Origin: Lewinella sp. LCG006 | GTDB taxonomy: Bacteria; Bacteroidota; Bacteroidia; Chitinophagales; Saprospiraceae | Length of the DNA stretch: 64,000 nt | Assembly (NCBI RefSeq): GCF_040784935.1 | Contig: NZ_CP160680.1 | Coordinates: 3,628,501-3,692,500, forward strand | Direction of reading: 5' to 3' | Shown here: piece by piece, positions 1 to 64,000 of the stretch | Layout of the letters: each line of letters starts with the position of its first letter | How positions within the stretch are numbered: position 1 is the first letter of the stretch | Notes under the pieces: generated by a model | What the model was told of the DNA's origin: nothing | Database searches by the model: none | What the model saw: only the letters and a program-made list of their open reading frames with translations | Translations under genes and position numbers: made by a program

Positions 1-502
1 TCCCTGGTTCAGAGTTGCCGGTAACGACACTGGCCAGGATTTGCAAGCCATAAATTTTGGTCATCTGCTGGGTACTATGGCGCTGGGCTGCGTGGGCAAT
101 CTCGTGGCCCATCACTCCTGCCAGCTCGTCTTCTGAATCAAGAAACTTGATTAACCCGGTGTAGACATAAATATATCCACCAGGTGTCGCGAAGGCATTA
201 AGGGTTTCTGGATCATCAATGATTTTCACTTCCCAGGCAAAGTCGTCTTTGTGCGCCACTTTGCCAGTACTCAGGAGGCGGTTGGTAATATTTCTAATGT
301 ATTGGTAGACTTCCCGGTTACTTTGTTCTGGAAGAATAGGAAACTCCGAAGGGTTACTGTTGATTTCCTGGCTTACTTGCCTGCCCAACTCAATATCCTG
401 TTCTACCGAAAAGAAGTTGAGGCCGCCACCGCTACCGCCACAGCCGATAGCAATCAAAGAACTCATCATCGTGCCAATAATGGCTAAACTGAAATATCGC
501 AT
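1..502 (-). CDS. M48 family metalloprotease lipoprotein (3' part outside window)
   Basis: Reading leftward from an ATG at 502, the frame stays open to the window edge, giving the first 167 residues. The N-terminus is a lipoprotein signal (MRYFSLAI...) with a lipobox-like IAIGC, so the mature protein should be membrane anchored. Further on comes the zinc-binding motif HEIAH in the context GVMGHEIAHAAQRHS, typical of the M48 (BepA/YfgC/HtpX-like) peptidases, preceded by NAFATPGGYIYVYTGL, another hallmark of that family. In this family the two His and a downstream Glu bind zinc; the third ligand lies outside the window. The likely role is periplasmic or outer-membrane protein quality control. 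The start is chosen because the signal peptide begins there. Confidence 0.9.
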   Translation of the reverse strand, partial: MRYFSLAIIGTMMSSLIAIGCGGSGGGLNFFSVEQDIELGRQVSQEINSNPSEFPILPEQSNREVYQYIRNITNRLLSTGKVAHKDDFAWEVKIIDDPETLNAFATPGGYIYVYTGLIKFLDSEDELAGVMGHEIAHAAQRHSTQQMTKIYGLQILASVVTGNSEPG

Positions 503-783
503 ATTGTAACTCGTTTGAGGTTGGTTGATAATTGCTTAAACGCACAATAAAAGCAATTTGTTAGTTGCCGCTTATTAAACGCGACTAGACAACGAAAATG
601 CTACACGTCTTGTTAAAAAAAAGATAAGGGATTATAAAAATAATCTAATGCCGTTAAACAATAGTTAAAGACAGTAGCTAACTTCGGCCCTCTTTGTATC
701 TTTTTCGTTGTTAATCCGTCCACAAGGTGAAGATAAATTTTAATTTTGGCCTTGAATTCCAAGAAATTAATTCATTACCCGTT

Positions 784-1296
784 ATGATGTACCGCAAAAT
801 ATTACCGCTGCTTTTCGGAGCACTCTTTTTTTTCAGCCTTTCGGCCAATGCCCAAAAAATCGCTTTTGTTGATGTTCAGGAAATCCTGGAAAACATCGTA
901 GAATACCAGGAAGCACAAACAGAACTCGACCGTTTGGCCAACCAGTGGCGGCAAGATATTGCCAAAGAATACGATCAAATTAAAGGCATGTACAACCGTT
1001 ACCAGGCAGAACAAGTCCTTCTTAGCGAAGATGCTCGTAAACAACGCGAAGAAGAGATTATGAATAAGGAAAAAGAGGTACGAGATATGCAGCGCGAACG
1101 TTTTGGCCCAGAAGGACAATTGTTCGAACGTCGCCAGCAACTTGTACAACCGATTCAAGAGAAAGTCTACGCTGCCATCGAAAGCTATGCCAACGAACGT
1201 GGTTACGACTTCATTTTTGATCGCTCCAGCGATTCAGGAATGATTTTCTCTAACCCCCAGTACAATAAAACGGAGGATATTCTCCGCAGACTTTAA
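784..1296 (+). CDS. OmpH/Skp family periplasmic chaperone, first copy
   Basis: 170 residues from ATG 784: a signal peptide (KILPLLFGALFFFSLSANAQ) followed by the OmpH opening KIAFVDVQEIL, a long charged coiled-coil middle and a C-terminal GYDFIFDRS segment typical of Skp/OmpH. Skp trimers hold unfolded outer-membrane proteins in the periplasm for delivery to the BAM complex. A GTG at 727 would add 19 residues ahead of the signal peptide and is less likely; ATG 787 is also possible. The gene is followed by a second ompH and by murI, the usual order in Bacteroidota, where bamA often lies upstream. The C-terminus (NPQYNKTEDILRRL) is that of the longer, first paralogue. Confidence 0.9.
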   Translation: MMYRKILPLLFGALFFFSLSANAQKIAFVDVQEILENIVEYQEAQTELDRLANQWRQDIAKEYDQIKGMYNRYQAEQVLLSEDARKQREEEIMNKEKEVRDMQRERFGPEGQLFERRQQLVQPIQEKVYAAIESYANERGYDFIFDRSSDSGMIFSNPQYNKTEDILRRL

Positions 1297-1376
1297 TTGG
1301 TTGGAAAAAACTATTAATTTCGCCGACCAATTCATTGATTACAACATTTGAGAGTTACACAAAATCACTAGAAGAG

Positions 1377-1886
1377 ATGAAGAATGTATTGAAAATAGGC
1401 GCTTTAGCCCTCGCAATGTTCACCTTTGCTTTTTCTGCCCAAGCTCAGCAGACCTTTGGTTACGTTGATGCCCAGGCTATCCTGACGGAACTTCCTGCCG
1501 TAAAGCAGGCCGAAGCTAACCTGGAAGCATTGCAAGCACAATTGCAAAAGAAATTGGAAGCTAGTATTACCCAGTTCCAAACAGATGTGCAAGCATTCCA
1601 GCAAAAAGTGGAGCGTGGAGAATTGTCTCGAATTCAGCAGGAGGATCAACAAGCTGCTCTGGAAAAGCGTCAGCAGGAACTGGCAGGCGAAGAGCAAAAA
1701 ATGGTTCAGCAAATTCAAGATAAGCGCACCGAACTATTGGAGCCTATCTATGACAGCTTGAACGAAGCTATTGCTGCTGTAGCTAAAGAAAACGGCTTCA
1801 CGTTTATCTTCGATAAGCAGGTACTCCTGTACAGCGAGGAAAGCCAGGATGTGAGCGAAGCAGTAAAAGCTAAGATCAATATCTAG
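1377..1886 (+). CDS. OmpH/Skp family periplasmic chaperone, second copy
   Basis: 169 residues from ATG 1377, where a clean signal peptide starts (KNVLKIGALALAMFTFAFSAQAQ). The mature protein opens with QTFGYVDAQAIL, has a Gln/Glu/Lys-rich coiled-coil middle, and ends with the family pattern NGFTFIFDKQVLLY. This is the short Skp-type paralogue of the preceding gene; both share the architecture but little middle sequence, as expected for coiled coils. A GTG/ATT-region extension back to 1335 would precede the signal peptide and is rejected. The stop codon is almost directly followed by the murI start, so the two are probably co-transcribed. Confidence 0.9.
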   Translation: MKNVLKIGALALAMFTFAFSAQAQQTFGYVDAQAILTELPAVKQAEANLEALQAQLQKKLEASITQFQTDVQAFQQKVERGELSRIQQEDQQAALEKRQQELAGEEQKMVQQIQDKRTELLEPIYDSLNEAIAAVAKENGFTFIFDKQVLLYSEESQDVSEAVKAKINI

Positions 1887-1888
1887 TT

Positions 1889-2686
1889 TTGTCTTCCGGA
1901 AATAATAATCCGATTGGAGTTTTTGACTCCGGCATTGGCGGCCTCTCGGTCGCCAATGCTATTTCTGGCCTTCTGCCCAAAGAAAGCCTGATCTATTTTG
2001 CAGATACCGGCCGGGTACCTTATGGCCCAAGGACACGCCAGGAAATTACCGATTTTTCGTTTGAGATTACCCGATTTTTGTTGGACCATCAGTGCAAAAT
2101 GATCGTCGTAGCTTGCAATACAGCAACGGCTGCTGCCCTGGAATCACTACGCAAGCAATGGCCCGACATTCCCTTCGTAGGGATGGAGCCCGCCGTAAAA
2201 CCCGCTGCGGAAGCCACCCGCTCAGGGAAGGTAGGCGTGCTGGCAACCCTCTCTACCATTAGAAGTGAGCGCTACGCCGAACTGATGCGCCGCTACGCTG
2301 CGAATGTGGAAGTCTTCGAAAATCCTTGTATCGGCCTTGTACCTCTTATTGAAGCGGGCCAGCTCAATGCTCCTGAAACCATCGAGCAGTTGAAGGAAAT
2401 ACTCACACCTATGTTGGCCCAGCAAGTAGATACGCTCGTCTTGGGCTGTACCCATTACCCTTTTTTGCTGCCTTTACTAAAAGGTATGGTGCCTGCTGAT
2501 TGCAAAATTATCGACCCCGCTCCGGCCGTAGCCAGGCAGGTCGCCCGGCGTTTGGAGCATTTATCCCTGGCAGCCAAGCCCGAGCACCCAGCCGAATATC
2601 AGTTTTTTCATTCCGGACCAGTAGCGGATCTCTCCTTTTTTACCGATATACCCTGGTTTATTCATTCGGTAAAGAGCTCTAAATAA
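1889..2686 (+). CDS. murI: glutamate racemase
   Basis: 265 residues, converting L-glutamate to D-glutamate for peptidoglycan (EC 5.1.1.3). The family motifs are complete: FDSGIGGLSV near the N-terminus (Asp13), FADTGRVPYG, the first catalytic cysteine in VVACNTATA (Cys76) and the second in LGCTHYPFLLPLL (Cys187). Length is normal for the family. The only sensible start is TTG at 1889, two bases after the ompH stop; an in-frame TAA lies at 1871, so no longer version exists. The tight spacing suggests translational coupling with ompH. Confidence 0.95.
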   Translation: MSSGNNNPIGVFDSGIGGLSVANAISGLLPKESLIYFADTGRVPYGPRTRQEITDFSFEITRFLLDHQCKMIVVACNTATAAALESLRKQWPDIPFVGMEPAVKPAAEATRSGKVGVLATLSTIRSERYAELMRRYAANVEVFENPCIGLVPLIEAGQLNAPETIEQLKEILTPMLAQQVDTLVLGCTHYPFLLPLLKGMVPADCKIIDPAPAVARQVARRLEHLSLAAKPEHPAEYQFFHSGPVADLSFFTDIPWFIHSVKSSK

Positions 2687-2879
2687 ATTTATCTACGCCT
2701 ACCCACTCCCTGCGCTCCCAATGGAAGATCGGGATGTTGCGGCGCGCTTCAGGTTCTGCCTTTGTGAGGTATGATAAAGATTATCCCCCCATGCTGACAA
2801 ATGTCAGAAGAAGGTGGGCAATATATGCGGAATTTAGTGTCAAGATCAAGCATTTGGTCGGCATCAAAACCAGCATATT

Positions 2880-3818
2880 ATGTTTACTAACTTTTCCTTC
2901 AACGGCTCCGAAGTCTTCCTTGGTCTAGGCCTTCTGACGGCTTTGGTCATCGGACTAATTATTGCAGGGCGTTATCGTTTGACACGCCTTTCAGAAACAA
3001 ATTTGAAAGCGCTACACGCTAATGACCCCGCACGCGTTGGAATACGCTCGCGCAACAAGTATCCTGAAGTAGATGTATTGCATAATACGGGTGTATTTTG
3101 GAAACTAGGCTTGGTCGTGGTATTGGCCATTACGGTAATGGCTTTCAACTGGACGCAATTTGAAAACAAAATAGCGATTCCTGAAGGCGCAATGGACATG
3201 GATTTTGATATTGAGATGGAAGCTCCTCCTCAAACAACTACGCCACCCCCACCGCCGCCGCCACCTCCACCCGTGATTGAGGAGGTGCCCTCTGATGCTT
3301 TGCTGCTTGATGATCAGGAAACGTTTTCTGACCAGTCTGCTAGTGCTGATTTAGCGGTGAGCAATACCCCTGCACCCAAAGTAGATAAAGGACCAGCACC
3401 TCCACCGCCGCCACCGCCCCCACCGCCAGCATTGGAAGTGAAAGAAATCTTCAAAATTGTAGAAGATATGCCGCGCTTCCCCGGTTGTGATGATCTGGGT
3501 ACAAAAGAGGAAAAAATGGCTTGTTCTCAGCAAAAGTTGCTGGAGTTTATCTACGATAATATCCGCTATCCAGCCATAGCCCGCGATAATAATGTATCTG
3601 GTACAGTCGTCGTACGCTTCGTCGTACAGGATGATGGCGCTATTGAAAATGCTGAGATTCTCAGAGATATTGGTGCCGATTGTGGTAAGGAAGCATTACG
3701 CGTAGTGAACCTGATGCGTGATCTTCCCCAAAAATGGACGCCAGGGAAACAAAGAGGCCGTAGTGTTCCCGTTTACTTCAACCTACCCGTGAAATTCGTT
3801 TTACAGGTTGATCCATAA
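2880..3818 (+). CDS. TonB family energy transducer
   Basis: 312 residues. Two hydrophobic segments are visible, at about 13-32 and 72-90, then two proline tracts (about 120-132 and 172-184), and a TonB C-terminal domain from about residue 215 to 310 (YPAIARDNNVSGTVVVRF..., ending in VPVYFNLPVKFVL). TonB transmits the proton gradient energy of ExbB/ExbD to outer-membrane receptors. The usual TonB has one N-terminal membrane helix; the extra helix here puts the basic RNKYPEVDV stretch between two helices. Cys residues at CDD and ACSQ before the domain recall the Bacteroidota subgroup with a CxxxxxxxxxC pair. No exbBD is adjacent. Start ATG 2880 gives the full first helix. Confidence 0.87.
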   Translation: MFTNFSFNGSEVFLGLGLLTALVIGLIIAGRYRLTRLSETNLKALHANDPARVGIRSRNKYPEVDVLHNTGVFWKLGLVVVLAITVMAFNWTQFENKIAIPEGAMDMDFDIEMEAPPQTTTPPPPPPPPPPVIEEVPSDALLLDDQETFSDQSASADLAVSNTPAPKVDKGPAPPPPPPPPPPALEVKEIFKIVEDMPRFPGCDDLGTKEEKMACSQQKLLEFIYDNIRYPAIARDNNVSGTVVVRFVVQDDGAIENAEILRDIGADCGKEALRVVNLMRDLPQKWTPGKQRGRSVPVYFNLPVKFVLQVDP

Positions 3819-3831
3819 GCTGGGCTTTCTA

Positions 3832-3890
3832 CAAAAGTCCGTAGAAGGATTCGGGTTCGCTTCGCGCCCCTGTGGTTGAGGGTAGAGGGA
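3832..3890. repeat. dispersed intergenic repeat, copy A
   Basis: About 58 bp beginning CAAAAGTCCGTAG and ending GGGTAGAGGG. Similar copies occur at 8161-8209 and 51417-51474. It lies directly after the TonB gene. I see no coding frame in it. Confidence 0.6.
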
Positions 3891-3921
3891 TAGTGTTTCT
3901 GAAAGGCATTCGTTTCCAACA

Positions 3922-3969
3922 TATAGTTCACCAAGTTAGAATTCACAAATCCTGACTTGGTGGACTATA
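3922..3969. repeat. imperfect inverted repeat
   Basis: Arms TATAGTTCACCAAGT (3922-3936) and ACTTGGTGGACTATA (3955-3969) pair over 15 bp with one mismatch around an 18-base loop. It sits between the convergent TonB and DUF1223 genes and may contribute to termination of either. Confidence 0.6.
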
Positions 3970-3994
3970 ACCTGTTTTGCAGAGGATGTAAATT

Positions 3995-4063
3995 ATCCCG
4001 ACTGAAGTATTTTACTTCGTGGCTCCTTTGGGGTGGGCGCTGCCCAAAAACTTCAGTCGGGAT
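3995..4063. terminator. probable bidirectional terminator / inverted repeat
   Basis: Perfect 13-bp arms ATCCCGACTGAAG (3995-4007) and CTTCAGTCGGGAT (4051-4063), with an A-rich inner flank, between the convergent genes ending at 3818 and 4110. The 43-base interior (including GGGGTGGGCGCTGCCC) can fold further. The position fits a shared terminator, but the long loop is unusual for a simple one. Confidence 0.5.
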
Positions 4064-4109
4064 CTACCCATTGGTTTCAGTCTTTTTTATACCATCTACC
4101 AAACAAGCG

Positions 4110-4895
4110 CTAAAGCACTATTTCTGTGACTCCCAAAACCGTCATGTATTCCGTATCTTGTACAAACAGCACGACTTTTCCATTTGCGGTGTTGGCCAAA
4201 GCGCTGGTGTCTACAATTACGGTGCCCTGGCGAGGAGGGTTGAGGGTACTGGTGAGGGTTCTGACGACGTTGGTATGGGCTAAGTGGTGCCCACTGTTTT
4301 CGCCGCGTGGAACATCATTGGCGAGATAGGTCTCTACCAGGGCCATTTGCAAGGTGATGCCATTCATCCGTCCAGTTATTTCGTAAGTTATTTCTTGCTT
4401 GGTAGAGGCGGCGTTCAGTGCTGCTGTAATGATTATGGCGGCTGGCTGTTGCTGGATACTCGCAATGGATGCCTTTACTTCCTTTTCGCGCGACCCTACA
4501 TGAGCACGCTGTCCCTGGATGATCATTTGCGGGGTGTATACCCTTTGGTCAGGTAATACCTGGGCATACTGGCGTTGGCGTTCGGAGAAAACAGCCTGAC
4601 TGTAGGGATCTTTCCAGCCCAGGCGGTTCCAGTAATCTACGTGGTAGGACAGGGCAATGACCTCAAGATTGCCTTCCTGAGTATCCGCGACCAGGCCTTG
4701 CAAGACGCGGTCGGCAGGTGGGCAACTTGAGCAGCCTTGGGATGTAAATAGTTCTACCAGAACGGTTTGGGGAGGGTTTTCTGAATTAGGAGGGGACTTT
4801 TGTTTTATGGATTCGCCATCATTGCCAGCCCATAAGAAGACGATGAATAAAGCGAACAGCATCAAGCTTACCACAATTTTTTGATGAAGAGACAT
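4110..4895 (-). CDS. DUF1223 family thioredoxin-fold protein
   Basis: 261 residues from ATG 4895, chosen because a membrane-anchor/signal segment starts there (KIVVSLMLFALFIVFLWAG); an upstream ATG at 4976 would add 27 residues ahead of it. The signature VELFTSQGCSSCPPAD (Cys55 and Cys58) is diagnostic of DUF1223, whose members have a thioredoxin-like fold and are secreted or membrane anchored. A second family motif, the HVDYWNRLGWKDPYS stretch, follows, then YTPQMIIQG. The biochemical role of the family is not established; redox activity through the CxxC is inference. The gene stands alone, convergent with the TonB gene. Confidence 0.88.
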   Translation of the reverse strand: MSLHQKIVVSLMLFALFIVFLWAGNDGESIKQKSPPNSENPPQTVLVELFTSQGCSSCPPADRVLQGLVADTQEGNLEVIALSYHVDYWNRLGWKDPYSQAVFSERQRQYAQVLPDQRVYTPQMIIQGQRAHVGSREKEVKASIASIQQQPAAIIITAALNAASTKQEITYEITGRMNGITLQMALVETYLANDVPRGENSGHHLAHTNVVRTLTSTLNPPRQGTVIVDTSALANTANGKVVLFVQDTEYMTVLGVTEIVL

Positions 4896-5198
4896 GGTTT
4901 TCTCACTTTTGATGTCGTAAAATAAACACGAATTTAGCTTGCCTCGTTGGTCAAAGGCCTGTACATTTGCGGACAATATGAAGCAATCAGTTCAAAATAC
5001 TAACTTTTTAGTAAGCCGTCGCCGCTTTGAACGTCGTCGCCCTTTGGGGCGCACTATCTTCATATTATCCCACCGGGTGGGCTTTTAATTAAAGTCTTCC
5101 TTCCCTCATTCCGAGCAGTTTTCCTGTTATAGAATCAGAGTTAGCCTGAGCACCTAAAATCAGGGTGTTCTCTTACTTACTTATCAAGTTAATATTCA
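4896..5198. other. divergent intergenic region
   Basis: About 300 bases between the DUF1223 gene (minus) and the acetyltransferase gene (plus), so it should carry both promoters. It contains short GC-rich palindromic pieces, CGCCCTTTGGGGCGC around 5038-5052 and CCCACCGGGTGGG around 5069-5081, within otherwise AT-rich sequence. No open frame or RNA gene was recognised, and I could not place a promoter with confidence. Confidence 0.4.
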
Positions 5199-5789
5199 AT
5201 GGAAATTATTATTCGGGTGGCTGATGCCAACGATTTCCACTTTGCCCCGGCCATTTGCGAACTGATCAGAGAATCAGCAAAAGTCCGGGGTACTGGTATT
5301 GCCGAGCGCAAGCCGGAATATGTGTGTACTAAAATAGAGAATGGCAATGCGGTTATCGCCTTATGCGATGGCCAATTGGCCGGTTTTTGCTACATCGAAG
5401 TATGGAGCCACGACCGCTATGTTGCTAATTCGGGCCTGATTGTAGCACCTGAATTTAGACGTTTAGGCCTTGCTCGGAAAATCAAAGAACGGATATTTCA
5501 GCTATCGAGAGAAAAGTACCCGACGGCCCACGTTTTTGGTATCACCACCAGCTTGGCCGTCATGCGCATCAATTCCCGACTGGGTTACGAACCCGTGACG
5601 TTTTCCGAACTCACCCAAGACGATGCTTTTTGGAATGGCTGTAAGTCGTGCCCCAATTACGATATTCTCGAACGCAACCAACGCCGGATGTGCCTGTGTA
5701 CCGCCATGCTGGCACCCGCACTGGAGGAAACAACAACAATGGCTACCGATCTCAGTAATCTTATCATCCCCAACGAACCATTAAAATAA
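5199..5789 (+). CDS. GNAT family N-acetyltransferase, candidate N-acyl-glutamate/ornithine pathway enzyme
   Basis: 196 residues with the GNAT acetyl-CoA binding pattern: the motif-A region VAPEFRRLGLARKIKERIF corresponds to the R/Q-x-x-G-x-A/G pyrophosphate loop, and a preceding strand GFCYIEVWS is the usual beta-4. Its stop overlaps the argG start by one base (TAATG), so it belongs to the arginine operon. In several Bacteroidota a GNAT protein occupies this position and is thought to supply the first, acylating step that classical ArgA provides; that role here is inference from context. The C-terminal 50 residues contain a Cys/Asn-rich stretch (GCKSCPNYDILERN) not seen in ordinary GNAT proteins. 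Confidence 0.82.
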   Translation: MEIIIRVADANDFHFAPAICELIRESAKVRGTGIAERKPEYVCTKIENGNAVIALCDGQLAGFCYIEVWSHDRYVANSGLIVAPEFRRLGLARKIKERIFQLSREKYPTAHVFGITTSLAVMRINSRLGYEPVTFSELTQDDAFWNGCKSCPNYDILERNQRRMCLCTAMLAPALEETTTMATDLSNLIIPNEPLK

Positions 5790-6991
5790 TGACAACTCCC
5801 AAGAAAATCGTATTGGCTTACAGCGGCGGCTTGGATACTTCTTATTGTATCAAATACCTGACCAAAGAACTCGGCTACTCCGTACATGCACTGACAGTGG
5901 ATACAGGAGGCTTTTCTGCTAAAGAATTAGAGGAGATGGAGGAGCGGGCTTTTACCCTGGGAGCCACTTCTTACAAAGCTGTAAATGTGACCGAGGCACT
6001 CTATGATGAGTGTTTGCGTTTTCTGGTATACGGCAATTCCCTGCGTTACCAAACCTACCCCTTATCGGTAAGTGCCGAGCGGATGTTTCAGGCCTTGGAG
6101 GTGGCAAAGTACGCTAATCTGATTGGTGCCGATGCTATCGCCCACGGAAGCACTGGTGCCGGGAATGATCAGGTACGTTTTGATCTTACCTTTCAGTTGC
6201 TGGCCCCAGGCCTGGAGATCATCACACCTATCCGCGATCAGCAGTTGAGCCGTGAGGCCGAAGTTGCTTACCTCGCACAGCACGGTGTGGCCTGGCCAGA
6301 AAAGAAAGGAAAATACAGCATCAATCAGGGAATTTGGGGGACCTCGGTAGGCGGGCAAGAAACCCTGACCTCGCACCAGAATCTCCCCGAAGCAGCCTGG
6401 CCCGTACCGGCAACATCCACTGAGCCACGCAGTCTGAAACTCCATTTTGAGGAAGGCCAGTTTGTGGGATTTGATGACCAAAGGTTTGATCACCCAGTAG
6501 CGGCGGTACAGGCCCTGGAAGCAATTGCTGCCCCCTACGGCATCGGGCGAGACATCCACGTAGGAGATACCATTATCGGTATCAAAGGGCGAGTAGGTTT
6601 TGCTGCTGCAGCTCCAATGCTGATCATTAAAGCACACCACCTGCTGGAAAAACATACCCTGGCCAAATGGCAACTCTACTGGAAAGAACAGCTGGGCAAT
6701 TGGTACGGAATGATGGTACACGAAGGCCAGTTCCTGGACCCCGTCATGCGAAACATGGAGGCCTTTTTGGAAGACAGCCAAAAGACCGTGAGTGGAGATG
6801 TATTTGTCACCCTTCATCCTTACCGTTTTGTCTTGGATGGCATTGATTCCTCTTACGATATGCTCGGTGCGGGCTTTGGCCAATACGGTGAAATGAACAC
6901 CGGCTGGAGCGGCAATGACGTGAAAGGATTCACTCGTATCCTCGCCCTCTCCGGACAGGTACAGGCAGCAGCAAAAGGCAGCCCGAAATAG
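5789..6991 (+). CDS. argG: argininosuccinate synthase
   Basis: 400 residues. It joins citrulline and aspartate with ATP to form argininosuccinate (EC 6.3.4.5). The P-loop LAYSGGLDTSYC at residues 8-19 is the ATP-pyrophosphatase motif of the family. Further matches are AHGSTGAGNDQVRFD (citrulline/aspartate site) and EKKGKYSINQGIWG. Length is typical. The ATG overlaps the preceding stop by one base, showing translational coupling with the acetyltransferase. argC follows after a 178-base gap that carries a repeat, so later genes may have their own transcript. Confidence 0.95.
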   Translation: MTTPKKIVLAYSGGLDTSYCIKYLTKELGYSVHALTVDTGGFSAKELEEMEERAFTLGATSYKAVNVTEALYDECLRFLVYGNSLRYQTYPLSVSAERMFQALEVAKYANLIGADAIAHGSTGAGNDQVRFDLTFQLLAPGLEIITPIRDQQLSREAEVAYLAQHGVAWPEKKGKYSINQGIWGTSVGGQETLTSHQNLPEAAWPVPATSTEPRSLKLHFEEGQFVGFDDQRFDHPVAAVQALEAIAAPYGIGRDIHVGDTIIGIKGRVGFAAAAPMLIIKAHHLLEKHTLAKWQLYWKEQLGNWYGMMVHEGQFLDPVMRNMEAFLEDSQKTVSGDVFVTLHPYRFVLDGIDSSYDMLGAGFGQYGEMNTGWSGNDVKGFTRILALSGQVQAAAKGSPK

Positions 6992-6996
6992 ATGCT

Positions 6997-7125
6997 CCGT
7001 CGCGACGGGTTTTATACCCGTCAGCGGGAAAGCATTCTCCATAGGTGCTGTAGCGACAGGTTTTGGCAAAGCCATGCCTAAGGTATAGATCGACGATTCC
7101 ATCGCGATGGGTTTAATCCCCATCG
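6997..7125. repeat. three copies of a ~26-bp palindromic repeat
   Basis: Units at 6997-7022, 7048-7073 and 7099-7125 follow the pattern CCrTCGCGAyGGGTTTwATmCCCrTC; the first and third are close, the middle one diverged. Each can pair internally (GACGGG with CCCGTC; GATGGG with CCCATC). Spacing between unit starts is 51 bases in both intervals. They fill the argG-argC gap. Confidence 0.7.
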
Positions 7126-7169
7126 AATCGATTAGTAGACACATTGGCGCGGAGCATAAAAAACAAACC

Positions 7170-8135
7170 ATGACAAAAATACATACCGTCGGTATTATCG
7201 GCGGCGCTGGCTACACGGCCGGGGAATTGATTCGGATTTTACGTTGGCACCCTGCCGTGGAGCTGCGTTTTGTCCATAGCAATAGCCAGGCCGGCAAGCC
7301 CGTAAGTAGTATTCACCAGGATTTGGCGGGCGACTTCTTTATGAATTTCACCGCAGCAGTTGACCTGCAGGTGGATGTACTTTTTCTGTGTGGTGGCCAC
7401 GGTAAGTCCCGCAGTTGGTTGGCGGAAAATAAAGTGCCTGAGGAAACGCTGGTCGTAGATTTGAGCACTGACTTTCGCCTCTCGGAGGAATTTGTTTACG
7501 GTTTGCCGGAATTGAACAGAGCGGCTATAAAAACTAGCAAGCGCATTGCCAATCCCGGGTGTTTTGCTACGGCGATCCAGCTGGGATTGCTCCCCTTGGC
7601 AGCAGCCGGAAAGCTAAAGGAAGAGGTACACATTCATGCTATTACTGGGTCTACGGGCGCGGGCCAGCAGCCTCAGCCTACCACGCACTTTAGCTGGCGC
7701 AACAACAATCTCTCGGTCTACAAACCCTTCGAGCACCAGCACCTGGCGGAGATTGGTCGCAGCCTGGGGGCTTTGCAAGGTGAAGAAGTGCCCGAGCTGG
7801 CCTTTTTGCCCCTCCGTGGAGATTTTGCACGTGGCATATTCGCCAGTCTCTATTTGAGGACAGATCTTTCGGAAAGATACCTTCAAACCTTGTACCAAGA
7901 TTATTATGCGGAACACGTTTTTACCCATTTGGTAGAAGACAATCCGCATCTGAAGCAGGTAGTGAATACCAACAAATGCCTGGTGCAGCTAACCAAACAT
8001 GGCAATCGCGCTCTGATCATCAGTGTGATTGATAACCTGTTGAAAGGCGCTTCCGGCCAAGCCGTACAAAACATGAACCTGGCCCTCGGGCTGAAAGAAA
8101 CCACTGGGCTGCAATTGAAGGCCATGGTGTTTTAG
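7170..8135 (+). CDS. argC: N-acetyl(succinyl)-gamma-glutamyl-phosphate reductase
   Basis: 321 residues from ATG 7170, where the Rossmann segment VGIIGGAGYTAGELIRIL starts; a longer frame back to 7107 runs into repeat sequence and is rejected. The catalytic cysteine is Cys131 in NPGCFATAIQLGLLPL, the aspartate-semialdehyde-dehydrogenase-type nucleophile. It reduces the acylated gamma-glutamyl phosphate to the semialdehyde using NADPH (EC 1.2.1.38). In Bacteroidota the acyl group is often succinyl rather than acetyl; the sequence alone does not decide this. It sits between argG and argD. Confidence 0.95.
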   Translation: MTKIHTVGIIGGAGYTAGELIRILRWHPAVELRFVHSNSQAGKPVSSIHQDLAGDFFMNFTAAVDLQVDVLFLCGGHGKSRSWLAENKVPEETLVVDLSTDFRLSEEFVYGLPELNRAAIKTSKRIANPGCFATAIQLGLLPLAAAGKLKEEVHIHAITGSTGAGQQPQPTTHFSWRNNNLSVYKPFEHQHLAEIGRSLGALQGEEVPELAFLPLRGDFARGIFASLYLRTDLSERYLQTLYQDYYAEHVFTHLVEDNPHLKQVVNTNKCLVQLTKHGNRALIISVIDNLLKGASGQAVQNMNLALGLKETTGLQLKAMVF

Positions 8136-8160
8136 AGGGTTTCCTAAGCTTGACTTTCGC

Positions 8161-8209
8161 CAAAGTCCATACAAGGACACAGGTCGCTTTGCGCCCTTTA
8201 GGTAGAGGG
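8161..8209. repeat. dispersed intergenic repeat, copy B
   Basis: Begins CAAAGTCCATACAAGGA and ends GGTAGAGGG. It aligns with the copies at 3832-3890 and 51417-51474 (shared core GGTCGCTTTGCGCCC in this copy). It follows argC. The 273-base argC-argD gap otherwise shows no gene. Confidence 0.55.
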
Positions 8210-8408
8210 TATAGAGATGGAAAGACCAATGTTCATTAATTCCCAACATCAGTCTAAAAGGGCCATGCAATCGCCCTATGTTCACTGTACGCTGGCTAGG
8301 CAGGCCTTACGACTTTCGCCAAATGGCAACGCAATATAAATCTCAGTACCTCAGTACCTCCGCGGCAAGAAATTGCCAAAGGGAGCATGGTTGCTAAAAT
8401 AACATAAG

Positions 8409-9536
8409 ATGAAACTTTTCGATGTATACCCTCTTTTTGACATCACTCCTGTGCGGGCCGAAGGCTGCTATGTGTATGATGAAGAAGGGCGTAAGTATAT
8501 GGATTTTTACGGTGGGCATGCCGTCATTTCTATTGGGCATAGCCATCCACATTACGTAAGCCGGATGCAGGAGCAGATCGCAAAAATTGCTTTCTACTCC
8601 AATTCTGTGCAGAACCCTCTGCAGGTGGAGTTGTCTCAAAAGCTGGGCGAAATGTCTGGCTGCGAGGATTACCAACTCTTCTTGTGTAACAGTGGTGCCG
8701 AGGCCAATGAGAACGCCCTGAAAATGGCCAGCTTTGCAACAGGTAGGAAACGAATGGTCGTTTTTGAAAAAGCTTTTCATGGCCGTACCTCGGCGGCGGT
8801 AAACATCACCGACAACGATAAAATCAAGGCGCCGATCAACGCCACTTTTCCCGTAAGTTTTCTACCCCTCAATGATTTGGCGGCAGTAGAAGAGGCCCTG
8901 AGTAAGGAAGACGTAGCTGCCGTAATGGTGGAGGGCATCCAGGGCATCGGCGGCATTTATCTACCCACGGCGGCCTTTCTGGAGGAAGTAGCGGTACTTT
9001 GCCAAAAGTATGGCACCTGCCTGATTTTGGACGAAATCCAGTCGGGCTTTGGCCGTAGCGGCAACTTCTTTGCTTTCCAACGCGCCAACATCCAACCCGA
9101 CCTGATCACGATTGCCAAAGGCATGGGCAATGGCTTCCCCGTGGGAGGCGTGCTGATACACCCCCGCTTCGAGGCCAGCTACGGCTTGCTGGGGACGACC
9201 TTTGGCGGCAACCACCTGGCCTGTGTAGCCACATTGGCCGTCTTGGAGGTGATGGAGCAAGAACATTTAATGGAAAATGCCCGGGAGGTTGGGGCCTACC
9301 TAAAAGCCGGCTTGGAGCAACTCCCCAACATCAAAGAAGTGCGCGGAGAAGGTCTGATGCTGGGCCTACAACTCCACCAAGCCGCAGGCCCGTTGCGCAA
9401 CAAGCTGCTGTTTGAGCACAGCATCTTCACCGGCTCGGCTGGGCAGGCGGATACGATTCGGTTGTTGCCGCCGCTGAATATTGGTAAGGAAGAGGTGGAT
9501 ATGTTGTTGGAGGCGTTGAGGGTTTTACTCGTTTAA
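8409..9536 (+). CDS. argD: acetylornithine/succinylornithine aminotransferase
   Basis: 375 residues, class-III PLP-dependent aminotransferase. Visible motifs are FYGGHAVISIGHSHP near the N-terminus, the phosphate-binding CNSGAEANENALK, LILDEIQSGFGRSG with the cofactor Asp, and the PLP lysine Lys237 in TIAKGMGNGFP. The enzyme makes acylated ornithine from the semialdehyde produced by ArgC, with glutamate as donor (EC 2.6.1.11 or the succinyl equivalent). The protein is shorter than most ArgD (about 400), mainly at the N-terminus. Its place directly after argC supports the arginine role over GABA or ornithine aminotransferase. Confidence 0.92.
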   Translation: MKLFDVYPLFDITPVRAEGCYVYDEEGRKYMDFYGGHAVISIGHSHPHYVSRMQEQIAKIAFYSNSVQNPLQVELSQKLGEMSGCEDYQLFLCNSGAEANENALKMASFATGRKRMVVFEKAFHGRTSAAVNITDNDKIKAPINATFPVSFLPLNDLAAVEEALSKEDVAAVMVEGIQGIGGIYLPTAAFLEEVAVLCQKYGTCLILDEIQSGFGRSGNFFAFQRANIQPDLITIAKGMGNGFPVGGVLIHPRFEASYGLLGTTFGGNHLACVATLAVLEVMEQEHLMENAREVGAYLKAGLEQLPNIKEVRGEGLMLGLQLHQAAGPLRNKLLFEHSIFTGSAGQADTIRLLPPLNIGKEEVDMLLEALRVLLV

Positions 9537-9706
9537 TTGTTCAATGCTCAGTTCTGATCTGTATTATGCTGTGATAGCTACACCAAATAGGAAGGTAGGA
9601 TAGATGATGCATGATATTGAAGCGGTTATATTAGAATATATAATTTTCTCTATTTTTAAAAATTCCTCTATCCTTCCTTCAGATGGTAAAAGCCCAGCTT
9701 AGGATT

Positions 9707-11257
9707 TTACCCATTTTTCTCACTACGGGAGGATTTCGGGCGGAAAAACTTATTTTCCAACGCTCCTAGAATATGTTCCCAGAGATGTTCGAAAGGTAAT
9801 ATTTCCAACTCGTGTGCCTGGTTGTTGAAGTTGATGGCGATGCGCTGAATTTTGCGGAGGTAGGGTTCGGCTTTTCGTTCTACGCCGCTACGGTGAAAGT
9901 GAGACTTCGGAATCTGTACGAGCATTTTAATGAAACAGTTGCAGCGGAAATTGGGATCGTTAGTTTTGAGGTAGCGGTCGCAGTATTTATTTAAGGCGTC
10001 GATGCGTTCGGTGGCGGAATCGTATTTGTGTTGAAGAATTAGGAAGGCCATCTGGATAATGAGAACTGGAATATTCATTCCTCTTTTATCTTTAGCGAAA
10101 GAGGGAACGGCATTAATAAACTTTCCAAGACGAATATTATTAAAGCTGTTGTCATTAGTGGCAGGTTCAAACTTGCCTAGTAGGTACAAGAAATGAAGAT
10201 ACATTCGATAAAGCGCCCATGTTTCATGTAAAATTTTATAAGTTTTATAACGTGGATGATTGACGATTTTAAAGTAATCGTCATAAGCTTCTTGGTAATT
10301 TCCTGTATGAAACGATAGAATGAAAAAATACTCATTGGTCTTGAACCAGTTAAAAGTACCATTGGCGACGAGTTTATTGCAGGCGATAGCAGCTTGCTTA
10401 CCTTCCTCGAACTCTCTGAGCTGGATATGACATACGAGTTTGTTGAGCAGGAAGTTGCGCATTCCTCCTTTAAAAGCCACATCTTGCGACCTTAAAAAGG
10501 CAATGGCATCTGTACAAATATCTTTGGCGGCTTGATAATTGAATACGCCCATCTTGCCGAGCAACTGGATTTGGTAGAGATAATAATGAAATTTGATGTT
10601 ATTCGTCTCTTTCTTTAAGTGGGCGAGTTCTTGATAATATACCTGGGCATCTGCTTCGATCTGTGGATTGGCCGTTACGCTATCCATGGTATAATCCAGG
10701 ATGAGCTTCATGTAGTACTTATGCGCCAAGTTGTTGTATTCTTCCTGGCGGCGGCTATTTTCGTAAAGATTGTCATAGTATTCAAAGCGCTTTTTATTCT
10801 TTTCACGCAGAGCATAATGATTGCGTAACAATAGTGCTATACTAGATACCAAGCTTAGGAAATCGTATTTGAGACATCGTTTGAGGGTTTTTTCAGCCAA
10901 GCTAACGGCCGTTTGACGAGCCGATTTTTCGATGAGAATCTGGCATGCTGCCCAGTCTTTCCAAGACTGATAATAGGCTTTGTCCCGTTTCTTATCTTCA
11001 TTGTTGTCTATGAAAAAGATAGTATTAAGTAGCCTTTTTTTGAGCTCATGCTTAAGATTGCGGTATTTACTGCTATTCTCTTCTTCCCCGTAAATGAGGT
11101 GTGCAGCATCTCTGTCACTAGTAACTTCATCATTCTGAATGACTTCGTAGAGTTGGGATAACTTGGAGTCAGATTGCCAGGCATCATGACCAATGATTTG
11201 AATAGATCGGGGCTGGTATTTATTGAGTATGTAAGCTAGTTCCTTGAGCTCTTCCAT
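9707..11257 (-). CDS. large alpha-helical protein of unknown function (TPR-like)
   Basis: 516 residues, not recognised. It is cytoplasmic by appearance: no signal peptide or membrane helix. The sequence is almost wholly helical, rich in Lys, Tyr, Asn and Phe, with repeated paired-helix patterns such as HYYLYQIQLLGKMGVFNYQ and FILSFHTGNYQEAYDDYFK that recall degenerate tetratricopeptide repeats, suggesting a protein-interaction scaffold. It is transcribed away from the peptide locus that starts at 11928. A protein of similar size and texture is encoded at 60484-61917. No catalytic motif was found. Confidence 0.8.
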   Translation of the reverse strand: MEELKELAYILNKYQPRSIQIIGHDAWQSDSKLSQLYEVIQNDEVTSDRDAAHLIYGEEENSSKYRNLKHELKKRLLNTIFFIDNNEDKKRDKAYYQSWKDWAACQILIEKSARQTAVSLAEKTLKRCLKYDFLSLVSSIALLLRNHYALREKNKKRFEYYDNLYENSRRQEEYNNLAHKYYMKLILDYTMDSVTANPQIEADAQVYYQELAHLKKETNNIKFHYYLYQIQLLGKMGVFNYQAAKDICTDAIAFLRSQDVAFKGGMRNFLLNKLVCHIQLREFEEGKQAAIACNKLVANGTFNWFKTNEYFFILSFHTGNYQEAYDDYFKIVNHPRYKTYKILHETWALYRMYLHFLYLLGKFEPATNDNSFNNIRLGKFINAVPSFAKDKRGMNIPVLIIQMAFLILQHKYDSATERIDALNKYCDRYLKTNDPNFRCNCFIKMLVQIPKSHFHRSGVERKAEPYLRKIQRIAINFNNQAHELEILPFEHLWEHILGALENKFFRPKSSRSEKNG

Positions 11258-11927
11258 ATGTAAGTAAAGTAAAACTTGTAACAGATGATTTGTAAGTTAA
11301 TGATACGGAAATTTTGAATATAGTGATAGGTGTGGTCATTTGTCTGGCTTTAATAGTTTTTATCCATATATGTAGTGGTTTTAAATTGGTTCTGCCATTA
11401 ATAGTTCTTCTTTTGAATATATATTTTTTTTACACAAATGACAATTTTCTTGCTTTCTTTTTTTGTTAAGTATTGATTATTAGTCTTTTGTAGTGTAGTG
11501 GTGGGTAGGTTGAGAATGATTTATTGCTGACAATGGCTCAATTGTTGTCTTAGGAAACACCTGAGTTGTATCCTATATTTGTAACATAAGATATGAGAAA
11601 ACAATTAGACGGATTTACTAGTATGGATAAACAATAGTTTATTCCTCTCCAGTTATAACACACTTTTTTTCAGCGTATTTCAATTATTAAACAAAGGACT
11701 TGTGCAGGTATTTGTCTGTCACACCTATTCCAAAAACCAGAAACTATATGTACACCGTGCTTACTTCTTTTAATGTATCAAACTTTAAAAAAATTAATTA
11801 TTCAACAGCTAAAGGTATTATTATAGACGACTCGATGGAACTTTAATAGAATCAATAATAGTAGCATCCATCACATTTAATAAGAAGTCCGATTAGCATA
11901 CCTATTTAGATTAAAAAAAATAGAAAA
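11258..11927. other. 670-base AT-rich divergent intergenic region
   Basis: Lies between the helical protein (minus) and the first gene of the peptide locus (plus). It is markedly AT-rich, unlike flanking genes. A TATATTTG at 11574-11581 matches the Bacteroidota -7 consensus TAnnTTTG, but no -33 partner at a convincing distance was seen, and it is 350 bases from the next start. A run of A bases directly precedes the ATG at 11928. No coding frame or RNA gene recognised. Confidence 0.4.
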
Positions 11928-12377
11928 ATGACCGTAATCACTAGAGCTTTGAAAGGGGAGTTGGCCAAGTCGACCATAGAAGTCGAACAGACTTTTGCAG
12001 AAGTCGTGCTTGGCCGCCCCACCGCTAAATGCAAACATTTAGGAATTTGTAAAATAGAGAATGCCCAGGCAAATAACTTTCTGGATTACACACTAGGAAG
12101 TGCTTCTAATAAGCTATATGCGTTAGCGAGTTTCCGGGCAGGCGATTACTTTGAATTATCCTTTTCCCGCGACTCGGTGAGAGAAGCCATCTACGACAAA
12201 CATTTCGCTAGCGGTTATTTCATTATGGAGGAGAGCTACCGTACGGAAGCCAGCTTCATGCACCAGCAGTTTGTCCTCGAAAAAGGAAAGTATAAAGTAA
12301 AAATGACGGACACAGAACTGGTAGTGAGGTTTGCCTTGGCAGAACCGATCGATCAGTTGAAAAACTACCGGGTATGA
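11928..12377 (+). CDS. conserved-looking hypothetical protein with CKHLGIC motif, first gene of peptide locus
   Basis: 149 residues, family not recognised. It has no signal peptide or membrane helix. A compact cysteine pair in AKCKHLGICKIE (about residues 35-46) could bind a metal or form a disulfide. The rest looks like a mixed alpha/beta fold with many aromatic residues (FRAGDYFELSFSRDS, HQQFVLEKGKYKV). Its stop overlaps the ATG of the AraC-type regulator by four bases (ATGA), so the two are coupled and probably act together; a ligand- or signal-related partner of the regulator is a guess only. Confidence 0.75.
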   Translation: MTVITRALKGELAKSTIEVEQTFAEVVLGRPTAKCKHLGICKIENAQANNFLDYTLGSASNKLYALASFRAGDYFELSFSRDSVREAIYDKHFASGYFIMEESYRTEASFMHQQFVLEKGKYKVKMTDTELVVRFALAEPIDQLKNYRV

Positions 12378-13054
12378 TGACAACAGCAACAACAACGGCT
12401 ATCAATTGGGAGTCGGAGGCTGTCCTCTCCCAGATCGCCGATCAGATACACAAGCCGTTGGCCGAAATCATTCGTTTGACGCGTTACATACAAACCAAGC
12501 AAGAAGATACAGAAACGAGTCGGCTTTCGGCAATCATGCTGGAAAGCAGCGAGCAATTGGAGTCGCTGGTAGAAGCGATTCTACAAGCAGAACGGCAAAA
12601 GCAAATTCAGATCGTGGTGCACCACAAATTTCGGTACCCAAAACTCTATTGTTTCGATACCGAAGCGGTACAACGCCCTCAAGATTCATTGGACAACCCG
12701 GAGAGCTATTCAGAAAACCGTATTTCGAAAGCGGACTTGGAATGGCTGATGCAGTTGGAGCGCACAGTGGCTGATCACCTGGATGACGCCATGCTCTGTG
12801 TACCCTGGCTAGCGGACGAACTAGCCGTGAGTGAGCGGCAGCTATTCCGCAAAGTAGAAAAGTACACGGGACTGACGCCGAATAAGTACGTGCGGAAACT
12901 AAAACTACACCACGCGAAAGCCCTGCTGGAAAGCTACACCTATAGCACAATAAGTGAGGTAGCAGGGGCGGTAGGTATGAAAGATCCTCATTATTTCTCG
13001 AAGTTATTCAAAGAGGAGTTTGGGATCAAACCGATGGAATATTTCCATGCTTAG
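12374..13054 (+). CDS. AraC family transcriptional regulator of the peptide locus
   Basis: 226 residues. The C-terminal part (about 130-226) is a complete AraC double helix-turn-helix: WLADELAVSERQLFRKV for the first helix pair and ISEVAGAVGMKDPHYFSKLF followed by KEEFGIKPMEYF for the second. The N-terminal part (about 10-75) is helical (IADQIHKPLAEIIRLTRYI) and resembles the dimerisation helix of histidine kinases, as in the tails of Bacteroidota hybrid sensors, but no phospho-acceptor or ATPase domain is present. Overlaps the previous gene by four bases; the oxygenase gene follows after 22 bases. It is the obvious candidate to act on the shared promoter boxes at the precursor genes, which is inference. 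Confidence 0.88.
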   Translation: MMTTATTTAINWESEAVLSQIADQIHKPLAEIIRLTRYIQTKQEDTETSRLSAIMLESSEQLESLVEAILQAERQKQIQIVVHHKFRYPKLYCFDTEAVQRPQDSLDNPESYSENRISKADLEWLMQLERTVADHLDDAMLCVPWLADELAVSERQLFRKVEKYTGLTPNKYVRKLKLHHAKALLESYTYSTISEVAGAVGMKDPHYFSKLFKEEFGIKPMEYFHA

Positions 13055-13076
13055 CTATTGAAAACAAAAATAAGTT

Positions 13077-14294
13077 ATGCAAAAAACAGCCACTACTTCC
13101 CATACTGCTAATAAGGGAATGGAATTTGAAGACCTTATTTCACCCATTGGTATTGATAAATTCGTCGAGCGCTACTGGGAGCAGGAGTCACTTATTTTGC
13201 ATCGGCATGAGCACAGTTATTACCAAGATATCTTATCGATGGATGTGCTGGATAATATCTTAGACTTACCGGTAGTTGAGAAAGACCGCTTTAGGGTCGT
13301 TAAGCATCAAAAACTCGTTGATCAGGAGAAGTATCTGAATAAAGATGGCAGTGTCAATCTGAACAAGCTCTATATGCTCTATGCGGATGGCTTTTCTGTG
13401 AGCCTGAGAAGAATAGACTTGCATTGGTCGCCTATCAAGCAATTGTGCTTTAATCTTCGGCAGACGATAAATCATGAAGTAAAGGCGAATATGTACCTTA
13501 CCCCGAAACATTCTGCTGCCTTCAACCCTCATATTGATGCCCATGATGTGATCATTTTACAAATTGCAGGCTCTAAGAACTGGAAGCTTTACGACACGAT
13601 CATCGAAACTCCGCTGGTAGATAGTCCCACTCCTTCTCTGCCTCCCGCGGCACTGCGCAATGTGAGAGAAGTTACGCTAAATGCGGGAGATTTTATGTAT
13701 TTGCCCCGGGGAGTACCTCATGAAGCTTATACTACGAACAATTCTTCTTTACATCTGACTATCGGAGTATTCCCACTACAGTGGATGGATTTACTGATAA
13801 AAGCGATAAACCTACAAAGTCACAGAGACGTCAATTTGCGCAAAGCACTTCCGCTCGGTTATTTAAACAATGCGGATGGGGTAGAGGAAATGAATGATAG
13901 ACTTCAAAATATTTTGGATCAAACTTTGAAGAGTATCCAGGGAATGAATTTCCGGTATTTTCACGAGAGCTACCGCAATGAATTCATGAACAAACTAGCT
14001 CCACTTGGCAATGGCCATTTCTCTCAACTGGACAAATTAGAGCTGCTTTCTTTATCTACCGTTTTGCGGAAGAGAAGTGGGATGGTATGTTCTGTGCAAG
14101 TGCTGGGGTCGGCATGCAGAATACTTTACAACAGAAACGTGATCAAAGGCCCTGCAACTCTTGCGCCTGCAATGCAGTTTGTGGCAGATATCAAGCACAG
14201 TTTTCGGGTAAGTGATCTTCCTGTCGGAAACGATAAGCACAAGTTAGCAATTGCTGCGAAAATGATTCGTGGAGGACTTTTGGAAACGGCTTGA
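13077..14294 (+). CDS. JmjC/cupin-type Fe(II)/2-oxoglutarate-dependent oxygenase, candidate peptide hydroxylase
   Basis: 405 residues of the cupin_4/JmjC (YcfD/RoxA, MINA53-like) family. The opening ISPIGIDKFVERYWEQESLIL matches the typical N-terminal helix before the cupin. The iron triad is complete: His152 and Asp154 in FNPHIDAHDVIILQIAG and His215 in YLPRGVPHEAY. The strand NMYLTPKHSAAF before the HxD is also as in YcfD. The C-terminal 150 residues are a helical winged-helix-like region, as in the ribosomal oxygenases. Known relatives hydroxylate Arg or His of ribosomal proteins. Here it lies 239 bases before four precursor peptides and is the only recognisable tailoring enzyme of the locus, so peptide hydroxylation is inferred. 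Confidence 0.88.
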   Translation: MQKTATTSHTANKGMEFEDLISPIGIDKFVERYWEQESLILHRHEHSYYQDILSMDVLDNILDLPVVEKDRFRVVKHQKLVDQEKYLNKDGSVNLNKLYMLYADGFSVSLRRIDLHWSPIKQLCFNLRQTINHEVKANMYLTPKHSAAFNPHIDAHDVIILQIAGSKNWKLYDTIIETPLVDSPTPSLPPAALRNVREVTLNAGDFMYLPRGVPHEAYTTNNSSLHLTIGVFPLQWMDLLIKAINLQSHRDVNLRKALPLGYLNNADGVEEMNDRLQNILDQTLKSIQGMNFRYFHESYRNEFMNKLAPLGNGHFSQLDKLELLSLSTVLRKRSGMVCSVQVLGSACRILYNRNVIKGPATLAPAMQFVADIKHSFRVSDLPVGNDKHKLAIAAKMIRGGLLETA

Positions 14295-14299
14295 TTTTT

Positions 14300-14343
14300 C
14301 GGCTTTTATGGCATTTTTGCGGGTAATCTTGTTTCTATATTTA
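14300..14343 (+). promoter_or_regulatory. diverged copy of the precursor promoter
   Basis: CGGCTTTTATGGC (14300-14312) matches the shared box at 9 of 13 positions, then exactly 23 bases to TATATTTA (14336-14343), with TTTTG at 14315-14319 sixteen bases before it. It lies just after the oxygenase gene, with no precursor of its own before the next promoter. Confidence 0.45.
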
Positions 14344-14422
14344 CAATGTAATAGTTACCAGGGAGCAGCAGAGGTTTCTGGTAGTAGAAAGTAAATAAAA
14401 GCGAAAATATAAATTTAAATTT

Positions 14423-14466
14423 CAGTTTTATTGGCGTTTTTGTCAAGCTTCACGCTCTTATCTTTG
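14423..14466 (+). promoter_or_regulatory. promoter with conserved 13-bp box, precursor 1
   Basis: Box CAGTTTTATTGGC (14423-14435), 23 bases, then TATCTTTG (14459-14466), an exact Bacteroidota -7 element; TTTTG at 14438-14442 is a fitting -33 element with a 16-base spacer. The precursor ATG is at 14534. The same layout recurs at 15804-15847 and 16692-16735. Confidence 0.75.
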
Positions 14467-14533
14467 GAATATATTCTTTGCTATATAGCTTGTTGTATTA
14501 ATTATCTTATTTCATATTTTAAATTTTTCAATC

Positions 14534-14869
14534 ATGGATTTTAAAAATTCACAAGAAGGGTACGGTCGTATCCTTAAGGAAGCATGGGGAAATGCTGACT
14601 TTAAGCAACGTCTGGTTGCTAATCCGGTAGCCACTATCGAAGCGTTTACTGGTAAGGAGTTTAACCTGCCAGAGGGAAAAACGTTGGTCGTTAGAGATCA
14701 AACTGATGAGTCTACCGTTTACATCAATATTCCACCCGACACGAGTGAAATGGAACTCACTGATGAGCAATTGGAACTGGTTGCCGGTGGTGATTCTGAA
14801 GACAATGGCCTTAATCCTTTCAAGTGGATCGGCTACGGAATCCACTGGGTAGTAGATCAATTCGACTAA
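14534..14869 (+). CDS. NHLP-leader peptide precursor 1
   Basis: 111 residues. Leader 1-86 is of the nitrile-hydratase-like (NHLP, proteusin-type) class: helical start, NPVATIEAFTG, LPEGKTLVVRDQTD, YINIPP, and the exit motif ELTDEQLELVAGG. Cleavage after Gly86 would free a 25-residue core, DSEDNGLNPFKWIGYGIHWV followed by VDQFD, rich in Trp, Gly and acidic residues and without Cys, so lanthionine chemistry is excluded. The four precursors share leaders and differ in cores. Own promoter directly upstream; precursor 2 follows 48 bases later without a new box, so both are probably on one transcript. The enzyme nitrile hydratase itself is excluded because its metal-binding Cys cluster is missing. 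Confidence 0.9.
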   Translation: MDFKNSQEGYGRILKEAWGNADFKQRLVANPVATIEAFTGKEFNLPEGKTLVVRDQTDESTVYINIPPDTSEMELTDEQLELVAGGDSEDNGLNPFKWIGYGIHWVVDQFD

Positions 14870-14917
14870 GATCAGTGCAAATAACTTATATTAAAATATC
14901 ATAAAAATTTATAGAAA

Positions 14918-15283
14918 ATGGAATTAAATAAATTTGGGACCGCACAATATTTAATGCAGGATCTCATCACAAGATCACACCAAAGCGAGGAATTCAAAAA
15001 AGAATTAATCAGCAATCCTGAAACTACCATCGAGAAGGTAGTAGGAGCAGAAATGAGAATTCCTGCAGGTTCAAGAATCATCGTAGAAGATCAATCGAAT
15101 ACTGACGTTCTCTACCTCAATATTCCCCGCCAAGTAGAACTTGATGAAGTAGAACTGACCGATGAGCAGCTGGAGCTAGTAGCTGGCGGCGATTTTGGTC
15201 TTACAATGACTATTATCGGAGGCGTAGTAGCCATCTGCCAAGCCGTGGATTGGATTGTAGAAGGCTACAACAATTATCCATAA
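14918..15283 (+). CDS. NHLP-leader peptide precursor 2
   Basis: 121 residues. Leader 1-91 has the family pattern NPETTIEKVVG, IPAGSRIIVEDQSN, LYLNIP and VELTDEQLELVAGG. The predicted core after Gly91 is 30 residues: DFGLTMTIIGGVVAICQAVD then WIVEGYNNYP. It is strongly hydrophobic in the middle and ends in an aromatic, Asn-rich tail, so a membrane-active product is conceivable. A DW pair followed by a hydrophobic residue is shared with precursor 4 (AIDWKG). One Cys only. Likely co-transcribed with precursor 1; two stem-loops follow. Confidence 0.9.
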   Translation: MELNKFGTAQYLMQDLITRSHQSEEFKKELISNPETTIEKVVGAEMRIPAGSRIIVEDQSNTDVLYLNIPRQVELDEVELTDEQLELVAGGDFGLTMTIIGGVVAICQAVDWIVEGYNNYP

Positions 15284-15308
15284 CAGATAGCGAAACTTTC
15301 CAAGAAGA

Positions 15309-15333
15309 GGGTTTTGTGCAAACCCACTTTTTT
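15309..15333 (+). terminator. rho-independent terminator after precursor 2
   Basis: Stem GGGTTT (15309-15314) with AAACCC (15320-15325), loop of five, followed by ACTTTTTT. Placed 25 bases after the precursor 2 stop. It may be partial, letting some transcripts reach 15412. Confidence 0.65.
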
Positions 15334-15343
15334 GGTAACTTTG

Positions 15344-15380
15344 TATGGGGAGAAACTAGTTCATATAGTTTCTTCCCATA
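15344..15380. repeat. inverted repeat before the two-helix protein
   Basis: Arms TATGGGGAGAAACT (15344-15357) and AGTTTCTTCCCATA (15367-15380) pair over 14 bp with one mismatch, followed by a short T-rich run. It could be a second terminator or an mRNA element of the 15412 gene. Confidence 0.5.
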
Positions 15381-15411
15381 CTCTTAATTAATGTTTATAT
15401 AATAACAAGAC

Positions 15412-15594
15412 ATGAACCGAAAAGTATACTTAATTGTGGGAGTAATAACACTTTTAGTTTTTTTAACTTTCTTAGTTGAAGCTATCAGAAATGGGATACA
15501 GCAAGGAAATCAAGTTACCACTAAAGAGATTATTTACTTGATTGGTTGGGGACTATTGGCAAGCGCAAGTTTATACAAGTACTATACTAGCTAG
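15412..15594 (+). CDS. small two-helix membrane protein in the peptide locus
   Basis: 60 residues with two hydrophobic helices (VYLIVGVITLLVFLTFLVEA, about 5-24, and IIYLIGWGLLASASLYKYY, about 40-58) joined by a polar loop. No family recognised. It follows precursor 2 on the same strand by 128 bases and is inside the precursor array. Small membrane proteins next to bacteriocin-like precursors often give self-protection; that is a possibility only. It could also be a chance frame, but the helix-loop-helix pattern and coding-strand placement argue for a gene. Confidence 0.6.
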   Translation: MNRKVYLIVGVITLLVFLTFLVEAIRNGIQQGNQVTTKEIIYLIGWGLLASASLYKYYTS

Positions 15595-15982
15595 AGCATA
15601 TTATTATCCGGGCTTAATTTCCATCTTGATGATCCCCGCAGAAGAAGAACTCACCAAATCTTTCTTTTAGAACTATCTTTCTGCTTTGTGCTACCATCCT
15701 GAGGTTTCTACAGGTTGGGGTAGAGTGTGCGCTCAAGTCTTTTCTTTATGTAGAGCAGAAGTAGTGGTAAATTTACAATACCCTTTAGCTAAAATGTAGT
15801 TTTCAGTTTTGTTGGCAGTTTTGACTACTGAGAAAAATATATCTTTGAAATATAAATTAAAAGTTAGGGTTTTAAAAAAAATAATGCCAATTCCAAGTCG
15901 TGTTTCTAATACTTCTTTCTGGGGAATAAAGGCAGTGTTAAATTTATATTTATTGATTCACAAACTAGAAAATTTATTTATT
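15595..15982. other. intergenic region with precursor 3 leader
   Basis: 388 bases. The first 200 bases (15600-15790) hold no supportable gene; broken frames there could be remnants. The promoter at 15804-15847 and an AT-rich leader of about 130 bases to the ATG at 15983 fill the rest. The long 5' leader contrasts with about 60 bases at precursor 1. Confidence 0.4.
15804..15847 (+). promoter_or_regulatory. promoter with conserved 13-bp box, precursor 3
   Basis: Box CAGTTTTGTTGGC (15804-15816), 23 bases, then TATCTTTG (15840-15847); TTTTG at 15819-15823 with a 16-base spacer. It differs from the precursor 1 box at one base. The promoter rules out starts upstream of it, fixing the precursor start at 15983. 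Confidence 0.75.
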
Positions 15983-16363
15983 ATGAATTCTAATTCACAA
16001 AAAAGCGTATCCGAAAAGGTAGTTTACGAAGCATTGAATAATCCTGATTTCAAAGCGGCTTTGATCGAGAACCCAATGGAAGCAATTAAGTCACTTACTG
16101 GTCAGTACATACACTTGCCGGAAGGTAAGGAACGTCTGGTCGTTGTAGATCAAACCGACCCTAAGGCCTTCTATTTCAACCTTCCTTCACACGTGAACAC
16201 GGATGATGTGGAACTGACCGAAGACCAGCTGGAGGCTGTTGCAGGTGGTATGGACATCATTCCCATCTTTATCCCTACCCTTCCTCCCTGTTTCCCTTTC
16301 CCATTCCCTGATGGTGGTACCGGACCTTACAATCCCTACCCAGATGACAGCATTCTAGGCTAA
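15983..16363 (+). CDS. NHLP-leader peptide precursor 3
   Basis: 126 residues from ATG 15983; an open frame extends upstream to 15809 but would cross the promoter. Leader 1-89: NPMEAIKSLTG, LPEGKERLVVVDQTD, FYFNLP, VELTEDQLEAVAGG. The 37-residue core after Gly89 is unlike the others: proline- and phenylalanine-rich (IIPIFIPTLPPCFPFPFPDG, then a Gly/Tyr/Asn/Pro/Asp tail), with one Cys and about one third Pro. Such a core could not be helical. The proline density makes prolyl or other side-chain hydroxylation by the neighbouring oxygenase worth considering, but no direct evidence exists. Confidence 0.9.
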   Translation: MNSNSQKSVSEKVVYEALNNPDFKAALIENPMEAIKSLTGQYIHLPEGKERLVVVDQTDPKAFYFNLPSHVNTDDVELTEDQLEAVAGGMDIIPIFIPTLPPCFPFPFPDGGTGPYNPYPDDSILG

Positions 16364-16382
16364 TTTTGAAGGGTAATCAACG

Positions 16383-16413
16383 TTGGGCTACCCCCCTCAA
16401 TCGGGTAGCCCAA
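16383..16413 (+). terminator. stem-loop after precursor 3
   Basis: Perfect 11-bp stem TTGGGCTACCC (16383-16393) with GGGTAGCCCAA (16403-16413), nine-base loop, 20 bases after the precursor 3 stop. No strong T-run follows, so it may stabilise the mRNA end rather than terminate alone. Confidence 0.6.
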
Positions 16414-16600
16414 TAACCAATACGGGCTGTATTAACAAACAAATATACCGGGGACTTAGAAACAGGTATAGCAATAGCTCCTCTAAGAAGTAAAATTTTA
16501 TCAGATATAGATAATCGTATTAGATAAGCAATTAAGATAGGCGAAAATTATAGATAAACCATAGTTCGTCGCGTAGTAGATTAATCCTGAAATTCCGAAA

Positions 16601-16659
16601 ACTTCAAAAAAGGTTGTGCCACTCCCAGAGTCTGGCCAACCTTTTTTCTTTTTTGAAGT
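16601..16659. terminator. strong terminator-like hairpin upstream of precursor 4
   Basis: ACTTCAAAAAAGGTTG (16601-16616) pairs with CAACC + T-runs + TTGAAGT (16637-16659), leaving a seven-base bulge. The T-run after CAACC supports termination on the plus strand, isolating precursor 4 from upstream transcription. Confidence 0.65.
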
Positions 16660-16691
16660 AGACGCAAAAAAATCTTACCTAAGGTTTTGTT

Positions 16692-16735
16692 CAGTCCTTT
16701 TGGCAAAAATGCCTGCGGAGTTAAATGTAACTTTA
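16692..16735 (+). promoter_or_regulatory. promoter with conserved 13-bp box, precursor 4
   Basis: Box CAGTCCTTTTGGC (16692-16704), 23 bases, then TAACTTTA (16728-16735). The box and distance match those at precursors 1 and 3, but the internal TTTTG -33 element is absent (AAAAATG instead), so the box itself may be what is conserved for a regulator. Confidence 0.65.
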
Positions 16736-16787
16736 AACTGTTTATAGAATAGTAATAGCGCGAGTAGAATATTAAATATATAGCAAT

Positions 16788-17141
16788 ATGCATTTAGATA
16801 GCGTACAAGAAACCCTCCACCGGGTTATTGCTGAAGCCTGGGCGAACCCTGTTTTCAAACAACAGCTCATCGACGATCCGGTAGCAGCAATCAAAGCACT
16901 CACTGGCCGGGAGGTTCAGTTGCCGCCTGGTAAAACCCTGAGTGTGTTCGATCAGAGCGACAACAATATGATTTGCCTCAATATTCCACCTCCACCTGGG
17001 GTAAATGATAAAGAACTCACCGAACACCAGCTGGAAATCGTAGCTGGTGGAGGTATCTTTTTAACAGGCCTGGCCATTGACTGGAAAGGGATTTTTACCA
17101 ACAACCTCGTTTCCTATCCAGCCCAACATTACAAAAATTAA
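16788..17141 (+). CDS. NHLP-leader peptide precursor 4
   Basis: 117 residues. Leader 1-88: DPVAAIKALTG, LPPGKTLSVFDQSD, LNIPPPPG, KELTEHQLEIVAGG; a third Gly follows at 89, so cleavage could be after Gly88 or Gly89. Core of about 29 residues: GIFLTGLAIDWKGIFTNNLV then SYPAQHYKN, without Cys. The aromatic tail resembles that of precursor 2. The gene is 28 bases ahead of the cyclic-nucleotide-binding-like gene, so its promoter may also drive the export genes downstream. Confidence 0.9.
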   Translation: MHLDSVQETLHRVIAEAWANPVFKQQLIDDPVAAIKALTGREVQLPPGKTLSVFDQSDNNMICLNIPPPPGVNDKELTEHQLEIVAGGGIFLTGLAIDWKGIFTNNLVSYPAQHYKN

Positions 17142-17169
17142 ATAATAGAAATAATAAAAGCTATCCATC

Positions 17170-17694
17170 ATGAAAAGAGTATTATTCGTACTGGGCCATC
17201 TCAGTGATTCTGACATCGAATGGATGATCGAGAATGGCACTAAGAACAATTATTACGAAGGCCAGCACCTCGTAACCCAAGGAGAATCCATTGAACATAT
17301 CCACATCGTACTGTCAGGTCACTTGCGAATATTCAGTGAAGATCGCCCCGAGTTAGATATTGCCCAAATCGGTTCTGGTGAGATCATCGGCGAGATGTCA
17401 TTCCTCGACGAGCGTCCACCTTCCGTATCTGTCGTAGCCATCGAAGACTGTAGCGTTTACAGTATTTCTCTCGAACGCATGAAACAATATATGGAAGTGA
17501 ATACCCGCTTTGCGGCTCGCTTCTACTACTCTATCAGCCTATTTCTGTCGGATCGCCTGCGGAAGACCACCAGCCGCCTCGGCTACGGTTCAGTTGAAGA
17601 CGATATCGATGAAATCAATCTGAACGTCCTGAACCAGGTGGGTAAAGCTGGTTCCCGTTTTACTCGTATGCTCAACCGCTTTGCCGAAAGCTAA
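17170..17694 (+). CDS. cyclic nucleotide-binding domain protein, no DNA-binding domain
   Basis: 174 residues. Residues about 25-120 form a CRP-type beta-roll: YEGQHLVTQGES, HIHIVLSGHLRIF, GSGEIIGEMSFLDERPPSVSV. In the phosphate-binding cassette Gly74-Glu75 are present but the position of the conserved Arg is Pro84, so ordinary cAMP binding is doubtful. No helix-turn-helix follows; the C-terminus is helical. Single-domain proteins of this type accompany NHLM export genes, and the 969-residue ABC protein here begins with a similar roll. It lies 28 bases after precursor 4 and 12 bases before the TolC gene. Role probably in export or its control, by context. Confidence 0.85.
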   Translation: MKRVLFVLGHLSDSDIEWMIENGTKNNYYEGQHLVTQGESIEHIHIVLSGHLRIFSEDRPELDIAQIGSGEIIGEMSFLDERPPSVSVVAIEDCSVYSISLERMKQYMEVNTRFAARFYYSISLFLSDRLRKTTSRLGYGSVEDDIDEINLNVLNQVGKAGSRFTRMLNRFAES

Positions 17695-17706
17695 AACCAG
17701 AAAGTT

Positions 17707-19272
17707 ATGTGGACTAAATATATACTCTTCCTGGGCATTTTCTGTCTGGGGAACAGCTACACAATAGCCCAGAATGAGGCCGTCACCTGCGATCTGCTCC
17801 ATCTCTATCAGCTCACTTTGGCAAACAGTCCCACTGTACAAAGGCAGGAGATTCGGAACCAAATCGTGAAAACCGGAAAACAAACCGCTCGTAGTCAGTT
17901 TGATTACCAGTTGGTATCAGATGTATCACTGAGCAGGTCGAGCTACAATTTTTATGAAGCTGATCCCCTCCGGGCACTGATTGGCAACACGATGAATACA
18001 AACAATTTTTCCCTTTCTACTGGTGTCCAGCGTACTTTCCGTACGGGTACCACAGCCAATGTAGGATTGCAATACCAACGTGTTTCCGATAGTAACCCCA
18101 TCAATGGCTTCAGTGAAACAATCGGTGCTTTCATTCCTGACAATACTACTACTACTAGCCTTTCAATCACGCAGCCCTTGTTAAGGGGCCGGGGTCGGGA
18201 TATTGTGACGGCCAACGAAGAAGTCGCCGAACTTAATTTGGCTCAACAGCAGCAGAATGCTCATTTCGTGATTTCCGGCCAAGTACTGACCACGGTTAAT
18301 GCCTACTGGCAATATTTCAGTGCAACCGAGTCACTGAAAATCTACCAAGACAATGAAGAACGGGTAATGGCGGTACTAGACATGACTAAAGAACTGGTGA
18401 ATGCCGATAAAAAACCCGCCGGTGACCTTACGCAAATTCAAGCTGACGTGCTCGATAAAGAACGGCAAACGATCCTGGCAGCGCAGAATGTATATTCCGC
18501 TCAGCAAAACCTGGGACGCAGTATCGGGCTGGAAACCAGCGAAAGCCAAGAGATCGGTTTGCCATTGAGTAATTTTCCGCGCTTAGACGAAGGACAGGAA
18601 GTTCCTTCCTTGGAAAGTTTGCTTACCCTGGCACGTGCCCACCGTGCCGATCTCAAAGCCCTGGAGAAATCACTAGAAGTCCAGCAACTTCAGGTACGTG
18701 TAGCGGAAAATAATATTAAGCAACAGCTCAACCTCCGTGCTTTCTCCAGCTATGGCGGTGCGGCCATGGGCAATGGTGTTGATCGCTTTCTTACTGCTCT
18801 GGGCAACTATGAAGGCCGGAATTATCAGATAGGAGTAGGCATGGAATACATCTTCCCTATCAATAACAACCAGGCGGAGGCTGCTTTGCTGAACGCTCAG
18901 CTCACTTATGCTGATCAGGAAACCTACCAGAAGGATCAGATTCGAAATATTGAACTCAATGTCAGTATTGCCTACAATAATTACCTCAATAGCATCGACG
19001 CTTTGAAAAAGTCGAGTGAATCCCTGGCTTATTATGAGGAGGTTTTTACCAACGAGCAATATAAATTTCAGAATGGACTAACTACCCTGCTGAATCTGAT
19101 TCTGTTGCAAGAGCGGCTCACGTTTGCCCAACTAGATTATATCAAAAGCCAGCAACAATACGCAATGGCAATCAGTAATCTACGCTACGAGACGGGTACA
19201 CTTTATCCCTCTGATGCTCCGGTGGGCTTTGATGAAGAGGTCTTCTATACGCTACCGGGAACAAAATATTAA
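17707..19272 (+). CDS. TolC family outer-membrane efflux protein
   Basis: 521 residues: signal peptide (YILFLGIFCLGNSYTIAQ), then the two-fold TolC pattern of long amphipathic helices and strand pairs. Typical features are SITQPLLRGRGRDIV, LNLAQQQQNAHFVIS, LARAHRADLKALEKSLE and, in the second half, VSIAYNNYLNSIDALKKS plus FTNEQYKFQNGLTTLLNLI. It should form the trimeric outer-membrane channel for the HlyD/ABC exporter encoded next. The gene is in a tight array: 12 bases after the previous gene and 28 before the HlyD gene. Confidence 0.92.
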   Translation: MWTKYILFLGIFCLGNSYTIAQNEAVTCDLLHLYQLTLANSPTVQRQEIRNQIVKTGKQTARSQFDYQLVSDVSLSRSSYNFYEADPLRALIGNTMNTNNFSLSTGVQRTFRTGTTANVGLQYQRVSDSNPINGFSETIGAFIPDNTTTTSLSITQPLLRGRGRDIVTANEEVAELNLAQQQQNAHFVISGQVLTTVNAYWQYFSATESLKIYQDNEERVMAVLDMTKELVNADKKPAGDLTQIQADVLDKERQTILAAQNVYSAQQNLGRSIGLETSESQEIGLPLSNFPRLDEGQEVPSLESLLTLARAHRADLKALEKSLEVQQLQVRVAENNIKQQLNLRAFSSYGGAAMGNGVDRFLTALGNYEGRNYQIGVGMEYIFPINNNQAEAALLNAQLTYADQETYQKDQIRNIELNVSIAYNNYLNSIDALKKSSESLAYYEEVFTNEQYKFQNGLTTLLNLILLQERLTFAQLDYIKSQQQYAMAISNLRYETGTLYPSDAPVGFDEEVFYTLPGTKY

Positions 19273-19300
19273 ATTATAAATCTAGAAAAAATATATAGCT

Positions 19301-20569
19301 ATGGCTGCTCCCAGCTTTTTCCGAAAATCTGCCCTGGAAAAACTCTCCACACCCGAGAAGTTGGACCAATTGATCAAAGTGACCAGCCCACGGGCATGGA
19401 TCGCCCTGCTCACCATCGTCATCGCGCTAGTGACGGCACTTAGTTGGGGTTTTATGGGGCGGGTAAAAACTAAAATCAATACTGCCGGCATCCTGCTTGG
19501 TGGGGAAGTATACGATGTCGTATCCACCACGCAAGGTCAACTGCTTGAGTTGGACATTGAAGTCGGCGAACAAGTTGCTAAAGGCGACATCATCGCTACC
19601 ATCGACCAACCTGAACTGCTCCAGCAAGTCCAGGCTGCGGAAGCTTCCTTGGTGGAGCGCCGCTATGAATTAGAGCAGCTACAAGTCTATGGTTCCAAAG
19701 ATGCTCAAATCCAGGGCGATCTGCTGGAACAAAGCCGGCGCAGCATACAGCAACAGATTCGTACCACAGAGAAGAACATCGTTTTCTTGAAACAACAACT
19801 CGCCACTGAACGCGAACTGCTGGAGAAAGGCCTTATTACCAAACCACAGGTCGTGGGTAGCGAGCAGGCGGTAGAAAACGCCCAGAACCAGATCGAAGGC
19901 CTTAAGGCCCAGTTGGTGCAAATGACTTCGCAAGCCCTGAATGCAGGGTTCAATCAACAGCAGCAACTTACAGTCGTACAACAGCGTATCGCACAGGAAG
20001 AGCTACGGCTGGAACAACTTCGCGAACAGTACGAAACCAAATCGGCGATCCGCAGCCCCCACGATGGGGAGGTCGTAGAGGTGCTCTCCACCAGCGGCGA
20101 AATGGTGGGCTTGGGAACACCCCTCTTCAAACTTAAAAACGACTTAGCCATCGCTGAAAATGGCAACATCCGGGGTATTCTCTATGTGCCCTCGCAAGAC
20201 GGCAAAAAGATCAAGGTAGGCATGGAAGCCCTCGTTGTACCCGCTACGGTGAAGCCACAGGAACACGGCTATATGAAGGCGAAAGTGACTTACGTATCTG
20301 CCTTCCCCGTCACACAGCAAGGGATGATGACTTCCATGAAAAATGATCAGTTGGTTAACAATATGCTGCGTATGGGAGCTCCCTACGAGGTGTACGTAGA
20401 GTTCGAGAAAAATCCTCAAGCTTATAGTGGCTATGAATGGACTTCGGCCAAGGGCCCCGAGATCACCATCAATGCAGGCACCTCTTGTAGCGGAAAGATC
20501 ACCGTCAAGCAGGAGCCACCCATTGCCATGGTCGTACCGGCATTGAAGAAGTTTTTCGACCTGTATTAA
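19301..20569 (+). CDS. HlyD-type periplasmic adaptor (NHLM bacteriocin system secretion protein)
   Basis: 422 residues. One membrane helix near the N-terminus (about 30-48, WIALLTIVIALVTALSWGF), a lipoyl half motif (VSTTQGQLLELDIEVGEQVAKGDIIATI), a long coiled-coil hairpin rich in Gln and Glu (about 105-235), the second lipoyl half (SAIRSPHDGEVVEVLSTSGEMVGLG) and a beta-barrel end. It links the inner-membrane ABC proteins to TolC. The N-terminal FFRKSALEKLSTPEKLDQLI opening before the helix is characteristic of the NHLM subtype. 27 bases separate it from the C39 ABC gene. Confidence 0.92.
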   Translation: MAAPSFFRKSALEKLSTPEKLDQLIKVTSPRAWIALLTIVIALVTALSWGFMGRVKTKINTAGILLGGEVYDVVSTTQGQLLELDIEVGEQVAKGDIIATIDQPELLQQVQAAEASLVERRYELEQLQVYGSKDAQIQGDLLEQSRRSIQQQIRTTEKNIVFLKQQLATERELLEKGLITKPQVVGSEQAVENAQNQIEGLKAQLVQMTSQALNAGFNQQQQLTVVQQRIAQEELRLEQLREQYETKSAIRSPHDGEVVEVLSTSGEMVGLGTPLFKLKNDLAIAENGNIRGILYVPSQDGKKIKVGMEALVVPATVKPQEHGYMKAKVTYVSAFPVTQQGMMTSMKNDQLVNNMLRMGAPYEVYVEFEKNPQAYSGYEWTSAKGPEITINAGTSCSGKITVKQEPPIAMVVPALKKFFDLY

Positions 20570-20596
20570 TCTAGCTAATCCTTAAAAGTTAAAACC

Positions 20597-22798
20597 ATGT
20601 TTACAGCAATCGCAAAATTGCAAAAGGAGAAGGCTCAGCCCATTGTAGCCACCCGGGTAAAAACGCCTACTGTCCTCCAAATGGAAGCCGTAGAGTGCGG
20701 AGCAGCTGCGCTTGCCATTATCCTGGGCTACTTCGGGCGCAATGTACCACTGGAGAAGCTTAGGGTAGCCTGTGGTGTATCTCGAGACGGCCTCAAGGCG
20801 ACCAACCTCATGAAGGGGGCTCGTACTTATGACCTACACGCTAAGGGGTACGCTAAATCTATTGATAAATTGAAGATGATGAAGATGCCAGTCATCATTT
20901 TCTGGAACTTCAATCACTTTCTGGTGTTGGAGGGATTCACCAAAGATCGCGTCTATCTCAGCGATCCGGCTCAGGGGCGTTATCACGTCACTCATCAGGA
21001 ATTCGACGACTCTTTCACCGGTGTGGTGATCGACTTGCAGCCTAATGAAAATTTCGTAAAAGGCAACGAAAAAAAAGGCCTGTTTTCGGCCCTCTCTTCG
21101 CGAATTTCCAACTCGAGGCTGAGCCTGGTTTTTATCATTCTCACCAGTCTTTTTCTTGTAATTCCAGGGTTGATCATTCCTTCTTTTACTAAAATTTTCA
21201 TCGATCAATTCCTGATAAATAACCGCGCCAGCTTTGTGATGCCCTTGTTGTTGGCTATGGGAGGTGTGTTTGTGATCAATGCCGCGTTGGTGTTTATTCA
21301 ACAGTATTATCTGCTCCGATTGGAAACCAAACTGGCGTTGGCCACATCCAGCAAGTTCCTCTGGCATATCTTGCATCTGCCCAGTGCCTTCTTCACCCAA
21401 CGGAGTGCAGGAGAGATAGGTAACCGCGTTGCCCTCAACGATAAAATAGCCCGGTTGCTTAGCGGTGACTTGGCCAACGCAGCTCTCAACGTGATTGTGG
21501 TGTTATTTTATGCTATGCTGATGTTTAGTTACGATGTCTTGCTTACTTCTATTGGGATCATCGTAGCAGCCCTCAACGTCATTGCCTTGCAACTGGTTTC
21601 ACGGGCTCGTAAAGACAGTAATCGACGACTGGTTACCGAAAACGGTAAGCTCATGGGCACCACTGTCTCGGGTATCAGCATGATCGAAACGCTGAAGGCC
21701 AGTGGCCGCGAAAGCGATTTCTTTACCACTTGGGCAGGACATTTGGCTAAAGTGATGAACGTTCAGCAAAATCTCGGCTGGCTATCGCTACGCCTAAACG
21801 TCATTCCTCCTTTTCTTTTAGCGCTCAATACAACTATCGTTATGGGGGTAGGAGCCTTGCGCGTAATGGATGGCGATATGACACTGGGCATGCTCGTAGC
21901 TTTCCTGTACCTAATGAACAACTTCATCCGTCCGGTTAATCAACTTGTTGCCGTAGGGAGCACTTTGCAGGAAACGGAAGGAGATATGAACTGCATTGAT
22001 GACGTGCTCAACTACGAAGTCTCCGAAGAATTTAGCCGCCCTTCTGCCCAGCTTCCAGAGGGACAAGAAATGCACAAGCTGACGGGTTCCCTCGAACTCA
22101 AAAATATTAAGTTTGGTTATACCCACGCTCTGCCCTGCCTGATCGAGGATTTTAGTATTAAGCTAGAACCGGGCAGCCGAGTAGCACTCGTGGGTGGATC
22201 AGGCAGCGGAAAGTCAACCGTAGCTCGCTTGGTGGCTGGTCTTTATGATCCTTGGGAGGGTGAAATCCTGTTCGACGGAAAACCTCGTAATGAATTACCT
22301 AGGCAGATGCTCAACGCATCAATGGCAGTCATCGACCAGGATGTGATGATGTTCCATGGTACCATCCGCGAGAATATCGCTTTCTGGGATGATACTATCC
22401 CCGAGCACGATATCGTACAGGCAGCCAAGGATGCCATGATCCATGAAGTGATCGCTGCCCGAGCCGGTGGCTACGACAGCATCGTTGCTGAGAAAGGAAC
22501 CAACTTCAGCGGTGGTCAACGCCAACGGATGGAGATCGCCCGCTCACTAGTCCTTAATCCTTCCATTCTGGTGATGGATGAAGCGACCAGCGCCCTTGAT
22601 CCGAAATCCGAAAAAATTATAATGGACAATGTACGCAAGCGCGGCTGTACTTGCCTTATCGTAGCGCATCGCCTAAGTACTATCCGGGATTGTGATGAGA
22701 TCATCGTCATGAAGTTCGGAAAAATTGCAGAACGCGGCACCCACGAAGAACTTGTTGCCAAGCAAGGACTTTATGCCGAATTAATCAGCTCCAAATAA
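20597..22798 (+). CDS. NHLM-type peptidase-containing ABC exporter (C39)
   Basis: 733 residues in three parts. The N-terminal C39 peptidase has Cys34 in VLQMEAVECGAAALA, His107 in WNFNHFLVLEGF and Asp123 in LSDPAQGR, a complete catalytic set for cutting after the GG of the leaders. A membrane domain with about six helices spans roughly 165-440. The ATPase has Walker A (VGGSGSGKST, about 531-540), signature NFSGGQRQR (about 637) and Walker B (ILVMDEATSALD, about 656). It should remove the leader and export the core peptide. The dimer partner may be itself or the next gene's product, eight bases downstream. Confidence 0.95.
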   Translation: MFTAIAKLQKEKAQPIVATRVKTPTVLQMEAVECGAAALAIILGYFGRNVPLEKLRVACGVSRDGLKATNLMKGARTYDLHAKGYAKSIDKLKMMKMPVIIFWNFNHFLVLEGFTKDRVYLSDPAQGRYHVTHQEFDDSFTGVVIDLQPNENFVKGNEKKGLFSALSSRISNSRLSLVFIILTSLFLVIPGLIIPSFTKIFIDQFLINNRASFVMPLLLAMGGVFVINAALVFIQQYYLLRLETKLALATSSKFLWHILHLPSAFFTQRSAGEIGNRVALNDKIARLLSGDLANAALNVIVVLFYAMLMFSYDVLLTSIGIIVAALNVIALQLVSRARKDSNRRLVTENGKLMGTTVSGISMIETLKASGRESDFFTTWAGHLAKVMNVQQNLGWLSLRLNVIPPFLLALNTTIVMGVGALRVMDGDMTLGMLVAFLYLMNNFIRPVNQLVAVGSTLQETEGDMNCIDDVLNYEVSEEFSRPSAQLPEGQEMHKLTGSLELKNIKFGYTHALPCLIEDFSIKLEPGSRVALVGGSGSGKSTVARLVAGLYDPWEGEILFDGKPRNELPRQMLNASMAVIDQDVMMFHGTIRENIAFWDDTIPEHDIVQAAKDAMIHEVIAARAGGYDSIVAEKGTNFSGGQRQRMEIARSLVLNPSILVMDEATSALDPKSEKIIMDNVRKRGCTCLIVAHRLSTIRDCDEIIVMKFGKIAERGTHEELVAKQGLYAELISSK

Positions 22799-22806
22799 TC
22801 TAGATT

Positions 22807-25716
22807 ATGAAAATGAGACCTACAGAAGTACATTTAGGAGCTAGCAAGCCCTTCTTCCTTGCCAAGAACGACCACTGCTGGATGGTAGCTTCCGGCGAAG
22901 TCGAAATCTACTACGTCAAAACCGACGAAGCTGGTCAGCTGAAAAGTGCTCGCAACTATCTGTACACCGCTACTAGAGGAGATTTGCTTTTTTCACTGAA
23001 AACCGGTGCTGAATTCGATGACTTTTCCCTCATCGCCGTAAGTTCTGCCAGTAAGCTGATCGAAATCCACAAGTCGATTCTTGGCAGGGTAAACAAAGAC
23101 CAACTCAGTCCGAAAATCGCCAACTGGGTAAATGCATACGCTGCTTATATCCATCGGGAAAACAGTCCCAAAATATACCGCGATCTGGTCCGGTTAAACG
23201 AGACAATAGAACTCAAAGACAAGGAAACAGCCTATCCAGCGCGGGAACTCTACTGGGGCAAATTTCTCCAAGGCAAACTGCGTACTTTCGGCGACGAACA
23301 GAGCGAGATCACTGCGGAGGAGGCTGTTCAATTCTTCCTTCCCGTATCAAGCAAACTATGGATACAGGCGCTGGCACCGAAAACAAGTATCTCTTTACTC
23401 GATACCCGTCAACTGGTAGAAGATGAGATTAGTATGATGCTATCCATCCATCACCTACAGCGCTATTTCCTGCGGGAACTCAAATCACACTTCGCCGCCA
23501 AAGTTAATCTGGCTAGCCAGAGGATCGCAACGCGAGTAGCTTCCGACGAAGAAGCTATTGAGGGCAGCCTGTCTGGGCTCAGGTCCATCATATCGAATAA
23601 AGATGAGGCTGCTGCTTTTCATGATATCAGCACTACGAATGAGCTGCTGGCAGCCTGCCAGTTGATTGGTAAAGCCGCCAACTTCGAGTTCATTGAGCCG
23701 GGCTATATCCGCGATTACGAACACAACCTCACTGGGCAACTATCGGCCATCGCGCAGGCTTCCAATGTGCGAACCCGTAAAGTAATTCTGCGCGGTGACT
23801 GGTGGAAAGACGAGAACGGTCATTTGCTGGCTTTTACCCGTGAAGAGAAAACGCCGGTGGCACTGATACAGACCGCACCCGGACAGTATCATATCCAGCA
23901 TACTGGCGACCGAACGAGCCAACCCGTCACCGAAGAAATAGCCCATACGCTCGATCCCTTGGCGTATATGTTCCTCTATTCCTTCTCGGAGAAGATGACT
24001 TCCATAAAAAAGATCGGACGCTTTGCGATCAAGGGGTTGCGAACCGATGCGGTTTATATCATTGCGGCGGCTCTGGCGGGTAGTCTGATCGGTCTACTGA
24101 CCCCAGTGCTATCGGGTATCCTTTTCGATGATGTGATTCCGCAGGCCGACCGTAGCTTCCTCTGGGAAGTATTTGCTATCATGCTGGTTATCGCCGTGGT
24201 CAAGTCGCTGCTAGAGGTCGTAAAGGGTATTCTATTGTTGCGTGTGGAAACGCAGTCAAACATCAGCGTACAAGCAGGCCTAATGGATCACCTGTTGCGC
24301 TTGCCAGTCACGTTCTTTCGGCGCTTTTCGGCAGGTGATCTGACAATGCGGGCCTTAGGGATCAATTCCATCCGCCAGATGTTGTCCAATACCGTACTTA
24401 CTGCTGTGCTAAGTGGTACTTTCTCCATTGTCAACTTGTTTCTGCTTTTTTATTACGATGCCAGCCTGGCCTGGGTAGGCGTAGGACTGGCCGTACTGGC
24501 TGTGGTGATCATCAGTGCATTGGGTTTTGCCAAACTGCGCTACGATCGACAGGTATCGGATCAGCAGGGAAGCATTCAGGGGTCTTTGTTCGAGTTCCTT
24601 TCGGGGATTAACAAGATTAGAATCACAGGTTCCGAGAAGCGGATATTTGCACTGTGGGCCAAAAAATTTGGTAGTTTCAAACAACTGGGCTTCAAATCCG
24701 GCAATTATCAGAATTTTGTGGAGGTCTTCAACGCTTCCTATCCTCTGATGACCAACATCTTTTTCTTCAGCTTCATCTTTGTGGCCCTGAATTCTGCTGA
24801 CAGTGCAAGCGGCTTGATCTCGGTAGGCGTTTTCATGGCTTTTCTGACGGCCTTCAACCAGTTTTTGCGCGACTGTCTGAGTATGAGCATGGGACTCATC
24901 TCTTCGCTCAATATTGTTCCGCTTTACGAACGGCTTAAGCCTATCCTGGAAGAAGAACCCGAGTCGGCCCTGGAAAATGGCGACCCTGGTGAGCTGTCTG
25001 GAGAGATCGAGTTCAACTCGGTGAATTTTCGCTACGACCCTGAACAGCCTCTGGTACTGAAAGACGTCTCTTTCAAGATCAAAGCCGGAGAAATGGTTGC
25101 TTTTGTTGGGCCTTCAGGCTCAGGTAAGTCAACCGTAATGCGCCTGTTGCTGGGTTTCGAGGAAGCTGAATCTGGCTCGGTTTACTACGATGGGCAAGCC
25201 TTTGATACGCTGAGCAAGGAACTAGTACGCCGCCAGCTGGGCGTAGTCCTGCAAAACGGCTCGCTGATGCCGGGAAGTATCTATAAAAATATTGTCGGGA
25301 GTACAGAGCTCACGCTCCAGGATGCAGAAGCCGCCGCTCGCATGGCTGGACTGGAAGAAGATATACAGCAAATGCCGATGGGAATGCATACCGTCATCAG
25401 TGAAGGAGGAAGTACTTTCTCAGGTGGGCAGCGTCAGCGCTTGATGATCGCTCGGGCGATTGTGAACAAGCCCCGCATCATGTATATGGACGAAGCGACG
25501 AGTGCGCTCGATAACCGTACTCAAAGTATCGTTTCCGAAAGCCTGGATCGTTTGCAGGCTACTCGGATTATCATTGCTCACCGCCTTAGTACGATCGTGA
25601 ATGCCGACCGCATCTTTGTGATGGATCAGGGGCAGATTGTAGAAGCAGGTACCTATGATGAATTGATGGAAAAGAACGGGCTGTTCTCTCATCTTGCTAA
25701 ACGCCAAATAGCTTAA
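22807..25716 (+). CDS. NHLM-type ABC transporter with N-terminal regulatory region
   Basis: 969 residues. The first ~420 residues are not peptidase: they start with a beta-roll-like stretch (WMVASGEVEIYYVKTDEAGQ, then TRGDLLFSLKTG) resembling a cyclic-nucleotide/cupin roll, followed by a helical section and a segment with GDWWKDENGHLLAFTRE, as in the second NHLM ABC family. A six-helix membrane domain (about 415-700) and an ATPase follow: Walker A VGPSGSGKST (about 766), signature TFSGGQRQR (about 870), Walker B IMYMDEATSALD (about 890). It is paired with the C39 exporter in NHLM loci. Only four bases separate it from the next gene. Confidence 0.93.
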   Translation: MKMRPTEVHLGASKPFFLAKNDHCWMVASGEVEIYYVKTDEAGQLKSARNYLYTATRGDLLFSLKTGAEFDDFSLIAVSSASKLIEIHKSILGRVNKDQLSPKIANWVNAYAAYIHRENSPKIYRDLVRLNETIELKDKETAYPARELYWGKFLQGKLRTFGDEQSEITAEEAVQFFLPVSSKLWIQALAPKTSISLLDTRQLVEDEISMMLSIHHLQRYFLRELKSHFAAKVNLASQRIATRVASDEEAIEGSLSGLRSIISNKDEAAAFHDISTTNELLAACQLIGKAANFEFIEPGYIRDYEHNLTGQLSAIAQASNVRTRKVILRGDWWKDENGHLLAFTREEKTPVALIQTAPGQYHIQHTGDRTSQPVTEEIAHTLDPLAYMFLYSFSEKMTSIKKIGRFAIKGLRTDAVYIIAAALAGSLIGLLTPVLSGILFDDVIPQADRSFLWEVFAIMLVIAVVKSLLEVVKGILLLRVETQSNISVQAGLMDHLLRLPVTFFRRFSAGDLTMRALGINSIRQMLSNTVLTAVLSGTFSIVNLFLLFYYDASLAWVGVGLAVLAVVIISALGFAKLRYDRQVSDQQGSIQGSLFEFLSGINKIRITGSEKRIFALWAKKFGSFKQLGFKSGNYQNFVEVFNASYPLMTNIFFFSFIFVALNSADSASGLISVGVFMAFLTAFNQFLRDCLSMSMGLISSLNIVPLYERLKPILEEEPESALENGDPGELSGEIEFNSVNFRYDPEQPLVLKDVSFKIKAGEMVAFVGPSGSGKSTVMRLLLGFEEAESGSVYYDGQAFDTLSKELVRRQLGVVLQNGSLMPGSIYKNIVGSTELTLQDAEAAARMAGLEEDIQQMPMGMHTVISEGGSTFSGGQRQRLMIARAIVNKPRIMYMDEATSALDNRTQSIVSESLDRLQATRIIIAHRLSTIVNADRIFVMDQGQIVEAGTYDELMEKNGLFSHLAKRQIA

Positions 25717-25720
25717 CAAC

Positions 25721-26836
25721 ATGACGATCATTACCGCTAATAACGACCTATTATCAGCTTACACCAGCAATGAGCTGGTGCACGAAGCGTTGCGAGCTTA
25801 CACTCAAAATGCTTTTAGGGTACCTGGTGGGCGGGTTTGGGCCGGAAAAGCCTTAGCGGATGAGCCTCACATTGCTACCTGGAAGAAATACCTGAAGGAA
25901 GCTGAGGAAGAGGGCGTCTATGCTTGCCTTCGTCGTCATTTGGTACAATTTCAGTTTCCGATACAGGCACAAATCAGCGAAACGATAGCTTATGGACAAG
26001 CTACCCGCCGGGGTGAAAGCACTACATCCATGAAGGAAGCCACTGGCTTAGGATTGGAATGTGCAGAGGGACTGGAGCTGTTTTTATACGAGTCTATCGC
26101 GGGGTGTATCCCGGTGATAGTTACTGCTCATCGGGAGGACTTTAAGTCGATCGTTCAGGCGCTTTGCAATCGTAATGAACCATGTTCATTGCCTGATTCG
26201 ATGGGGGCGGTATTGGTTCGCGGCCTCAATAATTGGGATAGGGTAAGACAGGTAAAGCAAGTCGCCGCTCTGGGGCAGATTGCTGGCGATTGGCGACAAC
26301 AGCGCGAATTGTACCAGGATAGTATTATTGTTCTGAGCCGAATTCCTTACAGCAATGTTCCAGCGGAAGCCCTCGGTTTAAAAGAAGAAGATTGGCTGGA
26401 AAAGTCGCTGCAAATCCGTTTGGCGCACGAGTGTGCACATTACTACACGCTGCGGCAATTCGGCAGCATGAGCGTCAATATGCACGATGAACTGATCGCT
26501 GATTATCTCGGTATTTGTAGTGTCTGCCCCACATTTACCGCTGATTGGTTTTTGCGGTTTATCGGCCTGGAGAATTATCCTGTTTGTCGACCGGACGGAC
26601 GTTTGCACAATTACCTCGGTACGCCTTCTCTTTCCGCGCCAGCCCTTGGAGTATTGCAAACCATTCTCTTTCGGGCCGCCCATCACGTAGCGATCTTTGA
26701 CGAGCAGATCGGAACTCGCCAGGATCCGCAGCGCCTAGCTCGTCTCAACACCCTTTGCCGGCTGAACCTCCTGGAAATGGCCGCCCCTAACGGTGTCGGT
26801 CGATTACTTGACGACTATCATAATTCACAGCACTGA
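25721..26836 (+). CDS. HExxH zincin-like protein of unknown function in the peptide locus
   Basis: 371 residues, cytoplasmic by appearance. The motif LAHECAHYYTLRQFGS gives His236, Glu237 and His240, and Glu257 in MHDELIADYLGI is well placed as third zinc ligand, the gluzincin arrangement. The N-terminal half has no recognised domain (ETIAYGQATRRGESTTSMKE). The gene is tightly packed between the ABC gene (4-base gap) and the cyclase gene (1-base overlap), so it belongs to the system. It could trim precursors or exported peptides, or be a regulatory protease. I believe similar proteins occur in cyanobacterial NHLM loci, but this is from memory. Confidence 0.75.
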   Translation: MTIITANNDLLSAYTSNELVHEALRAYTQNAFRVPGGRVWAGKALADEPHIATWKKYLKEAEEEGVYACLRRHLVQFQFPIQAQISETIAYGQATRRGESTTSMKEATGLGLECAEGLELFLYESIAGCIPVIVTAHREDFKSIVQALCNRNEPCSLPDSMGAVLVRGLNNWDRVRQVKQVAALGQIAGDWRQQRELYQDSIIVLSRIPYSNVPAEALGLKEEDWLEKSLQIRLAHECAHYYTLRQFGSMSVNMHDELIADYLGICSVCPTFTADWFLRFIGLENYPVCRPDGRLHNYLGTPSLSAPALGVLQTILFRAAHHVAIFDEQIGTRQDPQRLARLNTLCRLNLLEMAAPNGVGRLLDDYHNSQH

Positions 26837-29007
26837 TGAGAAAGGAAATACTTCACGAAATCAACGATATTCTGGGCAATATCACCCTCGCACTGCGCGC
26901 GCGCCGGAGTACTGTTTTTTTAGTCAATGAGGAGAGTGGCACCTTGGATAGCCTTATCTCGCAAGGTATACGGAACAATCTGATTTCCATGCCTCTGAAC
27001 TGTGGTATTGCGGGCCATTGTGCCGGAACGGGGAAGGCAATGATCGTGAATGATGTTAGTAAGAGCGAGCATTTTAATAACTATTTTGATACCATCACTG
27101 GATTCAAGACCCAGAAAGTGATTTGCGCCCCTCTTCTGACGGACTCGGGCCGGGTAGTTGGTGTGATCCAGACGCTCAACAAGATTGCCGCCGATTTCGA
27201 CCAGCATGACCTTACGGTGTTGAAAAGCTTTGCTGATGCCATTTCACTGGCCATCAAGAATGCCCAATTGTATGCTTCCGCAGAAACGATCAAGAACAAT
27301 ATCGCGACGCTGCTGAAAGTATCGTCGTCTATCAATTCCGAACTCGACCTGGGCAGTCTGATTCAGCTGATTATCGAGAAAGCCTCAGAAATTACTCAAT
27401 CAGATCGCAGTAGTTTCTTTCTGTTGGATAAAGAAAAGAATGTACTATGGACCAAGTACGGTGAAGGTCTCGACGGACGGATTATCAAAACTCGGCAGGG
27501 GCTGGCTTACCACGTGGCCATGACGCAGCAACCACTGATTGAGAATAATCCCTACGGGAATGTTCATTTCGATAAATCGGTGGATGCGAAGTTTGGTTAC
27601 GTCACCAAATCTATCATCAGTATTCCGGTCTTCAGCTCTTCACGCGAAGTGATTGGGGTGATCCAATCCATTAACAAAAAAGGCGGACTGTTTACCACTA
27701 AAGATCTGTTCGTACTCAATGGTTTTGCGGCGCAGATCAGCATTGCTATTCAGAACTCTACGCTCTTCGAGGAAATCAATAATATCAAAAACTACCTGGA
27801 TGTACTCTTTGAAAACCTCGAGAACGGCATCCTCACCATTGATAAAGCTGGGATCGTAAAGACGGTCAACCGCCGCTTCTGCGATATCCTGGGGATGGAG
27901 TCGACGGATTTGATCGGCAAGTACTATAAAAAGCTGGCACAAGATCACTTTACCTTCTTCGACTATAGTGAATATACCTTCCATTCGGGAGAAAAATTTG
28001 AGAAGTATAACATCGAAAGTCTTGATACCCGCAATAAAAAATTGGTGCTGAATTTCAATGCACTACCAATGAAGAGTAAAGACGGTGAGAATATCGGTGT
28101 CATCAATGTCATCCATGATATAACCTCGGAGGAGCGAGTAAAGACCAACCTCAACCGTTATCTGCCCCAGCATGTCATCAACGAGATCATCAATAAAGAT
28201 GACCTCTCACTCTTCAATGGGGAATACAAAAAGTGCAGTATCCTCTTTAGTGACATCCGTAATTTTACCTCCCTGACCGAGTGCTTGGAAGCCATCGAAG
28301 TCGTCAACTTTTTGAATGATTATTTTGATGTTATGGTTGGCTCTATTTTCGAACACAATGGCGTATTGGACAAGTTGATCGGTGATGCCGTGATGGCTAC
28401 TTTCGGCATTCCTTATAACAGTGATGCTGATGCTGTTAATGCTATTCACACAGGACTGGATATGATCGCTAACCTTAGTAAGGTAGGAGACATCAAACAA
28501 CTCCAATTCCAGTTAGGGATGGGTATTGGTATAGCTACAGGTAACGTGATCGCGGGTAATATCGGCTCCACCAAACGCTTCGAATACACCGTGATCGGCG
28601 ATGCCGTCAACCTGGCCGCCCGGCTGGAAAGCCTTACCAAATTCTACGGCCTTAACATGCTCATCTGTGATAAGACGGCCCAAGATATAGTGGCGTATTA
28701 TCGCTGTCGCGAAATCGATTGTATCAAAGCCAAAGGTAAGCAGGAGCCTGTCACTATCTTTACTGTTGTAGGGCGACAGACAGAGGAGCTATCAAGGGAA
28801 GAGACCCTGTTTCTCGATTTCTACGCCCAGGGTTTAGCGGCTTATCGCGCTCAGCGATTTACGGTTGCGCTAAAGGAGTTTAAAAAGGGACTCCTATTCT
28901 TTCCCGATGATCATCCTTCCCTCATCATGATCGACCGCTGCGAGCAATTTCTTCATCATCCACCCGAGGAAAATTGGAATGGAACCTGGGCTTTTAGTCA
29001 AAAGTAA
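26836..29007 (+). CDS. GAF-GAF-PAS class III adenylate cyclase
   Basis: 723 residues: GAF domain (about 8-145), second GAF (about 165-315), PAS (about 325-435) and a class III cyclase domain (about 460-650). Metal-binding Asp473 (SILFSDIRNFT) and Asp517 (KLIGDAVMATFG) are present, as are Lys513 and Thr585 (YTVIGDAVNLAARLES), the pair typical of bacterial adenylate rather than guanylate cyclases. No membrane helix. It should make cAMP in response to ligands of the GAF/PAS domains. The start overlaps the HExxH gene stop by one base, placing the cyclase in the export operon. A short helical C-terminal tail (about 655-723) resembles a TPR unit (AQGLAAYRAQRFTVALKEFK). Confidence 0.93.
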   Translation: MRKEILHEINDILGNITLALRARRSTVFLVNEESGTLDSLISQGIRNNLISMPLNCGIAGHCAGTGKAMIVNDVSKSEHFNNYFDTITGFKTQKVICAPLLTDSGRVVGVIQTLNKIAADFDQHDLTVLKSFADAISLAIKNAQLYASAETIKNNIATLLKVSSSINSELDLGSLIQLIIEKASEITQSDRSSFFLLDKEKNVLWTKYGEGLDGRIIKTRQGLAYHVAMTQQPLIENNPYGNVHFDKSVDAKFGYVTKSIISIPVFSSSREVIGVIQSINKKGGLFTTKDLFVLNGFAAQISIAIQNSTLFEEINNIKNYLDVLFENLENGILTIDKAGIVKTVNRRFCDILGMESTDLIGKYYKKLAQDHFTFFDYSEYTFHSGEKFEKYNIESLDTRNKKLVLNFNALPMKSKDGENIGVINVIHDITSEERVKTNLNRYLPQHVINEIINKDDLSLFNGEYKKCSILFSDIRNFTSLTECLEAIEVVNFLNDYFDVMVGSIFEHNGVLDKLIGDAVMATFGIPYNSDADAVNAIHTGLDMIANLSKVGDIKQLQFQLGMGIGIATGNVIAGNIGSTKRFEYTVIGDAVNLAARLESLTKFYGLNMLICDKTAQDIVAYYRCREIDCIKAKGKQEPVTIFTVVGRQTEELSREETLFLDFYAQGLAAYRAQRFTVALKEFKKGLLFFPDDHPSLIMIDRCEQFLHHPPEENWNGTWAFSQK

Positions 29008-29101
29008 GGAGCAAGTTGCTGCTGTGTGCCCCCTGGCCGAGGTTGGTGACGGCGATTCTTTAGGCTTGGTCAGCTATGTATGGTACAAGGCCTGCCAATG
29101 A
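28979..29101 (+). CDS. possible 40-residue small protein overlapping the cyclase 3' end
   Basis: ATG at 28979, 29 bases before the cyclase stop, reads 40 codons to TGA at 29099-29101 (starts MEPGLLVKSKEQVAAV, ends VSYVWYKACQ). The stop overlaps the ATG of a second small frame by four bases. No family recognised; the nested ATGA arrangement is the only support. Confidence 0.25.
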   Translation: MEPGLLVKSKEQVAAVCPLAEVGDGDSLGLVSYVWYKACQ

Positions 29102-29563
29102 AACCGCTTATTGAGCAAAAGCAAGGGGTTTCCACTGTACGCTTCCTAATCAGCGCAACCATGATTTACTCAAGCGTTGCCGGCTTGTTGGAGAAGCTGG
29201 AGCAATATGATTTTCATAAGCTATTGAATTGGTCAAATGGTTAAACCTTTGACTCCCCCCCTTTTTTCCGAAACACAGCTGACAGTTCTCACTACTATAT
29301 GCCGTCTTTTCCCGGAGATAAGCTTATTTTGCGGTCACTTCGGCCTAGCGATGTGCAAGGGTGGCCCTGCTTTGGCAGGGACAGACAGCGCACCTGACTT
29401 AAATCGGGAGCGCTGGCCGATCCACTTGGTGGCGGAGAGCCCTGAAACGCCGTGCCGACGGGCAGTCAGGTAGCGGCCCCGCCCTTCAGGGGGCGAGAGC
29501 AGTCCCCAACAAAAGATCCAATCACCTTTTACCAATATTGTCAGAAAATCATAACCAACCCGT
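29008..29563. other. intergenic region after the peptide locus, GC-rich structured segment
   Basis: 556 bases. After the two small frames, 29340-29510 is clearly GC-richer than its surroundings and folds into several small hairpins: CCCTGC/GCAGGG (29365-29370 with 29375-29380) and GCCC/GGGC near 29480-29493. No tRNA or known RNA fold was recognised. It may be a repeat element or the end marker of the locus. Confidence 0.4.
29098..29244 (+). CDS. possible 48-residue small protein
   Basis: ATG 29098 to TAA 29242-29244. The product begins MKPLIEQKQGVSTVRFLISA, has a short hydrophobic stretch and an amphipathic LLEKLEQYDFHKLL. It overlaps the preceding small frame by ATGA. No family recognised; could be chance. 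Confidence 0.25.
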   Translation: MKPLIEQKQGVSTVRFLISATMIYSSVAGLLEKLEQYDFHKLLNWSNG

Positions 29564-32500
29564 ATGAGAACGCTATTACTTTGCTTGCTTTTTAATGCTT
29601 TTACCGTTTTGGCTTTTGCCCAGACAGAGGCTCCTTACGGAGCACCTACGCAGGAGAACTTGCCGCACTGGGTACAGCTGATGTATGCCGATAATCCTGA
29701 TGTGGGAGCGGTGTTGGATGCTTTTTATGTGTATTACGATACCCATCCGTTTGTGAAAAACGGGCATACGCAATACCTCAAGCGAATGCTGCGGGAGCGG
29801 GAGACTTACGCTTTCCAGATGAATAACCCCGAGCTGACGGCTGCTGAGCGGCAAGCCCTGAAAACGGCGGAACAGCGCTATCTGGAACAATACCAACAAC
29901 AGCAGGCTGGCCGTTCGGGCAACTGGATCAGTATCGGCCCACACGATTGGGACCACGATGCGGGTGGGCGTAGCTATGCCCCCGGGGCGGCCCACGTATA
30001 TACGATAGAGCAAAGTGCTTCGGATGCCGACCTGATGTACGCAGGAACCGCCACGGCCGGCCTGTGGAAAAGCACCAACCGGGGCAGTTCCTGGACGAAC
30101 GTAACCCTGGACCTGGTGGCCAATGAAGTGTATGCTGTGGAGATCGATCCCACAGATAATGAGCGAGTATACGCCGGCATGATGGGCAGTATCTACCGGA
30201 CCACCGATGGTGGCATGACCTGGACACCAACGGGCGATGCCAGTTTTCAGGCGCAAGACCTGTTTACAAAAGATATAAAAATCGCTCCCGGCAGTGCTGC
30301 GCTCTGGGCAGCTACCAACGACGGCCTGTACCGATCTACGGATAATGGTGACAACTGGACAGAGATGCTGTTTGGCGACTTTCAGGAGATCGAGTTTCAC
30401 CCCGTCAACAGTGAAGTGATGTATGTGATTCGCCAGACGGGCAGCCGAACGGAATTTTATCGTTCCATTGACGGTGGTCTTACTTTCTTGTTACAGAGTG
30501 GTGGCTGGCCTGTACCCAGCGGTGGAGCGGAAAATAAACGCGCAGAGATAGCGGTGACCCCAGCAGCACCCAACAAGGTGTATGCCTTGCTGACGGGTCA
30601 AGTGAATGGTGGCAGTGGCCTGTACGGGGTGTACGTGAGTGAAGATCAGGGTTCGACCTGGACCTTTAGCTGCTGCGGTGACCAACCCGGCGGACCGGCC
30701 AGTCTGGACAACATCAATATGATGGCCTGGGCCGATGATGGTACGGATGATGGCGGACAGTATTACTACGATCTTGCGCTGGCGGTATCGCCCACGGATG
30801 CGGATCAGGTATTTGTAGCGGGGGTGAACTTGTGGGTATCGAACGATGGTGGCAACACCTTTACCTGCCCGGCAAAGTGGAGCCACTCTTACAAGCCCAA
30901 CTATGTACACGCCGATATTCACGATGTCAATTACTACCCCAACGGCGACTTGTGGGTGGCCAATGATGGAGGGATCTTTTATTCTACCGATGGTGGCGAA
31001 AATTTTGACCGGAGTATGCTGGGCATTGCGGGTTCTGATTTCTGGGGCTTTGGCCTGGGTTTCAACAATGACGAGTTGATGATCGGCGGTGCTTATCACA
31101 ATGGCACCCTCGTAAAAAACGGCAATGTATACATCAATGACTGGGCTTGTATCGACGGTGGTGATGGCGTAGGTGGAGCGGTGAACCCCATTCGGGAAGA
31201 CCAGGTGTACAGCAACTACAATATCAAGCAAATGCCCGCCGACCGTACGGTTGCTCCCATCACACGGAACTATGCCATGCAGCCCTCGTGGACCTACGTA
31301 ACCGGGCGATTTAGCCAGATTGAATTTGCCAGCGATAATTACAATGTCCACTATTTTGGTAATGGCAATGGGCTTTACAAAACCGAAGACGATAACCGCA
31401 GCGTATCACAGCTCTACGATTTTGGTGAAGAAGTAGGAGATGTAGAAGTGGCCTGGACAGACCCACAAACGATGTACGTGACGACCTTCCCGGATTATTG
31501 GGGCCCTAAAAAGATCTACCGCACCACGGATGGTGGACTGAGCTGGACCAATATCACGCCGCCAGCCACCGCCAGTAGCGGTGTGCCCTATGATGTGGAA
31601 GTGAGCTACAATGATGCACAAGTGATTTGGGCCGCAAGAATTGGACGCTCTACGGGAGATGCCAATAAAATTATGCGCTCTGATGATGGTGGAACTACCT
31701 GGTACGACATCAGTAGTGCCACCTTGGCGGGAGAAGAGCTGACCAATGTGATCACCCAGCGCGGTACCGACAATCAGTTGTATCTGGGGACGACGCGTTC
31801 GGTGTACCAAAGCCCTACGGGCAATGCCGGATGGGAGCTTTTTGCGGATGGCTTGCCCGCCAGTGCCCGCTCGCGCCAGTTGGCGATCAGCTACCGCAAC
31901 GGGACGCTATTTAACGCTACGAACCGGAGTGTGTGGAAATCGGATCTGGCGCAGCCTAGTGCCGTGACGGCACAGATTGCGGTGGACAAATATTTTTCGG
32001 GCTGTATTCGGGATACCTTCCGATTTGCGGATCACTCGACAGCACCCATGGATGCTACCTTTGTCTGGGAATTTCCGGGTGCGAGTTGGGTGAGTAGTAC
32101 CAGTGATCGCAACCCACTGGTGGTTTACAGTGCGGAGGGGAACTATGATGTAAGCTTGACGATAGACGGGGTAACGCAGACCTTGGCGGCATTTATTGAA
32201 GTAGGAGACGATTGTAGTGCGCAAATTGAAGCGGGACAGTCGCTGGTGTGTGCTGGCGAGAATGGACATTTTATTTCCTCCAACTCCTTGGATGTGACGA
32301 CGAATACGATGACTTTGATGGCATGGATTTATCCAGAGGGTGTACAGGATAATTACACCGGCCTGATTTTTAACGATGCTACGGCAGCGGGGATGAACCT
32401 ACGAGCAGATAACGAACTGGGTTATCACTGGCCCGGAGGTAGTACGCACTGGGCGTGGAGCAGTGGCCTGCGGGTGCCGGAGAATGAGTGGTCGTTTGTG

Positions 32501-33598
32501 GTGATGGTGATCACGCCGGAGCAAGTGACGATGTATCTGAACGAACAAGAGGTGACGCGAACCTTTGGTACGCCGGTGGAAGCTGCCTTTTGGGGGAATT
32601 TCAGGATTGGCACTTACCAGGGCTGGACTTCGCGCAATTTCCGTGGCCAAATTGATGAAGCCGTGATTTGGAACCGGGCCCTGGATCGGGACGAAATCCG
32701 CAGCTGGCGGCACCTTACCAAGCAGCAGCAAGTGAACCCTGAGCATGAGCTGTACGACGAAACATTGTTGGTGTATTACCAATTCAACGAATTCAGTGGA
32801 CCAGTATACGATCGGGCCAACGATAATCACGGAATATTGTGGGGAGTAGCTGCGCGGACCGCTTCTACAGCGCCGATTGGCGACGGCAGCAGTAGCAAAC
32901 AAATGGTTGCTGGCGCAGGAAGTTACGCTTTTGTTGAAGAAGGACTAACGCTTGATTTTCCTGAGGAGGGCATTTACCCCAATGAAGAAGTAGTAGTGAC
33001 AAGACTAAACAACCAGCCGACGATCTTGCCGGAAAATGCCTTACCCACGGAGCAGTACTGGATCGTAAACAACTACGGCCCACACCTCTTTACGGCACTG
33101 ACACGGGTGCAGTTTGATAATATCCCGGAAGTGGATGAGAATACGGCCGTATCGCCAGAGCAGTTTATAGTGTATCAGCGGCGCGCCAATGCAGGGCTGG
33201 ATGCCTGGGATGATTATGCCGATCAGGCAGATGCTGCTGATGGCAAAGGCGGCACGTTGGTCTTCGGCCCACACGATAATAATATCATGTATCTGGGCCA
33301 GTTGGCTCTGGGTGGTGACGAGTCGCTAATCGTCGTAGATACGGAGGAAGCACCTTTAGCGGACGCTTGGGCGCGCGTATTTCCCAACCCGATTGGCGCC
33401 AATGGGCAGCTCAGAATTGAGAGCCAGCTGGCTGGGCAGAGTGTTTTCCAGTTGTTCAATGCAGAAGGTCGCTTACTGCAAACGACTCGTTTTGAGAGCA
33501 GCGTGTACTTGCGTTTAACGAGCTTGCCTGCTGGAACCTACGCTTACCGCATCGTCAACGGAGAGCAGGTGACCAGCGGGCAGTTGGTGAAGGGGTAG
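29564..33598 (+). CDS. secreted BNR/VPS10-type propeller protein with PKD, LamG and T9SS sorting domain
   Basis: 1344 residues. Signal peptide (LLLCLLFNAFTVLAFAQ). Residues about 110-800 hold many Asp-box/BNR repeats (YAGTATAGLWKSTNRGSSWT, IYRTTDGGMTWT, YRSTDNGDNWTEM, IYRTTDGGLSWTN, MRSDDGGTTWYD), the sialidase/xyloglucanase-type beta-propeller. A PKD domain (about 812-866) and a LamG/concanavalin-like domain (about 900-1045, LMAWIYPEG...) follow. The end (about 1270-1344, VFPNPIGANGQ...YAYRIVNGEQ) is a type-A T9SS sorting domain, so the protein is secreted or surface attached. Substrate unknown; carbohydrate or protein binding is possible. Confidence 0.92.
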   Translation: MRTLLLCLLFNAFTVLAFAQTEAPYGAPTQENLPHWVQLMYADNPDVGAVLDAFYVYYDTHPFVKNGHTQYLKRMLRERETYAFQMNNPELTAAERQALKTAEQRYLEQYQQQQAGRSGNWISIGPHDWDHDAGGRSYAPGAAHVYTIEQSASDADLMYAGTATAGLWKSTNRGSSWTNVTLDLVANEVYAVEIDPTDNERVYAGMMGSIYRTTDGGMTWTPTGDASFQAQDLFTKDIKIAPGSAALWAATNDGLYRSTDNGDNWTEMLFGDFQEIEFHPVNSEVMYVIRQTGSRTEFYRSIDGGLTFLLQSGGWPVPSGGAENKRAEIAVTPAAPNKVYALLTGQVNGGSGLYGVYVSEDQGSTWTFSCCGDQPGGPASLDNINMMAWADDGTDDGGQYYYDLALAVSPTDADQVFVAGVNLWVSNDGGNTFTCPAKWSHSYKPNYVHADIHDVNYYPNGDLWVANDGGIFYSTDGGENFDRSMLGIAGSDFWGFGLGFNNDELMIGGAYHNGTLVKNGNVYINDWACIDGGDGVGGAVNPIREDQVYSNYNIKQMPADRTVAPITRNYAMQPSWTYVTGRFSQIEFASDNYNVHYFGNGNGLYKTEDDNRSVSQLYDFGEEVGDVEVAWTDPQTMYVTTFPDYWGPKKIYRTTDGGLSWTNITPPATASSGVPYDVEVSYNDAQVIWAARIGRSTGDANKIMRSDDGGTTWYDISSATLAGEELTNVITQRGTDNQLYLGTTRSVYQSPTGNAGWELFADGLPASARSRQLAISYRNGTLFNATNRSVWKSDLAQPSAVTAQIAVDKYFSGCIRDTFRFADHSTAPMDATFVWEFPGASWVSSTSDRNPLVVYSAEGNYDVSLTIDGVTQTLAAFIEVGDDCSAQIEAGQSLVCAGENGHFISSNSLDVTTNTMTLMAWIYPEGVQDNYTGLIFNDATAAGMNLRADNELGYHWPGGSTHWAWSSGLRVPENEWSFVVMVITPEQVTMYLNEQEVTRTFGTPVEAAFWGNFRIGTYQGWTSRNFRGQIDEAVIWNRALDRDEIRSWRHLTKQQQVNPEHELYDETLLVYYQFNEFSGPVYDRANDNHGILWGVAARTASTAPIGDGSSSKQMVAGAGSYAFVEEGLTLDFPEEGIYPNEEVVVTRLNNQPTILPENALPTEQYWIVNNYGPHLFTALTRVQFDNIPEVDENTAVSPEQFIVYQRRANAGLDAWDDYADQADAADGKGGTLVFGPHDNNIMYLGQLALGGDESLIVVDTEEAPLADAWARVFPNPIGANGQLRIESQLAGQSVFQLFNAEGRLLQTTRFESSVYLRLTSLPAGTYAYRIVNGEQVTSGQLVKG

Positions 33599-33682
33599 TG
33601 ACTTAGGACGTTAAAATTTCTAGTTTACCTTTTTTCGGTTTTCCAAGCATGGCGGGTTGTGCTGCGCTGCGCTTGCGGTAGT

Positions 33683-33790
33683 GCGATTCCGATTTTATCG
33701 GAATCGCGGTAGTGCTCGCTGAAGCTCGCGCGTAGCGCGACTACCGCCAACGCAGTTGGCACTCCCGCGATCCCGAGGCTTCGGGAGAGC
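33683..33790. repeat. cluster of palindromes (REP-like)
   Basis: Perfect 11-bp stem GCGATTCCGAT (33683-33693) with ATCGGAATCGC (33697-33707), loop TTT; then GCGGTAGT (33706-33713) pairing with ACTACCGC (33740-33747); then CCCGA/TCGGG near 33772-33785. GC-rich and non-coding, between convergent genes. Confidence 0.6.
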
Positions 33791-33850
33791 ACAACCGTGA
33801 GCGTTAGCGAACACTTTAAGCCAAGCGTGGAAGTAAACCATAAAGCATTT

Positions 33851-34576
33851 TCACTCCTCCATCTCCCCCTCATCAGCAAAGCTGTAGTAGCCTTTTTCAC
33901 TGATGATCAAGTGATCCAGTAAGGGGAGATCCAGTTGCTTGCCGGCCAGGAAGAGCTTGTGGGTGAGCTGGCGATCGGCCTGGCTAGGTTGGAGGTTGGT
34001 ACTGGGGTGGTTGTGGGCCAGGATGATGGACGAGGCTTTGAGCTCCAGCGCGCGCCCGAAGACGAGCTTGGCATCTACCACGGTACCGGCGCGCCCACCG
34101 GAGCTGATTTTGATACGATGGACGATGTAGTTGGCCCGATTGAGGCAGAGCATCCAGCATTCTTCGTGTTCGAGATCGGCGATCAAGGGGGCCAGGCAGT
34201 GGTAGGCATCGGCACTTTTTCGTACCTGCGGGCGATCACTCAGCGGGGTGAGCTGGCGGCGGCGGCCGAGCTCTAGCGCAGCGATGATCGTAACGGCCTT
34301 GGCTTCTCCGATACCGGGAAACTTCAGCAGGTCGGCACAGGTCTGTTTGCTGAGGGTATGGAGGTTGTTGTCAACGGCTTGGAGAATACGCTGGGCCAGA
34401 CCCAGGGCGCTTTCCTGGCGGCTACCTGAACCTAAGAGGATGGCGACCAATTCGGCATCGCTGAGTTGTTGGCGACCTTTGAGGAGGAGCTTTTCTCGGG
34501 GGCGGTCTTCTTCTGCCCATGCTGTGATGGCTAAGGAAGAAGAGGAATAGTGCTTAAAAGTTGGAATAACGGACAT
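33851..34576 (-). CDS. radC: RadC/YicR family JAB (MPN+) domain protein
   Basis: 241 residues. An N-terminal helix-hairpin-helix-like part (LLKFPGIGEAKAVTIIAALELGRR) and a C-terminal JAB domain with the metal motif in SIILAHNHPSTNLQPSQAD, corresponding to the JAMM HxH...D ligands. RadC proteins were once named for DNA repair, but their biochemical role is not settled. Length is usual. Read divergently from rnpA, with about 185 bases in between; convergent with the BNR protein across the palindrome cluster. Confidence 0.92.
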   Translation of the reverse strand: MSVIPTFKHYSSSSLAITAWAEEDRPREKLLLKGRQQLSDAELVAILLGSGSRQESALGLAQRILQAVDNNLHTLSKQTCADLLKFPGIGEAKAVTIIAALELGRRRQLTPLSDRPQVRKSADAYHCLAPLIADLEHEECWMLCLNRANYIVHRIKISSGGRAGTVVDAKLVFGRALELKASSIILAHNHPSTNLQPSQADRQLTHKLFLAGKQLDLPLLDHLIISEKGYYSFADEGEMEE

Positions 34577-34761
34577 GGTATAGCATTAGCTTTTTAAAGC
34601 GAAGAATAAATAAGATGCTTACCCGGAACTATAAAGAATGGAAGAAGACTTGGTCGTGATCCGTTTCCGTGTGTTGATGTGCGCGTCAATCCGAACCTTC
34701 AGCGGCTCGGCTTCCCCAAAGATAAGGAAAAATTAACGACAGGATACCTATCTTCGCTCCT

Positions 34762-35178
34762 ATGAATGATTTTCGTTTTCAACGCGGGGAGCGCTTAAAG
34801 AGCCGCAAGGAACTGGAAGGGCTTTTTAAGCCGGGGAGCAATGCACTGATGCAGTATCCGCTGCGTCTGGTATGGCGGCCTATGGAGGAGAAACGTAGCG
34901 ATTTTCCGGTACAATTCACGGTGAGTGTTTCCAAGCGGCGGTTTAAACACGCCGTTGACCGCAACCGCGTAAAACGCTTGGTACGGGAAGCCTATCGTTT
35001 GCGTAAGCACGAGTTGTACGAGACCCTGCCTGAGGGAAGCCCCCAGCTGGCCTGGATGATCATTTTTATTGGTAAAGAAATGCCGGATTACCCCAAAGTA
35101 GAAAAGGCCATGCGCAAGTTGGTAGCTAAATTTATTAAACAATACCAACTGCCTCCAACCAACGACTTGGGCGGGTGA
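34762..35178 (+). CDS. rnpA: ribonuclease P protein component
   Basis: 138 residues. The RNR motif region RFKHAVDRNRVKRLVREAYRLRK is diagnostic of the protein subunit of RNase P, which matures tRNA 5' ends together with the rnpB RNA (EC 3.1.26.5). The N-terminal FQRGERLKSRKELEGLFKPG is also as expected. rpmH, commonly upstream, is not in the preceding sequence; only radC in the opposite direction is. The gene after it encodes an envelope protein, not YidC. Confidence 0.93.
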   Translation: MNDFRFQRGERLKSRKELEGLFKPGSNALMQYPLRLVWRPMEEKRSDFPVQFTVSVSKRRFKHAVDRNRVKRLVREAYRLRKHELYETLPEGSPQLAWMIIFIGKEMPDYPKVEKAMRKLVAKFIKQYQLPPTNDLGG

Positions 35179-35241
35179 GAGGTCTTTTGGGGGATACTGA
35201 GAGACAGCTAATCATTATCATTAATAGCCAAATCCAATATT

Positions 35242-35736
35242 ATGCGCTACCTATACCTGTTTGTTTTTGTTCTGACGGTGAGCTCTCTCGCTGCCCAGCG
35301 CGTATTACTCATTGAGAAGCTCAATAGCCCTAAGACGACCAAATTGTATGTAGGGGATTATATTCAGTACCAATTGGTAGACGAAAAAGATTGGTACGGG
35401 GAGCGGATTTATGACCTGCGCGACGATACGCAGGCACTGGTTTTTCCCGATCGCTATGTCGCTATTGAAGATATTGCGATGTTGCGGCAAGGCAAGCCGT
35501 GGGCTCGGAATATTGGCCTGATGCTGGTGACTTTTGGCGTGTCGTGGTCGGGGTTTGCGCTGTTGGGTACGGCTACGGATGGCGATCCTGAAACGGGTTA
35601 CGAGCGCAGCGATGCAATAGTGACGGGGGTGGCGGTAGGTACTGGGGTACTATTGCCCGCTTTGTTTGGCACCAAGCGAATGCGCTTCGGCGAGGGGGAG
35701 CGATTGCGTTTGAGAATTCTTGATATTAGTTTCTAG
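35242..35736 (+). CDS. exported hypothetical protein
   Basis: 164 residues. Signal peptide (YLYLFVFVLTVSSLAAQ). Then a mainly beta segment (VGDYIQYQLVDEKDWYGERI) that suggests a small SH3-like or PilZ-like barrel, and two hydrophobic segments in the C-terminal half (IGLMLVTFGVSWSGFALLG and AIVTGVAVGTGVLLPALFG). Not assigned to a family. Similar small proteins are common in Bacteroidota genomes. 63 bases after rnpA and on the same strand. Confidence 0.75.
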   Translation: MRYLYLFVFVLTVSSLAAQRVLLIEKLNSPKTTKLYVGDYIQYQLVDEKDWYGERIYDLRDDTQALVFPDRYVAIEDIAMLRQGKPWARNIGLMLVTFGVSWSGFALLGTATDGDPETGYERSDAIVTGVAVGTGVLLPALFGTKRMRFGEGERLRLRILDISF

Positions 35737-35765
35737 GCTTGTTCGCTGAAATTGCGTTACTGTTC

Positions 35766-35773
35766 TATCTTTG
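35766..35773 (+). promoter_or_regulatory. TATCTTTG -7 element
   Basis: Exact match to TAnnTTTG, 22 bases before the ATG at 35795. A TTG at 35739-35741 lies 24 bases upstream, a little far for a -33 element. Confidence 0.4.
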
Positions 35774-35794
35774 CGCTGATCAAAACTTAACAGG

Positions 35795-36301
35795 ATGACG
35801 CTGCGCGATTTTTTTGATGCCACTTCGGCCCAACCCGTTTACATCGTGTTTTATTTTGCCATGATTGTATTGGTAGCCCTCCTTACGGGTTGGTTGGCCA
35901 AAGGGGAGGGGGAAGACAGCCCCTGGAAATACCTCTACAGTGCGCTTTTGTACCTGGCATGTGTACCTGGTATTTTTGCCATCAGCCTCCAGATTTACCT
36001 TTTCCTTTTTGAGCGGCGCAGTATTTTCGATATGAACATCTTGTTGGAAGTGTTGCCGGTGGTGAGTATGATTGCAACGATACTTATTGTTCGCAAGAAT
36101 GTCAATATGGATCGCATTCCTGGGTTTGACAAACTTTCAGGCTTGGTGATGATGATCAGCGCGGCGCTGGCCATTATGTGGTTTATTGATCGCACGCACA
36201 TAGTGGTCTTCAGCTACATGCCGTTTCAATCGGTCTTGCTTATTTTTGCCGGATTATTGCTGGTCATTCGTTTGGGATGGTCGCGACTGATCAAAGCCTA
36301 A
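35795..36301 (+). CDS. multi-pass membrane protein of unknown function
   Basis: 168 residues with about five hydrophobic helices (YIVFYFAMIVLVALLTGWL; LLYLACVPGIFAISLQIYLF; LLEVLPVVSMIATILIV; LSGLVMMISAALAIMWFI; SVLLIFAGLLLVIRLGW). No charged or catalytic motif and no recognised family. It lies 10 bases upstream of rpiA on the same strand, suggesting co-transcription, though the functions need not be linked. Confidence 0.75.
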   Translation: MTLRDFFDATSAQPVYIVFYFAMIVLVALLTGWLAKGEGEDSPWKYLYSALLYLACVPGIFAISLQIYLFLFERRSIFDMNILLEVLPVVSMIATILIVRKNVNMDRIPGFDKLSGLVMMISAALAIMWFIDRTHIVVFSYMPFQSVLLIFAGLLLVIRLGWSRLIKA

Positions 36302-36311
36302 CCCTTCCAGG

Positions 36312-36995
36312 ATGAGTAATACAATAACAGAGAAGAAAAATGCAGCCCTCAAAGCGGTGGAGCAGGTACAGTCGGGGATGATCTTGGGCTTGGGTACTGG
36401 CAGTACCGCTTATTTCGCTATTGAAGCCATAGGTGAGCAATGGCAGGCGGGAACCCTCACCGATATCCAAGCTATCCCTACTTCGGAGGCAACGGCTAAG
36501 CAGGCCAGCAGCTATGGGATTCCTTTGTTGGAATTGGCCGATGTCGATCGCATTGACCTGACCATTGATGGCGCGGATGAATTCGACCCCCAGCTCCGGC
36601 TGATTAAAGGCGGCGGCGGTGCCCTCTTTCGGGAAAAGCTGGTAGCTTTTGCTTCCGACAAAATGCTGATCATTTCGGATGCCTCCAAAGAAGTACAATA
36701 TCTCGGGGCTTTCCCCTTGCCGGTAGAAGTGCTACCGAAGGCCATTCGCCTTGTGCAGCGCGTGCTGACCGAGAAAAACTGTCAGCCTGTTCTGCGCAAG
36801 CAAAAGGATGGCTCGCCTTACCTAACGGATAATCAAAACTACATCCTTGATTGCCATCTGGGAAAAATTGACAATCCTGAACAGCTGGATTTGATGCTAC
36901 ACCTGGTGCCTGGTATCGTAGAGACGGGCCTATTCCTTGGTTTGGCTACCCAGGTCATTGTAGGGCAGGGTGATGATGTGAAAGTGTTTGAGTAG
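36312..36995 (+). CDS. rpiA: ribose-5-phosphate isomerase A
   Basis: 227 residues. It interconverts ribose 5-phosphate and ribulose 5-phosphate (EC 5.3.1.6). Motifs: MILGLGTGSTAYFAIEAIG (phosphate-binding loop), LTIDGADEFDPQLRLIKGGGG with the catalytic Asp residues, and ALFREKLVA with the catalytic Glu/Lys region. The C-terminal VETGLFLGLATQVIVG is also typical. Normal length. Confidence 0.95.
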   Translation: MSNTITEKKNAALKAVEQVQSGMILGLGTGSTAYFAIEAIGEQWQAGTLTDIQAIPTSEATAKQASSYGIPLLELADVDRIDLTIDGADEFDPQLRLIKGGGGALFREKLVAFASDKMLIISDASKEVQYLGAFPLPVEVLPKAIRLVQRVLTEKNCQPVLRKQKDGSPYLTDNQNYILDCHLGKIDNPEQLDLMLHLVPGIVETGLFLGLATQVIVGQGDDVKVFE

Positions 36996-37008
36996 ACTTC
37001 TTGTGCGC

Positions 37009-37944
37009 TTATGCTGGCCGCTGACTCACCAGGTAAGCGTGGCTGATGGCAACTTCTTCTACTTGCATAGTAGAATAGGGGGGAGCCAAGGCTAGTTGCT
37101 GTACCTCGTGAAGATTTCCCGCCCGAATTTTTTCTTCTGAATAAGGAATATTCAACTCCTCGTAGAGTTCACGGTAACGGGCTAATCGCCATCGGTTTTG
37201 TGGTTGGATAGGGTTGTCGATCCACTGCCATTGTTGCTCTGAAAAACGAAGGAAATTGTAGATCGTAATGCTCTTGTCCATGTGTGCAAAATGATCGGAC
37301 ATATCAATAAAATGGCTCATCACGCCGCCAGGAGCCGTCAGGCTCCAAAGTTTTGCGACAATGCCTCCCAGTACCTGCGGGTAAATGTGTTCGTAAGTAT
37401 TATTGGAGGAAAGCAGCAAGATGTTTTCTTCTGGTAGTGCCAGTTCACGAACATCTTTGACGATAGGAATGAAATTCAACTGCTCACAAAGCGTGCTCAG
37501 AGGGGTGGCGAGGGTAGCTTGCTGGCGGATGTTTTGTAGTAGTTGCCAACGTTCGGAATCAATAGTTCCCAAGCCAGCGAGAAAACGTTTCTGGTGGCGA
37601 TCTATTTCTTCCAGACAGCGCAATAGGGTAGCGGTGGTAAGGTGAGCGGAGATGTCTACGCTGTAAATTTTACCGGCACCCTTGAGGAAGTAACCAATAG
37701 GAATGATGGGATACCAGCCTGTACCCAATTCCAGACAGGTTATACCGTCGAGCTTGTCTTTGCCAGTGGCCTTGGTGAAGTGCTCCAAGTGATCTAGTAA
37801 GTGCCCGTACTTATTGAAAAAGTGCTCCTCGTGCAGCTCCACACCCTTGGTGACGTACTTCTGGAAGAAGAAGTTGATCTGGTTCCGAAAAGGAAGAAAA
37901 GAAATAATTTTTTGGACAATGGCCTTGAGGTACCACTTCTTCAT
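37009..37944 (-). CDS. SAM-dependent methyltransferase-like protein
   Basis: 311 residues from ATG 37944 (an ATG at 37968 would add eight). The motif-I-like segment TCLELGTGWYPIIPIGYFLKG followed by KIYSVDIS is the class I Rossmann AdoMet-binding site with the acidic end of strand 2. The remainder lacks a clear catalytic motif; the YEHI..., MSHFIDMSDHFAHMDKSI stretch with clustered His/Asp recalls small-molecule methyltransferases found in glycan or lipid clusters. Substrate unknown. The N-terminus (KAIVQKIISFLPFRNQINFFF) is hydrophobic and may associate with the membrane. Convergent with rpiA. Confidence 0.78.
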   Translation of the reverse strand: MKKWYLKAIVQKIISFLPFRNQINFFFQKYVTKGVELHEEHFFNKYGHLLDHLEHFTKATGKDKLDGITCLELGTGWYPIIPIGYFLKGAGKIYSVDISAHLTTATLLRCLEEIDRHQKRFLAGLGTIDSERWQLLQNIRQQATLATPLSTLCEQLNFIPIVKDVRELALPEENILLLSSNNTYEHIYPQVLGGIVAKLWSLTAPGGVMSHFIDMSDHFAHMDKSITIYNFLRFSEQQWQWIDNPIQPQNRWRLARYRELYEELNIPYSEEKIRAGNLHEVQQLALAPPYSTMQVEEVAISHAYLVSQRPA

Positions 37945-38046
37945 GATGGTTGCTATTAGAGCTCGCAAAAATAGAACCTTCTGAGAGAAAATACACTCCT
38001 ATCTGGACTTTTGGCAAAATGTAGTAAAGACCAGCCTATGCACCTC

Positions 38047-38646
38047 TTACGCTTCCGTAAGCGGAATAGGCAAGATCAGCTTATCCCACTGCATGACGAT
38101 TTTTCCTGGTGCTAGTCGGAATTCGAGGGTAGTGCTGCTAGAATCTACACTTACGGGCTGGGCGGGTACTCTCAGTACGTCTTTCGTATTGTCATATTCA
38201 TAAGCGCCCCACTGGTCCACTACCTTGTTGAAGATAATTTCCCATTCTTTTTCGGTGGGTATGGTAAACAGGCTGTAGGTGCCAGCAGCTAGTTCAGCCT
38301 CACCTACCAATACCGTTTTGTCGATGGTGAAACGTGTTGCTTCATTGGCCCCGGTACGCCATACTTCGCCGTAAGGGACAAGCGAACCCCAGATAGCACG
38401 CCCCTTGGTGGAAGGGCTACCGTAATCGATCGTAATATTGACGCCGTTAAGTTGGCCTTTTAGTTCTTTACGAGGACTCGCCAGTTCTGCTTCCGTAACA
38501 GTGACCGTATACTCTGGCTGAGGAGCATTAAAAGCCAGGGGCTCCTTTTCTTCCACAGTCGTAGGCGGTGCCTGAGAGGTATCACACGAAACAATCAATA
38601 CCGCAAATAAAACGAAGGAAGACAACAGGGAAACGACGATTTTCAT
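38047..38646 (-). CDS. DUF2911 family lipoprotein
   Basis: 199 residues from ATG 38646, where a lipoprotein signal begins (KIVVSLLSSFVLFAVLIVSC, lipobox before Cys20); an upstream ATG at 38715 would precede it. The DUF2911 signature is clear: ITIDYGSPSTKGRAIWG, LVPYGEVWRTGANEAT, GTYSLFTIPTEKEWEIIFN and QWGAYEYD. Function of the family is unknown; it is widespread and often exported in Bacteroidota. Confidence 0.9.
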   Translation of the reverse strand: MKIVVSLLSSFVLFAVLIVSCDTSQAPPTTVEEKEPLAFNAPQPEYTVTVTEAELASPRKELKGQLNGVNITIDYGSPSTKGRAIWGSLVPYGEVWRTGANEATRFTIDKTVLVGEAELAAGTYSLFTIPTEKEWEIIFNKVVDQWGAYEYDNTKDVLRVPAQPVSVDSSSTTLEFRLAPGKIVMQWDKLILPIPLTEA

Positions 38647-39039
38647 AGTAAAAATAGGATTGGGTAATCTTTTAAATAAAAAACATCCAATATCCTGAAC
38701 GCTATCGTACACCAATTGGTTGCCACAAAAATATTAAAATACTAATTGCAGCCTAATCAATGGATTATCATAAAAAAAATATGAGCCTACCCCTTATAAA
38801 TACTCGCTTATACAAAGCAATTTTAGTAATTTTACACCTCATCCCTTACCTACCTACCTGTAGCATACGCACTTACTGATGGCGTTATGCTTGTATCCTT
38901 AATAACATCTACTGTACTGTTTAATTTTCATTCCTACCCGTAGATCGGTAGTTGTGATATTTTTGGGCGAACTACTTAGCTGTAACACTAGTTACTTCTG
39001 AACAAAACACCGTCTACAGTCCAGTAAAATAAAAGTACT
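38647..39039. other. divergent intergenic region before the giant surface protein
   Basis: 393 AT-rich bases between the DUF2911 gene (minus) and the 10.3-kb gene (plus). Only a weak inverted repeat CTACC/GGTAG near 38937-38955 was noticed. No gene, RNA or confident promoter recognised. Confidence 0.4.
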
Positions 39040-42000
39040 ATGAACAAGACGACTACACAGGGATTTAGTCTTATTACACTCTTCTTTTTGCTTCCTCTCT
39101 GGCTTTCTGGTCAAATGATTTGGCCTGGTGATATCAATAACAATGGTATTGTCAATGGCATCGATTATCTCTATTGGGGGGTAGCCAACCAAAACAATGG
39201 TCCTGCTCGCCCCGATGCGTCCACTACTTGGGAAGAACAACCGATGGGTGCTGCTTGGGCCACCCAGTTTCCTGGAGGTATAAATCAAGCTTACGCAGAT
39301 GCGAATGGCGATGGCCAAATTACGGCTGCCGATGCCGACGCGCTGGGTGCCAATTTTAATCTTAATCACGGTACCCTCCTACCAGACGCTTTTCAGACGG
39401 GCCCACTTTCAGGTGGAGAACCTGACATCTACTTTGAGATAAATTCTGAGCAAGAAGTAGCTTCTGGTGAAACGGGAGGTGTGATTATGGGGCTAGCTAC
39501 AGAGCTACCTTTCAGTGCTTTTTACGGGATCACCTTCACGCTCAATTATCAGCCTGGTATATTGGCCGCCAACGATGGTGTGCTCATTGGCTTGATTGCC
39601 GATTCGTTTTTGAACCCCGATAATAGCGATGTTGCTGCTTTTGTCAACAACAATTCCGCTACTGGTAAAGCAGTCATCACCATTGTTCGTACCGATCAAA
39701 ACAATGTTGTAGGCGGTGGAAAAGTAGCTCGTATTTTACTGAATTTTGCAGATCTCACCGTTCCCGGTACACCGGATCAGCTGAATTTTACCATTAGCAA
39801 TGTACGCGCTATCGATCATGATATGAATACCATCATGATGCGAACGGGGAGTTTCAGCTTTTCTACGCAGGGAGCCAGTGGTGGTTGCCCCAATACGGTA
39901 AACCCCGTTTGCGGCAGCAATGGACAAACCTACCTGAATTCCTGTTACGCTGAGGCTGCGGGAATTTACAATTACACTCCCGGTGCCTGCTTTGATGATA
40001 GCTGTATCGACCCTACCCAAATCAACCCCGATGCGGTGTGCCCTACCGTTTACCAGCCCGTCTGTGGTTGTAATGACGTAACTTACCCCAATGAGTGTGC
40101 TGCCGATGCAGCCGGGGTTCAGAGTACTACCCCAGGGCCATGTGCACCTAGTAGTTGTTACGACCCCCAATACATCGTTACCAGTGCCGCTACTACGGTA
40201 AACACCACTACGGGGGTGATTACCGCCAACTGCCCCACTGCGGGCATTCCCGTTTGTGGTTGTAATGGTGTGACCTACGCCAATGCTTGCCTCGCAGAAG
40301 CTTCGGGTATCACGGTATACACACAGGGAAGTTGCGAAAGCGCCTGTGTTGATCCTTTTCAGATGAATTTGGATGCTGTTTGCCCGACGGCTTATCAGCC
40401 GGTATGTGGTTGCAACAATGTCACTTACTCTAATGCCTGCCTTGCTGATGCGGCGGGCGTCACGAGCTATACCAATGGCCCCTGTAATGGTGGCTCAGCC
40501 TGGTGTAGCGAAGCCATCCCTGTACAGTGTGGCGATTTCTTGCCCTACGAAACAACGGTAGGTGCGGGCAACAATATTCTTCAGTATCCTGGTTGTACTA
40601 ATACTTCTTTTTATGGCCCGGATCGCGTATACGTCATCAATAAACAATCGGCAGGGGATCTTCAGATTGGTCTGGAAATCCTCACGCCGGGAATGGACCT
40701 CGACCTCTTCCTCCTTGCCGACAACTGTAGTCAACTGACTTGCCTGGCTAAAAGTACGACTAGCAATGTCAATACCAATAATGAAGGAATTATCCTGGAA
40801 GATGCACCCATTGGCACCTACTATATCGTAGTTGACGGGCAATATGCGCAGTCGGAGGGCACTTTCCGCCTGGAGGTGAGCTGTGGTTACCTTTTCTGTG
40901 GAAATTCCGTTCCCCTTCAATGTGGCCAGTCTTACCAAGGCACCAACCTCAATGGGCACGATGATGTTTCCCTGTACGGTTGCGATGGCAACGTGCTCAA
41001 CGTAGAAAACAACGGTCCCGAGATCGTACATACTTTCACGACTACCCAAGCTGGACCGGTAAGCATCAGCCTGACGGGGCTTTCTGCGAACCTGGAACTC
41101 TTCCTCTTGCGTTCTTGTGACCGGGGAGATTGTATGGAGTACAGCCAGAATTCTGGCAATAATAGCGAATACATCAATGAATATTTGCCGGCGGGCACCT
41201 ACTACGTAGTCGTAGACGGCTACAATGGAGCCGTCAGCAATTATACCTTGCTGGTAGATTGCAGCACCAACAGTAGCTGTAACCTTAGCTTTACCGACCT
41301 TTCCGCTACTTCCAGCGGCTGTGGTCAAAACAGTGGCTCCATCCACATCGGTTCTAGCGGTGGTACTCCCAACTATTTGGTGACTTACAGTGGCCCACTC
41401 AGCGGCAGCTTTACGACCAGCAGCAATTCCTGCACCATCTACTACCTGCCGCCGGGCACTTATACCATTACGAAAACCGATGCGCAAGGCTGTACCATCA
41501 CTGGTACGGTGACCATCCTCGGTGGTGGCAACCTCTCGGCTACCCTTACACCGTACAATGCCGTCTGTATGGACCAGGGTTCCATTGGCGTCTATATCAG
41601 CAATGGCCAGGGCCCTTATCAGGTCTATATTACCGGACCAACCTCCGGCAGTGTTACCGCTAATAGTAACAATTTTACCATTAATAACCTCAATGCGGGT
41701 AACTACACCATCCACATTACGGATGCATTAGGCTGTTCTATTTCTCAGCAAGTAACCATCAATCATACCAGTGGCAACTTTATCTGGAACTACACCGTCA
41801 CTCCTGCAGCTTGTGGAGGTTATGGTGCGATCCACGTGAATACTTATAATGGTGAAGCGCCTTACAATATCCTGGTCAGCGGCCCCATCAGCGGCGGTGC
41901 TACCGTTTATGCCAACAGCTTCAACCTCATCAACTTGCCGGGAGGAACTTATCAGGTAACCGTGGAAGACAACAACTGGTGTTCCTACACCCGTACCATC

Positions 42001-45000
42001 GTTATTCCGAACGGTAACCTTACCATGGAGGCTACTCCTAATTCCGGCGTTTGCGGGCAAGACGGCAGTATTACAGTAAATATTGACAATGGTAGTCCCG
42101 CTTATACCATTAGTTGGACGGGCCCCGAAAATGGGTCAACGGTCACCAACAGCGCCTCTTACGTAATTCCCAACCTCACGGCAGGTACTTATACCATCAA
42201 TGTAGTGGGCAGCAATGGTTGTTCTGACTCCCAAATTGTAACCCTCTCCAACAGTGAAGGCGGCGGCCTTACCTTTAATGTCATCCCGCTACCGGGAAGC
42301 TGTAGCCAGAACGGTGCGTTGTGGATTGATATTTACAATGGTTCACCCACCTATACCATCAGTTATACTGGTCCGCAGAACGGCGTTCTTACAACGAGTA
42401 ATGATGGACTTGATATACCCAACCTTCCTTGTGGTTATTACACCCTCACCATCACAGATATGAATGGTTGTAGTGGGGTACAAACTGTGGAATTGGGTGG
42501 TTGCGAAGTGATTGACCTGGATCTCGCTCCCCAAAACGGAATTTGTGGGCAACCAGGTTCCTTACTGGTGACGCTCAACGGAGGTTCTCCTATCTATACG
42601 GTTACCTGGACGGGGCCGGTAAGTGGCAGCACAACAACGTCGACCAATATCCTCAACTTGCCAGGCTTGCCCGCAGGGACTTACACGGTACAAGTGGTTG
42701 ATGCTAATGGTTGTACGGATTATGCCGTTGCGCAAGTGAGTACGGCGGAATCTAATTTAGTAATCAATACCAGTGTTTCGGAAGCTCAGTGTGGAACCGA
42801 AGGGACCATCTTTGTGAACCTTGCTGGTGGCGTACCTCCTTATCAACTGAACTGGAGTGGCCCAGAATCTGGTTCTCAAATTTTCAGTACCAGCAATACC
42901 GCCATTAGCGGTTTGATGGCAGGTAACTATACCCTCTATGTGACCGATGGCAACGGCTGTTCAGCAACGACTACCGAAGAGATTCTCAATATCGGCAGTA
43001 ACCTGGATATTAGCCTCTTAGGCAATAACGGGATTTGCTCACAGTTTGGTAACATCGGCGTATATATTGCCAACGGCACTGCTCCGTACCAGATCAGCTG
43101 GAATGGCCCTGTAAGCGGTAGTGCTACTTCACCAACGACGGTTTACCAAATTCAGAATACACCTGCGGGTACTTATAATGTAGTGGTGACGGATGCCAAT
43201 GGCTGCTCTACCTCTGGTACGGTGCAGATCATGGTACAGAACAATTTGATGGCCAATTTGCAGGTGTACAACGGCATCTGTGGCAGCAATGGCAGTATCC
43301 TGGTCAATGTTACGCAAGGTAACCCAAGTTATACCATCACCTGGTCTGGCCCTCAGAGTGGTTCGATCGTTGTGGCAGGCAATCAGTATGCTATTACCGG
43401 ACTGCCTTCCGGAACGTATACCGTCGTGATTACCGACAGCAATGGTTGTTCGCGTACCCTCACGGGAACGGTCACCAACACCAATGGCGGACTCGAAATC
43501 AGCACAGCACTGATCTACAATATTTGTGGACAGTACAATACCATCTGGACAGACATCATCGGTGGAACTCCGCCGTACACCGTCACCTGGCAGGGTACCC
43601 AAAATGGCTCTGGTACGACTACCACCCAAGGTTTCGAGATCATGGACCTGCCTCCAGGAACCTACAAAGTCATTGTAGTAGATGCCAATGGTTGCATGGA
43701 TATGGAACAGGGGATTATCATATATCCTGCTCCGATGAATCTCTTTACCGTCACACCTAACAATGGTATTTGTGGCGAAACGGGTAGCATTCAGGTTGAT
43801 ATTGATGGCGGTACCGCACCGTATGTTCTTAATTACAATGGCCCCGTGAGTGGTACTCAAAACTACAACAACCCTGGGATCAGTGTCTTGAATAACCTCC
43901 CTGGTGGCACCTATACCTTTACCCTTACGGATGCTAATGGTTGTACCCAAACCCAAACGGTGGTTCTCAATACGGGTACGCCAGTGCAGATCATTACGGC
44001 TTTGATCTACAATGAATGTGGGCAGTACAATACCATCTGGACGGACATCATTGGTGGTACACCACCATATACCGTCACCTGGCAGGGAACCCAAAACGGC
44101 TCTGGCACGACGACTACCCAAGGTTTTGAGATCGTAGATTTACCTCCTGGAACTTATAAGGTAATCGTTGTCGATGCCAATGGCTGTATGGACATGGAGC
44201 AAGACATTATCATTTATCCTGCTCCGGTTAACATTTTCACCGCAACAGCCGATCCTGGCGTCTGTGGTACAGATGGCAAAATTAACATCAACGTTACCGG
44301 CGGTACCGGACCTTATTCTCTGACTTATACTGGTCCGCTTTCGGGGACCATCAGTGTGGTAATGGGCCTACAGGTACTCTCGGATGTCCCCAACGGAACT
44401 TATACCCTGACTTTAACGGACGCCAATGGTTGTACGGAAACCGAAACGGTAACCGTGACCAGCTCAGGCACTCCTGTAGAGATTGTTACTGCCTTGATCT
44501 ATAATGAATGTGGGCAGTACAATACGATCTGGGTAGACATCATCGGTGGTACACCGCCGTATACCGTCACCTGGCAGGGTACCCAAAACGGCTCTGGGAC
44601 GACCACTACCCAAGGTTTTGAAATCATAGATTTGCCGCCAGGTACTTACAAAGTAATCGTGGTCGATGCCAATGGTTGTATGGATATGGAGCAAGGAATT
44701 ATCGTCTATCCTGCTCCGATCAATATTTTCTCTGCGACTTCAGTGAGTGGCACTTGTGCTGGCCCGGGAAGTATTGTGGTAAACATCCTTGATGGTACCC
44801 CCAACTTCAACCTTACCTGGACGGGCCCCGTCAGTGGTTCGGGCACCTTTGGTGGAAATATTTATACGATCCCTAATCTACCTGCCGGTACCTATACCCT
44901 CACGCTCACAGATATGAATGGCTGTACCGAAACGGAAGTGGTCGTCGTTAGCACCAGCGAAGATGATGTCAACCTCACCGCCAACGGTACCAATGGTAAC

Positions 45001-48000
45001 TGTATCTCCAATGGATCAATTACTGCCCAAGGGACTGGTGGCGACGGTACTTATGTGCTGACCTGGACAGGGCCAGAAAGCGGCAGTGCTAATATTAGCA
45101 ATGCTCCCTTCCTCATCCCTGACCTGCCTGCGGGCACTTACACCTTGTCGATCAATGATGGCAATGGTTGTGATGATGTAGAAACCGTAACCCTTTCAAC
45201 GCCGGAAGATGACCTACAGGTAAGCCTTACCCCCACGCCTGGTGATTGTAACAACAATGGTCAGATTGCAGTAGTGATCACTGGCGGCACGCCTGGCTTT
45301 ACTATTAGCTGGTCGGGCCCAAGCAGTGGCAGCGTGAATATCGGTGGACAGTTTTTGGTCATTCCTAACCTTCCTGCGGGAACTTACACCGTAACGGTGG
45401 TGAGCAATGATGGGTGTACCGAAACAACGAGCACAGTGCTGAGCAACCCTGGTGGAGTACTTACGGTAGCTGCTACACCAATCGCGGGTGTTTGTGGGCA
45501 ACCAGGATACATCTTCTTGAATATCGGTGGTGGCAACGCGCCTTATCAGGTGAGCTGGACCGGGCCATCTTCAGGAAGCCTTACGGCCAATAGTGCCAAT
45601 GTACAAATACCAGGTCTTTTGCCAGGAGGGTATACCATCACTGTCGGCAGTGGCAACTGTAACGGAGGGGTAAGTAGCCAATTGCCTGCACCGGCTCCTG
45701 ACTTGGTCGTAACAGCCACATCTACCTCCGCAACTTGTGGCGCTGGCGGCAGCATCCATGTGAGCCTTGCCAACTTCGTAGGTAGCACCACGATCAGCTG
45801 GTCTGGCCCGCAAAGTGGCACTCAGGTCATCAACGGCAGCACGATGAATATCCCGAACTTGCCTAACGGCAGTTATACCATCACTGCTACCAATGGTAGT
45901 TGTTCAGACATCACCCAGGTGACGGTCAATAATGCCAATGGAAATATTGTCGTGTACGCTACTCCTGTACATGCAGTTTGTAACCAGAACGGCAGTATCA
46001 ACGTTGGCTTCTCTGGCGGCCAAGCGCCTTACACGATTAGTTGGACGGGCCCAAGTAGTGGTAGTACCACGACCAACGGCACCAGCTTCCAGATTCCAGG
46101 GCTCAACCCTGGTACCTATACTGTGACGGTAAGCAGCGGCAACTGTAGCGGCAGTGCTACCGCCACCATCAACAATACCAACAATAACCTCAGTATTACG
46201 GCTGCTCCGCAAAACGGAACCTGCCTCACCAACCCCGGTTTTGTGCTCACCTTTAGTGGGGGCACCGCTCCGTATCTGTTGACCTGGCAAGGGCCAGTCA
46301 ATGGATTCGCCAACGTCAATAGCAATACTTACACCTTGAGCGACGTACCTACTGGCCTGTACAGCTTCATGCTGACCGATGCCAACGGCTGTACGATCTC
46401 AACCATTTCTACGGTAAGTAGCAATACCATTGATCTCAACCTGACTGCTCAGAATGGTACTTGTGGAGACAATACGGCTATTTTTGTTAATGTGACCAAT
46501 GGCACGGGGCCTTACCAGATCAGCTGGGTAGGAGAAGTGGAAGGTTTTGCAACGTCGAACAGTCCGAATTATACCATCTCCAACTTGCCAGGTAGTCCCT
46601 ACATCGTGACGGTGCAGGACGCCAATGGATGTGTTGCCTCCGATAATATCACTGTTGTCAGTGGTCCCACCGATTTTGAAGTCATACACACCGTCAGTAA
46701 CAATGGCTGTGGTGCACTGAACAACATCTGGATGGACTTCTTCAACGGGGTAGGCGACTACACGATCCAGTGGATTGGACCAAGCAGTGGCACCGCTACG
46801 ACGACCCATGATTACTACGATATTCAGAATGCACCTACGGGTATCTACATCATTATCATCACGGATGGCAATGGTTGTGTGGATGTGCAGCAGGTAGAGG
46901 TTTACAACATTTTGAATACGCTGGATGTGACCGTAGTACCACACGATGGTTCTTGTGGAGGACTTGCTACGATTGATGTTTATGTCGATGGTGGAACACC
47001 TTGGTATACCATCGCCTGGTACCGGAATCAATCACCGCAAGGAGAAATTGATATCAACTCCAACCATTATACCATCAATAATTTGGTAGCTGGAACCTAC
47101 TATGTAGTAGTCACGGACGACAATGGTTGTGACCGTACGGCTACGGTTACCGTGGCAACACCGGCCAATTTGCTACAGTTGCAAACTGCAATTGTTGGGC
47201 CTGGTTGTACGAGCCTCGGTTCGGTAGGACTCACCATGGGTGGTGGAAACGCTCCTTACTCGATTACGTGGAGTGGCCAGCAAAGTGGTTCTGCAACCAG
47301 CAATACCAATAGTTACCTGTTGGGTGGCTTAAACGGTGGGAATTATCAAATTACCGTGACGGCGGCCAGCGGTTGTACGAATACGATCAACGTCGTCGTA
47401 CCGGGAACTACACCAGGGAACCTGGTGGCTGATTTCGATTACGAAGTAGATGGCCTAAATGTCAGCTTTACCAATATGTCTAGCAATGGTTTTTACAACT
47501 GGACTTTTGGTGATGGAAACACGGATGGTGTTCGCCATCCTGATCATGCTTACGCCAACTCCGGCAGCTACCAGGTTTGTCTTACGGTAAGTGGTAACTG
47601 TGGTTCGAATACCCACTGCGAAACCATTTCGGTGACGGCGCAGAGCAATCTGGCCATCCTGGATATTGGTGAATCAGAGGGTGGCCCCAATGCCATCGTA
47701 CAGGTACCCGTGACGATCGACAATGTGCAGAACATCATCTCCCTTGCGGGAAGCATTGAGGTGATGGATGAATCGGTAGCGATCATTACGGGGGTAACCA
47801 ATGGTGTCATTGCTCCTCAGTACAACGTGTCGAACAATACTTTCAGCTACTTCAACAATACCGGCGATGGTCTTGATGTAAATAATGACGATGTACTGTT
47901 TTACTTGAAAGTGCTTTTGGTGGGTGATATTGGAGAATCTACCGTCATCAAGTTTGTACAGACACCATTGCCAATTGAAGTAGGTGTTGTCAACAATGGT

Positions 48001-49326
48001 ATACCTATGGTCGTGCCTTACACCTTGTCGATGGGCTCGGCAACGATCACTAATATGGCCGCCTTGAACGGTCAGCTATCCACTTATTGGGGCGATGGTA
48101 TCATGAATGCAGCGGTGACCATTACGGGCCCTGGCATGCAAGAAACCATGACCACAAGCGAAAGCGGCAGCTACAATTTGCCCAACCTGAGCCCAGGTAT
48201 GGCCTATACTGTAAGTGCCCAGAAGGACCTTGATGATAGCAACGGACTTTCGACCTACGCATTGTTTATCGGTCAGCGCTTCCTTCTGGGGATGAATCCT
48301 TCGCAGATTACCTCTCCTTACCAGATCATTGCGGGGGATGCCAACTGTAACGATGCCTTCACTACGCTTGACCTCTTCCTGATCCAACGCTTGATCATTG
48401 GGGCACAAGAAGCGTTTGACAACTGCCCCTCATGGGTGTTTGTCACGGAAGGGCAGACGATGCCTACGGATTTTGATGCCTACAATGTATTCCCTTACGC
48501 CTCTACCAGCACCATGATGCTGACCCAGCCGGAAACGGCCAACTTCATTGGTGTGAAGGTGGGAGACATCCTTGGTCAGGCCAACCCAAGCAACTTTGGA
48601 GGCTTGGACGATGACCGCACCAACAGCCAATTGCCGTTTACGGCAGAAAATCTGGCGGTAGCAGCGGGCGAAGAGGTGACCTTGTATTTCCGCAGTGCGG
48701 CCTTTGCGGATATCGTAAGCTACCAGTTTGGCTTGCAATTCCCAGCCAATCAGGTGGAATACCTGGAGTTTTTCCCAGCGGAAGAACAGCCTTTCCAAAC
48801 GGTAGTTATTGGTGATGGTGGTGCCGAAGAAGGTAAGTTGCGCTTGAGTTGGTTCAGCCTGGATGGGCAAGGCCATAGCGCTAGCGCAGATCAAGCCTTG
48901 TTCGCGATCAAGTTCCGTGCATTGACGGACATTGAAGACTGGAACAATATCCTGCGTCTCGACCCTGGTGCTATGCTTCCCGAAGCTTACAACAACAACG
49001 AAGAAGCCCTTGATCCTGCCATCAACTTCGGGGAAGTGGTGACGGGAACAGATGCACCCGTGGAAAGTAAATTCCGCCTGGATCAGAATACCCCTAACCC
49101 ATTCAATGGGTCAACGGTGATCAGCTTCCATTTGCCAACCGCGACGGATGTTGTCTTTGTGATCCACGATGCCTTTGGGCAGGAGGTTTACCGGGAATTC
49201 AACAGCTACGGTGCTGGCGAAAATCGTTTGCGTTTGAATCAACAAAACCTGCCAGCCGGCGTGTACTATTACACCTTGCGGGCTGGAACAGATACGGCTA
49301 CCCGTACGATGGTAGTTGTAAAATAA
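39040..49326 (+). CDS. giant T9SS-secreted surface protein with Kazal, PPC, 25 SprB, PKD, cohesin- and dockerin-like modules
   Basis: 3428 residues. Order: signal peptide; dockerin-like loops (GDINNNGIVNGIDYLYWG and DANGDGQITAADADALG, about 28-110); cohesin-like domain (about 128-278); four Kazal-like modules with the CGCNxVTYxNxC pattern (about 282-482); two prepeptidase/PPC-like domains (about 487-744); 25 SprB repeats of about 82 residues (746-2794); PKD (2796-2867); cohesin-like (2870-3007); a carboxypeptidase-regulatory-like and second dockerin-like part (3009-3137); a further cohesin-like domain (3201-3334); type-A T9SS sorting domain (3346-3428, NTPNPFNGSTVISFHL). SprB repeats form the mobile adhesins of gliding Bacteroidota. 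It is followed by a terminator, a type-B T9SS protein and PorP/SprF. Confidence 0.92.
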   Translation: MNKTTTQGFSLITLFFLLPLWLSGQMIWPGDINNNGIVNGIDYLYWGVANQNNGPARPDASTTWEEQPMGAAWATQFPGGINQAYADANGDGQITAADADALGANFNLNHGTLLPDAFQTGPLSGGEPDIYFEINSEQEVASGETGGVIMGLATELPFSAFYGITFTLNYQPGILAANDGVLIGLIADSFLNPDNSDVAAFVNNNSATGKAVITIVRTDQNNVVGGGKVARILLNFADLTVPGTPDQLNFTISNVRAIDHDMNTIMMRTGSFSFSTQGASGGCPNTVNPVCGSNGQTYLNSCYAEAAGIYNYTPGACFDDSCIDPTQINPDAVCPTVYQPVCGCNDVTYPNECAADAAGVQSTTPGPCAPSSCYDPQYIVTSAATTVNTTTGVITANCPTAGIPVCGCNGVTYANACLAEASGITVYTQGSCESACVDPFQMNLDAVCPTAYQPVCGCNNVTYSNACLADAAGVTSYTNGPCNGGSAWCSEAIPVQCGDFLPYETTVGAGNNILQYPGCTNTSFYGPDRVYVINKQSAGDLQIGLEILTPGMDLDLFLLADNCSQLTCLAKSTTSNVNTNNEGIILEDAPIGTYYIVVDGQYAQSEGTFRLEVSCGYLFCGNSVPLQCGQSYQGTNLNGHDDVSLYGCDGNVLNVENNGPEIVHTFTTTQAGPVSISLTGLSANLELFLLRSCDRGDCMEYSQNSGNNSEYINEYLPAGTYYVVVDGYNGAVSNYTLLVDCSTNSSCNLSFTDLSATSSGCGQNSGSIHIGSSGGTPNYLVTYSGPLSGSFTTSSNSCTIYYLPPGTYTITKTDAQGCTITGTVTILGGGNLSATLTPYNAVCMDQGSIGVYISNGQGPYQVYITGPTSGSVTANSNNFTINNLNAGNYTIHITDALGCSISQQVTINHTSGNFIWNYTVTPAACGGYGAIHVNTYNGEAPYNILVSGPISGGATVYANSFNLINLPGGTYQVTVEDNNWCSYTRTIVIPNGNLTMEATPNSGVCGQDGSITVNIDNGSPAYTISWTGPENGSTVTNSASYVIPNLTAGTYTINVVGSNGCSDSQIVTLSNSEGGGLTFNVIPLPGSCSQNGALWIDIYNGSPTYTISYTGPQNGVLTTSNDGLDIPNLPCGYYTLTITDMNGCSGVQTVELGGCEVIDLDLAPQNGICGQPGSLLVTLNGGSPIYTVTWTGPVSGSTTTSTNILNLPGLPAGTYTVQVVDANGCTDYAVAQVSTAESNLVINTSVSEAQCGTEGTIFVNLAGGVPPYQLNWSGPESGSQIFSTSNTAISGLMAGNYTLYVTDGNGCSATTTEEILNIGSNLDISLLGNNGICSQFGNIGVYIANGTAPYQISWNGPVSGSATSPTTVYQIQNTPAGTYNVVVTDANGCSTSGTVQIMVQNNLMANLQVYNGICGSNGSILVNVTQGNPSYTITWSGPQSGSIVVAGNQYAITGLPSGTYTVVITDSNGCSRTLTGTVTNTNGGLEISTALIYNICGQYNTIWTDIIGGTPPYTVTWQGTQNGSGTTTTQGFEIMDLPPGTYKVIVVDANGCMDMEQGIIIYPAPMNLFTVTPNNGICGETGSIQVDIDGGTAPYVLNYNGPVSGTQNYNNPGISVLNNLPGGTYTFTLTDANGCTQTQTVVLNTGTPVQIITALIYNECGQYNTIWTDIIGGTPPYTVTWQGTQNGSGTTTTQGFEIVDLPPGTYKVIVVDANGCMDMEQDIIIYPAPVNIFTATADPGVCGTDGKININVTGGTGPYSLTYTGPLSGTISVVMGLQVLSDVPNGTYTLTLTDANGCTETETVTVTSSGTPVEIVTALIYNECGQYNTIWVDIIGGTPPYTVTWQGTQNGSGTTTTQGFEIIDLPPGTYKVIVVDANGCMDMEQGIIVYPAPINIFSATSVSGTCAGPGSIVVNILDGTPNFNLTWTGPVSGSGTFGGNIYTIPNLPAGTYTLTLTDMNGCTETEVVVVSTSEDDVNLTANGTNGNCISNGSITAQGTGGDGTYVLTWTGPESGSANISNAPFLIPDLPAGTYTLSINDGNGCDDVETVTLSTPEDDLQVSLTPTPGDCNNNGQIAVVITGGTPGFTISWSGPSSGSVNIGGQFLVIPNLPAGTYTVTVVSNDGCTETTSTVLSNPGGVLTVAATPIAGVCGQPGYIFLNIGGGNAPYQVSWTGPSSGSLTANSANVQIPGLLPGGYTITVGSGNCNGGVSSQLPAPAPDLVVTATSTSATCGAGGSIHVSLANFVGSTTISWSGPQSGTQVINGSTMNIPNLPNGSYTITATNGSCSDITQVTVNNANGNIVVYATPVHAVCNQNGSINVGFSGGQAPYTISWTGPSSGSTTTNGTSFQIPGLNPGTYTVTVSSGNCSGSATATINNTNNNLSITAAPQNGTCLTNPGFVLTFSGGTAPYLLTWQGPVNGFANVNSNTYTLSDVPTGLYSFMLTDANGCTISTISTVSSNTIDLNLTAQNGTCGDNTAIFVNVTNGTGPYQISWVGEVEGFATSNSPNYTISNLPGSPYIVTVQDANGCVASDNITVVSGPTDFEVIHTVSNNGCGALNNIWMDFFNGVGDYTIQWIGPSSGTATTTHDYYDIQNAPTGIYIIIITDGNGCVDVQQVEVYNILNTLDVTVVPHDGSCGGLATIDVYVDGGTPWYTIAWYRNQSPQGEIDINSNHYTINNLVAGTYYVVVTDDNGCDRTATVTVATPANLLQLQTAIVGPGCTSLGSVGLTMGGGNAPYSITWSGQQSGSATSNTNSYLLGGLNGGNYQITVTAASGCTNTINVVVPGTTPGNLVADFDYEVDGLNVSFTNMSSNGFYNWTFGDGNTDGVRHPDHAYANSGSYQVCLTVSGNCGSNTHCETISVTAQSNLAILDIGESEGGPNAIVQVPVTIDNVQNIISLAGSIEVMDESVAIITGVTNGVIAPQYNVSNNTFSYFNNTGDGLDVNNDDVLFYLKVLLVGDIGESTVIKFVQTPLPIEVGVVNNGIPMVVPYTLSMGSATITNMAALNGQLSTYWGDGIMNAAVTITGPGMQETMTTSESGSYNLPNLSPGMAYTVSAQKDLDDSNGLSTYALFIGQRFLLGMNPSQITSPYQIIAGDANCNDAFTTLDLFLIQRLIIGAQEAFDNCPSWVFVTEGQTMPTDFDAYNVFPYASTSTMMLTQPETANFIGVKVGDILGQANPSNFGGLDDDRTNSQLPFTAENLAVAAGEEVTLYFRSAAFADIVSYQFGLQFPANQVEYLEFFPAEEQPFQTVVIGDGGAEEGKLRLSWFSLDGQGHSASADQALFAIKFRALTDIEDWNNILRLDPGAMLPEAYNNNEEALDPAINFGEVVTGTDAPVESKFRLDQNTPNPFNGSTVISFHLPTATDVVFVIHDAFGQEVYREFNSYGAGENRLRLNQQNLPAGVYYYTLRAGTDTATRTMVVVK
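43501..44720 (+). repeat. near-identical SprB modules, 492-bp period
   Basis: Modules 10, 12 and 14 of the SprB array (landmark CGQYNTIW at 43525, 44017 and 44509 in DNA) are almost identical in protein (ALIYN, IIGGTPPYTVTWQGTQNGSG, FEI.DLPPGTYKVIVVDANG), while modules 11 and 13 between them have diverged. The exact 492-base spacing shows duplication of a two-module unit. Confidence 0.85.
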
Positions 49327-49348
49327 GATTTGTTTGTTATGGACAAGT

Positions 49349-49391
49349 AATCCCTCGGCCAAGGTACTTAAGTGCCTTGCTGGGGGATTTT
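49349..49391 (+). terminator. rho-independent terminator after the giant gene
   Basis: Stem between AATCCC...AAGGTAC and GTGCCTTG...GGGGATT around the loop TTAA, ending in TTTTT. It separates the giant gene from the gene starting at 49421. Confidence 0.7.
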
Positions 49392-49420
49392 TGTTAAAGG
49401 CGTTGAAATACCCCAAAACT

Positions 49421-51370
49421 ATGAAACTACACTGTTGGTCAATATGGACTTTCAGCAAAACCCACAGAGCGATTACCTTCTTAGGATGGGTATTGGCTTT
49501 GCTCATTTGGTCACCCCTCACAGGGCAGAGTGTGCGACTGAGCTTACCAGAGGTGACCGTTGCGGATGGGGAGACGGTCACTCTACCGCTCACTGTTGCT
49601 GATTTTGACAGTATCGTCAGCTTGCAATTGTCGATCAATTGGGACACGGAGGTGGCTACTTACGTCGACTTTGAGCTTGCGGCCCTGCCCTTGTTGGCGA
49701 TTGGTGATTTTCAGGCTGATCAGGGCGAGCTTCGCCTGAGCTGGTTTGACAATGGAGGCGATGGAGAGTCATTACCCGACGGAACGGTCATTGCTCGACT
49801 GACATTTACAGCGATGGGTAACCCCGGTGATTTTACTGTTTTACCCTTTACGGGTAACCCTTTGGCCATCCAAATTTTTAAGTCTACCATGACGGTGGGG
49901 GAGTTTGACCCCGTGGCATTGGAACAGGATGCCGGTAGAATAGCCATCGCCGCTCCTTTAGGCTTCAGTATCAATAGCAGTGACGTCTCTTGCTTTGGAA
50001 CAGCAGATGGCAGTGCCAGCGTAAGTCTGGAAGTAGACCCTAACGATTACAATCTCAATTGGACTGGGCCGGACAATTTTTCGGCTACGGGTCTGAATTT
50101 GACTAATCTTAGCGGTGGTACTTATTTCCTGACCATCACCGATCAGAGTGGTGCCGTCATTTTTACTTACGAATTAACGATCGAAGAAGCTAACGCCCCG
50201 CTGGCTATCCTGGATTTGCAGATAACAGCAGCGGATTGTGATGCCCCGAGTGGCAGCCTCGGTGCTACGGCTACTGGAGGAACATCTCCTTACAGCTATG
50301 AGCTGAATGGCTTCAGCAATCCTACCGGTGTGTTTAGTGGTTTGGCTGCCGGCAATTACACGCTGATTGTTGCGGATGCTAATGATTGTAGTCTCCGCCT
50401 GGATACCATGATTGTAGCACCTGGCGCACCCGTGCTAAATTTACCGTCCTCCGTGATGCTTTGTGGAGAAAGTGTTGTACTCGCACCTGGCGCAGAGGGA
50501 AGCTACAATTGGTCGACAGGTGAAACGACGGATAGCATTGTGGTGAGTACTACGGGGATTTATTCCGTAACGGTCACCAATACGGAAGATTGCAGCGCGG
50601 AGGCGACGACCGAAGTGCTGCCGGGTATGGTGCCTGTGGGTGTACTGGAAACCGATTTTCCTGAGGTTTGCCCGGGCGATAGCCTACAGATTGTAGTCAG
50701 TGGAGGAGATGTTTTTCGCTGGCTGGAAGGCAATAGCAGTTTGAGTGCCGTGGATGTTTTCAACCCGCTGGCATTTCCGGATACTACAACCAATTATCTG
50801 GTGGAGGTAGGGAATGATTGTGGCGTTGATACTTTGGCTTTTTCTATTTTGGTGTACGAAATTTTGGCATCCGCTGGGGCGGATACCTGTATTGCACCTG
50901 GTGATGAAGCTCGCTTGATGGCCCAGGGAGGCATTTTTTATGCCTGGGAGGATAACCCGTATCCGGTCAGTGATCCGTCTATTGCCAACCCTATGGTAAG
51001 TCCGAAAGACAGCACCACTTACGGGGTAATAATCACGGATATCAATGGTTGCCAGACCTTTGACGAGGTAACAGTGCTGGTCGCCAATAACCCGGTAGAA
51101 AGCATTGTACCCTACAACCTGATTACACCCAATGGAGACGGTTTTAACGATGAACTGGATTTTGGGCCGATCACTAAATACGGCACCAATTCCTTGAAGG
51201 TCTACAACCGCTGGGGCGATCTCGTCTACCAAAAGCTCAATTATCAGAGTGACGAAGATCGGTTTGCAGGTCTTCACAAAGGTGCCCGCTTGCCTGCGGG
51301 GAATTATTTCTATGTATTGGCTTTTCGCCAGGGGGAAATCAAGCAAACCTTAACCATCGTATGGGAATGA
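49421..51370 (+). CDS. T9SS type-B secreted protein (cohesin-like, SprB-like, CHU_C C-terminal domain)
   Basis: 649 residues from ATG 49421, placed at the signal segment (WVLALLIWSPLTGQSV); a frame from 49334 would cross the terminator. The N-terminal ~140 mature residues are cohesin-like (VRLSLPEVTVADGETVTLPL, LRLSWFDNGG), similar to segments of the giant neighbour. Two SprB-like modules follow (NLNWTGPDNFSATGLNLTNL; LGATATGGTSPYSYELNGFS), then Ig-like parts. The C-terminus (YNLITPNGDGFNDELDFGPI...YKL...) is the gliding-motility-associated CHU_C domain, the type-B sorting signal. Proteins with this signal need a PorP/SprF partner; that gene starts inside this one's last codons. Confidence 0.9.
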   Translation: MKLHCWSIWTFSKTHRAITFLGWVLALLIWSPLTGQSVRLSLPEVTVADGETVTLPLTVADFDSIVSLQLSINWDTEVATYVDFELAALPLLAIGDFQADQGELRLSWFDNGGDGESLPDGTVIARLTFTAMGNPGDFTVLPFTGNPLAIQIFKSTMTVGEFDPVALEQDAGRIAIAAPLGFSINSSDVSCFGTADGSASVSLEVDPNDYNLNWTGPDNFSATGLNLTNLSGGTYFLTITDQSGAVIFTYELTIEEANAPLAILDLQITAADCDAPSGSLGATATGGTSPYSYELNGFSNPTGVFSGLAAGNYTLIVADANDCSLRLDTMIVAPGAPVLNLPSSVMLCGESVVLAPGAEGSYNWSTGETTDSIVVSTTGIYSVTVTNTEDCSAEATTEVLPGMVPVGVLETDFPEVCPGDSLQIVVSGGDVFRWLEGNSSLSAVDVFNPLAFPDTTTNYLVEVGNDCGVDTLAFSILVYEILASAGADTCIAPGDEARLMAQGGIFYAWEDNPYPVSDPSIANPMVSPKDSTTYGVIITDINGCQTFDEVTVLVANNPVESIVPYNLITPNGDGFNDELDFGPITKYGTNSLKVYNRWGDLVYQKLNYQSDEDRFAGLHKGARLPAGNYFYVLAFRQGEIKQTLTIVWE

Positions 51371-52434
51371 GAAAACATAAAACACTGCTGTCACCGGTTT
51401 TATCTCTTTTAGCTAAGCAAAAGCCTGTAGTTGGATGCGGGCTGCTTCACACCCTTGAAGTAGGGGGTAGAGGGCAGAACTTGGGACTGGGTCTGCTAGC
51501 GATAGCGCTGTTGACCATTACCAATTTGAGTGCGCAGCAATTACCGGCACGTAGTCCTTTTGCTTCCAATAATTTTATCTGGAATCCGGCAATGACTGCG
51601 GTGGAAGATTATTGGGAAGTGGGCGTTACTCACCAGCAGGAATGGGTAGGCTTTGAAGATGTCCCCGAGACTACTACCATCTATGGACAGTACCCGGTGC
51701 TCAAGGAGAACTTCAGTTTAGGAGGTTTTTTGGTACTGGACGAGATCAAGCCTATCCGCAACAATACCCTGGCGCTGACCTATGCCTATAAGCTGAAATT
51801 TGGCCCCCGGAAGCGTCGTCGTTCGGGACCAAGAACGCAGGCTCAATTGTCTTTGGGCCTGATGCTGGCGATGCAGCAGGTGTTTATCGATGGCGGCGAT
51901 TACATTGTTCGCGATGCGGGAGACCCCTTGCAACCGGTAGGGGAGTTGAATGAGTTTGTGCCAAACGTTGGGCTAGGCGTCTTTTTTGCTTCTCGCCCGA
52001 CTGGGCCGAATGACAAGAGCTTTTTCTATGCTGGCGCAGGTACCAACCAAATCTTACCTCAGGACATTACCTTCCGAGAAACCCTGCCTACGGGCAATCT
52101 GGAACGTGCCTTCCACGGCAACGCTACCATTGGTTACCGCTCAGTAGGTACCAACTTTGTTATTGAGCCTTCTTTCTGGCTGAATACTGCGGGAAAGAAC
52201 ATCAGCAACAGCCAAGTTAACCTGAACATCGAATATCCCAAAGCTTTTTGGGGCGGCTTGAGTTATAGCCTTAACCAGACATTGGCCCTTCAGCTGGGCT
52301 ACCTCTTACAAGGAGGATTTACCGATACGGATACCATCCGCCTCGGCTTGTTGGGGTCGTTTAATATGGGAGGTTTTGGGCCTGCACGCGGCTTGGGCTA
52401 TGGCTTTTATGTGGCTTATCGTACGGGGGCTTAA
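51361..52434 (+). CDS. PorP/SprF family type IX secretion membrane protein
   Basis: 357 residues, overlapping the previous gene by 10 bases. The mature part starts near QQLPARSPFASNNFIWNPAM, the PorP/SprF opening with NPA, and continues as a beta-barrel (VGVTHQQEWVGFEDVPETT, GGFLVLDEIKPIRNNTLALT, NTAGKNISNSQVNLNIEYP). It should work with the T9SS to attach or secrete the type-B protein encoded just upstream. The first ~40 residues before the hydrophobic signal (LGLGLLAIALLTITNLSAQ) are odd: their DNA contains the dispersed ~58-bp repeat seen at 3832 and 8161. No later start codon exists before the signal. Confidence 0.9.
   Translation: MGMRKHKTLLSPVLSLLAKQKPVVGCGLLHTLEVGGRGQNLGLGLLAIALLTITNLSAQQLPARSPFASNNFIWNPAMTAVEDYWEVGVTHQQEWVGFEDVPETTTIYGQYPVLKENFSLGGFLVLDEIKPIRNNTLALTYAYKLKFGPRKRRRSGPRTQAQLSLGLMLAMQQVFIDGGDYIVRDAGDPLQPVGELNEFVPNVGLGVFFASRPTGPNDKSFFYAGAGTNQILPQDITFRETLPTGNLERAFHGNATIGYRSVGTNFVIEPSFWLNTAGKNISNSQVNLNIEYPKAFWGGLSYSLNQTLALQLGYLLQGGFTDTDTIRLGLLGSFNMGGFGPARGLGYGFYVAYRTGA
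51417..51474. repeat. dispersed repeat, copy C, inside the PorP/SprF coding region
   Basis: GCAAAAGCCTGTAGTTGGAT... to GGTAGAGGG aligns with the intergenic copy at 3832-3890 over its length. It encodes part of the unusual N-terminal extension. Confidence 0.6.
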
Positions 52435-52810
52435 CGGTTGATTGTTGATGGTTTGATGGTTGGTCTTTAGGGTGGCATTGGTGTACATTCATGCATTTAA
52501 TCACCTCCGGCTCTGTGGGCCACCTCCGCCCGAGCGGAGGACATGGGCGGGCCGTGGCCCGAGCAAGTGCTAGAGGCGAAAGGTGGTGCACAAGGCGGAG
52601 TTGAATTTACAAATTTGACCTGCAAGGACGGCTCACCCCCAACCCTTGCACTTTTGGCGTAGCCATGCCGCGTAGCGATCCCTTCGGAACCTTCGGCATC
52701 CAACCTTTACACCTTTCCAACCCTTACACCCTGACACCCTTACACTTTTGGTAAAACCATACTTTTGGCATACCCACTTCCGACTTCCCACCTCCGATTT
52801 CCGACTTTCC
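52435..52810. other. low-complexity intergenic region
   Basis: 376 bases between convergent genes. It contains simple GTTGATGGTTTGATGGTT-like sequence at 52437-52465, a GC-rich part near 52500-52590 with CCGCCCGAGCGGAGG-type palindromes, repeated CCCTTACAC units (52700-52745), and tandem CTTCCGA-type repeats at 52778-52812. The last tract and the TTGATGG-like tract recur near 56800-56870. No gene recognised. Confidence 0.55.
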
Positions 52811-54385
52811 TTAAGGAATCATAATCACAAACCTTCGATTAAGTTTGTTATTGGCTTTTACGATGAGGCTGTATTCGCCGGAGGGAGCTTTGCTCAGGTC
52901 GAGGGATTTCTTGTAGGGGCCGGGGATTTGGCTGGGATATTCGAGGCGTGCCATTTCCTGCATTTGACTATTGATGAGGATGATTTGTACCTGTGCCGTT
53001 TCGCTCAAGCTGTAGTCGATATGAACATTGCCGTTGATGTCGGGGCTGATGTTAGCAACATTACTCGTGTTGTTTTGGGCGATATTACTTCCGGCGGGCG
53101 TCTGTGGACGTGAGTTGGGGTTCATGATGCGGACTACATCCCCTTCTTTGGGGCTCCAGATGACCAAGCCATAGGGCGGTTCGAAAATGTTGTTGGGATT
53201 CACTTCTGCGACGCGGTTGGAACCTTCGGTCTTGATGGTGCGAATTTCAATTTTATCCTGATCGACGAAGATCCACTTGAATTGATTGAAACGGCCGTAG
53301 CTGCGGGTCCAGGGTTTGGGGTCGTCGGCTGCGCGGAGAGGGGCTCCCCAACCACCTTCGCCGATATACACGGTGCCGTTTGCATCATCGCGAATAAAGC
53401 TTTCGTAACTACCTGGGTCTTTGCTTGGCCGAATTGGCCAGGTCACTTTTACCACGTGTGCGTCGGATTCCATGGCGAGCTGTACCTTGTATTTATGAAA
53501 GAGGGTGGCCCATTGGGCGATCAGGTCCTCTCTTTCGTATTTAGCTGCCGTATGAGGGCGCATAGCTTGGTGGTACTGTGCCATTCGCCAGGTGACATCT
53601 TGGTTGGCTTGTAGGTCGCGCCCCAGCCAGTCTCGTTGTTCTCCTCCGGAAGGAATCTGGGTGTTAAGCGTATACAATCGAAACAAGTTGCGACCAAGCG
53701 TAAGTGCATAATACACGTCCTCGCTAGGAACATCGAAACAATTGACGAGCGGCTCGTTGCTGGCCTCGTGATTACCTCGGGCCGGAATAATGGGGAAGAT
53801 ACGTCCATCACTACCAATGGTCAACTGCCAATCATCGAACCATTCCCGCCATTCTGTATCGGAATCATCATCGGTCATGTCTCCCCCAAATATGACACAG
53901 AGGGGGCGTAATTTACTGACGAGAATATTGGCATCACAGCGGGCGAGCCGGTGATTGCGGGAGTCGCTGCCCGCAACGATGGATAGACGTTCATTGGGGT
54001 TATCGGGAGCGGTTTTGAAAGAGTAGCGTTTGCTGACTCCTTCGGTATCCTGAATTACAAAATAGTAAACGGTATTGGGCTGTAAGCCTTCCAGGCGTGC
54101 AAAAACATTGTTCATAGCCTTGGAGCGTGCTGCTCGCGATGGGGGAGATTGAAAACGGTAGGCTGCCGTATTCTGGCCATGATCGGTTTGGTCGTAAAAG
54201 ATAACTGGGCGCCCTCCAGATACCTGGTCCCAACCAATCACCATGCTTGTAGCAGGATCGGTGCGCCAGGTGGCACGAAGCCTTTCTACTCGGCTGAAAG
54301 CACAAAAAGGAAGTAGTATGCCAACTAACACCAGCCATAGACTGGTAGGAAGTAAAAAGTAAGGTTGTGGTGCCGAATTCGGCAT
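52811..54385 (-). CDS. purple acid phosphatase-like metallophosphoesterase, probable T9SS cargo
   Basis: 524 residues from ATG 54385 (54421 is an alternative). Signal segment (LWLVLVGILLPFCAFS), then a fibronectin-III-like N-terminal domain of purple acid phosphatases (RATWRTDPATSMVIGWDQ, LQPNTVYYFVIQD). Metallophosphoesterase motifs follow: GSDSRNH, VIFGGDMTDDDSD, IPARGNHEAS, MAQYHQAMRPH and MESDAHVV. The first motif is GSDSR where GDxG or GDLG is usual, so metal site details may differ. The C-terminal ~80 residues (SLSETAQVQIILINSQMQEM...GEYSLIVKANN) resemble a T9SS sorting domain. Likely a secreted phosphatase or phosphodiesterase. Confidence 0.85.
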   Translation of the reverse strand: MPNSAPQPYFLLPTSLWLVLVGILLPFCAFSRVERLRATWRTDPATSMVIGWDQVSGGRPVIFYDQTDHGQNTAAYRFQSPPSRAARSKAMNNVFARLEGLQPNTVYYFVIQDTEGVSKRYSFKTAPDNPNERLSIVAGSDSRNHRLARCDANILVSKLRPLCVIFGGDMTDDDSDTEWREWFDDWQLTIGSDGRIFPIIPARGNHEASNEPLVNCFDVPSEDVYYALTLGRNLFRLYTLNTQIPSGGEQRDWLGRDLQANQDVTWRMAQYHQAMRPHTAAKYEREDLIAQWATLFHKYKVQLAMESDAHVVKVTWPIRPSKDPGSYESFIRDDANGTVYIGEGGWGAPLRAADDPKPWTRSYGRFNQFKWIFVDQDKIEIRTIKTEGSNRVAEVNPNNIFEPPYGLVIWSPKEGDVVRIMNPNSRPQTPAGSNIAQNNTSNVANISPDINGNVHIDYSLSETAQVQIILINSQMQEMARLEYPSQIPGPYKKSLDLSKAPSGEYSLIVKANNKLNRRFVIMIP

Positions 54386-54565
54386 AGGCTTTAGTGATTT
54401 TTGGCGTGAACGAGTAGGCAAAGCTAATAACTATGTTTACAATTTGTAAAAAACGGCACTTCTGCCTTTGTGCAGACTCCCTTATAAAGGTAAAGCAAAG
54501 GTAAATTATTGTACCTTCGCCCGTGAATTCAGCTTTTTTAAATTTAATCTAACAGCGTAAGTAAA

Positions 54566-55855
54566 ATGGCTACCGATACCCAACTTTTCGACCTCATTCA
54601 AAGGGAAAAAGAACGCCAATTACACGGCATCGAACTGATTGCTTCGGAAAATTTCACCAGCTCAGCTACGATGCGGGCGATGGGGAGTGTACTGACGAAC
54701 AAATATGCCGAGGGGTATCCCGGTCGCAGGTACTACGGTGGCTGTGAAATAGTAGACGAAGTAGAACGCCTGGCCATTAGCCGCTTGAAGGAGCTTTTTG
54801 GTGCAGAATACGCCAATGTGCAGCCACACTCGGGGGCGCAGGCCAATGCTGCCGTATTCCTGGCGGTGTTAAAGCCGGGAGATGCCATTCTTGGTTTTGA
54901 CTTGGCGCACGGTGGGCACTTGTCGCACGGGTCTCCCGTTAATTTTAGTGGCAAGGTCTACAAGCCTCACTTCTACGGGGTAGAGCAGGACTCTGGCCTG
55001 ATTGATATGGACAAAGTAGCAGCAAAAGCCCACGAGGTAAAGCCCAAGCTGATTATCTGTGGTGCCTCGGCTTATTCACGCGATTGGGATTATGCTCGCT
55101 TCCGTGCCATTGCCGATGAGGTAGGGGCCCTGTTGCTTGCGGATATCGCGCACCCCGCAGGCTTGATTGCAACTGGATTGTTGAACGATCCGATGCAGCA
55201 TTGCCACATCGTAACCTCTACGACCCATAAGACCTTGCGTGGCCCACGCGGAGGGATCATCATGATGGGTAAGAATATCGATAACCCCTGGGGACGAATG
55301 ACCAAAAAAGGTGTGCCTTTGAAGATGTCGGCGGTATTGAACAGTGGTGTCTTTCCTGGGATGCAGGGTGGCCCACTTGAGCACGTGATTGCTGCCAAAG
55401 CGGTGGCTTTTGGTGAATGTTTGCAACCTAGCTTCAAAGCTTACGGAGAGCAGGTGATGAAAAATGCGCAGGTGATGGCCCAGGCTTTTGTGGATAGAGG
55501 CTACAAAATCATCAGCGGCGGCACCAGTAATCACCTCATGCTGATCGACCTACGCTCTAAAGGAGTAACGGGTAAAATAGCAGAAGCAGCCCTGGGCTTG
55601 GCTGATATTACAGTAAATAAAAACATGGTACCGTTTGACACGGAATCACCCATGGTGACCAGTGGCATCCGTATCGGTACAGCTGCTGTAACGACGCGCG
55701 GCTTCACCGAAGACGACTGCCTGCAAACGGTGGAATGGATTGATAGTGTACTCAGTACGCCGGAAGATGAGCAGCAGATTGCCAAAGTTCGTCAGGCCAT
55801 CAATGCCCACATGGCGCAGTTTCCACTTTTCGCGGGTGAGGCGGTAGAGGCGTAG
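54566..55855 (+). CDS. glyA: serine hydroxymethyltransferase
   Basis: 429 residues. It converts serine and tetrahydrofolate to glycine and methylene-tetrahydrofolate (EC 2.1.2.1). Motifs: [49 protein letters not shown], and the PLP lysine Lys222 in [13 protein letters not shown]. Length is standard. TACCTTCG at 54512 may be a -7 element. The upstream gene is divergent, so glyA has its own promoter; a bidirectional terminator follows. Confidence 0.97.
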
Positions 55856-55950
55856 GTAAACAGCAAAAGCCTCTAAAACAGCAGAGCACTAAAATTCACA
55901 AAAAAATGTGCTGTTTTATATCTCTGAATTTCGGTGGCTAAAAAAGAAGA

Positions 55951-55986
55951 AGACTGACCTTCGATGAGAGCATCAAGGGTCAGTCT
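55951..55986. terminator. bidirectional terminator between glyA and a lipoprotein gene
   Basis: Perfect 9-bp stem AGACTGACC (55951-55959) with GGTCAGTCT (55978-55986), followed by TTGTTTTG on the plus strand and by an A-rich run (T-run on the minus strand) on the other side. It serves convergent genes. Confidence 0.75.
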
Positions 55987-55995
55987 TTGTTTTGT

Positions 55996-56790
55996 TTACC
56001 CCTCAATAAAATCTACTGGAGGGGTAAAGAACCCTTCCGCCGGGGTCACAAAAGAAATGTTACGAAGGTTTGCTACTCCCAATTGTTTGGTTAAGCCTTG
56101 ATCAGGCTGCCAGCCCCAGAATTTCCATTCCGTAGCTATCGGTATGCCGTCGATCTTTTGGTAGTTGAGGTACTGGATAGCGTGGGGGTCTTCTTCCGCT
56201 TCGGCCTGACTTTGCCCGGCGGTGACGATGTAGGCTGCCACTTGGGTCAGTAAGGTTTCGGTATCTGCATAGACAATGTACCAGTCATCCGGTGCATCAC
56301 CGGTGCCGGGGGTAAAGCTGAGTTTGCCCGTGGCGTAAGTGCCTCCGTTCAGATTCGTATCTGGATAATCACTCCATACGGTACCGCCATCATTGAGCTT
56401 GTAGGGGAGCATAAAGAAATACGACCAGGTGTAGGCTGCAAAGCGAGTGCTTTTTAGGTTCTCGGTTTCAGGCGCAACAAACATCTTATCATCCTGCACG
56501 TAGATTTTCTTACCGTCTTTATAAGCAATGAGTGCTTGGCGCGAATCAGTACTCAAGGTCAGGGTGCCATTCAAGCGTTCGGTACCCCCAAAGAAAAGCT
56601 GGAGGTCAAACTGAATAGCTTCATGCGACCGGAAGTTTTCTTTCTGGTGCGCTGCTTCCACCTTTTCGGAGAAAGTCAGTGGAGCTGGAGCTGCTGCTTC
56701 CTGTGTAGTTTCCGTTGGGGCCGTTGCTGTTGGGCCACAAGCCAGGAGAGCGAAAAGCAGTGTTGAAAAAATAAGGATACGTAATGTCAT
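55996..56790 (-). CDS. lipoprotein, probably DUF6503-like
   Basis: 264 residues. Lipoprotein signal (ILIFSTLLFALLACGPT, lipobox LLAC). The mature part has beta-strand patterns and the features HEAIQFDLQLFFGG, YFFMLPYKLNDGG, YIVYADTETLLTQVAAYIVT and GIPIATEWKFWGW, which I associate with a Bacteroidota family of exported proteins of unknown function (DUF6503). The fold resembles LolA/LolB-like lipid-binding barrels, but that is inference. The assignment is from memory of the family pattern. Confidence 0.7.
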   Translation of the reverse strand: MTLRILIFSTLLFALLACGPTATAPTETTQEAAAPAPLTFSEKVEAAHQKENFRSHEAIQFDLQLFFGGTERLNGTLTLSTDSRQALIAYKDGKKIYVQDDKMFVAPETENLKSTRFAAYTWSYFFMLPYKLNDGGTVWSDYPDTNLNGGTYATGKLSFTPGTGDAPDDWYIVYADTETLLTQVAAYIVTAGQSQAEAEEDPHAIQYLNYQKIDGIPIATEWKFWGWQPDQGLTKQLGVANLRNISFVTPAEGFFTPPVDFIEG

Positions 56791-56810
56791 GGTTAGTTGG
56801 TTAGATTGTT

Positions 56811-56880
56811 GGATGGTTAGTTGGTTTTGGGAAGCAAACTTCCGACTTCCGACTTCCCACTTCCGACTTTGAAAAAGGTT
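56811..56880. repeat. low-complexity tracts (TTAGTTGG and CTTCCGA types)
   Basis: TTAGTTGGTTAGATTG-like sequence followed by tandem ACTTCCG units around 56838-56868. The same two kinds of tract occur in the same order near 52437-52812. Such tracts are prone to slippage. Confidence 0.55.
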
Positions 56881-57118
56881 AATTAGGTTTATTTAAGTCA
56901 CAAAAAACACCTACGGAATAAGCAGGTGCCGCAGCTATGATCTCTCCGCGGAAAGCACCAGCAAACGAAGCTGATACACCCCAACGCCCCTTGATGTAAT
57001 AAGCCGCTTCTAGCGCAACACCACTGAACTCGGTATTGTTGGCAAAGATATTTGTGCAGTTAATAAAAGAGGCCCTTCCCCACTCCGTGTTGAGGAAGGA
57101 CCATTGACTATCTGCCAA
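56879..57118 (-). pseudogene. possible remnant of an outer-membrane barrel protein
   Basis: 79 codons between stops, with only a TTG as start. The translation (GVALEAAYYIKGRWGVSASF, then PAYSVGVFCDL near the end) looks like the last strands of a beta-barrel, suggesting the C-terminal piece of a lost gene. It lies 14 bases after the AhpD-like gene on the same strand. Low confidence. Confidence 0.35.
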
Positions 57119-57131
57119 TCACACTATAGTT

Positions 57132-57680
57132 TTAAGCATTAGCGGTTTCAAGCTCCAGTGCTGCTGGAAAATCCACCGGGAATTGACCTACACCGTGGAG
57201 GAAGTTGCTAATGATTTTATCGCCAATTACGATGAGGGTATCCACCAGGTTAGCTTTGGTATAGCCAGCATTGAGGAAAGCGTCCACACTCGCTGGGGCG
57301 GGTTTGCCGCGCTGGATGGTCGTGTCTTTCACGAATTTTGCCAAGGCATCCAACTTCGCATCGAAAGAAGCGGCACCTCCCCGTAGTTCCAGGATTTGGT
57401 CATCGTTAAAACCGTTCATCTTTCCCAAGGCGGTGTGAGCTGCCAGGCAGTATTCACATTCGTTGACTTGACTTACCACCAGGTTAATGACTTCGCGTTC
57501 TTTAGCTTTGAGGCTGCTTTTGCGGTTTTGTAAAGCCAGGTAGTCGGCCAGTGCGGTATCGCTGTAAGCGAAGGTAGCGTAAAGATTAGGTACAAAGCCC
57601 AGACCTTTTTGCAGGTTGTCGAAAATCGCTTGGTTGTTAGCGGAAACTTGGTCGCGGGTTGGAACTTGTAATACACTCAT
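57132..57680 (-). CDS. AhpD-like carboxymuconolactone decarboxylase family protein
   Basis: 182 residues. The redox motif ECEYCLAAHTALGKMNGF gives Cys75, Cys78 and His82, as in alkylhydroperoxidase AhpD-like proteins. N-terminal part with LGFVPNLYATFAYS is typical of the peroxidase-related subgroup. Likely acts against peroxides with a thiol partner; the substrate is not clear. The AraC-type gene upstream on the same strand (57807-58652) is a plausible regulator. Confidence 0.88.
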   Translation of the reverse strand: MSVLQVPTRDQVSANNQAIFDNLQKGLGFVPNLYATFAYSDTALADYLALQNRKSSLKAKEREVINLVVSQVNECEYCLAAHTALGKMNGFNDDQILELRGGAASFDAKLDALAKFVKDTTIQRGKPAPASVDAFLNAGYTKANLVDTLIVIGDKIISNFLHGVGQFPVDFPAALELETANA

Positions 57681-57806
57681 TTTATACTGTTTTATTGATT
57701 AAATTTTCTTGTTTCGTTGAACAGTACAAAGATGGGGGCAGGAGGGAGGGAAAGGTTAGGATGCATTTCCCGGTGGCTGGTACAATCTTCCTTTTAGTAA
57801 AAAAAA

Positions 57807-58652
57807 TTATCCCAAAACATGCTCCTCCCGAAAAGCCGAAGGCGTAAGCCCCGCTTGCTTTTTGAAGAAGCGACTAAAATAGGCAGGATCTTCAAAGCCC
57901 AGGTCGTAAGCGATTTCCTGGGTTTGCTTATCGGTGAAGAGGAGGAGGCGCTTGGCTTCCAGGACCACTCTTTCTTGAATAATTTGTTGGGGAGACTGTT
58001 GGTTGTAAGTAGAAAACAGGTTGGACAGGGTCTTGGGCGATTTGTGTAAGAGGTCGGCATAGTCCTTCACTTTGCGCAGTGTGCGAAAGTGCATGTCTAC
58101 CAAAACGTTGAATCGGCGGATAGTATCAATTTGGCCATCATTTAGCTCATGAACAATGTGCTGCTCCTTGGCGAGTCGGGTACAAATGATGATGAATCGC
58201 TTGAGGAGCATCTGCAACATATCTCCCTGGATATTATCAATGGTCCGGAATTCTTCCAAAATCACTTCCAGCAATAGCTCAAACTTGCGCTCCTGCTCTG
58301 TCGGAATCGTAATGATGGGCAAATCTTGGGTGCCGAAAAAGAGAATGCCGTTGCAGGAGACTTCCTCATCGTGATCAGCAATGCAATAAAACTCCCGATT
58401 GAAAAGCAAGGCCGTAAGGGGGGGCTCGGTGGTAGAGAAACGAAGGTGCTGGAAATAGGTTGTTGTGAGTAGCTGCCCAGGCTGTAATTGGAGTTGTAAG
58501 TCATCGAGGTGGATAGAGACGGCCTCGTCGTTACGATTCCACAGAAATTGAATGACGCTTTCCTGAATAGAAAAGCTACTGGCATCTTTTTGCAAATGAT
58601 CAGAATAGCCAAAAATAGCGCCCAGCTTACGATCCGTGAATTCCAGTTTCAT
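57807..58652 (-). CDS. AraC family transcriptional regulator
   Basis: 281 residues from ATG 58652 (58673 is an alternative). N-terminal cupin-like sensor part (about 1-150) and a C-terminal AraC double helix-turn-helix: YADLLHKSPKTLSNLFSTY and TQEIAYDLGFEDPAYFSRFF followed by KKQAGLTPSAFRE. Located 127 bases upstream of the AhpD-like gene in the same direction, so it may control that gene. Confidence 0.9.
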   Translation of the reverse strand: MKLEFTDRKLGAIFGYSDHLQKDASSFSIQESVIQFLWNRNDEAVSIHLDDLQLQLQPGQLLTTTYFQHLRFSTTEPPLTALLFNREFYCIADHDEEVSCNGILFFGTQDLPIITIPTEQERKFELLLEVILEEFRTIDNIQGDMLQMLLKRFIIICTRLAKEQHIVHELNDGQIDTIRRFNVLVDMHFRTLRKVKDYADLLHKSPKTLSNLFSTYNQQSPQQIIQERVVLEAKRLLLFTDKQTQEIAYDLGFEDPAYFSRFFKKQAGLTPSAFREEHVLG

Positions 58653-58747
58653 GATTAAACATTGGTTAAGCACACCAACACAAGGAGAAAAATCTTGGTT
58701 GTATGGGCCATTGCAGCATTGGCAGGTTTTGTCCGTCCGGTGTCGCT

Positions 58748-59122
58748 TTATTTGATCTTTATCAACCCGTTTCGGTATAAATCCAGGGCTTCGTTTAGGA
58801 TCAATTTAAGGGTGTCTATGGCTAAATCCTCATCAGGGTTGATGTTGAAAACCTTCATGCGGGTTCGCGTTCCTTGTTCTAATTCGGGATGATGAAGGTG
58901 CTTGCCTTCTACCATCAGCAGATAGGGTTGATTCGTTTTCTTGTCGGTTGACAAAAAGCAAAACATCTTTTTCCGGTAGCAGAAGCAGGGCATGCCCCAC
59001 TTCTGCGTTTCCGAAATATTTTCATCTTGCTCAAAAATGATGCTGCGCAAGGCCAGCAGGCAGCTTTGATTGGGCTCTGGTTGGTTGGAGTAGAAATGTT
59101 CTAGATATAAGTGCATGACCAT
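58748..59122 (-). CDS. DUF1801 family protein
   Basis: 124 residues from ATG 59122, the first start after the regulator's stop codon at 59124-59126; a longer frame would run into the regulator. Motifs RSIIFEQDENISETQKWGMP, CFCYRKKMFCFL and the ending DLYRNGLIKIK fit DUF1801 (YdhG-like) proteins, a small fold of unknown function. It is probably co-transcribed with the WYL regulator gene directly upstream. Confidence 0.85.
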   Translation of the reverse strand: MVMHLYLEHFYSNQPEPNQSCLLALRSIIFEQDENISETQKWGMPCFCYRKKMFCFLSTDKKTNQPYLLMVEGKHLHHPELEQGTRTRMKVFNINPDEDLAIDTLKLILNEALDLYRNGLIKIK

Positions 59123-59123
59123 T

Positions 59124-60347
59124 TTATTTAATACCAACCAGGAATTCAATCTCTGCATCTTCGAGATTTTGAGCTTTCTCGCCAAAAACTTCGAAGTCGG
59201 CAACGTAAGCACGGTCGAGGTCCATCTCCCAGATTTTTGTCCATTGCTTCACGACGATGCCTTCGTTGAGGTTACCTCTGGTAGTCGTTTTTACATAATT
59301 GCCGCCAGCGATCGATTTTCCAATCATGCCGGTGGGAATAGCCTCCAAGGTTTCCACTACACAACCAATGATGGTCGTGTAGGGTTTGTTATGGTCGCCC
59401 TCGTAGTCGGTGTAAAGCGAATAAATGGTATTGTCTACTTTGTTGGGGATTTTGGCAAGGATTTGTTCGCCCATAAACTTTCCCCAAAGTTGTGCGATAT
59501 CCTGCGCGGCTTGCCCATTTTCGTTAGTGGTCCTGATGGCAATACCGATGATCTTAAAAGGCTCAATTTTTACGTTTTGCACGTGGTTGTGGTTTTGGTT
59601 CGGTGCAAATGTAGTGGCCGCAGGTGACAGCCTTGTGTCAGGGGTGGTTGCCCATTTTTTTCGACAGTTCTCCAAGTATTCGTTTAGGGTAAGTGAATGA
59701 GGGGTGAATTTTTTACCCGTGAGGAGCAGGCTTTGGATGCGGTCTAGCCGAAAAGCCCTAAAGTCATTCTTTTGCTGACAGAAAGCGACCAAAATCCAGT
59801 TGCCTTGGGTGGTGTATACCGCAAAAGGTTCCACCTTGCGTTCGCTCCGGAAATTATCCAGCGACAGATAAATGATCTTGACGATTTCAAAATCAGCAAT
59901 GGCCGATTGAAGCTGTATTAAATAATCGCTGGTTTTTTCCTCAGTAGGGTTATCACGGATTTGGATTCGATCAGCCAGGAATTCCGTTTTCGTTTGGTGA
60001 CTAATCTTTAAGTTCGCCTTGATTTTGGTAAGGGCACTTTGGTAGTGTTGCGCCAGTGATTGATCCTTATTCTTAAGGAGGAGAAGTTCTGCTGTAATCA
60101 AGGCCTGGGTCTCTTCTTCCGTAAACATGACGGGCGGAAGCTTGTAGCCCTCCATGATGGAGTAACCCTTTCCTTCTTCACTAATTATAGGAATTCCCGA
60201 ACTTTCCAGCGTTCTGATATCCCGGTACACCGTTCGGATACTAACCTGGTGTTTTTCGGCAATATCCCTGGCGGTAACCATCCGCTTGGATTGCAGTTGG
60301 GTAATAATAGCGGTCAATCTTGTCAGGCGGGGTTTGTCTGATGCCAT
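59124..60347 (-). CDS. HTH-WYL transcriptional regulator fused to a GyrI-like domain
   Basis: 407 residues. N-terminal winged helix (RLTAIITQLQSKRMVTARDI, then VSIRTVYRDIRTLESSGIPI), a central WYL domain (about 130-225, IVKIIYLSLDNFRSERKVEP, GNWILVAFCQQKNDFRAFRL) and, after a linker rich in Pro/Asn/His (about 235-262), a GyrI-like/AraC effector-binding domain (about 263-407, IKPFKIIGIAIRTTNE-type start, YSLYTDYEGDHNKPYTTIIG). The two usually occur as separate proteins, so this is a natural fusion. Ligand unknown. The DUF1801 gene follows almost directly. Confidence 0.87.
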   Translation of the reverse strand: MASDKPRLTRLTAIITQLQSKRMVTARDIAEKHQVSIRTVYRDIRTLESSGIPIISEEGKGYSIMEGYKLPPVMFTEEETQALITAELLLLKNKDQSLAQHYQSALTKIKANLKISHQTKTEFLADRIQIRDNPTEEKTSDYLIQLQSAIADFEIVKIIYLSLDNFRSERKVEPFAVYTTQGNWILVAFCQQKNDFRAFRLDRIQSLLLTGKKFTPHSLTLNEYLENCRKKWATTPDTRLSPAATTFAPNQNHNHVQNVKIEPFKIIGIAIRTTNENGQAAQDIAQLWGKFMGEQILAKIPNKVDNTIYSLYTDYEGDHNKPYTTIIGCVVETLEAIPTGMIGKSIAGGNYVKTTTRGNLNEGIVVKQWTKIWEMDLDRAYVADFEVFGEKAQNLEDAEIEFLVGIK

Positions 60348-60483
60348 TTTTCGGGAGCTTGCTTGGTAAAGATAGCTTGCTTGATTAAATCTTCTAGATA
60401 ATGCATAGTTAGAAATGTATATTCGTTAATTGATTAAGGTGTCATTTATGGACTATAAAAAGGGCTAAACCGCTTATCAGGCA

Positions 60484-61917
60484 ATGGAAAATAGTTACTT
60501 GTACCAAGTTGTTTCATCAATTACAACGCAAGAGAAGAGTACACTTTTGGCCTTTCTACAATCGCCTTATTTCAATACTGGAAGTACCCAGGAGGAGATT
60601 ATACGGCTATTTCAGGTTTTACAATGGCCGTCTCCTCTTCCCGACAAGGCCACCATCTATGAGCACGTTTTCCCAGGCAAGAAATTCGTTACTGGTAAGC
60701 TTGATAAGCTGATGACTGAGTTGAATGGTTTGATTCGGCGTTTTTTTCTTGTCGAACGCTATTCAAGCGAGAATAATACTTTCCAGCAGGCATTGGACTT
60801 TGCTACGATACTTCGGGAACGTAACTTGATGACCAGATACCCACAGTCCATACAAACTGCAGATAAAATACTCGCTGAAAACTATCAGGAGTCGGTAACC
60901 TATTTTTACTACGCGTTTAGGTTGGCGTACGAAAAGCATACCAATGAAAGCCACAACAATAGAATTAAAGGGGATTTGGACATCCCTGCGACATTAGAGC
61001 ATTTTGATAAATATTATGTGCAGCAGCGGCTTGAATTACTTAATCTACTCTTGTTGCAAGGGAAATTTACGGCCTTAGCTATTCCATCTCATCTTACCTC
61101 CGTGGATTTTTTGACGGGCCTAGTACCTGAAGATAGCAAAAATGTCACGCTCAAGCTTGCCGAAAGCATCTATTTGCAATTGGTGGCTGAAAAGCCCTCT
61201 TCGGAAACCATGTTGCTGATTTTGAACCTGCTGCGTGAAAATGAATCGACTATTGATACGGAAGTGCTCAGGGATTTTTATGCTTATTTGCGGAGTATTT
61301 GTGGGATGCTTGTCCAAAATGGCGAGCGTTCTTTTTTGCAATTATTGCATGAGATACAGCGAGAGAACCTGCGCAATGGATTTCTTTTTTATCAAGGAAA
61401 GTTGGCTCCCAGTACCTACATGGGGGTGGCAAAGGTCGCTATATCAGTAGGTGAGACCGATTGGGCGTTTGATTTTGTGGAAAATTATAAGGACCAGATT
61501 TTTAGTGAACAAGACATTGAGCCATTTTATTTTTTCAACAAATCGCAGTGTCTTTTTTCCATTGGGAAATACGAGGAAGCACTCGCGCTTTTACCAGAGA
61601 CGTTTACGGACTTGATGTATTTATTGAGCTGCCGCCGGATGGAGTTGAAGCTGTATTATGAGCTGGATTCGCCGCTCTTGTCTTACAAGATTGATGCACA
61701 GAAGATGTACATCAGTAGAATATCGAGGCAGCTAATTTCTCAGGATGCTAGGAAATTAGAAAGCAATTTTATCAACATCCTTCTACAACTTAGCCAATGC
61801 CCTCCGCACGATACTGCTAGAATTGATAAAATAACAGCTCGCGTTGAGGAGAAAAAACTGGTAGCAGAACGCGATTGGCTGTTGGAAAAATTATCTCAAC
61901 TTAGGAGCAAGAAGTAA
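60484..61917 (+). CDS. large alpha-helical protein of unknown function
   Basis: 477 residues, not recognised. No signal or membrane helix. Helical throughout, with the opening ENSYLYQVVSSITTQEKSTL and repeated units such as FFNKSQCLFSIGKYEEALAL that resemble single tetratricopeptide repeats. General texture matches the 516-residue protein at 9707-11257. Divergent from the WYL regulator gene (136 bases). Followed by a bidirectional terminator. Confidence 0.8.
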   Translation: MENSYLYQVVSSITTQEKSTLLAFLQSPYFNTGSTQEEIIRLFQVLQWPSPLPDKATIYEHVFPGKKFVTGKLDKLMTELNGLIRRFFLVERYSSENNTFQQALDFATILRERNLMTRYPQSIQTADKILAENYQESVTYFYYAFRLAYEKHTNESHNNRIKGDLDIPATLEHFDKYYVQQRLELLNLLLLQGKFTALAIPSHLTSVDFLTGLVPEDSKNVTLKLAESIYLQLVAEKPSSETMLLILNLLRENESTIDTEVLRDFYAYLRSICGMLVQNGERSFLQLLHEIQRENLRNGFLFYQGKLAPSTYMGVAKVAISVGETDWAFDFVENYKDQIFSEQDIEPFYFFNKSQCLFSIGKYEEALALLPETFTDLMYLLSCRRMELKLYYELDSPLLSYKIDAQKMYISRISRQLISQDARKLESNFINILLQLSQCPPHDTARIDKITARVEEKKLVAERDWLLEKLSQLRSKK

Positions 61918-61956
61918 AAATGTCCACGCAGGAGCGTAGAGAGCGTTCTGAAAAAA

Positions 61957-61990
61957 AAAACACACCGCCCAAACCTGAGCGGTGTGTTTT
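61957..61990. terminator. bidirectional terminator
   Basis: 12-bp perfect stem AAAACACACCGC (61957-61968) with GCGGTGTGTTTT (61979-61990), ten-base loop, preceded by a run of A. Between convergent genes ending at 61917 and 62010. Confidence 0.8.
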
Positions 61991-62009
61991 GAAAATCAAA
62001 TATTTAGGA

Positions 62010-62942
62010 TTATTGCTTGACAATAATCAAAGTGCGTTTTTCTAGATGAGTGGTAATTCGACAAACATAGGGCCCTGCGGGTAAGTTCTGCACCGATAAA
62101 TGATATTGAGCACTACGAGCAGGAATAATCGTTTTAGACATCAATTGCCCTTGCATCGTGTATAATTCCAATGTCGCAGGATCATTAAGTTCATGAACAA
62201 ATTGGATGTGCAATTGATCTAAAACAGGGTTAGAGGTGGTCCAACTATTCGGAGTGTTATCGGTGAACTGTTTAGCCAAACCTGTTGCATTTGAAGCTTG
62301 ATCTGACGGGTTGCTTCCTCTTAATTGACTGTTACAGGCGACCATTGTGTAATTCTCAGGGTAATAGTATAAAAAGCAGCTAGTGGCTGAATACAATTCC
62401 ACACTAAGCTCTAAGGTGTTGGGTGTTGTAACTTCTAAAGGAGTAATGATAGCAGCGGTTGTGTTGTTTCTGTCGTTTCTGATAATCCATTCATCACAGC
62501 CTCCGCTGAATATACCCCAGTCGGTCTGGGTGTCTGCTACCATTAAGTGATATTCATTTCGATTCTCAAGACCAGGGCTCACTTTTAGATAAAATACATC
62601 ATCTCCGATGGCTACAGCCAAACCAAAGTAGGGGTAGGCTGACGCAGGAAGAGGTGCGTTGGGAGATTGTAAGAAATAACTGAGGTCTACTGTCATCGTA
62701 CCAAAGGTGTTTGGAGCAGCTACCGAACCAAATACGTTACCGATTGCGCTTGGTACCAAGCACATATCCGACGTATTGATTACGTAATCGACGACTAAAG
62801 GACAGGTAGGGGGAGGATCGTTAAGCACTTCCTTTTCCTGCAAATTATTCTTAAAGGGCAGTAAGGCGGTGGCATTGAGCTGGATAGTGAAGGTGAAAAA
62901 CAGTGCTATTGCCGTAGCGGTGAAAGTGTTTGTGTTAAGCAT
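62010..62942 (-). CDS. secreted protein with T9SS-type C-terminal domain
   Basis: 310 residues. Signal segment (TFTATAIALFFTFTIQLNATA). The middle (about 45-215) is a beta-rich domain with several Cys (CPLVVDYVINTSDMC; GGCDEWIIRNDRNNTTA) and no recognised family. The C-terminal ~75 residues (LELYTMQGQLMSKTIIPARS, VQNLPAGPYVCRITTH, then RTLIIVKQ) form a type-A T9SS sorting domain. Its role is unknown; divergent from a further secreted protein at 63425. Confidence 0.8.
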   Translation of the reverse strand: MLNTNTFTATAIALFFTFTIQLNATALLPFKNNLQEKEVLNDPPPTCPLVVDYVINTSDMCLVPSAIGNVFGSVAAPNTFGTMTVDLSYFLQSPNAPLPASAYPYFGLAVAIGDDVFYLKVSPGLENRNEYHLMVADTQTDWGIFSGGCDEWIIRNDRNNTTAAIITPLEVTTPNTLELSVELYSATSCFLYYYPENYTMVACNSQLRGSNPSDQASNATGLAKQFTDNTPNSWTTSNPVLDQLHIQFVHELNDPATLELYTMQGQLMSKTIIPARSAQYHLSVQNLPAGPYVCRITTHLEKRTLIIVKQ

Positions 62943-63424
62943 AATGTAAACCGTTTATTTGTAAAGTAAAAGAGTGGGAATAAGCCTTGAAATATCTCCC
63001 ATCTCAAAGGTAATAGATAAGGGGGCTGATTTTTTATAACACTTTTTTGACTCTTTTCTGTGTAGACATACTTTCAGCGTACGAATAGGTGGTTTTTTCC
63101 CTTCCTGAGGAAGCAGTTTTTAAGCTAAGTCGGAAAAGAGAAAGATTTGTGTTACAAATATTAATAGGTTTAAATCGCTGATAATGTTATTGTTGTAGTG
63201 GTCTTGATGAAGCGTTGTTGCTGCGTTTACCTTTCTCCATATTCGGAAATTGCCACTTAATCTGTTATTGGCATGGCCTCTCTGTAGTCTCATCTTTGTG
63301 TTGTCAACGGTTAAAAAACTCCCTAGACGGCAACTATTATTCCATTTCCTGAATCTGAGCACTCGTTAAATTCCTTCAAGGAAAGGACAATTTACTTTGC
63401 ACACATCAATTACTAATTTTTACA
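62943..63424. other. divergent intergenic region
   Basis: 482 bases between the two secreted-protein genes. A perfect palindrome TTCCTT-C-AAGGAA (63371-63383) is followed by TTTACTTTGC (63391-63400), close to a Bacteroidota -7 element, 25 bases before the ATG at 63425. No further gene supported. Confidence 0.45.
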
Positions 63425-64000
63425 ATGAAAGCAAAATTAATCCTCTCAATACTCCATTTGTCACTGTTTGTTTTATTGTCCAATTCGCTTAATGCTCAAA
63501 TATATACCCAATTAATAACTGGGTTAGACTGGCAATCCTATTTTATTAATGGTCGATTATCAAATGCAAGTCCCTATTCAACGGTTATCAATGGACCTTG
63601 GGGTACGGTTGCTGCACCTGTAGGGATGCCCAACAACTGCCTGAGTACACCAATTAGCTATCCTGCTACCCCCATTTTCCATCCAGAAAAAACGAGCTGT
63701 GATTCAGGCCCCATTACGACTTATTATAAAAAAGAGTTTACGCTTGAAGGTGGCGAAAATGAGATTTGCGCTGCAACGGTAACCCTGCGGGCTGATGATT
63801 ATTCAAGGTTGTATGTAGATGGTACTCTTGTGCCTGGTTTTACGGAACTGGGATGCCATTGGACTATAATACCTGAAATGCACAATCTGATAACAGATGA
63901 TTGGCATGACGTTGTCACCGTTGATATTATTAACTATCTCGACCCTGGTCTAGATACACATACTGTCGTTTTTGAGGTAGGGAATTGTATTTATCAAACT
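63425..64000 (+). CDS. secreted protein, 3' end outside window
   Basis: Open from ATG 63425 to the window end (192 codons). Signal peptide (LILSILHLSLFVLLSNSLNAQ). The mature part is beta-rich with paired Cys (MPNNCLSTP, EKTSCDSG, ELGCHW) and segments (YYKKEFTLEGG, ATVTLRADDYSRLYVDGTLV) typical of a jelly-roll/PA14- or galactose-binding-like domain. A T9SS sorting domain may follow outside the window. Function unknown. Confidence 0.75.
   Translation, partial: MKAKLILSILHLSLFVLLSNSLNAQIYTQLITGLDWQSYFINGRLSNASPYSTVINGPWGTVAAPVGMPNNCLSTPISYPATPIFHPEKTSCDSGPITTYYKKEFTLEGGENEICAATVTLRADDYSRLYVDGTLVPGFTELGCHWTIIPEMHNLITDDWHDVVTVDIINYLDPGLDTHTVVFEVGNCIYQT

Follow-up and report, generated by a model that had tools for sequence, protein, structure and literature searches.

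Gene content of the locus

The window, a stretch of 64,000 nucleotides from Lewinella sp. LCG006, carries on its + strand a peptide-export locus whose open reading frames were found at the coordinates of the initial annotation. The first gene codes for a protein of 149 residues and of unknown family (11928..12377), for which a Pfam search returned no match; it overlaps by 4 bases the gene for an AraC-type regulator (12374..13054; PF12833/PF00165), and this overlap suggests that the 149-residue protein is part of the locus. In 21 of 28 mapped loci, the window counted, an AraC-like gene adjoins those for the precursors or the exporter. A JmjC Fe(II)/2OG oxygenase of the NO66/MINA kind, with a complete HxD...H motif, follows (13077..14294; PF08007, 87.8 bits).

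Four precursors of the NHLP family are encoded downstream. The leader of precursor 1 (14534..14869; TIGR03793, 49.4 bits) extends up to VAGG and its core starts with DSEDNG, while precursor 2 (14918..15283; 53.7 bits), which the leader-clade comparison described below points to as the candidate JmjC substrate, has a hydrophobic core starting Asp-Phe-Gly. Precursor 3 (15983..16363), with a Pro-rich core, scored 48.9 bits from position 15980, and its start was corrected to the ATG at 15983; precursor 4 is found at 16788..17141 (47.7 bits). The leader ends in VAGG in all four, and the scores, from 47.7 to 53.7 bits, exceed the TIGR03793 cut-off of 50.9 in one of the four. Nothing else in the whole 7.5 Mb single-contig genome matched TIGR03793, and a search of 14 control genomes gave no match. 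An ORF at 15412..15594, after precursor 2, codes for a hydrophobic protein of 60 residues, a candidate immunity protein by its position. This ORF and the AraC gene (12374-13054) are locus members additional to those listed previously.

The export genes come next. A cyclic-nucleotide-binding protein (17170..17694; PF00027, 69.8 bits) is TIGR03896-like, its score of 119.6 bits being below the cut-off of 161.05. The putative TolC-type outer membrane protein (17707..19272), labeled as in the initial annotation, has homologues at the same position in related loci, with 37-57% identity in ten and 23-24% in two others. The HlyD-type adaptor (19301..20569; TIGR03794, 319.6 bits, cut-off 156.2), the NHLM peptidase/permease/ATPase, here ABC1 (20597..22798; TIGR03796, 1054.6 bits, cut-off 853.3), and the second NHLM ABC permease/ATPase, ABC2 (22807..25716; TIGR03797, 892.1 bits, cut-off 709.4), all scored above threshold. 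Both marks of an NHLP/NHLM (proteusin-like) system are present, a nitrile-hydratase-like leader with a terminal Gly-Gly and the three exporter proteins; by homology, ABC1 probably cuts after Gly-Gly. The locus ends with a DUF7005 protein (25721..26836; PF22541, 420.6 bits), a possible second enzyme with HExxH and DE..AD motifs, and with a GAF-GAF-PAS-adenylate/guanylate cyclase protein (26836..29007; PF00211, 91.2 bits, GAF, PAS). These searches bear out the earlier gene list, namely four VAGG-leader precursors, a C39 ABC exporter, a second NHLM ABC protein, HlyD, a cyclic-nucleotide-like protein, a HExxH protein, an adenylate cyclase and an oxygenase with an intact metal site.

The JmjC protein is the sole recognized tailoring enzyme at the locus, also as annotated initially. 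A second RiPP enzyme elsewhere in the strain was looked for: the genome gave no match to the LanM-type dehydratase DUF4135 (PF13575), to the LanB-type dehydratase (PF04738), for which the control genomes likewise gave none, or to YcaO (PF02624), so that the LanM, LanB or YcaO enzyme of a lanthipeptide or thiazole/oxazole peptide pathway was not found. No RiPP enzyme was detected among 10 flanking proteins searched with Pfam, a set that leaves out other window genes such as the 3428-residue ORF at 39040-49326, and no arginase among the scanned locus proteins, a set without the TolC and 60-residue ORFs.

The JmjC protein groups with protein hydroxylases

The metal ligands of the JmjC protein are H152, D154 and H215, invariant in the five aligned NHLP-linked JmjC proteins. 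NO66 was matched both by phmmer (1.7e-26) and as the top structural match in Foldseek (2.0e-26). Structural alignment with NO66 chains gave identities of 21-23%; the structure model is only fair (pLDDT 65.6). On sequence and model, the protein is best placed among the protein hydroxylases NO66, MINA, YxbC and YcfD, with which it has in common the fold, the HxD...H motif and a near-equal length; unlike theirs, its gene sits inside a peptide-export locus. The five NHLP-linked proteins form one group in a tree of 12 rows (support 99/98). In a sample of 395 genomes, from which the window genome itself was excluded for the count, JmjC matches with E<1e-100 were restricted to genomes with DUF7005 (3/11 vs 0/383 of the others; Fisher p=1.6e-5). 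This co-occurrence supports the view that the JmjC group travels with the NHLP/DUF7005 system. A scan of genome contigs gave two additional JmjC loci. Among 58 genomes from the genus to which G145 belongs, two were positive, one being G145. At the G145 locus, the JmjC gene and the hydrophobic precursors lie at opposite ends.

The tailoring enzyme is an exchangeable cassette

We compared 28 mapped loci, the window included. The exporter module was kept across them and the tailoring slot varied: JmjC was found in six, a stand-alone LanM-type DUF4135, with no JmjC seen, in 14, and glycosyltransferase-like genes alone in one; three loci were cut short and four decayed. Among the six JmjC loci, two had no second recognized tailoring gene, two also had DUF4135, one had an adjacent LanB pair and one a glycosyltransferase-like gene. 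In a congeneric species pair, HlyD, ABC1 and ABC2 are 92-97% identical and the cassettes differ, one species having two glycosyltransferase-like genes, the other DUF4135 together with a single glycosyltransferase-like gene. The sequences show a conserved part, made of AraC, precursors, cNMP-binding protein, exporter and DUF7005, and a tailoring gene that is exchanged as a cassette. Two sets of loci stand outside the 28. One is made up of L056-L061, six occurrences of DUF7005 spread over five genomes from a different lineage; their precursor leaders are of other kinds, some of the contigs are short, and no JmjC match to the window protein was seen there. In the 395-genome sample these genomes are included in the DUF7005 group. 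The second set consists of loci around remote homologues of JmjC (L068-L070, L072, L088-L090).

The initial annotation had proposed a distinct RiPP-like class with hydroxylation as its main modification, to be given up if homologous loci lacked the oxygenase. Such loci exist (14/28 with DUF4135 and one with glycosyltransferase-like genes only), and the proposal is therefore not supported. A class defined by JmjC alone is ruled out by the DUF4135 loci without JmjC and by the finding that JmjC is unaccompanied in just 2/6. Because the slot varies while the exporter is conserved, the window locus represents the JmjC version of an NHLP family whose tailoring enzymes are mixed and matched.

An acidic residue after Gly-Gly accompanies JmjC

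Within the leader clade of precursor 2, the residue following Gly-Gly (+1) was Asp or Glu in all nine precursors from genomes with JmjC (five genomes) and in none of eight from genomes without it (six genomes). The association, the best of 120 position/class tests, has p=4.1e-5 by peptide, the peptides not being independent of one another, and p=0.002 by genome, and the contrast was maintained within two genera. Eight genomes first drew attention to the link, and the definition of the subtype shifted along the way, from a hydrophobic core to a VEDQ leader and then to the leader clade. G1446, the only new JmjC-positive case, was found after the idea had been formed; both of its precursors, which are among the nine, have Asp at +1. 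G680 was added last and is not part of the tree; it encodes DUF4135, lacks JmjC, and its precursor-2-type core starts with Val at +1. The +1 state changes at least four times on the leader tree, whose internal support is low, and matches JmjC presence in 17/17 rows. An acidic +1 residue was also seen in 5/74 precursors from loci that lack JmjC, and JmjC loci have it in 4/23 of their other precursors.

The nine rows comprise six Asp and three Glu, and one enzyme may not treat the two alike; the +1 acid could also be a recognition or cleavage feature. A different target residue in the cores is possible, since Thr (8/9), Tyr (7) and Lys (7) are nearly as common, counted anywhere in the core, as the +1 acid. 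No His, Arg/Orn, Lys or Asn target is conserved in all nine cores (Lys 7/9, Asn 5, His 1, Arg 0).

Proposed function and alternatives

We propose that the locus makes several NHLP-leader peptides, which its NHLM exporter, by homology, would cleave behind Gly-Gly and export, and that JmjC, the window's cassette, would hydroxylate precursor 2 in the cytoplasm prior to export. The site would be at or beside the first acidic residue after Gly-Gly, with β-hydroxylation if it is Asp. The core of precursor 2 is hydrophobic and may be bacteriocin-like, and the adjoining small hydrophobic protein could confer immunity. A small two-TM ORF was found behind hydrophobic precursors in 6/16 scanned genomes, plus G680, and in none of G1382, G1034 and G462a; the window ORF matches some of these in position, and its second segment falls under the TM threshold. 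To this reading, hydroxylation by JmjC at the start of the bacteriocin-like core of precursor 2, we assign a probability of about 0.5. A wider scheme is tentative and on the doubtful side: a family of bacteriocin-like peptides in which JmjC would hydroxylate the first residue (Asp/Glu) and the chemistry of this N-terminal "cap" would be swapped with the cassette, an acidic +1 going with JmjC, Thr-Pro at +2/+3 with the stand-alone LanM-type dehydratase and Leu-Pro with neither.

JmjC loci hold several core types, and the enzyme could instead be a promiscuous, leader-guided hydroxylase acting on several or all precursors at various sites, the +1 acid being a by-product of the joint movement of peptide and enzyme. 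Its C-terminus is predicted to form strands and then helices, an arrangement also present in the winged-helix part of NO66 and MINA and broadly similar to that of RRE domains. RRE-like domains fused to PF08007 JmjC proteins, with bacterial homologues in RiPP-like contexts, are reported in the available text of one paper. We consider this unlikely, as the Pro-rich, GQTVW and PPIIIKP cores also occur in loci without JmjC and so do not track the enzyme, whereas the +1 state agrees with it throughout the clade despite its repeated changes. It seems quite improbable that the main enzyme on every precursor is DUF7005, as a metallo-protease or HExxH hydroxylase, with JmjC as an accessory. DUF7005 is present regardless of cassette and, although most loci were located through it, also in 5/5 mapped loci found by other routes (G462a-c, G466, G1446); its HExxH and DE..AD motifs are invariant in 13/13 aligned sequences, and the HExxH hydroxylase BipH offers a precedent in the available description of a RiPP pathway. 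However, it had no notable NCBIfam match, a sequence search against solved structures gave only VapC43 (E=0.58) and a ciliary protein (E=0.0099), both taken as chance, its structure prediction is poor (pLDDT 35.8), and its constancy whatever the core type makes an export or processing role equally likely. That JmjC acts on a target other than the precursor peptides, such as a ribosomal protein or regulator, its placement being accidental or regulatory, would fit the naming of its nearest solved relatives as ribosomal-protein hydroxylases; the confinement of the group to loci of the NHLP kind in the sampled genomes, and its co-variation with a core residue, make this very unlikely. Species pairs in two genera, with a common locus and different cassettes, make the matching of enzyme and substrate, and the exchange of cassettes, directly testable.

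Comparison with known systems

Class IIb two-peptide bacteriocins have hydrophobic, Gly-rich cores behind Gly-Gly, tandem peptides and a neighboring small membrane protein. The hydrophobic precursors have such cores, often in tandem pairs in related loci, and in some loci an adjoining small protein that may be a membrane protein, but the window system differs by its long NHLP leader, NHLM exporter and tailoring enzyme.

In the main text of the study that described NHLP/NHLM (Haft et al., 2010; PMC2887384), one export system is served by tailoring enzymes that are mixed and matched. The TIGR03793 leader family, the Gly-Gly cut and hypervariable cores are common to that system and the window; cyclodehydratase and LanM-like enzymes are named there, whereas the window carries JmjC, and the words cupin and oxygenase do not occur in that main text. 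Dehydrazoles and carnazolamide (PMC10676384) share with the sister loci an NHLP leader, in Chryseobacterium, and a DUF4135 dehydratase, with a product that has no lanthionine rings. In the available text, however, DUF4135 forms a fusion with a cyclase domain and works alongside YcaO, whereas it stands alone in the sister loci; the window genome gave no match to DUF4135 or YcaO.

JmjC or cupin hydroxylases of RiPP pathways are already published, which also weighs against a distinct class. According to the available text, BipG, BpmG and PbsQ act on RiPP precursors as Orn hydroxylases, and PbsQ is absent from clusters without the Arg target (PMC12707348, PMC12257519). The window system resembles these in the pairing of such an enzyme with a ribosomal precursor and in the absence of the enzyme where the target residue is absent. 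In the biphenomycin type, Orn lies in an FRF motif and is hydroxylated after MNIO and arginase, whereas the window-type cores have no conserved basic residue, and the Arg expected for an Orn hydroxylase of the BipG/PbsQ kind occurs in 0/9 leader-clade cores of JmjC genomes; an NHLP leader or NHLM exporter is not mentioned in the available text, and the window locus has both. Our search of open-licence literature found no paper linking JmjC to NHLP precursors or to proteusins. JmjC oxygenases are recent arrivals in RiPP chemistry, with Orn as the one target in the available text of the papers found, and the locus described here adds a separate JmjC group from Bacteroidota, one that accompanies the NHLP leader and NHLM exporter and for which a substrate and a site are predicted.

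The NHLP/NHLM locus and its JmjC oxygenase

The locus spans 17 kb, with every gene on the + strand, and contains, as the initial annotation had described, four precursors each with an NHLP leader ending in VAGG, as well as an NHLM exporter whose HlyD and two ABC proteins exceed the curated cut-offs. The precursors score 47.7-53.7 bits against the leader family TIGR03793 (cut-off 50.9, exceeded by one of the four), and nothing else in the 7.5 Mb genome matches that family. The protein with the HExxH motif belongs to DUF7005 (PF22541), and Pfam assigns the domain order GAF-GAF-PAS-Guanylate_cyc to the cyclase and PF08007 to the JmjC oxygenase (13077..14294, +). A cyclic-nucleotide-binding protein (17170-17694 in the window) and one or two nucleotide cyclases (one in the window, at 26836-29007) recur in these loci, and TPR-cyclase genes are found in related arrays; this suggests cyclic-nucleotide control of expression or export. 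Elsewhere in the window, a 3428-aa ORF (39040-49326) is followed by CHU_C and PorP/SprF genes, neighbours of type IX secretion.

Among solved structures, the JmjC protein is closest to NO66 and MINA53, both ribosomal histidine hydroxylases, followed by YxbC and YcfD. NO66 also ranked first in a Foldseek search with an AlphaFold2 model (three-sequence input; pLDDT 65.6, residues 235-320 poor), in which the C-terminal domain is predicted to consist of strands and then helices. H152, D154 and H215 are invariant among five NHLP-linked homologues. In a tree of 12 rows, made before G1446 was found, the NHLP-linked JmjCs form one group (99/98 support).

The oxygenase co-occurs with the system

Two draws of 395 genomes of the phylum were treated as one sample because their handles are shared. 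DUF7005 was present in 12 of the 395 genomes and JmjC, at E<1e-100, in four, all within those 12. With our own genome excluded, JmjC was found in 3/11 DUF7005 genomes versus 0/383 others (p=1.6e-5). A looser threshold of 1e-20 added three matches, two in genomes without DUF7005 (G325 and G317) and one on a contig separate from the NHLM locus of its genome (G333); all three lie outside the NHLP-linked group in the 12-row tree. NHLM is rare in the family of the window, to which G462 is also assigned, with TIGR03797 above cut-off in 3 of 100 genomes, our own counted. In another sample, JmjC matches were found in 4/60 genomes, namely our own and three at 23-25% identity.

In G325, a short ORF with DGGADGDGG-type repeats at its end (L088:9707-9979) lies directly upstream of the JmjC homologue (10084-11271) and is possibly a multi-core precursor for Asp hydroxylation. 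The second contig of G333 carries a small separate locus (L090:9348-13076) with two tandem JmjC proteins, the first slightly below the Pfam cut-off, a DUF4135 (LanM-type dehydratase) protein, and a 93-aa NHLP-leader-like protein without Gly-Gly.

Tailoring genes vary among homologous loci

We mapped 28 loci, the window included. The set is non-random: most were found via DUF7005 (12/395, 3/397, 9/320 and 10/219 genomes in four samples), the remainder via NHLM ABC2 or JmjC, and the set omits six DUF7005 sites that belong to another lineage (L056-L061). The common gene set comprises AraC, one or more precursors, the cyclic-nucleotide (cNMP) protein, a putative TolC, HlyD, ABC1, ABC2 and DUF7005, often with a cyclase. 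JmjC is present in six loci: alone or, as listed here, accompanied, in the window, G395, G145 (a LanB dehydratase pair alongside on the other strand), G1446 (a glycosyltransferase-like gene), G364 (DUF4135) and G462a (DUF4135, a zinc alcohol dehydrogenase and an amine oxidase). The proposal that the oxygenase, as the only tailoring enzyme, defines a distinct RiPP-like class is not sustained, as 14 of the 28 loci, G680 among them, have DUF4135 and no JmjC, absence being judged mostly at the locus; in one of these, G1004, the contig begins inside the array, so that a JmjC is possible beyond its edge. Two of the 14 also have LanB-like genes and two glycosyltransferase-like genes. In G399 the only tailoring genes are two that we read as putatively glycosyltransferase-like; their proteins gave no Pfam match. 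The array is cut off in G466, G462c and G954, and the loci of G1396 (L132), G1412 (L134), G1282 (L136) and G1218 (L138) are decayed and lack the exporter. In these four the precursor stops shortly past the leader, with DUF7005 directly next.

DUF4135 is the most frequent tailoring enzyme of the mapped loci, with proteins of about 500-650 aa (L053:15576-17537, L055:14318-16210, L081:4581-6101, L084:5336-6883 and L085:10936-12888); no cyclase domain was found in the two submitted to Pfam. The G462a array (L055:11313-19562; L071 is the same locus) also encodes a 389-aa protein without Pfam match, relatives of which (25-27% identity) adjoin DUF7005 or ABC2 in another lineage, and its amine oxidase has a squalene-cyclase-like end.

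Tailoring genes differ even between close exporters. In one genus, G399 and G079 share HlyD, ABC1 and ABC2 at 92-97% identity and differ in tailoring genes; in another, these proteins are 79-87% identical between G145 and G1446, whose JmjCs are only 53% identical. Among five loci compared, the exporter of the window is nearest to those of G466 and G462b, the latter with DUF4135 and no JmjC. Such cassette exchange fits the mix-and-match pattern stated for NHLP/NHLM systems (Haft et al., PMC2887384).

Downstream of hydrophobic precursors, 6 of the 16 scanned genomes (G145, G364, G395, G1446, G399 and G079) have an ORF containing two hydrophobic segments; in the same scan none was seen after other core types. 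G680 also has one, and none was seen in G1382, G1034 or G462a. In the window, a 60-aa ORF occupies the matching position, its second hydrophobic segment falling below threshold. On a simple, unproven reading, precursor and membrane protein would be a bacteriocin and its putative immunity protein.

The residue after Gly-Gly and the likely substrate

In the first eight genomes, hydrophobic-core precursors started with Asp or Glu after Gly-Gly (position +1) only in JmjC loci. The subtype was narrowed stepwise after this first sighting, from hydrophobic cores to VEDQ leaders and then to a clade on a leader-only tree (117 precursor hits, less 11 without Gly-Gly, leaving 106). The clade containing precursor 2 of the window (14918..15283, +; core starting Asp-Phe-Gly) has 17 rows, a support of 0.74 (0.87 with one row removed) and weak inner branches. 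Within it, an acidic +1 occurs in 9/9 precursors that come from genomes with JmjC (Asp in six, Glu in three) versus 0/8 others (p=0.002 by genome and 4.1e-5 by peptide; corrected to about 0.005 because this was the best of 120 tests). The contrast is kept within two genera (G395 versus G399, G079 and G1382; G364 versus G1034 and G911). Both clade precursors of G1446, found after the idea arose and counted in the nine, have Asp at +1, and in G680, read last and outside the tree, the VEDQ-leader core of this DUF4135 locus has Val.

Beyond the clade, 4/23 precursors of JmjC loci have an acidic +1; among all precursors without JmjC, 5/74 do. The single precursor of G462a, also outside the clade, has Glu first. 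Pro-rich, GQTVW and PPIIIKP cores are found both with and without JmjC. A weaker parallel may be seen with DUF4135: counted by eye, Thr is at +2 in 7/8 hydrophobic Pro+3 cores of non-JmjC DUF4135 loci (G079, G1382, G1034 and G680) and in 0/2 of G399, a locus without DUF4135.

The most likely reading is hydroxylation of precursor 2 by JmjC near the first core residue and before export, with both the reaction and its site inferred. The enzyme type, the link to the system and the apparent choice of substrate rest on sequence. JmjC hydroxylases of RiPP pathways are already known, namely BipG, BpmG and PbsQ (PMC12707348, PMC12257519). The open-licence papers searched yielded neither the JmjC-NHLP combination nor the +1 rule. 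With NHLP systems and JmjC RiPP hydroxylases each known, what would be new here is their combination, together with the +1 rule.
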